From a virus, in IMG/VR virus record IMGVR_UViG_3300005563_000075, positions 1 to 32,192 of that record: a stretch of 32,192 nt of DNA; one strand, 5' to 3'. How positions within the stretch are numbered: position 1 is the stretch's first letter; each line of letters opens with the position of its first letter. Position numbers and translations under genes: made by a program. This document shows, in pieces, positions 1 through 32,192 of this stretch. The notes beneath the pieces were generated by a model. The model was not told the origin of the DNA. It did not search any database and worked only from the letters and a program-made list of their open reading frames with translations.

Positions 1-627
1 CATCCCCTGGCTAAACGTCACTTCATCTTTCCGAGGAAACTTCCGGTTCAGGATCTGGAACGCGTATTCTAGCCGAACCCCGACCGTGTTGCGATGCAAA
101 TTGAAGCCCTGTGCGATCTCTTCCTGCGACCATCCTTCTAGCCAGGCCGTGACGAGCTGCTCATAGTGCTGGGGCAGGTAATGGTTCAATGGCCGCTGGT
201 TGATCGAGATCCGGCTGTCCGGCGAGGGGTCTGGCGGCGCGGGCTCGTCTCTGGCCTCGACGATCGAGACCGTGAGGGGCCGACGGCGGTTGCGCTTGCG
301 CTGCGCATCATAGGGTTGGTACATCGTCCGCTCCAGCCAGCACAGAAGGTCGTCGGCGAGTGCGGCGGAACGCGTAGCATGGTCGGAATGGAATTTCTGC
401 AGCATTCCGAGGGCGCGAACGATTGTGTCCTGAACGAGGTCTTCGGCGTCTTGATCGGATGCGGAGCTGTAGCGAGTGCGGGCCGATTGCAGCAGGTGGG
501 GCCGCAGGATCGGTAGGAGGTCGGCGAACTGGTCTGGCGTGAGCGTAGCGCGCGGCGTGGCGGGGGCGTGCGCTGGCTCCGGCGATTCTGGCTCGGTATC
601 GGTCTCAGGTTCGGCGGGTGTAGTCAT
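1..627 (-). CDS. RNA polymerase sigma factor, sigma-70/ECF-like (3' end beyond window)
   Basis: Reading the minus strand from the ATG at 627 gives 209 codons with no stop before the window edge, so the C-terminus is missing. A good ribosome site (AGGAAG) lies 5 nt before the ATG. Residues 1-30 are a Pro/Glu/Ala-rich leader. Residues about 50-80 (DQDAEDLVQDTIVRALGML) match sigma region 2.1-2.2. Residues 94-117 (LLCWLERTMYQPYDAQRKRN) sit where region 2.3-2.4 should be. Residues 150-196 contain a region 4-type helix-turn-helix (WSQEEIAQGFNLHRNTVGVR). Such proteins bind core RNA polymerase and direct it to particular promoters. The gene is divergent from the terminase operon, so it could drive phage late transcription, but it could also be a host gene at a prophage edge. 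The fold call is fairly sure; the role is inference. Confidence 0.8.
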   Translation of the reverse strand, partial: MTTPAEPETDTEPESPEPAHAPATPRATLTPDQFADLLPILRPHLLQSARTRYSSASDQDAEDLVQDTIVRALGMLQKFHSDHATRSAALADDLLCWLERTMYQPYDAQRKRNRRRPLTVSIVEARDEPAPPDPSPDSRISINQRPLNHYLPQHYEQLVTAWLEGWSQEEIAQGFNLHRNTVGVRLEYAFQILNRKFPRKDEVTFSQGM

Positions 628-760
628 GGCTTCTTCCTGCGGGGTATTGCTTGTTAGTCTACCAGAATGGTCGGAAATGGATTTTTACCTCCGTATTCGA
701 ACGTAAATGTGCAAGATTTGGAAAAAGCGTCCCTATATATGTGAGGGTGAATGATTTTGA

Positions 761-832
761 TGCGGGATAGTTCAGTCAGTAGAACAGGGCGCTCATAACG
801 CCAAGGTCGTCGGGGCAGAGCCGACTCCCGCT
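761..832 (+). tRNA. tRNA-like sequence, anticodon CAT (Met/Ile2 type), atypical T-arm
   Basis: The sequence folds as a cloverleaf. The acceptor stem is GCGGGA with TCCCGC (762-767 with 826-831). The D-stem is GTTC/GAAC (770-773, 782-785). The anticodon stem is 787-791 with 799-803 (last pair G-A), around the loop CTCATAA. The T-stem is GTCGG/CCGAC (809-813, 821-825). The T-loop reads GGCAGAG instead of the usual TTC-purine-A pattern, the first acceptor pair is T-T, and no CCA is encoded. It may be a divergent phage tRNA or a decaying copy. A TATATAT stretch at 734-740 could be a -10 element, but no -35 is evident. The rest of 628-760 shows no gene. Confidence 0.5.
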
Positions 833-912
833 CTAACCGGCCCGTCTTTCGAGGCGGCCTATTGTTGTTTGCGTGCGCAACTCCTGGGTAACTGCTTCGG
901 GTGAAGCGTTGG

Positions 913-950
913 GCCGTCGCGGTAGAGGTGTCGCGGCGGCTCTTTTTTTT
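913..950 (+). terminator. Rho-independent terminator before the terminase genes
   Basis: A nine-pair stem (913-921 with 932-940, one G-T wobble) encloses a 10-nt loop and is followed by TCTTTTTTTT. It would stop transcription from the tRNA side. The late operon then needs either its own promoter in 951-984 or antitermination. Confidence 0.85.
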
Positions 951-984
951 GATCTCAAAAACTTAACTTTACTTAACCTTTTCG

Positions 985-1530
985 ATGACCCACAAACAGC
1001 AAGCGTTCGTGAACTTTTATCTCGGAGAGGCGCGGTTGTGTGGCAGCAGGGCCGCCCATATGGCTGGATACCGCAATCCGAAGATAATGGCCGCCCAGCT
1101 TAAGAAACAGCCTGAAATAGCCGCGCAGATCAAGGAGCGATTAGAGGCTCAGTCTCTCTCCTCCGATGAGGTGCTCCAGATCCTGAGCGACCATGCGCGG
1201 GGAACGCTGAGGCATTTCATCGGCGAGACTGTGGATGGCGACGCGTATATCGATCTGAACTCCGAGTCAGCGAAGGAAAACTTCCACCTGCTTAAGAAGG
1301 CCAAGACCACGAAGCGGAGCGGAGGGAAGGACGATAACGCGTGGGAAAAGACGGAAGTAGAGATTGAGATCCATGACCCGCAGGCGGCGGCGGTTCACGT
1401 CGGCCGGCACTACGCGATGTTCACAGACAGAACAGAGGGAAATCTGAATGTCGGTGGCGTCATTGGATTCAACGTCATCCCGCCCGCAATCAACCGACCT
1501 ACTGACGATAACACCGCAGAGGGAGATTAA
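985..1530 (+). CDS. Terminase small subunit
   Basis: The 181-residue product is the DNA-recognition subunit of the packaging motor. It begins MTHKQQAFVNFYLGEARLCG, followed by a SRAAHMAGYRNP segment. This is the helix-turn-helix signature of the Terminase_2-type small subunit, in which an opening TxKQxxFVxxYL motif leads into an AAxxAGY helix. Residues 60-110 are helical, and the tail is acidic and variable. The ATG at 985 has no Shine-Dalgarno sequence; the upstream 34 nt are AT-rich. The last 83 nt overlap the large-subunit gene in another frame, the usual order for this pair. Confidence 0.85.
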   Translation: MTHKQQAFVNFYLGEARLCGSRAAHMAGYRNPKIMAAQLKKQPEIAAQIKERLEAQSLSSDEVLQILSDHARGTLRHFIGETVDGDAYIDLNSESAKENFHLLKKAKTTKRSGGKDDNAWEKTEVEIEIHDPQAAAVHVGRHYAMFTDRTEGNLNVGGVIGFNVIPPAINRPTDDNTAEGD

Positions 1531-2845
1531 CTTTCAGCCGCATCCTGGCCAATGGCGGGCATGGGAAAGCAAGCGGCGGTTCATCGGCGTTATTGCCGGA
1601 ACGCAGAGTGGTAAGACGAGCTTCGGCCCACCATGGCTATACCGCGAGATTCAACTGTGCGGGCCTGGTGATTACCTGGTGGTTACTCCGACATTCGCGC
1701 TGCTCGAAAAGAAAGCGTTGCCTGAGTTTCGAAAGCTCTTCGGACGCTGGCTGCAGCTTGGAACGTATGTTTCGAGCCCTGTTCGAAAGTTCACGTTCAG
1801 CGAGATTGGCAGCGTACGCACGTTCGGCAGCTACGATCCGGATAAACCGACCGTGGTTTTCTTCGGATATGCGGAGGATCCTGAGAGCCTTGAGAGCGCA
1901 ACGGCAAAGGCCGCGTGGCTTGACGAGGCGGGTCAGAAGAAGTTCAAGCTGGCGTCGTGGGAAGCGATCCTGCGACGCCTTTCGCTTGCGCAGGGCAGGG
2001 CGCTGATCACCACGACGCCTTATGACCTTGGCTGGCTGAAGCAGCAGATCTACGATCGATGGAAGTTGGCGAAGGCGACGGGTGAACCGTGCGACTACGA
2101 CATCATCAATTTCGACAGCACGGAAAATCCGATCTTCCCGAAAGAGGAGTTTGAGCGTGCGCGGCGGGAGTTGCCGCCATGGAAGTTCGATTTGTTCTAT
2201 CGCGGTATCTTCACGCGCCCAGCCGGTCAGATTTACGACAGCTTCATAGACGAGTACCAGCCGTTCGGCCACAAATGTAAGCGGTTTACGATCCCTGCGA
2301 AATGGCCGCGGATGCTCGGGCTGGACTTCGGCGGCGTTAATACGGCGGGCATGTTTTATGCTCGCGAGCTGGGCAGCGATGGACGGCCAACCGATCGGTT
2401 GTTTGCCTATCGCGAGTACAAGGCCGGAGGCAGGACGGCGAAGCAACATGCCGAGCATCTCCTTGCAGGAGAGCCGATGGTCCCGGTATGCGTCGGTGGT
2501 TCGCATTCTGAGGATCAGTGGCGAGACGAATTCCGCGCGGGCGGCTTGCCAGTCATGGAACCGCCTATCAAAGATGTGGAAGTCGGGATCAACCGGGTTT
2601 ATGGCTGCCACAAGCGCGATGAGATCATTGTCTTCGATGATCTAACCGGTTACCTCGACATGAAGGTGCGCTACAGCCGAGAGCTGGATGATGCAGGCGA
2701 GCCGACCGAGAAGATCGAGGATAAAGAGACTTTTCACTTCTTGGATGCGGAGCGCTACATCATAGCCCACCTGTATGGGCCGGCAGAGGCGCCCATGCTC
2801 ACTCCCTTGCAACTCATGGCAGGGATCAAGCGCGCAGCGCGGTGA
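1448..2845 (+). CDS. Terminase large subunit (packaging ATPase-nuclease)
   Basis: A 465-residue TerL that translocates DNA into the prohead and cuts concatemers. The N-terminal ATPase has a Walker A motif GTQSGKT (residues 51-57) and a Walker B motif AAWLDEAG with D159 and E160. A coupling motif ALITTTPY lies at 185-192. The C-terminal RNase H-like nuclease begins MLGLDFGGVNTAG, with D293 as the likely first metal ligand. The segment HFLDAERYIIAH (430-441) has D433 as a probable last ligand, and SHSED (352-356) may carry the middle acid. The start at 1448 lies inside the small-subunit gene and is preceded by AGAGGGA. Length is typical. The portal gene follows after 25 nt. Confidence 0.93.
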   Translation: MSVASLDSTSSRPQSTDLLTITPQREINFQPHPGQWRAWESKRRFIGVIAGTQSGKTSFGPPWLYREIQLCGPGDYLVVTPTFALLEKKALPEFRKLFGRWLQLGTYVSSPVRKFTFSEIGSVRTFGSYDPDKPTVVFFGYAEDPESLESATAKAAWLDEAGQKKFKLASWEAILRRLSLAQGRALITTTPYDLGWLKQQIYDRWKLAKATGEPCDYDIINFDSTENPIFPKEEFERARRELPPWKFDLFYRGIFTRPAGQIYDSFIDEYQPFGHKCKRFTIPAKWPRMLGLDFGGVNTAGMFYARELGSDGRPTDRLFAYREYKAGGRTAKQHAEHLLAGEPMVPVCVGGSHSEDQWRDEFRAGGLPVMEPPIKDVEVGINRVYGCHKRDEIIVFDDLTGYLDMKVRYSRELDDAGEPTEKIEDKETFHFLDAERYIIAHLYGPAEAPMLTPLQLMAGIKRAAR

Positions 2846-2870
2846 TGCCAGCGGGAAGAGGAACTGAAAC

Positions 2871-4337
2871 GTGGCCGATACCCGCTCTAGCCAGATGGGG
2901 GACATCAACCGACCTGCAGGAAGTGGGCGAAGGTCTCAGCCTGGGATATGGACGCCTTTCGGAGACGGCGGAATCGGGATTATCCCGCGCCGCAATATCA
3001 CATCGCCGGGCTTCATGCGCACCGGGGCGTCGCTCTCCAACTATGCTTTCAGCTCTCCGCTGCGCCTGCTGACGACGATTATCGACAGCGATGTGGACTG
3101 CTCGCTGGCGTGCGACAATATCATTACGCTGACCACCGGCGATGTGCAGATCGTTGCGCAGCCGACCGGAGACCCGAACGCGGCGCCGGATGAGAATGTC
3201 ACGGCGCTGCTGCAGAGCTTTATCGAGCAGATGCCGAAGGAGTTGGGCGGGCTGGCCGGAATGCAGTCCATCGGCACGCTGATGAATGTCTGCACCGGCA
3301 TGACCGCGCTCGAAGCGGTGCCAGGGGAGCCGCTCAAGGGCCTTTCCGAGATATGGCCGGTTGACAGCCTGTCGCTGATGATCGCGAGGCCGGACCGCAA
3401 TGCCCGTGCGATGATCCTGCAGAAACAGCATAGCCCGGAGGCGGCGTCGAACCCGCTCTATCCAGGCTATGTGCAGATGGACGAGAGCACGTTCTTCTGG
3501 AACCCGTATCAGCCGATGGTGGATGACCCGTACGGCCGCGCGTCGTTCGGGCCGGTGATAGCGGAGATCCTCGGAAACCTGCACGTGCTGCAGGCGCTCA
3601 GAGATTGCATCGATCATACCGCCTGGCCGCGCGGCGTAATTGAGATCGATACCTCTCAGCTCTACGATATGGCGCAGAGGCTCGGGTATGGCGACAGCAA
3701 AGACAACCCGGCCGCGACGAAGTATGTGCTCGACCAATTCCAGGCGGCTGTCGCGGGCTTTAACGAGCTGAAGTCTGACGATTGGCTGTTTGTCGGCGCC
3801 AACGGCAAAGCGCAGATGATGGCGGGCGGCTCGTTCGCTGGCCTTGAGGGCATCCTGGACGAGCTGCGGAGCCGCATCGTTCGCGGGCTGAAACAACTCC
3901 CGATCATGATGGCGTACCAGGAGGGCTCGACCGAGGGTCACACGAGCGTGCAATGGCAGGTGTATGCGAGGCGGCTGGAGGCTATCCGCGCGGCGGTGCT
4001 GGCTCCGATCCTGGCGGCGTTCAATCTTCACCTGCGGCTCATGGGCCTGATGTTCACGGCCGTCGCGAAGTATCAGCCGATCCGAACGACCGACGCCCTG
4101 GTGGAAGCCAACACGCGCGCGGTGACGATCAAGAACCTCGCGACGGAATGTCTGCTTGGAGTGATCACTCCCGACCAGATGAGCATCGAGCTGTCCGGCA
4201 CCGGCCTGGTAGGCGAATGCACGCGGGAGGCGCTGCTGCTGGTCGCGGCCGGCAAGGTGCAGGCTCAGCAGACACTCCCTGCCGGGAACACTCAGGAAGA
4301 GCAGAACGCGAACCAAGATCAGCAGAAGGCGGCGTAG
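2871..4337 (+). CDS. Portal protein
   Basis: A 488-residue product placed directly after TerL, where portal genes normally lie. The portal is the dodecameric ring at the capsid vertex through which DNA is packaged. Features in keeping with DUF935-like or related portals are an N-terminal stem-like region (TIIDSDVDCSLACDNIITL), a long helical part, and a segment LKQLPIMMAYQEGSTEGHTS followed by helices ending in a Gln/Asn-rich tail. The start codon is GTG at 2871, preceded by GAAGAGGA. The identification rests on position, size and general sequence character rather than one diagnostic motif. Confidence 0.82.
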   Translation: MADTRSSQMGDINRPAGSGRRSQPGIWTPFGDGGIGIIPRRNITSPGFMRTGASLSNYAFSSPLRLLTTIIDSDVDCSLACDNIITLTTGDVQIVAQPTGDPNAAPDENVTALLQSFIEQMPKELGGLAGMQSIGTLMNVCTGMTALEAVPGEPLKGLSEIWPVDSLSLMIARPDRNARAMILQKQHSPEAASNPLYPGYVQMDESTFFWNPYQPMVDDPYGRASFGPVIAEILGNLHVLQALRDCIDHTAWPRGVIEIDTSQLYDMAQRLGYGDSKDNPAATKYVLDQFQAAVAGFNELKSDDWLFVGANGKAQMMAGGSFAGLEGILDELRSRIVRGLKQLPIMMAYQEGSTEGHTSVQWQVYARRLEAIRAAVLAPILAAFNLHLRLMGLMFTAVAKYQPIRTTDALVEANTRAVTIKNLATECLLGVITPDQMSIELSGTGLVGECTREALLLVAAGKVQAQQTLPAGNTQEEQNANQDQQKAA

Positions 4338-4345
4338 GGGTTTGA

Positions 4346-4381
4346 ATGGGAGTGATGGGAAGCATGGGAATTATGGGAACG
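4346..4381 (+). repeat. Nine-base tandem repeat at a start codon (ATGGGANNN x4)
   Basis: Four perfect-register units occur: ATGGGAGTG, ATGGGAAGC, ATGGGAATT and ATGGGAACG. They encode M-G-x four times and form the first 12 codons of the KTSC gene. Every unit carries an in-frame ATG and a GGGA that could serve as a Shine-Dalgarno sequence for the next ATG. Confidence 0.85.
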
Positions 4382-4591
4382 AACCGAACGCCTGTTGAAA
4401 GCTCGAATATCCGCGCGATTGGCTTCGACCCGCAGAGCAACCGGCTTGAGGTCGAATTCAAAAACGGCGGCGTCTACGCTTACAAGGACGTGCCGACTAC
4501 GGTGCATGAGGGCCTGATGGCGGCGGATAGCAAGGGCCGGTATCTGGCGGCGGTGATCAAGCCGAGCTATGCTTGCGAGAAGATCTCATAG
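4346..4591 (+). CDS. KTSC-domain protein
   Basis: An 81-residue protein. Residues about 17-78 match the KTSC domain: VESSNIRAIGFDP, LEVEFKNGGVYAYKDVP, then a terminal GRYLAAVIKPSYACEKI. The domain is named for its conserved C-terminal Lys-Thr-Ser-Cys region, seen here as KPSYAC. Its function is unknown; it is found alone in bacteria and phages and also fused to RNA-related proteins. The first 12 residues are a repeat-encoded M-G-x series, so translation could start at any of four ATGs (4346, 4355, 4364, 4373). It lies between portal and protease genes, 8 nt after the portal stop, so it is probably expressed with the head genes. Confidence 0.85.
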   Translation: MGVMGSMGIMGTNRTPVESSNIRAIGFDPQSNRLEVEFKNGGVYAYKDVPTTVHEGLMAADSKGRYLAAVIKPSYACEKIS

Positions 4592-4623
4592 GACAGATAG
4601 GACCGATAGGACTTATGGGACAT
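4588..4623 (+). repeat. Nine-base tandem repeat at the protease start (ATAGGACNN)
   Basis: The units are ATAGGACAG, ATAGGACCG, ATAGGACTT and ATGGGACAT. The array spans the KTSC stop codon, the ribosome site and the ATG (4615) of the protease gene. It has the same 9-nt period as the array at 4346, which suggests a common origin. Confidence 0.8.
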
Positions 4624-6180
4624 ATAACGCTCACTGGATTGGACCCGGAGCGCTGTGCAGCCCGGAATAGGATCGCAGCTCGCAAGGGCTTCGAAGCGGT
4701 TCCGCTCAAGTTCCTGCGTGCGCCGTCGCCGGTCGGGTCTGGCGTGACGAGCGCGGTCGGCTCGCTGCCTGCGGATGACGCGGAGGCGCTCGACCGCATC
4801 AACGCGATGCTGGACAATGGCAATGAGCCGCTGACGCTGGATGATATCTACATCCACTACGCAGAGGCCGCGAATACCAACTTCATTCCAGATCGCTATG
4901 CTTTCATGTCGCGCCGGACGCTCAAGAATATCGCGACCGATGCGGCGGCCGGCTTTGCCTTCATGAACTCGCACCGGACCGGAGGGCTCTCTTCCCCCGC
5001 AGAGCTGCCTTACGGCCGGACGTTCGCGGGCCGCTATGAGAACATGGCGGCCACGGAAAGCGAGCCTGCCGGTGAGCGCGCGATTATCGGGTTCTACATG
5101 CTCAAGGGCGTGTATCCGAATGGCGAGCAGGGGCCGTCCACGGACGCGATGAGCGCTGGCATCAAGGCCGGTACGATCTTCGATGTTTCGGTCGGGCTGT
5201 ACGGCGGGCAGATGCTGTGCGATGTCTGCGGCGGCGACATGGCCGACTGGTACGGCGACTGCGACCATTATCCAGGCACCACCTATCACATGACTGACGA
5301 AGAGATTCAGGCGCAGGCTGATAAGGGCGTGCCGGGCGGATGCTGCTCCTACACGATGGACGATTGCCACTGCGGTGAGACAAGCGCGGTGTTCGATGGC
5401 GCCGTACCAGGAGCTGGCTTCCGCAAGATGCTTCACGGCGAGAAGATAGGCGTCTTGACTGGAAAGAGCCGCGCGCAGGCTCGGCTGGCGTTCGCGCCGC
5501 TGCTTTCGAAGGGAGATACGATGGATATTAACAGCATCAAGGAGACAATCCAGGAGGCTGTGACATCGGCCTTTCGAGCGGTGGGATTGGGGAATGCCTC
5601 ACACAAAGGCACGAAGGCGCAAAGAAATGCCGGGAACTTCTCGGCTGGAGCTGAGGAGGATACTGAGTTGGATGATGAGACCAAGACCGCTGAGCAAGAT
5701 ACGGCCGAGAAGACGACCGAGGCCAAGCCGGAAGATACTGATGCTCCTGCGGAAGATCCGGTTCTGACGGCGGCGCACCAGGCTGGCATTCACACGGTGG
5801 AGCAGTTTCAGGCGCTGCAGGAGCGGGCCAAGAGTGGAGACGCGTATCTTGCCACCCAGCGCGAAGAGGCGAAGAAGCTCGCTGTCGTTGCGTTCGGCAA
5901 TGACGAGGCGGCGAAAGTAGATGTCGACCAGGCCCATGCGTTTCTTGAGACGGCGCCGCTTTCCCAAGTCCAATCGCTGGCGGCCCAGTATAAGCGGCTC
6001 GCGGTGAAGCAGAAACTTCAGACCGAGGATGGCAAGCCGATGGAGCGCAAGTCCCAGCCGGCCGACCTGCCGGAGTTCGCCAACGATGTCGCGCAGCCGA
6101 AGCCGGACGCGCCAGGCGTGGTGCTGAAGCCAGCATCCGCGGTGTATGCCGAGCGCAAGAAGGTAATGCAGGGCAAGTAA
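4615..6180 (+). CDS. Prohead protease with C-terminal scaffold domain
   Basis: A 521-residue product from the ATG at 4615; an in-frame TTG at 4573 would add 14 repeat-encoded residues. The N-terminal part resembles HK97/S78-type prohead proteases. FMNSHRT with LPYGRTFAGR supplies a candidate catalytic His (H120), and GTIFDVSVGLYGG a candidate Ser (S192). After the Ser is a Cys-rich insertion (CDVCGGDMADWYGDCDH, about 202-218, and CCSYTMDDCHC) that may bind zinc. Residues about 303-520 are charged, helical and scaffold-like, ending ERKKVMQGK. The protease would cut scaffold and capsid proteins during head maturation. Its place between portal and capsid genes fits. An internal start is described separately. 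Confidence 0.78.
   Translation: MGHITLTGLDPERCAARNRIAARKGFEAVPLKFLRAPSPVGSGVTSAVGSLPADDAEALDRINAMLDNGNEPLTLDDIYIHYAEAANTNFIPDRYAFMSRRTLKNIATDAAAGFAFMNSHRTGGLSSPAELPYGRTFAGRYENMAATESEPAGERAIIGFYMLKGVYPNGEQGPSTDAMSAGIKAGTIFDVSVGLYGGQMLCDVCGGDMADWYGDCDHYPGTTYHMTDEEIQAQADKGVPGGCCSYTMDDCHCGETSAVFDGAVPGAGFRKMLHGEKIGVLTGKSRAQARLAFAPLLSKGDTMDINSIKETIQEAVTSAFRAVGLGNASHKGTKAQRNAGNFSAGAEEDTELDDETKTAEQDTAEKTTEAKPEDTDAPAEDPVLTAAHQAGIHTVEQFQALQERAKSGDAYLATQREEAKKLAVVAFGNDEAAKVDVDQAHAFLETAPLSQVQSLAAQYKRLAVKQKLQTEDGKPMERKSQPADLPEFANDVAQPKPDAPGVVLKPASAVYAERKKVMQGK
5521..6180 (+). CDS. Nested scaffold protein (internal in-frame start)
   Basis: Within the protease frame, an ATG at 5521 is preceded by GAAGGGAGATACG, a strong Shine-Dalgarno sequence at good spacing. 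It would give a 219-residue protein starting MDINSIKETIQEAVTSAFRA. The product is rich in Glu, Lys, Ala and Gln and predicted helical, as scaffolds are. The arrangement mirrors lambda C/Nu3, where the scaffold is the separately translated C-terminus of the protease. The internal start is visible in the sequence; its use is inference. Confidence 0.62.
   Translation: MDINSIKETIQEAVTSAFRAVGLGNASHKGTKAQRNAGNFSAGAEEDTELDDETKTAEQDTAEKTTEAKPEDTDAPAEDPVLTAAHQAGIHTVEQFQALQERAKSGDAYLATQREEAKKLAVVAFGNDEAAKVDVDQAHAFLETAPLSQVQSLAAQYKRLAVKQKLQTEDGKPMERKSQPADLPEFANDVAQPKPDAPGVVLKPASAVYAERKKVMQGK
5598..5630 (+). repeat. Dispersed-repeat arm inserted in frame in the scaffold
   Basis: CTCACACAAAGGC followed by ACGAAGGCGCAAAGAAATGC closely matches the left arms of the palindromes at 9888-9921 and 16433-16466. 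It encodes part of SHKGTKAQRNAG, a linker just after the scaffold start, and keeps the frame. Confidence 0.7.
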
Positions 6181-6231
6181 CTCGCAAGTAGCAATTTCGA
6201 TCACCGGGGCCGAAGGGCTCCACGTTGCACC

Positions 6232-6259
6232 GACCGACCTCCGGGCCGGTTTTTTCTTT
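6232..6259 (+). terminator. Hairpin with U-tract before the decoration gene
   Basis: The stem pairs ACCG with CGGT, plus an inner CC/GG after an A-C mismatch (6233-6250), and is followed by TTTTTTCTTTG. The Shine-Dalgarno sequence GGAGGGG of the next gene begins directly after. It reads as an intrinsic terminator or a 5' leader hairpin. Confidence 0.65.
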
Positions 6260-6269
6260 GGAGGGGAAC

Positions 6270-6650
6270 ATGGCTCTGAACAAGTCGGAAATCAAATACA
6301 GCGGCGAATACCTCGCGTCTCAGGCGAACGGTGAGATGAGCCGGGAGGTCGTGACGCTGCTCAGCAATGCGACGGTCTATCAGCCGGGCGACGTGCTGGC
6401 GCGAATCGCCGCGACTGGCAAATACACTTACGTTAATACCGCCGCGAACGATGGTTCAGAGACTGCGGTCGCCATCAACTACGCCAGGCAGGATGCGACC
6501 TCGGCGGATGTTTCCAATGCTCCGGTGACGGCACGTGATGCGGAAGTCAACCAGGCCGAGCTTAACTTCGGCACCTCGGATGGGCCGACGATCGCAAACA
6601 TCGTCTCGGACCTCGCAAGCAGGAATATCATCTGCCGCACAGGGGTGTAG
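6270..6650 (+). CDS. Head decoration protein (lambda gpD-like)
   Basis: A 126-residue protein starting MALNKSEIKYSGEYLASQAN. The start is fixed by the Shine-Dalgarno sequence GGAGGGG 5 nt before the ATG at 6270; the frame is open further upstream but has no ribosome site there. The central YQPGDVLARIAATGKYTYVN and the Ala/Asp-rich later part fit the small beta-structured HDPD/gpD family. These trimeric proteins sit on the outside of the mature capsid and stabilise it. Position directly before the major capsid gene is canonical. Confidence 0.85.
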   Translation: MALNKSEIKYSGEYLASQANGEMSREVVTLLSNATVYQPGDVLARIAATGKYTYVNTAANDGSETAVAINYARQDATSADVSNAPVTARDAEVNQAELNFGTSDGPTIANIVSDLASRNIICRTGV

Positions 6651-6701
6651 GTCTTCGGCAGTGAGCATTTAGCATTGGTTTGTGACGAATAGGACAGTTC
6701 G

Positions 6702-6731
6702 GGGCGCTCGATTGCCGGGCGTCCATTTTTT
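6702..6731 (+). terminator. Hairpin with U-tract before the major capsid gene
   Basis: GGGCGCTC (6702-6709) pairs with GGGCGTCC (6717-6724) over eight pairs including two G-T, around a 7-nt loop. It is followed by A and six T. The capsid start is only 35 nt further on. Confidence 0.75.
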
Positions 6732-6765
6732 ACGCCGGGTCATTGTGCCAGGCGGGGAGTGAAAC

Positions 6766-7794
6766 ATGCCATCACTGGATGTATTTGCGGCAGACGCCTT
6801 CACAATGACATCACTCGTCGCGAAGGTCGACCAAATCCCGTTCGTGCCAGGCGCGGCGGGCAAACTGGGCATCTTCGATGAGGAAGGCACTTATACGACC
6901 ACGCTCGAGGTCGAGGAGCGGGCCGGAGGGCTCTATCTGATCCCGAACACGCAGCGCGGGGCGCCCGCGGTGCAGAATACGCGCGACAAGCGCAAGCTGC
7001 GCCTATTCAAGCACTTCCATTTCCCGGTTCGCGACTATATCACGGCGGACGAGATCCAGAACAAACGCGCGTTCGGCTCCGAGACCGATCTGCAAATGGC
7101 CGAGATGGAAGTCCAGCAGCGGATGATGAAGATGACCAAGTCTCTCGATGCAACCGTGGAATACGGCCGCATCGGTGCGCTGCAGGGCGTCATTCTAGAC
7201 AGCGACGGCGCGACCACGCTGTATAACCTGTTTACCGAGTTCGGAGTCACGCAGACGACGGTTGACTTCCTGCTTGGAACCTCGACTACTAACGTCATTG
7301 GGAAGTGCGAGACGGTTCGCGCGGCCATTCAGGATGTGCTCGGTGCGGACGGTTCCGAGGACATCCAAGTGACGGCGTTTGTCGGGAAGACCTTCTTCGA
7401 TGAGCTGATCACGCATCCCAACGTCGTGCGCGCCTATCAGTATTACCAGACATTGAGCCAGGCTCAGAATCCACTGCAGCAGGATATCCGCTACACCGGA
7501 TTCAAGTTCGGCGGCATTCTGTTCAAGGTTTACCGCGGCTCGGTCTCGGGTATCCCGTTCATCCCAGCCGCGCAGGGAACCGCGTTTCCGGTCGGCGTGC
7601 CGGACATCTACGCGACCTATTTCGCGCCCGGCGACTACATGGAGACCGCGAACACGCTTGGACGGCCGCGCTACGCCAAGATGGCGCCCGATCCGTCCGG
7701 CTTCAACAAGTTTTGGGCGATTGAGATGCAGAGCTCACCGATCTCGCTCTGCTTGCGGCCAGGCGTGCTGGTTGCCTTGACCACCTCCAACTAG
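6766..7794 (+). CDS. Major capsid protein (HK97 fold, lambda gpE family)
   Basis: A 342-residue protein that builds the icosahedral shell. Features typical of the gpE branch are the N-terminal DAFTMTSLVAKVDQIPF, the segment FPVRDYITADEIQNKRAFGS (about 86-105), a helical MAEMEVQQRMMKMTKSLDATVEYG that corresponds to the spine region, and the C-terminal SSPISLCLRPGVLVALTTSN. It follows the decoration gene, as in lambda D-E. GGGGAG lies just before the ATG. It should be among the most abundant virion proteins. Confidence 0.92.
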   Translation: MPSLDVFAADAFTMTSLVAKVDQIPFVPGAAGKLGIFDEEGTYTTTLEVEERAGGLYLIPNTQRGAPAVQNTRDKRKLRLFKHFHFPVRDYITADEIQNKRAFGSETDLQMAEMEVQQRMMKMTKSLDATVEYGRIGALQGVILDSDGATTLYNLFTEFGVTQTTVDFLLGTSTTNVIGKCETVRAAIQDVLGADGSEDIQVTAFVGKTFFDELITHPNVVRAYQYYQTLSQAQNPLQQDIRYTGFKFGGILFKVYRGSVSGIPFIPAAQGTAFPVGVPDIYATYFAPGDYMETANTLGRPRYAKMAPDPSGFNKFWAIEMQSSPISLCLRPGVLVALTTSN

Positions 7795-7838
7795 GGATTT
7801 CTCCAGTCATAGAGGTTTTCACAGATTAGGAGATACCC

Positions 7839-8432
7839 ATGGCAAAGACACAGATCACGCAAGAGCAGTACGACGCGTGGGCAGACGATATCCGCGCGGG
7901 TAAGGCAGTCCATGCGAAGGGTCGGCGTGCCGTCACATTCGAGCAGTTGGACTTTCTGGTAGACGCGGAGGAGCCGGACCCGGACCGTGAGATCAACCTG
8001 CCGGTGCCAGATCCAGGAATGCCGGATATCCTCGGGCTTTACGACCGGCAGGAAGTGGACAGGCTGCAGGCTGAGAATGATGGCCTGCGCGAAGAGAACA
8101 CCCGGCTGACGGATGAGAACACCGCGCTCAAGGCCGACCTCGCCACGGCTACAGAGCCGACCGCGAAAGCGGAGCGCGTCAGCATGAAGAAAGAGAATGC
8201 GGAGCTAGCGGCCAGGGTCGCGGAGTTCGGCAAGGCGCTCACCGAGCATGCCGCACGCGTCTCGGAGCTTGAGACCGAGAACAAGCGGCTGGCCGATGAG
8301 AACGCTGCTCTGAAGGCTGCAGCGGCGAAGGCGCCTGAACCGATAGCAGAGCCGGAGGTGGACGAACCGGCGAAAGAAGTCCCGGAGGCGGAAGCGCCTT
8401 CTGATACGACTGCGGACAAGGCGGCCTCGTAG
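7839..8432 (+). CDS. Coiled-coil protein of unknown function
   Basis: A 197-residue acidic protein. Residues 1-70 are globular (QEQYDAWADDIRAGKAVHAK, then Pro/Asp-rich). Residues about 72-165 form a long leucine-heptad coiled coil (repeats of LxxENxxLxxEN). The tail is Glu/Pro/Ala-rich and low in complexity. The ATG is preceded by AGGAG. No family is recognised. Its position directly after the capsid gene, and the rod-like middle, would suit a head-completion or capsid-fibre component, but that is inference. The stop codon lies in the loop of a terminator hairpin. Confidence 0.75.
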   Translation: MAKTQITQEQYDAWADDIRAGKAVHAKGRRAVTFEQLDFLVDAEEPDPDREINLPVPDPGMPDILGLYDRQEVDRLQAENDGLREENTRLTDENTALKADLATATEPTAKAERVSMKKENAELAARVAEFGKALTEHAARVSELETENKRLADENAALKAAAAKAPEPIAEPEVDEPAKEVPEAEAPSDTTADKAAS

Positions 8433-8451
8433 GAGAGCCGCCTTTCTCTTT
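8418..8451 (+). terminator. Terminator hairpin overlapping the 3' end of the coiled-coil gene
   Basis: AAGGCGGC (8418-8425) pairs perfectly with GCCGCCTT (8437-8444). The 11-nt loop contains the TAG stop codon (8430-8432). A TTTCTCTTT tract follows. Confidence 0.75.
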
Positions 8452-8494
8452 GTCACCGTGGGAGTTCACTGCGAGGGCAGTGTAGGAGATCATG

Positions 8495-9841
8495 ATGAGC
8501 ATTGTCAATGCAAAGGTCGGCATCCGGAAGGCCGGGGCTGAGTTCGTGGTACGATCCGGTGGCACGCTGCGCGTTCTGGCGGGCGGAACGGTCACTTTTG
8601 ATAACGGTTTCTCGCTTTCGACCACGCCTGCCACGCTCACCGGAACTGCCGGTTCGGGCGGGGCTGGTGGCGCGGCCTCGCTTGCCGGAGGCGTGGGAGA
8701 CACCAACTTCGCGGGAGGTGCAAGCACTGTCGCGGGAGGCGCGGGCGCCGGCACCGGAAACGGTGGGGCGGCTAACCTCACAGGAGGCGCGTCCGGGGCG
8801 GGAGCGACCGGCGCAGGCGGGGCGGCGGCCGTCGCTGGAGGTGCAGCAGCTTCAACCAATGGAGCGGGCGGCGCGGCCTCTGTAACCGGAGGCGCTGGAA
8901 TCGGGACCGGTAACGGAGGCGCGGCCTCGCTGGTTGGAGGGCTCGCAGGCGCTACCGGCGCTGGTGGAGCGATCGCGATTACCGGTGGGGCTGGTGGCGC
9001 GACTTCAGGCTCGGGCGGCGCCGTAGCGATCGCAGCAGGCGCCGGAACCAATGGAAATGCCGCGGGCGGTGTCACGACCGTAAAGGGAGGCGCTGGCCAG
9101 GGCACCGGCGCGGGCGGCGCGGTGTCGATGACCGGAGGGGCATCCGGCGCGGGCGCAACTGGCGCTGGCGGTGCGGCCTCGGTCATCGGAGGGGCGGCGG
9201 CTTCGACGAATGACGCTGGCGGCGCTGTGGCACTCACCGGAGGCGCCGGAGCTGGTACCGGCGCTGGTGGAGCAATCACGCTGACTTCGGGCGCTGGGGG
9301 CGCGACGGGTGTTGCTGGTGCGATTTCGATCGTTCCGGGCGCGTCCGGCTCTGGCGCTGGACCTTCGGTGACCATCACAGGAGGCGCGGGAGCCGGTGGA
9401 ACCAACGCGGGCGGGCATGTCAACCTGGTGCCGGGCGCGGCGGTCTCGACCGGAGTGCCTGGAGAAGTCCAGGTCAACGGCGACGGAAACCTGATCCTGA
9501 TCTCCGAGGCGCTGACTGCGACCGACGCGACCCGCACGGTGTTTGTCGCAACGCGGGCCTGCCGGTTCAAGAGTGTTAAGGCAGTCTTCTCGACGGCAAG
9601 CTCGTCTGGAACCCTGCAGATCGAGAAGTGCACTGGTACCACGGCCCCAGGATCCGGAACGAACCTGCTGACCGGTACGATGTCGCTCTCCGGAACAGTC
9701 AATACGGTCGTTTCCGGTACACTGATAGCCACGGTTGCTTCGCTGACGCTAGCGGCCGGTGACCGGCTCTCGCTTGTGATTGCCGGTACGATGACCTCGC
9801 TGGCAGGCTGCCGCGTGACGATCGGTATCCAGCCGGTCTAA
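8495..9841 (+). CDS. Glycine-rich repeat structural protein
   Basis: A 448-residue protein; the ATG at 8495 is best spaced from AGGAG, and 8492 is an alternative. Residues 1-50 are beta-rich (SGGTLRVLAGGTVTFDNGF). Residues about 50-320 are a Gly/Ala repeat of the form GGAGAGTGNGGAASLTGGA, with little charge. The C-terminal 110 residues form a separate domain (LTATDATRTVFVATRACRFK, then AAGDRLSLVIAGTMTSLAG) of a beta-sandwich type that I associate with phage structural proteins. A Gly-rich repeat of this kind may stack as a beta-solenoid or polyglycine-II lattice, as in some phage adhesins. It is likely virion-exposed; a capsid fibre or adhesin role is inference. Confidence 0.78.
   Translation: MSIVNAKVGIRKAGAEFVVRSGGTLRVLAGGTVTFDNGFSLSTTPATLTGTAGSGGAGGAASLAGGVGDTNFAGGASTVAGGAGAGTGNGGAANLTGGASGAGATGAGGAAAVAGGAAASTNGAGGAASVTGGAGIGTGNGGAASLVGGLAGATGAGGAIAITGGAGGATSGSGGAVAIAAGAGTNGNAAGGVTTVKGGAGQGTGAGGAVSMTGGASGAGATGAGGAASVIGGAAASTNDAGGAVALTGGAGAGTGAGGAITLTSGAGGATGVAGAISIVPGASGSGAGPSVTITGGAGAGGTNAGGHVNLVPGAAVSTGVPGEVQVNGDGNLILISEALTATDATRTVFVATRACRFKSVKAVFSTASSSGTLQIEKCTGTTAPGSGTNLLTGTMSLSGTVNTVVSGTLIATVASLTLAAGDRLSLVIAGTMTSLAGCRVTIGIQPV
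8641..9440 (+). repeat. GC-rich coding repeat for Gly/Ala motifs
   Basis: Degenerate units with the cores GGAGGCGC, GCTGGTGGAGC and ACCGGCGCGGGCGG recur through the gene. They encode GGA-x-TGxGGA-type motifs. The repetition also opens long artefactual reading frames on the opposite strand. Confidence 0.8.
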
Positions 9842-9847
9842 GCACTT

Positions 9848-10005
9848 TATCCGCAGATTACGCAGATTGATACAGATGAATACGGGTCTCACGCAAAAGC
9901 CGCAAAAGCGCAAAGAAATGCATAAAAGGCAAGTTGGAGAATTTCCCTTTTGCGCTTTTGCGTGCTTTGCGCGAGGTAATCCCTGATCTGCGTAATCTGC
10001 GGATA
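9848..10005. repeat. Long palindromic dispersed repeat, copy 1
   Basis: The outer arms are a perfect 20-bp inverted repeat: TATCCGCAGATTACGCAGAT at 9848-9867 and its reverse complement at 9986-10005. Inner arms (CACGCAAAAGCCGCAAAAGC from 9890 against CTTTTGCGCTTTTGCGTGC) pair imperfectly. The whole 158 nt can fold as one long hairpin. It lies between genes, and any short reading frames across it are artefacts. A second copy is at 16426-16567. Confidence 0.88.
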
Positions 10006-10035
10006 GCATCCTAGCATTCTAATCGGAGGAGATGG

Positions 10036-10257
10036 ATGGATATTCTTGAGGTTTTGAGGGAGAAGCGGGCGCAGCAGATGGCGATTCGCGAGAATGCGCA
10101 GATCGCTTACTGTACTGCCGATGGCCGCATCAAAGAGATCGACGACATGATGGCCATGATTACGCCGAAGGTCGAGTTTGTGATCACTGCGGACGGCGAG
10201 GAGCCGCAGGGCAACCAGCAGTACGATCTGGCGGCGCTGAACGGCTCGAAAGAGTGA
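10036..10257 (+). CDS. Small phage protein, unknown function
   Basis: A 73-residue protein starting MDILEVLREKRAQQMAIREN. The first half is helical and charged; the second half is beta/loop (KVEFVITADGEEPQG). The ribosome site GGAGGAG is strong, 4 nt before the ATG. No family is recognised. Its stop codon (10255-10257) directly abuts the stop of a convergent minus-strand gene. Confidence 0.65.
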   Translation: MDILEVLREKRAQQMAIRENAQIAYCTADGRIKEIDDMMAMITPKVEFVITADGEEPQGNQQYDLAALNGSKE

Positions 10258-10437
10258 TCAGGGTTTGCGTTTCGGCTGAGTAAGCACGGCCGCGAAGATG
10301 ATCGCTACCAACAGGAAGCCCTCTGCAATACGCAGGGGGCTTTTCCATGCCGGGAACCATAGTTCGAGATAGCCGAGCCCGACGACGGCCGCGATGAGCG
10401 CGATGATTGGAATGTACTTTCCGGGGTTCGTAGCCAT
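10258..10437 (-). CDS. Small two-helix membrane protein, antisense to the late operon
   Basis: A 59-residue product with two hydrophobic segments, IIALIAAVVGLGYLELWF (11-28) and FLLVAIIFAAVL (41-52), and a basic tail (QPKRKP). The frame is open further upstream, but the ATG at 10437 starts the part that looks like protein. It has no Shine-Dalgarno sequence. Instead a GGTACAAT box ends 7 nt upstream, which suits a leaderless transcript. It could be a moron or lysogenic-state gene; a holin-like role is possible only by topology. Its reality is moderately supported. Confidence 0.5.
   Translation of the reverse strand: MATNPGKYIPIIALIAAVVGLGYLELWFPAWKSPLRIAEGFLLVAIIFAAVLTQPKRKP
10316..10344 (+). 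terminator. Eleven-pair hairpin with a short T-tract
   Basis: AAGCCCTCTGC (10316-10326) pairs with GCAGGGGGCTT (10332-10342), including one G-T, around AATAC. It is followed by TTTT (10341-10344). It faces the plus strand inside the minus-strand membrane gene and could limit readthrough along the late operon. Confidence 0.55.
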
Positions 10438-10444
10438 AGGTGAG

Positions 10445-10450
10445 ATTGTA
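10445..10450 (-). promoter_or_regulatory. Putative -10 box (TACAAT), leaderless arrangement
   Basis: On the minus strand GGTACAAT lies 7 nt before the ATG at 10437, which places the expected transcription start at or beside the start codon. No -35 is seen. Confidence 0.45.
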
Positions 10451-10476
10451 CCAGTTTTAGCCAGGAGAGATCTATT

Positions 10477-10935
10477 TTGCCAATCGACATCGCGGCGCTC
10501 AAAACTGAATTGCAATTGCCAGCCTATGCGCAAGCATTAGCGAACGGAGACGTGGGAACGCTCGCAGAGATGCTTAACGCCGTCTCAGACGCGATAGTGA
10601 TCCCGCGTGGGGACATCGGGCGGCAGAAGTCGATCGAGATACTCGCGCCTGTCATCATCACGCTGCTCCAGCAGACGGCCAACCCTGACCCGGTGATCTC
10701 GGGCAACGCAAAGTTCTGGCTCGGAGCCTATGACCGGCTGATCGCGCCAATCGAGATCGTGCACACGTCAGCGCTCCTCGTAATCGGCATGATGGACAAC
10801 CTGCGCGATCAGGGGTTCATGACCCAGGCGCAGCACGACGAGTTTTTAACGCGAACCGGCAGTCGCTGCGAGCAGATGTTCGGCGCTGGCGAGACCGTAA
10901 ACATGGCTGATGTGATCGAGTCGCTACGACCATGA
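10477..10935 (+). CDS. Phage protein of unknown function
   Basis: A 152-residue, mostly helical protein starting at a TTG (10477) that is 8 nt after AGGAG. The opening IDIAALKTELQLPAYAQALA and the later DRLIAPIEIVHTSALLVIG suggest a compact helical domain. I know no function. It begins a run of tightly packed genes: its stop overlaps the next ATG as ATGA (10932-10935). Position in the accessory cassette between capsid and neck genes suggests a virion or assembly role, but nothing shows this directly. Confidence 0.7.
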   Translation: MPIDIAALKTELQLPAYAQALANGDVGTLAEMLNAVSDAIVIPRGDIGRQKSIEILAPVIITLLQQTANPDPVISGNAKFWLGAYDRLIAPIEIVHTSALLVIGMMDNLRDQGFMTQAQHDEFLTRTGSRCEQMFGAGETVNMADVIESLRP

Positions 10936-11042
10936 ATGACGGAAAATGGCATACCCTAGCGATCGTTGCAGACGGCAAAAAGCGTTCGGTGTACATAGAC
11001 GGCGTTAAGCAGTCCCGACAACGTAAAGCAAGGCTAAAATGA
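10932..11042 (+). CDS. 36-residue LamG-motif micro-ORF
   Basis: The ATG at 10932 overlaps the previous stop (ATGA), and its own TGA (11040-11042) overlaps the next ATG (11039), so both ends show translational coupling. The product begins MNDGKWHTLAIVADGKKRSV and continues YIDGV before a basic tail. DGKWHTLAIVADG...YIDG is the classic strand motif of laminin-G/concanavalin-like domains. A complete domain of that type is encoded 600 nt downstream. It may be a relic of a shrunken LamG gene, or a strand-donating small protein. Confidence 0.5.
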   Translation: MNDGKWHTLAIVADGKKRSVYIDGVKQSRQRKARLK

Positions 11043-11575
11043 GCATACAAGACGATTTCAGCCTAATTAAGGGCACGGACATTGTATGGAAGTCGAGCGG
11101 CGGCGATCACGTTATTACGTGTACATCCCTGGCTGCTGGTTCGTCGCGGCTTGGAGACAAGTCGGTAACGCTGTTGGTAGCTCCTCCGGGACTGACAACT
11201 GCCATCCTGCCCGACTACCTGGAGTTCAAGCTGCTGTGCCAATTCACTTCTGCTCCAACGGCGGGCGGTGAGGTCGGTCTCTATCTCGCCTGGTCCGATA
11301 GCGCGACGGCGGGAACGAATAACCCGGCTGGAACGCTCGGGGCGGATGCGGCAGGTCCCAATGTGGACACGTTCGGGCAACTCATGTTTGTGGGCTCACT
11401 GATCGCATCGAACAACCTGGGAACTGGCGTGCAGGGGCCGGTGTCGCTGTGGGCTGTGCCGAAAGACTACTACTTCGCGCCGCTGATCTACAACAATGCG
11501 AGCGTGGCTTTCGACGCGACGGCGCTCCATACCGTTCTGACTTGCACGCCTTGGTATAGGGTGAGGTCCACGTAA
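11039..11575 (+). CDS. Putative virion structural protein
   Basis: A 178-residue, beta-rich protein (MSIQDDFSLIKGTDIVWKSS). A repeated jelly-roll-like pattern includes LEFKLLCQFTSAPTAGGEVG and LYLAWSDSATAGTNNPAG. It has no signal peptide or membrane segment. The ATG overlaps the preceding stop, and the next gene starts immediately after its TAA. The neighbours have LamG-like folds, so this may be a surface decoration or appendage protein of the virion. No named family is recognised. Confidence 0.7.
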   Translation: MSIQDDFSLIKGTDIVWKSSGGDHVITCTSLAAGSSRLGDKSVTLLVAPPGLTTAILPDYLEFKLLCQFTSAPTAGGEVGLYLAWSDSATAGTNNPAGTLGADAAGPNVDTFGQLMFVGSLIASNNLGTGVQGPVSLWAVPKDYYFAPLIYNNASVAFDATALHTVLTCTPWYRVRST

Positions 11576-12427
11576 TTGACGCGAGTAATCCCGCTATGTA
11601 ACGGGTTTGTGGACCCCGCCTGCCCGATCAATTGGGACCATCCGCTGAATTACGGGCTTGTTGCGGACTGGACGGTTACCCCCAATCCGGGATGGCGTGG
11701 CGGCTTGGCACTTCGGGATTTAGTAAGAGGTGGCAAGAACCCAAACGACGGAACTCGCACAAATGGGCCAACATGGATCAGCGGCGGACGACCGGGTGGA
11801 TTTGGGGCGTTGCGGGGTAATGGGACGAATACGCGTGTCGTGATAGGCACGGCAACCGCTTTACAGTTAACATCGGCGTTCAGTGTATCGGGATGGCTTC
11901 GCACAACAAACACCGGAACGAAAGTGCTGGTGGGTTTCTATAATCCGGCAGCCGGAAGCGGTTTTGGGCTAGCTATTGGTGTCAATGCCGCAGGGAAGCC
12001 CGACTTTTATGACGGAGTTGGCTGGAGAGGATGCTCCAGCACTATCAATAGCGGCACATGGAGGCACCTGGCGGCCGTGTATACAGGCGCAGCGGTCAGT
12101 TTTTACATCGATGCGGCTTTGGTCAACAGTCCTGCGGCCAGCACGGTCACAGCGTACAGCGGTTCAAAATCACTACTAGCGAATGCAGACGGTTCAAACT
12201 TCTTTTGGGCCGACGATGCGGATGCGATCGCGTTTCACAACCGCGCCCTGACCGCACAAGATGTCCAGGCGTTCTACCTCGAAACTAAGGCTGGCAACCC
12301 GACCCGCTGGAACTGGGCCGATACGGGGCGGCGCGTGTGGGCGGTGAGCGCGGCACCCGTCATTATTCAGCCTTATGAGTTTGTGCAAAGTTTACCAGTA
12401 GATACAATTGTGCGCTATCCGTATTAG
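11576..12427 (+). CDS. LamG/concanavalin A-like domain protein
   Basis: A 283-residue protein using a TTG start directly after the preceding TAA. GGTGAGG-type purines lie 8-15 nt upstream. The N-terminal part (PLNYGLVADWTVTPNPGWRG) leads into a Laminin_G_3-type beta sandwich: FSVSGWLRTTN, then SGTWRHLAAVYTGAAVSFYI, then DAIAFHNRALTAQDVQAFY. The last motif is typical of the end of LamG domains. Such domains bind sugars or other surface ligands. In a phage this suggests attachment to a host surface, by the tail or by capsid-borne fibres. The C-terminal 45 residues are a short extra module. Confidence 0.82.
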   Translation: MTRVIPLCNGFVDPACPINWDHPLNYGLVADWTVTPNPGWRGGLALRDLVRGGKNPNDGTRTNGPTWISGGRPGGFGALRGNGTNTRVVIGTATALQLTSAFSVSGWLRTTNTGTKVLVGFYNPAAGSGFGLAIGVNAAGKPDFYDGVGWRGCSSTINSGTWRHLAAVYTGAAVSFYIDAALVNSPAASTVTAYSGSKSLLANADGSNFFWADDADAIAFHNRALTAQDVQAFYLETKAGNPTRWNWADTGRRVWAVSAAPVIIQPYEFVQSLPVDTIVRYPY

Positions 12428-12439
12428 GAGGCATTCGAC

Positions 12440-12895
12440 ATGGGACGAGTTTATAAAGCGCCTTGGAACGCGACGAATACGCAGAGCACTACGGTGCCGA
12501 TTATGACACTGACAGGCTCGGCGGCGATTCGCGTGGCGCTGAAAGAGTACACGATCGGGTCGGATGCCACGCCTGCGAATATGGCCGCGACTTACCTCAT
12601 TCGGCGACACTCCACGGCGCCCGCTGGCGGTACCGCGATTACGCCGAAGCCCAAGGACAGCGCAGATCCGGCCTGCGTCGCGACTGCGATGATGGGGCCA
12701 TCGATCGGAGCGCCGACGCTGGGCGATACGCTGGACCAGCTCCCACTCAACCAGAACAGCTCGTTCCGGTGGGTCGCGGATGATGGACGCGGGTTCGTCG
12801 TGCCAGCGACGGCCAATAACGGACTGTCGCTGCTTCCGATCGTCGTCAATGGTTCGGCGGTGAATGTCGTGGGCATGTGGAGTTTTGAGGAGTGA
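12440..12895 (+). CDS. Putative virion protein, unknown function
   Basis: A 151-residue protein (MGRVYKAPWNATNTQSTTVP) of mixed beta/loop character with many small residues, ending MWSFEE. AGGAGG lies 9 nt before the ATG. It has no Cys pairs beyond one residue, no membrane segment and no enzymatic motif that I can see. It is coupled by a 12-nt gap to the LamG gene and likely shares its role in the virion. No family is recognised. Confidence 0.7.
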   Translation: MGRVYKAPWNATNTQSTTVPIMTLTGSAAIRVALKEYTIGSDATPANMAATYLIRRHSTAPAGGTAITPKPKDSADPACVATAMMGPSIGAPTLGDTLDQLPLNQNSSFRWVADDGRGFVVPATANNGLSLLPIVVNGSAVNVVGMWSFEE

Positions 12896-12965
12896 TGCCG
12901 CATCCGCCCGTATTTTGCTAACTATTCGGCGCTCGTGACGGCGCTGAGTGACCAAGGGAGAGCGA

Positions 12966-13175
12966 ATGGAAAGAGTAACGCGCATCATCATGGCGAAGGA
13001 TCATCGGAGCGAGGAGAGCCCTGGCACGGATGAGTTCCACATCAGCCTGTGGTTTGACGACGTGAAAGAGGACGGCGAGGTGGTCTCAAAGCACCGGCGT
13101 AAGGATATGCCAGCGGAATCTACGCTTGCCGACATCCTGGCCGAGATCCCGAACTACGAGAGCTGGGCTGAGTAG
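12966..13175 (+). CDS. Small conserved-looking protein, unknown
   Basis: A 69-residue protein from the ATG at 12966, which has AAGGGAGAG just upstream; a GTG at 12948 would add six residues that lie on the ribosome site. It is acidic with a beta-strand start (MERVTRIIMAKDH) and DEFHISLWFDDVKEDGEVVS. No family is recognised. The next gene begins with the base after its TAG. Confidence 0.65.
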   Translation: MERVTRIIMAKDHRSEESPGTDEFHISLWFDDVKEDGEVVSKHRRKDMPAESTLADILAEIPNYESWAE

Positions 13176-13475
13176 GTGGCGATTGAGATCATCGTAGCGA
13201 CGCGGTACACGGATCCTTATGCGGGCGCGAAGTTCGAGCGTAAAGCGCATGGGATGATCATTCGGGACGGCAAGGAGATCGCTTCGACTCTACAGTGCCC
13301 GCATTGCAACGCGCATTTCGTTTCGATGGCTGGCAGTGGCATAAAGCGTTCGTGGTGCCCGAACTGCAACGCGGTGACCTGCGGAAAGAAAGAGTGCGTA
13401 GAGCGGTGCGAGCCCTGGGAGCGGCGCATGGAAGCCATCGAGCGTAAGGCCACGCAGGCACTAAGGGGGCTGTAG
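13176..13475 (+). CDS. Zinc-ribbon-like small protein
   Basis: A 99-residue protein with a GTG start directly after the preceding stop. It carries CPHC (about 42-45), CPNC (61-64), then CGKKEC and a further Cys (CEPWERR). The two CxxC pairs 19 residues apart form a classic zinc ribbon. The N-terminal half is beta-like (AIEIIVATRYTDPYAGAKFE) and the C-terminus is a charged helix. It may bind nucleic acid or be structural in the virion; nothing decides this. Confidence 0.72.
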   Translation: MAIEIIVATRYTDPYAGAKFERKAHGMIIRDGKEIASTLQCPHCNAHFVSMAGSGIKRSWCPNCNAVTCGKKECVERCEPWERRMEAIERKATQALRGL

Positions 13476-13478
13476 TCG

Positions 13479-13886
13479 ATGAAGATCAAGCCACATCACC
13501 GGCGCGACTTCTCGTTCTATCTGCAATTCGCTCGACGCAACAAAGTATTTGACCCGGAACCGCGTCCGGTCCAATTGCTTTCAAAAGGCGACGCGAACGC
13601 CTTGCAATGCTTTGTGCAGCACGAGTCTCAGAAGGACAAGCCTAAGACCTGCCGACAGCCCAGGGTCTTCGAAGAGGTTCAGCGCGGCAAGAGGCTCGTG
13701 AATTTCCACATCAAGCAGTGGGCGCGAGACTGGCCGGAGGCACTCGGCGGAACATTCGGGTTGGAGCAGGTGAAGGATGAATTCTTAGCCGAAGGGCTAT
13801 ATGTACCCGATTGGGTTTGGCAAGCGGTCTGCAACCAGGGGCGTAGAGGAATGCGCGAGCGGTGGCGGGAGATGAGGGGACTGTAG
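13479..13886 (+). CDS. Basic phage protein, unknown function
   Basis: A 135-residue, strongly basic, aromatic-rich protein (MKIKPHHRRDFSFYLQFARR and RGMRERWREMRGL at the end). It has a central Lys/Gln-rich stretch (HESQKDKPKTCRQPRVFEE). The ATG is 3 nt after the preceding stop. The charge suggests contact with DNA or RNA, but no domain is recognised. Confidence 0.62.
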   Translation: MKIKPHHRRDFSFYLQFARRNKVFDPEPRPVQLLSKGDANALQCFVQHESQKDKPKTCRQPRVFEEVQRGKRLVNFHIKQWARDWPEALGGTFGLEQVKDEFLAEGLYVPDWVWQAVCNQGRRGMRERWREMRGL

Positions 13887-13889
13887 TTC

Positions 13890-15116
13890 GTGACGAATGC
13901 CTCCTGGAATGGATTTGGCTCCGCCAATTTCGTCAACAGCGCGCAAATTGCGGGCGGGACCGGCGGTCGCACGTTCATCGACGGTATCGTGACCGACCGG
14001 AGTCTGCAAGCTGGAAGTCTACTTGGATGCAGCTACATGTGCCACGTCAGTGGCGCGAGCGGTTTCAAATTCAAAGTATTTCGGCCTAATGGCAGCAATT
14101 GGGACTTTGTTGGTGAAAGCGAGAAGTTCACTCCTATCGCTGGGGACACGGTACAGAGCCGAACCTTCGCAAATCCGATTACGGGCGTCCGAATAGGCGA
14201 TGTTTTCGGAATGTGGATCGACATCGACGCGGGCGGCGCTGGGCCCGCGTTAGATTGCTCCGCGGTGGTGGCCAGCGCAGCCATCCACTGGATTGCCGGA
14301 GATGAGACCGGCACAAACGTCACTTTCCCAAGCGCCAACGATATCAGTAACTTTGCGTTGAACATCGAGGCATTCGGTGCGCAGCCCACAGCAGGGACCA
14401 CCGGCGACTCGATCGAGGTTGGGCACGGAGGCACGTTTACTTCGTTCCTCGACGGCACCGGACCTTCTACAGGCGCCGACGGCGCGCCGCTGTGTGAACT
14501 CGGCTACAACATGAAGTCGCTCATTGGCGGCAACTGGAACTACCAGGACTTCGCCAAGGGCAGTCAGACGTTCGCCTGGGTGCTATCGAGTGGCGTCCCG
14601 GCAATCATGACAGCCTCCGGCACTCATTGTTCAGTTGCGTGCGGGGCGACCGAGCTATGGGTCCATTGTGGGATAAACGACATCTTTACCGGGCGCACCA
14701 ATGCCGCTATGCTTGCGGATCTCGATAGCATCCGGGCCTTGTGGGGCACGGCTAATTTCATGGGGATCGACGAAGTCCTTCCGGACACGAACTTCACGGA
14801 TCTTCAGGCGGCGGCCATTCGAAGCTGGAATACTGCGCTCGCTGGATGGGGGGCAGGCAAAGGGAACGTCAGGATCGTTTCGTGCTGGGACGCATTCGGC
14901 CAGACGCGCGTCTCGACCGGTCAAAAAGATGACCTGAAGAGCATTTATAACAGTGGCGACGGAGTACATATCAATGCGACGGGCGCGGCGGCGCTGGCGG
15001 GTCTGCGGAAGGCAGTCAGAGACAATTACTTTGGGCTAACCCCCTCCCTTATCGCCGTCCCGTCTTCACAAGGCGTTCGGATGGCTTCGGACGCGCCTAA
15101 GATGGTAGCTTACTGA
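13890..15116 (+). CDS. SGNH-family hydrolase (tail or capsid esterase)
   Basis: A 408-residue protein starting with GTG at 13890. Residues 1-160 form a beta-rich virion-type domain (FVNSAQIAGGTGGRTFIDG). Residues about 168-375 are an SGNH/GDSL hydrolase: GDS with S174 as nucleophile, HCGIND with N263 as oxyanion-hole residue, and DGVHINATG with D357 and H360 completing the triad. This family removes acyl groups from sugars, peptidoglycan or lipids. In phages such enzymes can deacetylate host surface polysaccharide during adsorption. The neighbouring LamG-like gene fits a binding partner. The next gene overlaps by TGATG. Confidence 0.85.
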   Translation: MTNASWNGFGSANFVNSAQIAGGTGGRTFIDGIVTDRSLQAGSLLGCSYMCHVSGASGFKFKVFRPNGSNWDFVGESEKFTPIAGDTVQSRTFANPITGVRIGDVFGMWIDIDAGGAGPALDCSAVVASAAIHWIAGDETGTNVTFPSANDISNFALNIEAFGAQPTAGTTGDSIEVGHGGTFTSFLDGTGPSTGADGAPLCELGYNMKSLIGGNWNYQDFAKGSQTFAWVLSSGVPAIMTASGTHCSVACGATELWVHCGINDIFTGRTNAAMLADLDSIRALWGTANFMGIDEVLPDTNFTDLQAAAIRSWNTALAGWGAGKGNVRIVSCWDAFGQTRVSTGQKDDLKSIYNSGDGVHINATGAAALAGLRKAVRDNYFGLTPSLIAVPSSQGVRMASDAPKMVAY

Positions 15117-16060
15117 TGGCGAACCTTATCTGGCAGTATCAGGCGTTCGCGGTCCCGGCGGCGATCATCGCGTCCACTGCGATCATTCAGCCGCCGGCCG
15201 TGTCCGAGCCGCCCATGCCGAAGGCGGCTGTTCGGCAGCTCACCGAGGCCATTATCCCGGCTGGGATCGTTCCGACGATCATTCAGCCGCCGGCCGTTAC
15301 CGAGCACCTTTTTGTTCGGCCCCAGTTCAGGCAACTCACCGAGACCATTACGCCGGCCGGGATTGTGCAGACCATTCTGCCGCCCGCTGTCTCGGAGCCG
15401 CCCGCGCTCAGGCTGACGTTCCGCTCGCTCACCGAGCTGATCAAGCCCGCCGCGCTGATCTCGACGCCAGCGACGGTGATACAGCCGCCAACGGTCAGTG
15501 AGCACATCTTTGTACGGCCGCAGTTCAGGCAGCTTACAGGCTCGATCGATCCGGCTCCGATCATTCCGACGATCCTTGGCGGCGGCTCGATCTCAGACAC
15601 CGTTCTGCCGCAGCTGAGGACGATCCAATATCAGGCGTACGCGAGACCTGCGAGCATCATCGCTACGGCTCTCATCCAGCCGCCGCAGGTGTTCTGGCCC
15701 GACGTTGCCCGGGCCAGGATCGTTCAGCCCGACTATTCGATCCATGCGGCGCTGATCCCGGCCGTGATCCTGCCGCCAAGCGTTACGAGTTGGCAGCCGC
15801 CCTTCCAGAAGCCGGTCCAGCCTGACTACTCGGTGACGGCGAGAATCGTTGTCGTTGCGCCGTTCATTCAGCCGCCTGAGATATCAGCGTTCATCGCGCC
15901 GCCGAAGCTGCTTCCGAAGGTGCGAAGCGAGATCATCATTCCGGCGCAGATCGTGCTGACACAGCCGCAGTCGCCGACCTTCGGAAGGCTCTCAGGGCGT
16001 GGCGATGGCGTGCGGAAGTCTGGCCATGGGGACCGTGTGCGGAAGTCCGGAGGGATGTAG
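15116..16060 (+). CDS. Proline-rich tandem-repeat protein
   Basis: A 314-residue protein with three to four repeats of about 32-36 residues. The common pattern is PAGIVPTIIQPPAVTEH, then an FVRPQFRQLTETI-type segment. Further looser QPP/PAxI units run to residue 290, and the C-terminus is Gly/Arg/Lys-rich (GRGDGVRKSGHGDRVRKSGG). The regularity suggests an extended fibrous structural protein. The ATG overlaps the hydrolase stop (TGATG), and its own stop overlaps the next GTG (TAGTG). No family is recognised. Repeats in DNA run from about 15181 to 15575. Confidence 0.75.
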   Translation: MANLIWQYQAFAVPAAIIASTAIIQPPAVSEPPMPKAAVRQLTEAIIPAGIVPTIIQPPAVTEHLFVRPQFRQLTETITPAGIVQTILPPAVSEPPALRLTFRSLTELIKPAALISTPATVIQPPTVSEHIFVRPQFRQLTGSIDPAPIIPTILGGGSISDTVLPQLRTIQYQAYARPASIIATALIQPPQVFWPDVARARIVQPDYSIHAALIPAVILPPSVTSWQPPFQKPVQPDYSVTARIVVVAPFIQPPEISAFIAPPKLLPKVRSEIIIPAQIVLTQPQSPTFGRLSGRGDGVRKSGHGDRVRKSGGM

Positions 16061-16425
16061 TGGCAGACGGCAGCGCAGATCCAATGCGGCGAAAGGAGCG
16101 ACGGCGTATCATTGCGACGCTCTCTCCGGAACAGCCCGGCCCGGACGGCCTTCCGGTGACGCTGACCATCGCGGCCGTGACCCTGACGATTAAGACCCGG
16201 CCCGCGGTTGGGGTTGGAACGGTGGTCGGCAGTGCGGATATTCCAGCGGATGGCTTCACGAGTGGGGCCAGCATCGAGCCTGAGGCCTGGTACCGCGTGC
16301 AGCCTACCGATCTGCCGCTGCCGGTCGGGAAGTACTCCGCGACCTTCGTGATCGACTGCACCAACGGGGATCGGTATGAGCCGGTGGTGGATTTCGAAGT
16401 GATCGCGGATGATGACAGCCCGTAG
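16060..16425 (+). CDS. Ig-like/baseplate-type small structural protein
   Basis: A 121-residue protein starting with GTG at 16060, with GGAGGGA before it. After a basic start (MRRKERRRIIATLS) come beta strands (VTLTIAAVTLTIKTRPAVGV, YSATFVIDCTNGDRY, VVDFEVIADDD). The pattern is that of a single beta-sandwich domain such as those in BppU-like or Ig-like phage proteins. The assignment is by general pattern only. It closes the accessory cassette; a palindromic repeat follows one base after its stop. Confidence 0.65.
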   Translation: MADGSADPMRRKERRRIIATLSPEQPGPDGLPVTLTIAAVTLTIKTRPAVGVGTVVGSADIPADGFTSGASIEPEAWYRVQPTDLPLPVGKYSATFVIDCTNGDRYEPVVDFEVIADDDSP

Positions 16426-16567
16426 GGATTGTCTCGCGCAAAAGCCGCAAAAACGCAAAGAAATGCATAGAAGGGAAGTTGGCGAATTGGCGAATTTCCC
16501 TTTTGCGCTTTTGCGTGCTTTGCGCGAGGCAATCCCTGATCTGCGTTCATCTGCGTAATCTGCGAAT
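16426..16567. repeat. Long palindromic dispersed repeat, copy 2
   Basis: GGATTGTCTCGCGCAAA (16426-16442) pairs with TTTGCGCGAGGCAATCC (16519-16535), with only one G-T pair. The interior is nearly the same as copy 1 at 9848-10005, including CGCAAAGAAATGCATA and TTTCCCTTTTGCGC. After the hairpin come three ATCTGCG units (16536-16566). The last bases provide an ATG (16566) in frame with the next gene. Confidence 0.88.
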
Positions 16568-16586
16568 GAAGTTCTGGAGAAGAGCG

Positions 16587-17144
16587 TTGCCATATTCGGA
16601 TGCGGCGAACTGGGTGCGGGATCTGCTGGGTAAGGATCGAACCGAGATCTCGGATGAGCGGCTTGTGAAGTGGTTTGACAGCGCTGTGACCAAGATCGCG
16701 GCGGCCTGGACTTCGCTTCCTGCTTACAGCGACCTGGCGGCTTCAGATGTGCCGCTGGTGGATGAGGCGCTCGGCTTCTTCGTCGCGGCTGTGATGCGGC
16801 CATTCCTGACCAAGGAAGAGGCGGTCACCGATCTGATCCGGTACCACACGCTCAACACGCATACGCAGTTCGCCAATCCGACACCTGAAAAGAAGACGAT
16901 CACGGAGCGCTGGATCGATCACGCTTACGAAGTGATGAGCCGCGTCAGCGCGATTGCGAGCGATCTTTCGGATTTGCGGGCGGTGTCGCTCTTCCAGGCG
17001 AGCGGTCCCAGGCGGGCTCAGGAGGCGCGCGGCGTGAACTCGCACGCGCTGGTGAACCCGCTGTGGACGGTTCTGGTAGACGAATGGGCGTACGAGCGAG
17101 ATCACCCAAGTATGTTTTGGTACACAGGATTTCTTCCGAATTGA
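16587..17144 (+). CDS. Head-tail connector (neck) protein, putative
   Basis: A helical protein of about 185 residues. A TTG at 16587 with GGAG 7 nt upstream is the preferred start; the ATG at 16566 lies in the dispersed repeat and has no ribosome site. The first part (YSDAANWVRDLLGKDRTEIS) resembles the helical head-completion/connector proteins that sit under the portal. The gene begins the neck module, followed by a putative adaptor, head closure, gp10-like and tail terminator genes, so position is the main support. The TnpB insertion follows directly after its stop. Confidence 0.65.
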   Translation: MPYSDAANWVRDLLGKDRTEISDERLVKWFDSAVTKIAAAWTSLPAYSDLAASDVPLVDEALGFFVAAVMRPFLTKEEAVTDLIRYHTLNTHTQFANPTPEKKTITERWIDHAYEVMSRVSAIASDLSDLRAVSLFQASGPRRAQEARGVNSHALVNPLWTVLVDEWAYERDHPSMFWYTGFLPN

Positions 17145-17209
17145 TTGCGACGAATGGGACTGTAATCGACTTCGATCAATTTATGAACGAAGCCTTGACA
17201 TTCCAATTC

Positions 17210-18307
17210 CTACAGAGCTAACTGCAGGCGGACATCTTTAGGCGAGATTACATTCGCCCGTGCTTCGATGTTAATAGCCGCATTAATATCGGCATTAACT
17301 TCGAAGCCGCACTTCTGACATACAAACTTTGACTGGCTCCGTCGGTTACCTTTATCGCAGTGCCCGCAGGAGGAGCATGTGCGAGACGTGTTTCGGGGAT
17401 CGACCAAAACTACTGGCAATCCAACGTCTTGGGCTTTGTAAGTAATACACCGACGAAGGTGAGCGAAAGCCCAGCAATTCAATGCCCAGCGTGCTTCACG
17501 GGCCCAACTGTGATCTCGCTCCAATATCCCGTCCAGGGATTCTAGTGCGATTGCCTTCCCCGTGGTCAATGCTCGTGCAACTAACAGCTTAGATACGCAA
17601 TGGTTTACGTGGTGGCAAAAGCGAGTTACCTTGTGGCGAATGGCTCTCAGTCGCCGCATAGCACTTTTCTTGCCGTGAGATTCGAGCGTTTTACGCAATT
17701 GACGATATCTCCGGCGACAGGACTTCACGCGTTCGCCGGAATACTGATTTCCTAGACTGTCCGTGGCTATTTCCGCGATACCAAGATCAACGCCCAGAGT
17801 GCCTTTAGTCTGAATTGGCGGCGGGTCGGCTTTTCGGATGGAGAGGGCCAAAGTGAATTGCCCTCCGTCATAAAGCAACTCAACCTGACCGATATCGGGC
17901 TTAGATGCGAGATGTCGCCGTTGGTATGATCCGCAATCTAACCGGATGGTATGGCGGCTATCAAGCAAACGCATCGAGACGGAAGTAACGCCCTGAAGTC
18001 GCAATATTCTGGAATCAAAGTACGTCGCTGAGTAAGGCCCGAAAACATGTCGGGTTGATTTATCCGAGGAGTACGATGCGCAAACCTTGCTGATAGCGAG
18101 AATAGCAAACTCGGAAGCCAGGGAGAATTTCTCGCGGGCCTCATAATAGCAGAGAGTGTGCAAAGGAATTCTCTTATATGCCTTTCGCTGGAAAGCAATT
18201 CCGCTCATCCAGTCACACGCAGCGTTGAACTGCTGCATGGTCTCCAAGAGAAGCGGGATTTGTTCTTCCGTAGGTAACATTTTGATCTTGAGAACTCTCA
18301 CTAACAT
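17210..18307 (-). CDS. tnpB: TnpB, RNA-guided nuclease of an IS605-family element
   Basis: A 365-residue protein of normal length. The RuvC residues appear complete: D174 in GVDLGIAE, E256 in AIALESLDG and D340 in EVNADINAAIN. The zinc ribbon is C311-C314 (CSSC) and C330-C333 (CQKC). TnpB uses an RNA from the element's end to cut donor sites and favour retention of the element. The ATG at 18307 lies 6 nt after a TATAAT box, so the mRNA may have no leader. The open frame extends upstream to 18877 but runs into phage genes and is not used. With no TnpA, movement would need help in trans. Confidence 0.93.
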   Translation of the reverse strand: MLVRVLKIKMLPTEEQIPLLLETMQQFNAACDWMSGIAFQRKAYKRIPLHTLCYYEAREKFSLASEFAILAISKVCASYSSDKSTRHVFGPYSATYFDSRILRLQGVTSVSMRLLDSRHTIRLDCGSYQRRHLASKPDIGQVELLYDGGQFTLALSIRKADPPPIQTKGTLGVDLGIAEIATDSLGNQYSGERVKSCRRRYRQLRKTLESHGKKSAMRRLRAIRHKVTRFCHHVNHCVSKLLVARALTTGKAIALESLDGILERDHSWAREARWALNCWAFAHLRRCITYKAQDVGLPVVLVDPRNTSRTCSSCGHCDKGNRRSQSKFVCQKCGFEVNADINAAINIEARANVISPKDVRLQLAL

Positions 18308-18313
18308 AGCAAT

Positions 18314-18319
18314 ATTATA
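18314..18319 (-). promoter_or_regulatory. TATAAT -10 box of tnpB, leaderless arrangement
   Basis: On the minus strand GGTATAAT lies 6 nt before the tnpB ATG. Transcription would begin at or beside the A of the start codon. No -35 match is seen at 16-18 nt. Confidence 0.6.
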
Positions 18320-18349
18320 CCCTATTGCCGCTCGTTTTTGGAGCATCTC

Positions 18350-18718
18350 GTGAGCCGTCTTTCGCAGCAGATGCAGAGGATCTCGGATAAGTTCCGAAAG
18401 CGGGAGGGCACTCCGGTCGTTTTCAAGGGCGCGACTTACTACGTCACGACCGAGGAGGTCAGCGGCGCGAAGGCAGGTGAGCAGGGCGTTCCAAGGGCTG
18501 GATTGGGCGCCAACATTGCGGCGACCTCTCCCAGAGTGTTTGTTTTCAGCGCGACGGCGTTCAAGCCGTACACGGCGGTGGACCCGCCTGTGAATGGCGA
18601 CATCATCGTGTTCCACAGCTGGGATTACTACGTGACGCATCCTGATGTTGAGGATACTAGCACCGACACGACATCGATATTGATCTACGCACTGCGGCAG
18701 ATAGGCCCGCTCACCTAG
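18350..18718 (+). CDS. Head-tail adaptor-like protein, putative
   Basis: A 122-residue protein from the GTG at 18350, chosen because GGAG lies 6 nt upstream. A TTG at 18338 is an alternative that would destroy that spacing. The start is a basic helix (SRLSQQMQRISDKFRKREG) followed by beta strands (TPVVFKGATYYVTTEEVSGA). Neck position, between the connector and closure genes, supports a head-tail joining role. No family motif is decisive. Its upstream region is interrupted by the TnpB element. Confidence 0.6.
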   Translation: MSRLSQQMQRISDKFRKREGTPVVFKGATYYVTTEEVSGAKAGEQGVPRAGLGANIAATSPRVFVFSATAFKPYTAVDPPVNGDIIVFHSWDYYVTHPDVEDTSTDTTSILIYALRQIGPLT

Positions 18719-18728
18719 GAGGCCCGAC

Positions 18729-19133
18729 ATGCCACTCACGGTGTTTCCTGGCACAAGTCTGGGCTCGACTGGCAGCTCGCCGTCCGATACGGCGGTTGCG
18801 ATCGCCGCCGCGACGCTGGTCGATACCTGCTCGATCGTGGAAAACCTGGGCGTCACGAATGTCGTTTCGGACGGCATGGGCGGCTTCGTCGACGACTGGC
18901 AGCCGGTGAGAGATTACCCGTGCCTGATCGTGCCAAGATTGCCCGGTACCGAGATCGTGGAGGGCGCGAAGGTGACTGCGATCGGGATCTACCTGATCTA
19001 TCTGCCGATCGATGCGATTCTGACGCCGTCGAACCGGATCTTGAGTGACGGTATCTATTACGAGGTTCAGGACCGAAATTCGAAGCTCTCGACCTCGGTG
19101 CTGCTGGGCGTGATGGCGAGACGGATTGAGTAG
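18729..19133 (+). CDS. Head closure / head-tail joining protein
   Basis: A 134-residue protein. VDTCSIVENLGVTNVVSDGM, GGFVDDWQPVRDYPCLIVPR and the strand-rich end (RILSDGIYYEVQDRN...LLGVMARRIE) follow the small beta-barrel pattern of SPP1 gp16-like stopper proteins. In that family a DGxGGxxxxW loop leads into a barrel that plugs the portal after packaging. The ATG has GGAGG upstream. Position in the neck module supports it. The stop codon is the first unit of a heptamer repeat. Confidence 0.75.
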   Translation: MPLTVFPGTSLGSTGSSPSDTAVAIAAATLVDTCSIVENLGVTNVVSDGMGGFVDDWQPVRDYPCLIVPRLPGTEIVEGAKVTAIGIYLIYLPIDAILTPSNRILSDGIYYEVQDRNSKLSTSVLLGVMARRIE

Positions 19134-19178
19134 GGGTTAGGGATTAGGGGTTAGGGGTTAGGGATTAGGGATTAGGGG
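19131..19178 (+). repeat. Telomere-like heptamer repeat (TAGGGRT)
   Basis: Nearly seven units of TAGGGGT or TAGGGAT run without interruption. The first TAG is the stop codon of the closure gene. Seven G-runs of 3-4 could form a G-quadruplex in DNA or mRNA. The array runs into a terminator-like hairpin. Confidence 0.9.
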
Positions 19179-19205
19179 ACTGCCGCTGGGCGGTCCTTTT
19201 TCTTT
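19177..19205 (+). terminator. Hairpin with U-tract after the heptamer repeat
   Basis: GGACTGCC (19177-19184) pairs with GGCGGTCC (19189-19196) over eight pairs around GCTG. It is followed by TTTTTCTTTGG. The next gene starts 24 nt later. Confidence 0.8.
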
Positions 19206-19228
19206 GGCGCGAAGGAAGGATCGATCAC

Positions 19229-19723
19229 ATGTCAGTCACGGTTACCTATGTCTCAACATTGACGGCTGCTGAGGTGTTGACCACGAATGTACCGGATGCA
19301 GCGGCGCCGACCGTGACGCATAACGGTTTCAACAGCTCGGCCACGCTGAACGCTGCCAGTACGCCGCCGGTCTCTAAGATGGCCAGCTTTCAGAAGGCCC
19401 TCTCCGGAGGCGCTGCGACGATCGATCTGACGGCGCTGGTCGGGACGAACGGCGCTGCGGTGGATTTCACCGGCCTGAAAGCGGCGGCGGTGAAGTTTCA
19501 GAACCCGGCCACGAATGCGAACGCGATCACAGTGAAGGCGGGCGCTTCGAACGCCTACCTGCTGCACGGCGCATCGTGGTCGATCATCCTGCAGCCTGGC
19601 GAGGAGTATCTGTGGAAGGCGGGCGTGGTGAATGCGGCTCCGACCGTGGGCGCCTCGCTGAAGAACATCGACCTGGCCGGCACCGGCACGCAGGCCCTGA
19701 ATTGTGAGCTGATTGCGGGGTAA
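19229..19723 (+). CDS. Beta-rich virion protein, unknown function
   Basis: A 164-residue protein rich in Ala, Thr, Asn and Val (MSVTVTYVSTLTAAEVLTTN). Its late half (LKAAAVKFQNPATNANAITV, then GEEYLWKAGVVNAAPTVGAS) looks like a beta-sandwich. AAGGAAGG lies before the ATG. It sits between head closure and gp10-like genes, so it may be a neck or tail component. Its own leader hairpin suggests separate control or abundant expression. No family is recognised. Confidence 0.68.
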   Translation: MSVTVTYVSTLTAAEVLTTNVPDAAAPTVTHNGFNSSATLNAASTPPVSKMASFQKALSGGAATIDLTALVGTNGAAVDFTGLKAAAVKFQNPATNANAITVKAGASNAYLLHGASWSIILQPGEEYLWKAGVVNAAPTVGASLKNIDLAGTGTQALNCELIAG

Positions 19724-19728
19724 GGGCT

Positions 19729-20163
19729 ATGGCTGGCGGGCAGATCGTCGGATACTTCAACAATTTCGGCGATATCACTAAGCTGATGACGCCGAGGATC
19801 GATGAAGCCATCCACGTGACGGCCAACGAGGTCGTTACGGAAGCTCAGGCTCACGCGCCTGTTGACACCGGGGCGCTTCGGGAAAGCATCCATGCGGTTA
19901 CGGACCGGGAAAACGGCTACCCGCAGGCTGCGGCTCAGGCTGTGACACTTCGACACTCTGGAAACAGGCCAAATTCGGAGGCGAAGACCTTTCCGTACGT
20001 TGGTCCAGAGCATGACCATGAGGCCATTGTCGCTGCCTGTGTCGAGCACGGTATGGTCAACGAGTTCGGGGGCGGTAATCTTCCGGCAAGGCCGTTCTTT
20101 GTGCCAGCGGTGGAGCATGCCGCGCCGGAATTCTTCAACAGGATCGGTAAAGCGCTGGAATGA
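19729..20163 (+). CDS. HK97 gp10-like tail completion/neck protein
   Basis: A 144-residue protein with the usual signature of the HK97-gp10_like family: an N-terminal helix, then VTEAQAHAPVDTGALRESIH (about 36-55), and a late EFGGGNLPARPFFVPAVEHA motif (about 111-130). Proteins of this family join the tail to the capsid connector. The ATG is 5 nt after the previous stop. Its TGA overlaps the next ATG (ATGA). Confidence 0.88.
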   Translation: MAGGQIVGYFNNFGDITKLMTPRIDEAIHVTANEVVTEAQAHAPVDTGALRESIHAVTDRENGYPQAAAQAVTLRHSGNRPNSEAKTFPYVGPEHDHEAIVAACVEHGMVNEFGGGNLPARPFFVPAVEHAAPEFFNRIGKALE

Positions 20164-20615
20164 CAGGATCAAGCGGGTCGATAGCGTGGGCATGGTCCTT
20201 ACTTACCGCCGATCCGATCGTTGCGGCCCTGGTATTGGAGTTTCTGCCGGAAAGCAAAAGCCGGATCGGAGTCTATGAGAATGGCTTCGTTCCGCAGGAC
20301 GCGAAAGCGGATTACATCGTGCTGCAGCAGCAAAGCTATCGCGAGGTCGGCTCCTCGATCACTGGCGAGCGCGGCGCGGCGAACATGCTTCTAACTGTCA
20401 AAGCCGTGACGCGAGCTGCCGGGTATGGCCGGGCCGAAGCGATCATGAAGGCGGTGGATAATGTGCTGCAGCGCGCGTCCGGAGCGATCAACGGCGTGAC
20501 CGTGAGATCCTGCATCGCGGATGGAGAGATTCGATACCCGGAAGTCAAGTCAGACGGCGTGACGATCGCTCATTTCGGGATTATGTACCGCCTGTTTGTG
20601 TCTGAAACCGGTTGA
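20160..20615 (+). CDS. Tail terminator protein (DUF3168-like)
   Basis: A 151-residue protein. An opening helix (WSLLTADPIVAALVLEFLPE) is followed by YENGFVPQDAKADYIVLQQQ, which matches the P-x-x-Y-I-V-L-Q pattern of gp17-like/DUF3168 tail terminators. These form the ring that caps the tail tube and contacts the neck. Position between the gp10-like and tube genes is standard. ATGA overlap with the preceding gene suggests translational coupling. Confidence 0.78.
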   Translation: MTGSSGSIAWAWSLLTADPIVAALVLEFLPESKSRIGVYENGFVPQDAKADYIVLQQQSYREVGSSITGERGAANMLLTVKAVTRAAGYGRAEAIMKAVDNVLQRASGAINGVTVRSCIADGEIRYPEVKSDGVTIAHFGIMYRLFVSETG

Positions 20616-20644
20616 TGATTGACCGCGGATAACTGATTTGTCAG

Positions 20645-20673
20645 GGGTTGCCTACGGGCAGTCCTTTTTCTTT
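20645..20673 (+). terminator. Hairpin with U-tract before the tail-tube gene
   Basis: GGGTTGCC pairs with GGCAGTCC (20645-20652 with 20657-20664, two G-T pairs) around TACG. It is followed by TTTTTCTTTG, the same 3' tail as at 6250 and 19197. The Shine-Dalgarno sequence of the next gene follows. Confidence 0.72.
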
Positions 20674-20690
20674 GCGAGGGAGTTAAGGAC

Positions 20691-21059
20691 ATGCCAGATC
20701 GTGTAGCAGCGGACAATGTCACGGTTTTCAGCGTCGGCGGCGGCGACTTGCTCGCTCACCTTGAGGGCGTGACCTTCAAGACCGACGTCAAGCACGAAGA
20801 GGCAAAGGGCCTCGCAGACAGCTGGCGGTACCCGTGGGGACAGGATCAGGGATGGGACCTGGAATGCGACCTGTTCGCCGGCCAGAACTCAACCCTGATG
20901 GACTACGTGGGACAATCCCTGCCGATGGTCTGGTCGGTCGGCGGAACGACGTATTCCGGCACGGCCCTTGTCACCATGGGCCACCACGACGCGAAGAACT
21001 CGAGCCTGACCAAGCAGAAACTCTCACTCCTGGGCCAGGGCCAATACACTAGATCTTAG
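20691..21059 (+). CDS. Major tail tube protein
   Basis: A 122-residue beta-rich protein (MPDRVAADNVTVFSVGGGDL). DVKHEEAKGLADSWRYPWGQ, then DLECDLFAGQ, and the C-terminal MGHHDAKNSSLTKQKLSLLG resemble compact siphovirus tube proteins. Size, position between terminator and chaperone genes, and a hairpin leader all fit the abundant tube subunit. The GAGGGAG before the ATG is strong. Confidence 0.75.
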   Translation: MPDRVAADNVTVFSVGGGDLLAHLEGVTFKTDVKHEEAKGLADSWRYPWGQDQGWDLECDLFAGQNSTLMDYVGQSLPMVWSVGGTTYSGTALVTMGHHDAKNSSLTKQKLSLLGQGQYTRS

Positions 21060-21068
21060 GGGGAATGA

Positions 21069-21587
21069 ATGCCGTTCAGCGCAGATGAGCTTATAGATCG
21101 ATTCGAAGAGACCGAGTCGACCTTTCGTATACCGACTTCGGATGATCCCGAGCAGGATCTAATCTGCAAGGTCATCTCAGACGTCCGCGAGATGACGCAG
21201 GTCCGATTGAAGGCGCAAAGCCTGCTGAAGTCCTGGAATGCCAAGACGGTTCTTCCGGAGTGGCTTCCGTATGGGCCGATCACGCAGGATGTCGCTTCCA
21301 TCGTCGCGACACTGACCCTTGTCGTATTGGAGCCGAAGTTCACCGACCTTCAGGCGCTGAAGCTCTGCAAGAAGGCGGGGCCAGCGGCGGCGCAATTTTA
21401 CGCTGACATCCTGCGACACACGGGGCGAAACATGCCGCAGCGTGAGATGGACGCTATGGAAGCGGAAAAAAACGGCTTAAGTCCGATTGGCTCTACCGAA
21501 TCTACCTCTCAATCGGACACGAATATCTCCGAAAGCATCCCGACGACTTCAGCGATACCGACTGGGAGCGAGCCCGAGAGTACGTAG
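21069..21587 (+). CDS. Tail assembly chaperone, zero-frame product (gpG-like)
   Basis: A 172-residue, mostly helical acidic protein. DPEQDLICKVISDVREMTQV and LEPKFTDLQALKLCKKAGPA precede a low-complexity Ser/Thr/Glu tail. The order tube, chaperone, tape measure is canonical. Chaperones of this type hold the tape measure protein while the tail tube is built. A slippery heptamer near the end allows a longer frameshift product. Confidence 0.8.
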   Translation: MPFSADELIDRFEETESTFRIPTSDDPEQDLICKVISDVREMTQVRLKAQSLLKSWNAKTVLPEWLPYGPITQDVASIVATLTLVVLEPKFTDLQALKLCKKAGPAAAQFYADILRHTGRNMPQREMDAMEAEKNGLSPIGSTESTSQSDTNISESIPTTSAIPTGSEPEST

Positions 21588-21628
21588 GGCTGCGGATGCT
21601 CGAACACGAGGAAGCAGATGAGGGCTAG
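21069..21628 (+). CDS. Tail assembly chaperone, -1 frameshift product (gpGT-like)
   Basis: A -1 slip at 21467-21473 joins the first 135 codons to a 51-codon extension ending at the TAG 21626-21628. The extension reads RLKSDWLYRIYLSIGHEYLR and later DWERAREYVGLRMLEHEEAD, a plausible helical domain. The equivalent lambda product gpGT forms a complex with the tube and tape measure proteins. The frame, the heptamer and the downstream open frame are all seen; the frequency of slippage is unknown. Confidence 0.78.
21467..21473 (+). promoter_or_regulatory. Slippery heptamer A-AAA-AAC for -1 frameshift
   Basis: In the zero frame the codons read GAA AAA AAC, so the heptamer is in the correct register for tandem -1 slippage. 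It is one of the most efficient slippery sequences known. A run of seven A lies at 21466-21472. Confidence 0.85.
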
Positions 21629-21906
21629 AGCCGCCACTGGTTGCCGCAGTCGGCACATTCGCGGTAGCTGCCGATAAGCCTTCGATTCGGCAGAAACGAT
21701 GCGACGATTCCAAGGATCACTCCGGCAGCGATCATTAGCCATCCGATCCCGAAAAGCAGCATTGGAATTCCAACTATGAACAGGATGATTGAGGCGGCGC
21801 CCATCTTCCATCCCGTGTTATGCTTCTCTTCTTCGTTACGGACGCGGACCGCGCGGCTCTGGCAGTGCGGGCAGATCCCGTGCATGGCGGGCGGAAGTGG
21901 CTGCAT
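21625..21906 (-). CDS. Zinc-ribbon membrane protein, antisense in the tail module
   Basis: A 93-residue protein with split Cys pairs, CPHC (12-15) and CADC (about 84-87), flanking two hydrophobic segments (AASIILFIVGIPMLLFGIG and WLMIAAGVILGIVASFL). A strong ribosome site AAAGGAG lies 5 nt before the ATG at 21906. The stop overlaps that of the frameshifted chaperone, so the two genes converge with no spacer. This is probably a moron-like gene inserted between chaperone and tape measure; its function is unknown. Confidence 0.7.
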   Translation of the reverse strand: MQPLPPAMHGICPHCQSRAVRVRNEEEKHNTGWKMGAASIILFIVGIPMLLFGIGWLMIAAGVILGIVASFLPNRRLIGSYRECADCGNQWRL

Positions 21907-21965
21907 GGCGTCTCCTTTCGCACGGTAATTCTTCGCTCAGGTTCCAAATCCTTCTGGGGCACAGT

Positions 21966-23618
21966 ATGGCACAGACAGCGGCCGAATTGATTGCACGGAT
22001 CGCCGTGCAGGGCATGAACCAATACGCCTCCGATATCAGCCGCGCGCAGAGTATGTTCGATGCGCTCGGCAACACCGTGCGCAACGTCTTTCGCGACATG
22101 GAGATGGCCAGCGTCGCCGGCATCGGCGCCTTTACGGCGTTCACGACTGCCGCGGTTGCGGAAGCCACCAAGGTCGAGCGGTTGACGCTCTCTTTCGCGG
22201 CGCTCGGTCACTCCATGGCTTTCGGGCGGGCAGAGCTCACCTTCCTGCGGGAATACGCGACGCACTCGATCAACACTTTCGACAACCTGACCGCTGCTGC
22301 GCTGCGTTTGCAGACGGCAGGGCTGAACCCGAACCGCTTCATCCGGATGCTGGACGTCATGGGCGGCATTATGGGGCCAGGCGCGCAGGGTCTCAATCAG
22401 ATTGCGGACGCATTCGCTCGGATCAGCTCCGGCTCGAACATGGGTATGGCAATGCGCTCCTTGACCAGGGTCGGTATTGGATACAACGATCTCAGGCAAG
22501 AAGGGGTCAATGTTTCAGGACGCAACCAGATCAAGGCGACGCCCGAAGAGGTACTGAGCGCCCTGGAGCGCATCTTCCAGCGCAAATTCGGCGAGATGGG
22601 CGATTACCTGCAGTCCAGTATGACGACGCGATTCGCCAACCTTCAGGATGCCTGGCTGCGGCTGCTCGATAGCTTCGGAAAGGCGTGGTTTCCGTTAATC
22701 ACAAATATTCTCGACGCGCTCACTCCGTTTATCAACTTCCTTTCAGCTAGCGGCGAGATTGAGAAGATCAGTGCCGCCTTTGCAAACCTCTTCGGCGGCA
22801 TGAAGGATGGAGGGTGGATCAGGATATTGATGTTCGGCGTCGCCATTCTCGAGGATTTGCCCAACATCATCCAGACGACCTGGGATTACGTGAAAGGCTT
22901 TATGACGGGATTCGGCAATTTGCTGATTGGATTCATCGACCTGATCGTTGAGGGAATCGGGCGCATGGTGACCCTCCTGCATGATCTGTCGCCGTTTATT
23001 GAAGGGCTCGGCAACGTAGCGCGAGGCATTGCAGCGGCCACCGGGCACGGCGGCGGGCGCGAAGTGTTTGCGAATGGCCTTCCCGGAATCGGCGGATTCG
23101 GCGGTTCGTCCGGGTCAAGATTCGCCGGTGCTGTTGCGGAAGCCGGGAATCGGGAATTCGCGGCTGCAGGTCCAGGCGGCGCGCGGACTGCGATCGAAGT
23201 CGTGTTGGGACAACTCCCGCGAATCGGGAACATCTTCGAGAATGCCAGCAAGCGGACCGATCAGCTGATGGCGGACTTCAACAAATACCTGAACACTCCT
23301 GGCGTGTCACCAGCGGATCCTAACGGTGGATCGATGTTCACAGCCAACCATGCGATCGAGAGCGCCACTCAGGATACGGCTCGAAACACCGGGCAAATGG
23401 CCGCGCACATGGATACGTTCAAGAAGTTCGTAGTCGGCGGCGGCGAGCGCGGGAAATACGGAATCTCCAGTTCCGAGTTCTACGGGCGGGGCGGGATCGG
23501 CTCAAGATCGGTGAGGATGGACTCCGGTCCGGCAAGAGATATGCTTGAGCGGGCTGTTCAGGAGATCATGGGAGAAACCATGGTTTCGTGGGAGCGGCAC
23601 AAGTACGCGACGCACTAG
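21966..23618 (+). CDS. Tape measure protein
   Basis: A 550-residue protein from the ATG at 21966 (MAQTAAELIARIAVQGMNQY). The upstream extension of the frame is antisense to the zinc-ribbon gene and is not used. Typical features are an Ala/Gly-rich helical start (MASVAGIGAFTAFTTAAVAE), hydrophobic segments around ILMFGVAILEDLPNIIQTTW and FMTGFGNLLIGFIDLIVEGI, and a Gly-rich later part. It spans the tail lumen and sets tail length. By the family rule of roughly 0.15 nm per residue, the tail would be about 80 nm. The next gene follows after 48 nt. Confidence 0.87.
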   Translation: MAQTAAELIARIAVQGMNQYASDISRAQSMFDALGNTVRNVFRDMEMASVAGIGAFTAFTTAAVAEATKVERLTLSFAALGHSMAFGRAELTFLREYATHSINTFDNLTAAALRLQTAGLNPNRFIRMLDVMGGIMGPGAQGLNQIADAFARISSGSNMGMAMRSLTRVGIGYNDLRQEGVNVSGRNQIKATPEEVLSALERIFQRKFGEMGDYLQSSMTTRFANLQDAWLRLLDSFGKAWFPLITNILDALTPFINFLSASGEIEKISAAFANLFGGMKDGGWIRILMFGVAILEDLPNIIQTTWDYVKGFMTGFGNLLIGFIDLIVEGIGRMVTLLHDLSPFIEGLGNVARGIAAATGHGGGREVFANGLPGIGGFGGSSGSRFAGAVAEAGNREFAAAGPGGARTAIEVVLGQLPRIGNIFENASKRTDQLMADFNKYLNTPGVSPADPNGGSMFTANHAIESATQDTARNTGQMAAHMDTFKKFVVGGGERGKYGISSSEFYGRGGIGSRSVRMDSGPARDMLERAVQEIMGETMVSWERHKYATH

Positions 23619-23666
23619 CTTGATTGAGTGACAGGCTCCTTAGGGAGCTCTTCCTGAAGAGGACCT

Positions 23667-25919
23667 ATGACGAGTGCGCTATCGGTTCGGATCGATGTTG
23701 CGGAACCTCGCGTCAGTCGTGATCCGATCGTGGCGCTATGTGACGGCAAGCATTGGGATCTGGGCAAAAGCACCTGTTTTATCGACGGCATCACCCGAAC
23801 GGCCATGCTGGCGCCTCTGCGCTATACTGCAGCCTGGGACACGACGACCACCGGCCTTTACTACCGGCTGCACAAAACTGATTACACCTTCGTCACCATG
23901 CCATTCGTGGCAGTTGGGACGCCGCCGCCTTATCCTGCCGGGACAGCCACCGATCAGAGCAAATGGGTCGAACATCATAGTCCTTACCAGGGCAATGTCT
24001 ACCTGCAGTCTCAGGGCGTTAATGATACGGCGGTCACGAACGCCCGATACCACAAGAATCAGCCGTTCCATCTCTCGTGGTTTTCATACAATCCTGGACA
24101 GCAGTCGATTGTTCAGATGGAGTGCGGATGGCTCTCGGAAAAGGCCTTTATCGCATTGAGGATCTGGACCGATGGCAAGACCGAGATTTACAAGAACGGG
24201 ACGTTCGTCGGAGAAGGCAATATCTTTGAACGCCATGTGACTTCGCAGACTGTCTATGGTAAGGAGCGCGACAGCTACCGGCAGCCGAAAGCCGCCAAGG
24301 GGGATTCCAGGCAGCTCGCTCAGCAGATTATCGAGTTGACGATGATCCCATGCAGGCGCCGGGACCTGCTTTTGCTCAGTAACCAGGGCGGCGGATTTCG
24401 CTTCACGTTTGAAGACCTGGACCCGGACGATCCGGACAACACGATCACTCCGGGGAATGCTCAGTTCATCTGGCGAGTTCCGCAGGGTCAAGTTTCCGTC
24501 TTGTGCGCGCCGGTGAACTTCGCAACATCCGGAGACCTCTACTCGATTATTAGCGCACCAAGGCAGCCACTGACCGCTGATGATGTGGCGACCTATACCG
24601 CCTATTTCGATGAGCCAGGTTACGGAGACAGCCTGGATTACTTTGTGGAGTTGGTTGATCCCAACGACCTGGCTACGCCGTTTGCGCCGGATGGTGTGAA
24701 AAACCAATTTCGGCTGCATGTGAGCCTTTCGGGCGCCGGGAACGGCTCCTTGTGGCTGTATGGCGCCTCCGCGGTCTATGATGCGATCATCGAAAACACC
24801 GATGGCAGCAATGTCGTCGACATCGTGCCGTATATCGTATCTGCGGATTTGAGCGTCCCTGAATCTCCGTCCGATGTGCTGATGAAGACGACGTGCCGCA
24901 GTCCGGATGAGCTCGGGACGGGCCTTGCGTTCCCGGAAACGGTCAGTAATCGACCTTGCCAGATCTCAATCGACGGATTTACGATCCTGACAGGCCGGAT
25001 GAAGCCGGTCGGCGGACGCGATGGCCCTGATGACCGGTCCTCACGCATCATGCAGGAATATCGCGACTTCTGCAAGGCACAAGAGGAGTACCGCATTACC
25101 AACGCGGTGCCGGTCGACGGCTTTGAGTTTGCAAAAGGCTTCAAGTACTTCGCTCAGCTTCCAGGCTTCTCGGATAGTATGATGGATGTGCCCGACCTCG
25201 GCTTCAATTTGCCGACGATCGGGCAGACCAGTGAGGGCGAATTCGCGCTGCTTCCGAAAGAGGGCGACAAGGCCCTTGAGTGGATGAAGAAACTCTGGGA
25301 GATGTTTGCACAGCACACGCAGTGGGGCTGGATACCGACCATCCTGGGACCCATCCTGCAGATGCGATCGATCGACTTCCTGGAAGCGGACGCGCCGCAA
25401 CTGACGCTCTATGCCAGGATTGAAGATGCAGTGAACGCCGGGTTCAGTCGTTCCGAGGCGGTCCATTACGTTTACCGGACGCTCGAGCCTAGCTCGATCG
25501 AGTGCGAGGCCAACGATATCCAGGTTCGGGGACGCGACCCCCGTACCGGCAAAGTGTTCATGGTGCGCTATGTCGATAAGGACAGCGTTAACCCGACGTT
25601 GCCGGCGGCACAGCGTCCGGCGAACTGGCTGGGTGAATCACGCATCTATGAGCTCATCAATTCTGCAATCACTTCTAGGCCTGCAGCGACCTGGTCAGCG
25701 GCGACGATCGCCCGACGTGTTACTCCCGCAAGGCGGATCTATCCGTTCGAATGCGATATGCTGTTTCGAGACGATGGCGCTCCAGTGTGGCGAGGTCACA
25801 AGGTAACGCTCGACGGGATCGGCGATGTGAAGATCAATACATTCACCACTAATTTCGAGCTGATGGATGATGTGAAGTTCTGGGCGCCCTCCCACTACAC
25901 CGGAGAATTCATCGGATAG
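23667..25919 (+). CDS. Tail hub / distal tail-associated protein
   Basis: A 750-residue protein directly after the tape measure, where distal tail and hub proteins lie. The N-terminal 350 residues are beta-rich; the stretch HLSWFSYNPGQQSIVQMECG with IALRIWTDGKTEIYKNGTFV resembles a concanavalin-like sandwich. From about residue 380 come hub-like segments (VDIVPYIVSADLSVPESPSD, FTILTGRMKPVGGRD), and the C-terminal part has PFECDMLFRDDGAPVWRGHK and TLDGIGDVKINTFTTNFELM. A baseplate-hub type fold is likely. The ATG has AAGAGG upstream. Confidence 0.72.
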   Translation: MTSALSVRIDVAEPRVSRDPIVALCDGKHWDLGKSTCFIDGITRTAMLAPLRYTAAWDTTTTGLYYRLHKTDYTFVTMPFVAVGTPPPYPAGTATDQSKWVEHHSPYQGNVYLQSQGVNDTAVTNARYHKNQPFHLSWFSYNPGQQSIVQMECGWLSEKAFIALRIWTDGKTEIYKNGTFVGEGNIFERHVTSQTVYGKERDSYRQPKAAKGDSRQLAQQIIELTMIPCRRRDLLLLSNQGGGFRFTFEDLDPDDPDNTITPGNAQFIWRVPQGQVSVLCAPVNFATSGDLYSIISAPRQPLTADDVATYTAYFDEPGYGDSLDYFVELVDPNDLATPFAPDGVKNQFRLHVSLSGAGNGSLWLYGASAVYDAIIENTDGSNVVDIVPYIVSADLSVPESPSDVLMKTTCRSPDELGTGLAFPETVSNRPCQISIDGFTILTGRMKPVGGRDGPDDRSSRIMQEYRDFCKAQEEYRITNAVPVDGFEFAKGFKYFAQLPGFSDSMMDVPDLGFNLPTIGQTSEGEFALLPKEGDKALEWMKKLWEMFAQHTQWGWIPTILGPILQMRSIDFLEADAPQLTLYARIEDAVNAGFSRSEAVHYVYRTLEPSSIECEANDIQVRGRDPRTGKVFMVRYVDKDSVNPTLPAAQRPANWLGESRIYELINSAITSRPAATWSAATIARRVTPARRIYPFECDMLFRDDGAPVWRGHKVTLDGIGDVKINTFTTNFELMDDVKFWAPSHYTGEFIG

Positions 25920-25929
25920 GAGCCGCGTT

Positions 25930-26163
25930 ATGCCAGTCATGAGGCACGGCGTTTCAGTCGAAAGTCAGAAGCAGATCGCGGAGCAGCGGCGGCAAGGGAA
26001 GCGCGTCTTGAGTCCGGAAGCCGAAGGGATGGCAGATATCCCGCCCGAAACGGTGGACCTGATCAATCCGGATGACGGCACGGGCGGCCAGACGCCTATG
26101 TTTGTCTTGGGTCTCCACGATCCGTTCGATACCAACCATCCTACGATGTTTCCGGGGGGATAA
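25930..26163 (+). CDS. Small tail-region protein, unknown
   Basis: A 77-residue protein (MPVMRHGVSVESQKQIAEQR). It has a charged helical start, then a Pro/Asp-rich extended end (DIPPETVDLINPDDGTGG). GGAG lies before the ATG. The next gene starts at the base after its TAA. No family is recognised; it is probably a minor tail component. Confidence 0.62.
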   Translation: MPVMRHGVSVESQKQIAEQRRQGKRVLSPEAEGMADIPPETVDLINPDDGTGGQTPMFVLGLHDPFDTNHPTMFPGG

Positions 26164-28320
26164 GTGGGTCAACTACCTTTTGCTGTGGTCTGTGGCTTGC
26201 CGACGCCTGTCATGCCGATGTGCGGGGCCGGGTTTCACACGGAGTTCGACAAGGACGGCTCTGGGGTCGCGATCGAATACAGCGCGACAGCTATCTTCAG
26301 CCCGTGCAAGTCGCCTGTCGTCGATAGCCTTGGACCTCCACCGTCTGATTGGTCGCCTTCGAGGATCGTTCAAGGCTTGTTCGGGACGCGCGGCGACGCG
26401 GCGCATCCGTTCATCGTGAACCCAGGCTCTTTGCCATTGCCTCCGCACTGCTACGGTTGGGACGGTTCGAGCGACTATAACACACAGACTTACTATTCGT
26501 TCCGAAATACCCTGCTCCAGGTTGTAGATGACGGTATCGAGTTCGCGTCAATCTCCGTAAAGAGCATTCAGGTAACTGTCGATTATGACGTGCGACTGCA
26601 GCGAACATTCGACCAGCGCAAGCTCGTGTTCTCGCGACCGAATTTTTTGAGCAGCTTCGATTTCACGACGCCTGACAGCGACACCTGTACCAACCTGAGC
26701 AACTCGGATGTGACCACGCATCATAGCGAGGTAGTTTATTTCAATGGTGGGCAATACGGCAGTGGGAATTGGAACAGTATCGAGCTTGGCGACTTGTCTA
26801 ACGCGTTCAAGCAGTCCGATGGCACTTTTCTAACGAGTTACGCATGGCACCACAACCAGCACAAGGACAGCAGGTATCTTGACCCCAACTTCGTGAGCGA
26901 TGCGATCCCGCCTGACGGACGGTGGGGCCGGTTCAGTTTCGCGCAGAACCCGTCGAATGGCCTTGAGATGTGGGCCATTTATAAGTTCGGGCAGGAGATT
27001 CAGACGGTCTTCAATGTGCGATTCACGGTGAATGTCAGTTGGGTGCAGTTTCACTGTGTGCCGGACGATACGGGCGGGGGCGGCCCGTGTAACTGCAATG
27101 GAGATTGCCCGCCGTGTACGGGATCGATGCCCTCGATCGGTTCTGGACGGTGCGCGACGATCTGCGCGAACTCCGGCTCGGCTGACAGTCTTGTGCTGGG
27201 CTGGACCATCAAGGACGGCAGCGGCCATGTAGTCGCGTCCAACGATAGTCTGAACGGCTGGGGGTTTTCGATCGTAAACACCTGCGCGTTCCGGATCTGC
27301 GTGCCGTGTATCACTCAGGCGCAGCTGCTTGCGAATAACTACGAGGGGCCGTTTACGGTCGTATGGGGCAGTGGGCAGCCGTGCGTTTGCGACGGCACCA
27401 CGCACTACAAGATCTATAGCGGGTCGTTTTCGGTTGTGGCCGATGTGATCTGCGACCAGATCATCACACCAAAGCCTGGCGTGACGGTCTCTTACGATGT
27501 CTCAGACGCGCGGCGGCACGTGAGGGCCTTCACGACGCTGAAGACCGATGGCGTGACTTACGATAAGGTGCACGTGGGATTGGCGAGCAATGTGATCCCG
27601 CTCGACTGGAAGGACATCACCACAGACATCGTAGCGAAGCGCTTTTGTATCCGCTGGGACCGGCAGAGCAGTGGCAGCACGCTCTACGCTCTGGCAGAGG
27701 GCGTGAACATCCAGGGCGGGGATCAGCGAGCCGGACAGATCCATCTGTACCAGAGCGACAAGGAAGGGCAGTCGTGGGATTATAAGTTCCGAGTCGATGA
27801 GGGCAGCGCGCCTAACACGCGACCGGTCCTGCTGATCGCTCGCGACGGCCGCAGGTTCTGCTTCTGGTTTCAGCTTGGACAGGCCGGAGTCAATGGCTAC
27901 ATCCTGCAGAAAGTCTATGACGCGGCCTGGAATGTCGTTCAGCCGACGACGAAGATTTTCCTCGCTGAGGATGATGATTTCAACGTCGATGAGTTCGTCG
28001 GGCGGAACGGGGAGTGGTCACTGCCGGCGTTCTATACGGCTTCGGGCGCGCATCTGCATCCGACGGGCTTTGTCGGGCGCGACGGCCGCAAGTTCTACTA
28101 CTTCGTTTCCAGCGCCAGGATTCAGTATTACATCCTCGACGGGGCCGGGAATTCGATCCAGGGAACGCGAGTGATCACAAGCCTGGGGACGGTGGATGAT
28201 GCGCAGATTGCGGTAGATGAGACCATCGCGCAGGACGGAACCTGGTACGTAACGCTCATCTATCGATCGAATGGCCAGATCGTGACGCGGAGCAGCAAGG
28301 ACGGGATTACTTTTGCTTAG
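26164..28320 (+). CDS. Tail tip protein with Cys-rich core and Asp-box (BNR) repeats
   Basis: A 718-residue protein starting with GTG. Residues 1-295 are a beta-rich tail domain. Residues about 298-430 are unusually rich in Cys (PCNCNGDCPPCTG, GRCATICANSG, CAFRICVPC, CVCDG), suggesting metal sites or disulfides. The C-terminal 280 residues look like a sialidase-type beta-propeller, with Asp-box-like motifs SDKEGQSW (about 530-537) and SSKDGITF at the very end. Such propellers bind or cleave glycans. A receptor-binding role at the tail tip is likely; catalytic residues are not evident. Confidence 0.7.
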   Translation: MGQLPFAVVCGLPTPVMPMCGAGFHTEFDKDGSGVAIEYSATAIFSPCKSPVVDSLGPPPSDWSPSRIVQGLFGTRGDAAHPFIVNPGSLPLPPHCYGWDGSSDYNTQTYYSFRNTLLQVVDDGIEFASISVKSIQVTVDYDVRLQRTFDQRKLVFSRPNFLSSFDFTTPDSDTCTNLSNSDVTTHHSEVVYFNGGQYGSGNWNSIELGDLSNAFKQSDGTFLTSYAWHHNQHKDSRYLDPNFVSDAIPPDGRWGRFSFAQNPSNGLEMWAIYKFGQEIQTVFNVRFTVNVSWVQFHCVPDDTGGGGPCNCNGDCPPCTGSMPSIGSGRCATICANSGSADSLVLGWTIKDGSGHVVASNDSLNGWGFSIVNTCAFRICVPCITQAQLLANNYEGPFTVVWGSGQPCVCDGTTHYKIYSGSFSVVADVICDQIITPKPGVTVSYDVSDARRHVRAFTTLKTDGVTYDKVHVGLASNVIPLDWKDITTDIVAKRFCIRWDRQSSGSTLYALAEGVNIQGGDQRAGQIHLYQSDKEGQSWDYKFRVDEGSAPNTRPVLLIARDGRRFCFWFQLGQAGVNGYILQKVYDAAWNVVQPTTKIFLAEDDDFNVDEFVGRNGEWSLPAFYTASGAHLHPTGFVGRDGRKFYYFVSSARIQYYILDGAGNSIQGTRVITSLGTVDDAQIAVDETIAQDGTWYVTLIYRSNGQIVTRSSKDGITFA

Positions 28321-28328
28321 GGCTTTCT

Positions 28329-28357
28329 CCACAAATTACACAGATTTCCACAGATGC
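28329..28357 (+). repeat. Dispersed ACACAGAT-type repeat fragment
   Basis: CCACAAATTACACAGATT and TCCACAGATG form an imperfect tandem of the same CAGATT type seen in the outer arms at 9848-9887. It overlaps the 3' end of the next minus-strand gene. Confidence 0.6.
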
Positions 28358-28656
28358 AGTGGGGAACCCGTAACAAAGACCTTCAATATTCCGGGCGCTT
28401 CAATTTCGACGCGGCTAATCAGGACGATTTCACCGTCGATGGAAGCATGCTCACCGAGCATGTTTGCGGCAATGATAGCGTCTTTCTCGGAGCAGATGAG
28501 GCACCTGGATTCTCTGTCCCACTTGACGCGCAGAGTCGGGACCGAGAGTTCTTCGCAGTGACCATCTTGACGGACCTTAACCGGTCGCATAGTTTGGCCG
28601 ACCTCGGATAATCGCTTCGCGGTGGCAGATTTCATCAAGTCTTTGAGTGTTCTCAT
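28336..28656 (-). CDS. Unknown antisense protein, leaderless arrangement
   Basis: A 106-residue product (MRTLKDLMKSATAKRLSEVG). It has a well-formed middle part (LSVPTLRVKWDRESRCLICS, then HASIDGEIVLISRVEIEAPG). The plus-strand frame over the same bases looks less protein-like. There is no Shine-Dalgarno sequence, but GGTATCAT ends 6 nt before the ATG at 28656. The last codons (SPLHLWKSV) come from the dispersed repeat. No family is recognised. It could be a small regulator or moron product. Confidence 0.5.
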   Translation of the reverse strand: MRTLKDLMKSATAKRLSEVGQTMRPVKVRQDGHCEELSVPTLRVKWDRESRCLICSEKDAIIAANMLGEHASIDGEIVLISRVEIEAPGILKVFVTGSPLHLWKSV

Positions 28657-28662
28657 AACCGA

Positions 28663-28668
28663 ATGATA
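28663..28668 (-). promoter_or_regulatory. Putative -10 box (TATCAT), leaderless arrangement
   Basis: On the minus strand GGTATCAT lies 6 nt before the ATG at 28656, matching the arrangement at 10445 and 18314. Confidence 0.45.
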
Positions 28669-28676
28669 CCTGATGC

Positions 28677-28706
28677 GACCGCCTTTGAGGGGCGGTCTTT
28701 TGTTTG
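28677..28706 (+). terminator. Hairpin with U-tract before the fibre gene
   Basis: GACCGCC (28677-28683) pairs perfectly with GGCGGTC (28691-28697) around a 7-nt loop. It is followed by TTTTGTTTG. The fibre ATG is at 28718. Confidence 0.8.
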
Positions 28707-28717
28707 CCTAAAGCCCT

Positions 28718-30283
28718 ATGTCAATTATCCCGCTGACTGCCACCGATCCTGATGCGCTGACCGATCTGCCGAACTATGTGTTCGGCTCCGCGGTCGCGTT
28801 CGGCACGCTCGTAAACACCAATCAGGATGCGCTGCTGGCACGCATCAGGCAGGCGTTTGCCGGCGTTGAGGGATTGGCGGGGGCGATTGGCTTTGGCGCG
28901 CTCTCGGGCGGCGCGATCACGGCTGGAGCCGGCCTCAGCGTCAACGTAGCGGCTCTCACCGCCGTTGTCGGCACTCCGGTCGGATTTACGGCCTCGCAGA
29001 TCGTGGGCGGGCTGACAGACAACGCGCTGAACTATCTGTACCTGCGGCAGGACTGGACCTGGACGGTCAACACGAGCGGCACGCTTCCGAGCGGAGACGG
29101 CCATGGCACGGCTCTGCTCTGGGGAACCGCGACCACTTCAGGCGGATCGGTTTCCGCGACCTCCAACGTCCGCAAGAGCTTTCTTCAGCAACTCGCGAAA
29201 ATACCGCTCCTGACTGCAGACCCTGCAGACGCGTTGACTGGCGAGATGTGGGGCCGGACCGATACGACGACGATCCATATTCAGGGGCTCGGCACGTTCG
29301 CAGCGAGCGGCGGTGGCTCCGGCAATATGAATTGGCTCGGCACCTATGATAACACGCATACCTACTCCATCAACGATGTCGTCATTTCGGCGGGCGTCGC
29401 CTACATCGCCATAGCCTCGACGGTAGGGCACACTCCACCGAATGTGACCTACTGGACGCCGCTCGGCGCGGTGGGCGCCACGGGTGCGACCGGCGCCACG
29501 GGCCCGACAGGACCTTCCTTCTCGCCTGTGCTGAACTGGCTGGGCGCGTGGAGCAGCGGGACGACGTACAACAGCTACGATTTGGTGAGCTACAACGGGT
29601 CGGCCTATATCTCGATTGCGACCGGAATCAACCAGAATCCTGCGACCCAGACCGCCTACTGGACACTGTTTGCGAGCAAGGGCGATACCGGCTCGGCAGG
29701 CTCCGCAGGTTCGGCGGGCGCGGCGGGCGCGGCGATCTTGTTTACCTCCGGCATTCCGTCGAACGGGACCGGCGCCAATGGTGACGCGGCCATTGACCCG
29801 GCCACCGGCGACCTCTTTGCGAAGGCGGCCGGATCCTGGGCATATGAGGGCAATCTGCGCGGGCCGCAGGGCACGACGGGCCTGCAGGGCGCGACTGGCA
29901 ACCTGGTTGGCTCGGTGCAGTCGATCTCTTTTGTTTTCAACAATGGATCGAGCGCGCTTTCGGCCGGGCAGTATGTGGACGTTTACTGCGAGTACGGCTT
30001 TACGATCAACGCGAACACCGTGCTGGCAGACCAATCAGGGTCTGTGGTTATCGACATTCGGAAGTGTACTTACGCTCAATTCGATGACAGCGCGGACCCT
30101 GTGTCCGGCGATAGCATTTGTGCCAGCGCCAAGCCGACGATCTCAAGCGCGACGAAGAGCCAGGACACGACCCTCACAGGCTGGAGCGTCAGCGTTGCGG
30201 CAGGATCGGTGCTGCGCGGAATCGTGAGCTCTGCCACGACGATCACCCAATGTACGCTCTCGCTGAAAGTTACCAGGACGTAG
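28718..30283 (+). CDS. Tail fibre with collagen-like and chitin-binding-type modules
   Basis: A 521-residue fibre. The N-terminal domain (1-195) is probably virion-attached. Two CBM5/12-like modules occur at about 204-250 (NWLGTYDNTHTYSINDVVIS...YWTPLG) and 273-319 (NWLGAWSSGTTYNSYDLVSY...YWTLFA). Both have the W...Y..dD-V-s..g..Y signature of ChiA1-type domains that bind polysaccharide. Collagen-like Gly-x-y runs (GATGATGATGPTGP at 253-266; GDTGSAGSAGSAGAAGAA; GPQGTTGLQGATG) connect them. A C-terminal beta domain follows (400-521). It probably recognises host surface sugars. Confidence 0.85.
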   Translation: MSIIPLTATDPDALTDLPNYVFGSAVAFGTLVNTNQDALLARIRQAFAGVEGLAGAIGFGALSGGAITAGAGLSVNVAALTAVVGTPVGFTASQIVGGLTDNALNYLYLRQDWTWTVNTSGTLPSGDGHGTALLWGTATTSGGSVSATSNVRKSFLQQLAKIPLLTADPADALTGEMWGRTDTTTIHIQGLGTFAASGGGSGNMNWLGTYDNTHTYSINDVVISAGVAYIAIASTVGHTPPNVTYWTPLGAVGATGATGATGPTGPSFSPVLNWLGAWSSGTTYNSYDLVSYNGSAYISIATGINQNPATQTAYWTLFASKGDTGSAGSAGSAGAAGAAILFTSGIPSNGTGANGDAAIDPATGDLFAKAAGSWAYEGNLRGPQGTTGLQGATGNLVGSVQSISFVFNNGSSALSAGQYVDVYCEYGFTINANTVLADQSGSVVIDIRKCTYAQFDDSADPVSGDSICASAKPTISSATKSQDTTLTGWSVSVAAGSVLRGIVSSATTITQCTLSLKVTRT

Positions 30284-30284
30284 C

Positions 30285-30965
30285 ATGGCGATCGCGCATG
30301 TAGCAGACAGTTCCGCCGACCTGAACGCGCCGGGCGGCACGACCACTATCGCACTTCCTGCAGGTTCTACGGGCGCGCGTGTCGTTGTGGTCGCTTTTGG
30401 AAGCACTAGGAATTCAACCACTAATCCGAACGTCGTATCGGCACCCGCCGGGTGGAATGCGATCGGCAGCGGTTTCAGCGCCAATGACGGCACCAACGAA
30501 GTGAGCCTGTATGGATTTTGGGCGCTGGGATCGGTGGCTGCGCTCGGCTTCACAAACTCGCAGACTTCCGGGCTAAAGCAAGGATGGGCGGCTGCACTCT
30601 TTTCGGGCGTAGATCTTTCGACGCCAATAGATGTCGTCGGGACCGGGGCCACGGGTTCAGCCGGGCTGAACGCCGCGAGCATTACGATCGTGACTGCGAA
30701 CGCCTGGGATGTGGTATTAACCGCGGACTTGAACCATCATGAGGTGACCGGAACCGGCCTGACTGCGGCGGACAATGGCGCCACTCCCGCCAACGCGAGC
30801 GCCGGCGTGCTGTATAACACGACGCCGAAGAGCACAGGCGCCACCGGAACACAGAACGTTGGCATCAGCGTCTCGGACCCGGGTGATATTGTTGCGGCGC
30901 TTCGGTTCGCACTGCGGCCGGCAGGACCTCCGAGGCCTCATATGATGCAGGCGTGTTTCCTGTGA
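30285..30965 (+). CDS. Putative tail fibre/tip beta-sandwich protein
   Basis: A 226-residue protein rich in Ala, Gly, Thr and Ser (MAIAHVADSSADLNAPGGTT). ARVVVVAFGS, the central WAALFSGVDL-type region and DIVAALRFALRPAG fit a single large beta-sandwich, seen by me as a type common near phage fibre genes. One base separates it from the fibre stop, and its stop overlaps the next ATG (TGATG). It is probably an accessory fibre or receptor-binding subunit. Confidence 0.68.
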   Translation: MAIAHVADSSADLNAPGGTTTIALPAGSTGARVVVVAFGSTRNSTTNPNVVSAPAGWNAIGSGFSANDGTNEVSLYGFWALGSVAALGFTNSQTSGLKQGWAAALFSGVDLSTPIDVVGTGATGSAGLNAASITIVTANAWDVVLTADLNHHEVTGTGLTAADNGATPANASAGVLYNTTPKSTGATGTQNVGISVSDPGDIVAALRFALRPAGPPRPHMMQACFL

Positions 30966-31105
30966 TGGACCTGGTAAAGGTCCAATCCGAATTGAATGAG
31001 CTCTGCGGGATCGTCTTCGCCCTCCTTTGCGGAGGGTTTTTCGTTCTCTTGATCTTCTGGAGATCCGTTCGCCGGGCGGAACGTTCTAGAAGGCCCCGGC
31101 GCTGA
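30965..31105 (+). CDS. 46-residue single-pass membrane protein (holin-like candidate)
   Basis: The product begins MDLVKVQSELNELCG, has one hydrophobic helix (IVFALLCGGFFVLLIFW, residues 16-32) and ends with a strongly basic tail (RSVRRAERSRRPRR). It overlaps the preceding stop as TGATG. Small size, one helix and a basic tail are compatible with a class III-like holin or another lysis accessory protein. However, a perfect terminator hairpin lies inside it, so the frame might be fortuitous. Confidence 0.42.
   Translation: MDLVKVQSELNELCGIVFALLCGGFFVLLIFWRSVRRAERSRRPRR
31020..31041 (+). terminator. Intrinsic terminator inside the small membrane ORF
   Basis: CCCTCC (31020-31025) pairs perfectly with GGAGGG (31031-31036) around TTTGC. 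It is followed by TTTTT. It may end transcription of the tail genes. Confidence 0.72.
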
Positions 31106-31189
31106 GATAGGGATTGGGCTGCTTCTTAATGTATGCGGCGACATTTACCAGCGTGTTTATTCTGCTAAACCTCCCGATAGGACAGGCGA

Positions 31190-31687
31190 ATGCAAGCAAT
31201 TTCCCTTCGAAGATGGACACCTAAAACGATGCCCACTTTTACACCTGGCTGGAACGCTCCCACCTACCTGACGATCTTCATTGCCTGCATCGGCGCGGCA
31301 GGGCTCGTGGTCGTCGCGTTCATCACATCCCGATACAGCCTTCTCAGCAAGATCCTGGAGAGCAAGGACGCCGACAAGAAGCTCTCGGAAGAGCGGGCGC
31401 AGTCGTTTACGAGCCGATTCGACGGCATGGAGAACAAACTCCACACCATTGAGACGGAGCTCCAGCAGTCGCGAAGTGAGACGCTGCAGGCGCGGCAGGA
31501 GATCCTGGCGGTGAAGCAGGAGAACGCCGACCTTCGCGCGGAGAACGCCAGTCTCAAGCTGGCCATGAAGGAGCGCGATATCGAGTTCGATGCCATGCGC
31601 AAAGAGAATAAGCGATTGTCGGCAGAGTGTGAGAATATGCGGCGGCGCATTCAATCTTTGCATCCTGAGAGCGATTTGATTGGGTGA
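31190..31687 (+). CDS. Signal-anchored coiled-coil protein (inner-membrane spanin-like candidate)
   Basis: A 165-residue protein. One transmembrane helix (LTIFIACIGAAGLVVVAFI, about 27-45) follows a short basic N-terminus. A long charged coiled coil (about 55-155) contains LHTIETELQQSRSETLQARQ and ENADLRAENASLKLAMKERD. This topology resembles an i-spanin, or a membrane-tethered scaffold. An ATG at 31190 with AGG upstream is used; an in-frame ATG at 31229 is possible. Position after the fibre genes suits a lysis module, but no partner o-spanin is seen. Confidence 0.65.
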   Translation: MQAISLRRWTPKTMPTFTPGWNAPTYLTIFIACIGAAGLVVVAFITSRYSLLSKILESKDADKKLSEERAQSFTSRFDGMENKLHTIETELQQSRSETLQARQEILAVKQENADLRAENASLKLAMKERDIEFDAMRKENKRLSAECENMRRRIQSLHPESDLIG

Positions 31688-31704
31688 CTGGAGACTGAAG
31701 CGGA

Positions 31705-31731
31705 ATGAGAACAATGGGAAGGATGGGAATC
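31705..31731 (+). repeat. Nine-base tandem repeat before a start codon
   Basis: ATGAGAACA, ATGGGAAGG and ATGGGAATC form three units in register, ending 1 nt before the ATG at 31733. The last GGGA can act as its Shine-Dalgarno sequence. It has the same unit type as at 4346. Confidence 0.75.
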
Positions 31732-31732
31732 G

Positions 31733-32137
31733 ATGAGTCTAGACCTGTTTAATGAAATCAAGAGCCTGGCAGGAGGCCTGCCTCTTGGCGCGTTCAAGGC
31801 CCTGCCGCCTGATCGGTGGGATCACGTGTCGGTGAATGGCCACCAGGTAGCGAAGGTGACAGAGCATTCTGTGGGCTTCGATATTCTTCACCAGGTCGCT
31901 TCGGCGGCTTGGACCTTCGTCAATCTCGCAGATGCTTCCAGGATATCGACCATCACGGCGACGATCGATGCGACGGGCCGCGCTACGATCACCCTGGACG
32001 GCATGCCAGAGGTGAACGCACGGATTGCAGCTCGTCCAATCGTGCAGCTCTTTTCAATCAAGTTCTCGATTGAGTTGATTTTTGACCTCGCGGGAGTCCG
32101 GCAGGACTACAGGTTCGACGGCCGCGGATGGCCGTAA
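31733..32137 (+). CDS. Unknown phage protein of the presumed lysis region
   Basis: A 134-residue protein (MSLDLFNEIKSLAGGLPLGA). It is mixed alpha/beta, with RISTITATIDATGRATITLD and RPIVQLFSIKFSIELIFDLA. It has no membrane helix or catalytic motif that I can identify. The ribosome site lies within the 9-nt repeat. It is followed by a further gene start 20 nt on. Confidence 0.65.
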   Translation: MSLDLFNEIKSLAGGLPLGAFKALPPDRWDHVSVNGHQVAKVTEHSVGFDILHQVASAAWTFVNLADASRISTITATIDATGRATITLDGMPEVNARIAARPIVQLFSIKFSIELIFDLAGVRQDYRFDGRGWP

Positions 32138-32157
32138 GCGGCGAAAGGGACTAACGA

Positions 32158-32192
32158 ATGATCAGCGAGATTACGGCTCGTGCGCTTACGCT
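32158..32192 (+). CDS. Start of a further gene (truncated by window edge)
   Basis: An ATG at 32158 with AAAGGGA 8 nt upstream opens MISEITARALT and runs off the window. Position after the possible lysis genes would suit an endolysin, but the 11 residues seen do not show it. Confidence 0.5.
   Translation, partial: MISEITARALT

What the first reader, a model, noticed from the sequence alone, without database searches (positions are those of the whole stretch)
10258..28668. Antisense genes sharing GGTAYMAT boxes 6-7 nt before ATG
Three minus-strand genes set in the late operon (59-aa membrane protein, tnpB, 106-aa unknown) have GGTACAAT, GGTATAAT and GGTATCAT ending 7, 6 and 6 nt before ATG and no ribosome site. 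This predicts leaderless transcripts from -35-independent promoters. They would be expressed independently of the late operon, perhaps in the lysogen, as cargo genes. The common layout also hints at a leaderless-tolerant host.
Basis: partly seen in the sequence, partly recalled or inferred. Interest (0 to 1): 0.75.

Follow-up and report, generated by a model that had tools for sequence, protein, structure and literature searches.

The report
Antisense phage genes with built-in promoters
A phage carries small extra genes on the strand opposite its virion genes, three of which have a promoter box sitting right against the start codon, so they probably make messages without a leader; this is a real but fairly ordinary case of independently expressed phage cargo genes.

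Summary
GGTAYMAT occurs three times in the window, always on the minus strand and always 7, 6 or 6 nt before the ATG of the three named genes (0.04 expected). With the motif fixed in advance (at least 5/6 TATAAT, 6-7 nt before ATG), 3 of 3 has probability about 2e-8; no plus-strand ATG (0 of 553) has it. It is best read as a -10 box without a recognisable -35, giving leaderless mRNAs. tnpB is the firmest case: 20 of 36 distinct homologues have -35/-10 boxes with the -10 ending 5-8 nt before the start (2 expected). The layout thus belongs partly to the transposon and is no clean sign of a leaderless-tolerant host; the host is unknown. The genes look like cargo: each fills a gap in the plus-strand operon, and a related phage (capsid 71% identical) gives no match to them. 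That relative has its own antisense HNH gene with GGTATAAT 37 nt upstream plus a Shine-Dalgarno leader, so the box is a promoter, not a start signal. Expression in a lysogen is untested.

The parts
10258..10437 (-). Antisense gene 1: 59-aa protein with two predicted membrane stretches, probable accessory membrane protein
   Evidence: Codon score 0.138 in frame against antisense-frame mean -0.27, sd 0.18, max 0.046; fills the plus-strand gap 10258-10476; no family or homologue
10445..10452 (-). GGTACAAT, -10-type box ending 7 nt before ATG; TGG at -15 to -13 (extended -10)
10314..10346 (+). Plus-strand terminator-like hairpin (GCCCTCTGC-AATAC-GCAGGGGGC then TTTTCC) inside antisense gene 1
   Evidence: -22.5 kcal/mol, z -5.7
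17210..18307 (-). Antisense gene 2: TnpB, 365 aa, RuvC D/E/D positions and zinc finger present
   Evidence: PF07282 7e-23, PF01385 2e-7; NF040570 8e-47; aligned to solved Cas12f/TnpB chains
18314..18321 (-). GGTATAAT, consensus -10 box ending 6 nt before ATG
   Evidence: layout conserved in homologues
28336..28656 (-). Antisense gene 3: 106-aa protein of unknown family, GC 52%
   Evidence: Fills the plus-strand gap 28321-28717; weak codon support (-0.033, one plus frame 0.018); no homologue
28663..28670 (-). GGTATCAT, -10-type box ending 6 nt before ATG
28677..28697 (+). Plus-strand terminator-like hairpin with TTTTGTTT tail just upstream of antisense promoter 3
21625..21906 (-).
   Evidence: Codon score 0.10; in the plus-strand gap 21588-21965

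Best explanation
These are accessory (moron-like) genes that entered a phage late operon in the opposite orientation. Each of the three carries its own sigma-70-type -10 promoter, GG-TATAAT-like, without a recognisable -35 (G at -14 suggests extended -10 recognition). The -10 box lies 6-7 nt before ATG, so transcription should start at or within about a base of the A of ATG, and the mRNA should be translated leaderless. They can thus be transcribed by host polymerase when the plus-strand late operon is silent. One is a TnpB whose homologues conserve the same -10-to-ATG spacing. Shown: boxes, spacing, gene order, lack of matches in the related phage, conservation in tnpB homologues. Inferred: actual transcription starts, leaderless translation, timing and function.
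For: Three of three boxes against 0.04 expected and p about 2e-8. All three genes fill plus-strand gaps. Codon usage supports gene 1; genes 2 and 3 have GC 51-52% against 59%. 20 of 36 distinct tnpB homologues have -35 and -10 boxes with the -10 ending 5-8 nt before the start, shuffled mean 2.05, maximum 7. In the related phage L068 (capsid 71%, portal 57%) the connector gene that precedes tnpB in the window is followed after 6 nt by the next plus-strand gene, and no antisense gene of the window has a significant match. L068 has its own antisense HNH gene with GGTATAAT 37 nt upstream; 8 GGTAYMAT boxes against 2.4 expected, five of them 19-61 nt before a reading frame. Literature: TANNNT about 12 bp upstream marks leaderless bacterial genes (PMC3160421); the -10 motif next to the ORF works as a promoter in Deinococcus-Thermus (PMC12340547); an antisense accessory locus with its own promoter in ST64B (PMC7067206).
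Against: No RNA data. Host unknown. The 106-aa gene has weak coding support and no homologue. Antisense gene 4 and the relative's HNH gene are led by Shine-Dalgarno sites, so leaderless starts are not a rule. Only one related phage was found, and beyond the connector gene its proteins are not alignable to the window's.
Confidence: 0.72

Rival explanations
1. The shared layout reflects the host: a bacterium in which many genes are leaderless, so any gene expressed outside the operon looks like this.
For: Average leaderless fractions are 13% in Acidobacteria, 19% in Actinobacteria and 39% in Deinococcus-Thermus (PMC3160421). Two of the three genes are not transposon genes.
Against: Most plus-strand genes have Shine-Dalgarno motifs; antisense gene 4 does too. 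tnpB carries the layout in many phyla. Host not identified; Granulicella plasmids show no excess of the pattern over the reversed control, a weak test.
Confidence: 0.3
2. The boxes are promoters of antisense RNAs that damp the late genes or exclude superinfecting phages, and the short ORFs are incidental.
For: No minus-strand terminator was seen downstream of genes 1 and 3 by inspection, so transcripts would run antisense into late genes; an antisense RNA acting in superinfection exclusion is known in BTP1 (PMC7067206). The 106-aa ORF has weak codon support.
Against: tnpB is an intact gene and gene 1 has good codon usage. The ATG sits at the leaderless position in all three.
Confidence: 0.12
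3. The boxes are sites of a phage regulator or phage-encoded sigma factor rather than host sigma-70 promoters.
For: No -35; the boxes recur in the related phage before portal, HNH and other genes, and one pair forms an inverted repeat GGTATAATCTCCT/AGGAGATTATACC.
Against: The sequence is 5-6/6 TATAAT and needs no special factor; the GG preference is weak (3 against 1.3 and 8 against 5.2 expected).
Confidence: 0.1
4. Chance alignment picked out by the reader.
For: The motif was chosen after the fact; TANNNT-N6,7-ATG as such is not enriched in the window (15 against 12 expected).
Against: A motif fixed beforehand still gives 2e-8 for 3 of 3; independent conservation in tnpB homologues.
Confidence: 0.04

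Closest known systems
Prophage accessory (moron) loci antisense to lytic genes, e.g. ST64B STMMW_20121 (PMC7067206)
   Same: Gene set opposite to phage lytic genes, with its own promoter
   Different: Here three promoters abut the ATG; expression and temperate lifestyle are not shown
Leaderless genes with TANNNT about 12 bp upstream, the -10-motif of Deinococcus-Thermus (PMC3160421, PMC12340547)
   Same: -10 box 6-7 nt from ATG, no Shine-Dalgarno site, no -35 needed
   Different: Found on antisense cargo of a phage with unknown host; virion genes of the same phage are mostly Shine-Dalgarno-led
Lambda cI from PRM and paaR2 of a cryptic O157 prophage, leaderless prophage genes (PMC8630535)
   Same: Leaderless mRNAs of phage genes transcribed outside the lytic programme
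   Different: Those are regulators in the immunity region (paaR2 with a mapped start); these are cargo genes in the late region
IS200/IS605-type TnpB (OMEGA RNA-guided nuclease)
   Same: Family models, RuvC residues and zinc finger match
   Different: No tnpA partner seen; left end, right end, guide RNA and target motif not defined; lacks the TTGAC -35 of many homologues

Membership tests
Leaderless (-10-adjacent) genes | TANNNT -10 box 5-8 nt before start codon | tested here: met
Leaderless (-10-adjacent) genes | No Shine-Dalgarno site at the usual distance | tested here: met
Leaderless (-10-adjacent) genes | Transcription start at the A of ATG | not testable with these tools
   no RNA data for this phage
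Prophage moron / accessory locus | Extra gene absent from relatives, within a conserved gene order | tested here: met
   tnpB junction: in L068 the connector gene is followed after 6 nt by the next plus-strand gene; no matches to antisense genes 1-4 in L068 (E <= 1 apart from one chance hit of 17 residues) or the other viral loci. One relative only; genes 1, 3 and 4 lie where gene order cannot be compared
Prophage moron / accessory locus | Own promoter | tested here: met
   by sequence only; activity not tested
Prophage moron / accessory locus | Own terminator in the direction of the gene | tested here: not met
   the terminator-like hairpins in the gaps favour the plus strand
Prophage moron / accessory locus | Expressed during lysogeny | not testable with these tools
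   no integrase or repressor identified in the window; no RNA data
TnpB (IS200/IS605) | RuvC D-E-D residues and zinc finger | tested here: met
   alignment to a solved Cas12f chain, Pfam and NCBIfam
TnpB (IS200/IS605) | Transposon ends and guide RNA | tested here: inconclusive
   the 3' region folds moderately (z -2.1); no family match in Rfam

The most novel reading that the evidence does not exclude
This phage lineage uses a -35-less GG-TAYMAT promoter class for unrelated antisense cargo genes, and selects leaderless mRNAs so that the cargo is transcribed and translated by a route separate from the Shine-Dalgarno-led late operon, for instance when initiation factors or polymerase are altered during infection or stress.
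Probability: 0.15. Interest if true: 0.6.

Novelty: new member of a known kind. Interest (0 to 1): 0.38.

Why it matters
It gives a sequence rule (minus-strand gene in a gap of a late operon, TATAAT-like box 6-7 nt before ATG, no Shine-Dalgarno site) for picking out accessory genes in uncultured phages without RNA data. It also suggests that a subfamily of bacterial tnpB genes is expressed leaderless from a promoter abutting the ORF, which bears on how TnpB dose and guide-RNA supply are balanced.

Tried and rejected
Fourth leaderless candidate 9749-10009(-): rejected, it lies in a repeat present twice in the window (9841-10006, 16431-16575). TTGAC as the transposon target motif supplying the -35: dropped, homologous sequence continues upstream of it in several copies, so it is more likely an internal -35. 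Host identification: single-protein scans of viral contigs, phage and plasmid searches, and the repeat search gave no host. Pattern counts in plasmids and in genomes of the phylum of one TnpB-bearing genome: little or no enrichment, not gene-start aware. Structure of the 106-aa protein without an alignment: pLDDT 51, not used. Portal-alignment scan returned only the same relative.

Full report
What is there. The window is an IMG/VR virus record of 32,192 bases, 59% GC. Its plus strand is a late operon: small and large terminase subunits (985, 1448), portal (2871), lambda gpE-like capsid (6766), then tail genes.

The boxes. GGTAYMAT occurs nowhere else in the window; 1.5 are expected anywhere and 0.04 at that distance from an ATG. 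Because the motif was chosen after seeing the sequence, I repeated the test with one fixed from the literature, at least 5/6 TATAAT at 6-7 nt: p per ATG 0.0029, three of three 2e-8; none of 553 plus-strand ATGs has it. No -35 better than 3/6. No Shine-Dalgarno site, whereas most plus-strand genes have such a motif.

Are the genes real? tnpB certainly: family models and the RuvC and zinc-finger residues. The 59-aa ORF scores 0.138 in codon usage, above every antisense frame of the plus genes (maximum 0.046), though one antisense ORF inside a gene reaches 0.15. The 106-aa ORF is less certain (-0.033, and one plus frame scores 0.018). Neither small protein has a homologue in the libraries and collections searched.

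A fourth antisense gene. A scan of all minus-strand ORFs turned up 21625-21906, 93 aa, with two cysteine pairs around a hydrophobic stretch, in another plus-strand gap. It has AAAGGAG before its ATG. So antisense genes here are not all leaderless.

tnpB homologues. In 36 distinct upstream regions of homologues from chromosomes, plasmids and phages, 14 have at least 5/6 TATAAT at 5-8 nt before the start (1.6 expected) and 20 have a -10 of at least 4/6 with a -35 of at least 4/6 (2.05 expected, maximum 7 in 2,000 shuffles). Homologues share ancestry, so the shuffles overstate independence, but the identities to the window protein are mostly 33-42%. Some homologues (Bacillus, Geobacillus) have Shine-Dalgarno-like sites instead. 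The layout is thus a property of this tnpB group and cannot by itself point to the host.

The relative. One related phage, IMGVR_UViG_3300015202_000026 (L068/L148), has capsid 71% and portal 57% identical. Its connector gene, homologous to 16566-17144, is followed after 6 nt by the next plus-strand gene, where the window has tnpB. No antisense gene of the window matches it significantly. It has its own antisense gene, an HNH endonuclease, with GGTATAAT 37 nt upstream and a Shine-Dalgarno leader. It holds eight GGTAYMAT boxes against 2.4 expected; five lie 19-61 nt before a reading frame, including the portal gene. This argues that the box is a promoter element and that its closeness to ATG is a separate feature.

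Mechanism. Best reading: host polymerase recognises an extended -10-like promoter and starts at or next to the ATG; ribosomes load on the 5' AUG. Expression would not need the late promoter. Terminator-like hairpins on the plus strand lie in two of the gaps (10314-10346 and 28677-28697); they might shield the antisense promoters from read-through when the late operon is idle, and be overridden later. That last point is inference.

Known background. Leaderless genes marked by TANNNT about 12 bp upstream are common in several phyla (PMC3160421); the -10 motif next to the ORF drives expression in Deinococcus-Thermus (PMC12340547); lambda cI and paaR2 are leaderless prophage genes (PMC8630535); an antisense accessory locus with its own promoter is known (PMC7067206). 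I found no paper on leaderless bacterial tnpB, after limited searches.

Verdict. A real pattern, mostly rightly read, ordinary in kind. Open: transcription starts, host, lysogeny, function of the small proteins.

Noticed in passing
21625-21906 (-): Fourth antisense gene, 93 aa, zinc-ribbon cysteine pairs around two membrane stretches, Shine-Dalgarno-led.
   Followed up: partly
9841-10006 and 16431-16575: Two copies of a MITE-like palindromic repeat (ATCCGCAGATTACGCAGAT..., CGCAAAAGCCGCAAAA...). They lie inside and at the end of a block (about 8.4-16.5 kb) that is missing in the related phage between the same two genes.
   Followed up: partly
761-833 (+): tRNA-like gene with anticodon loop CTCATAA and an unusual T loop (GGCAGAG); found by Rfam (41 bits), missed by ARAGORN.
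   Followed up: partly
19174-19199 and 20643-20666 (+): Two similar terminator-like hairpins with TTTTTCTTTG tails (31 nt, 81% identical) before genes of the late operon.
   Followed up: no
L148 6424-6465 (relative phage): Divergent GGTATAATCTCCT / AGGAGATTATACC inverted repeat upstream of a 615-aa minus-strand gene; possible operator or twin promoter.
   Followed up: no
985 (+): Small terminase gene, first of the operon, has no Shine-Dalgarno site and follows a strong T-tailed hairpin (911-942); TAACCT lies 5 nt before its ATG.
   Followed up: no
tnpB homologues, L003, L013-L057: Recurrent TTGACA-N17-TATAWT-N7-ATG: apparent leaderless start of a tnpB subfamily across genomes.
   Followed up: yes
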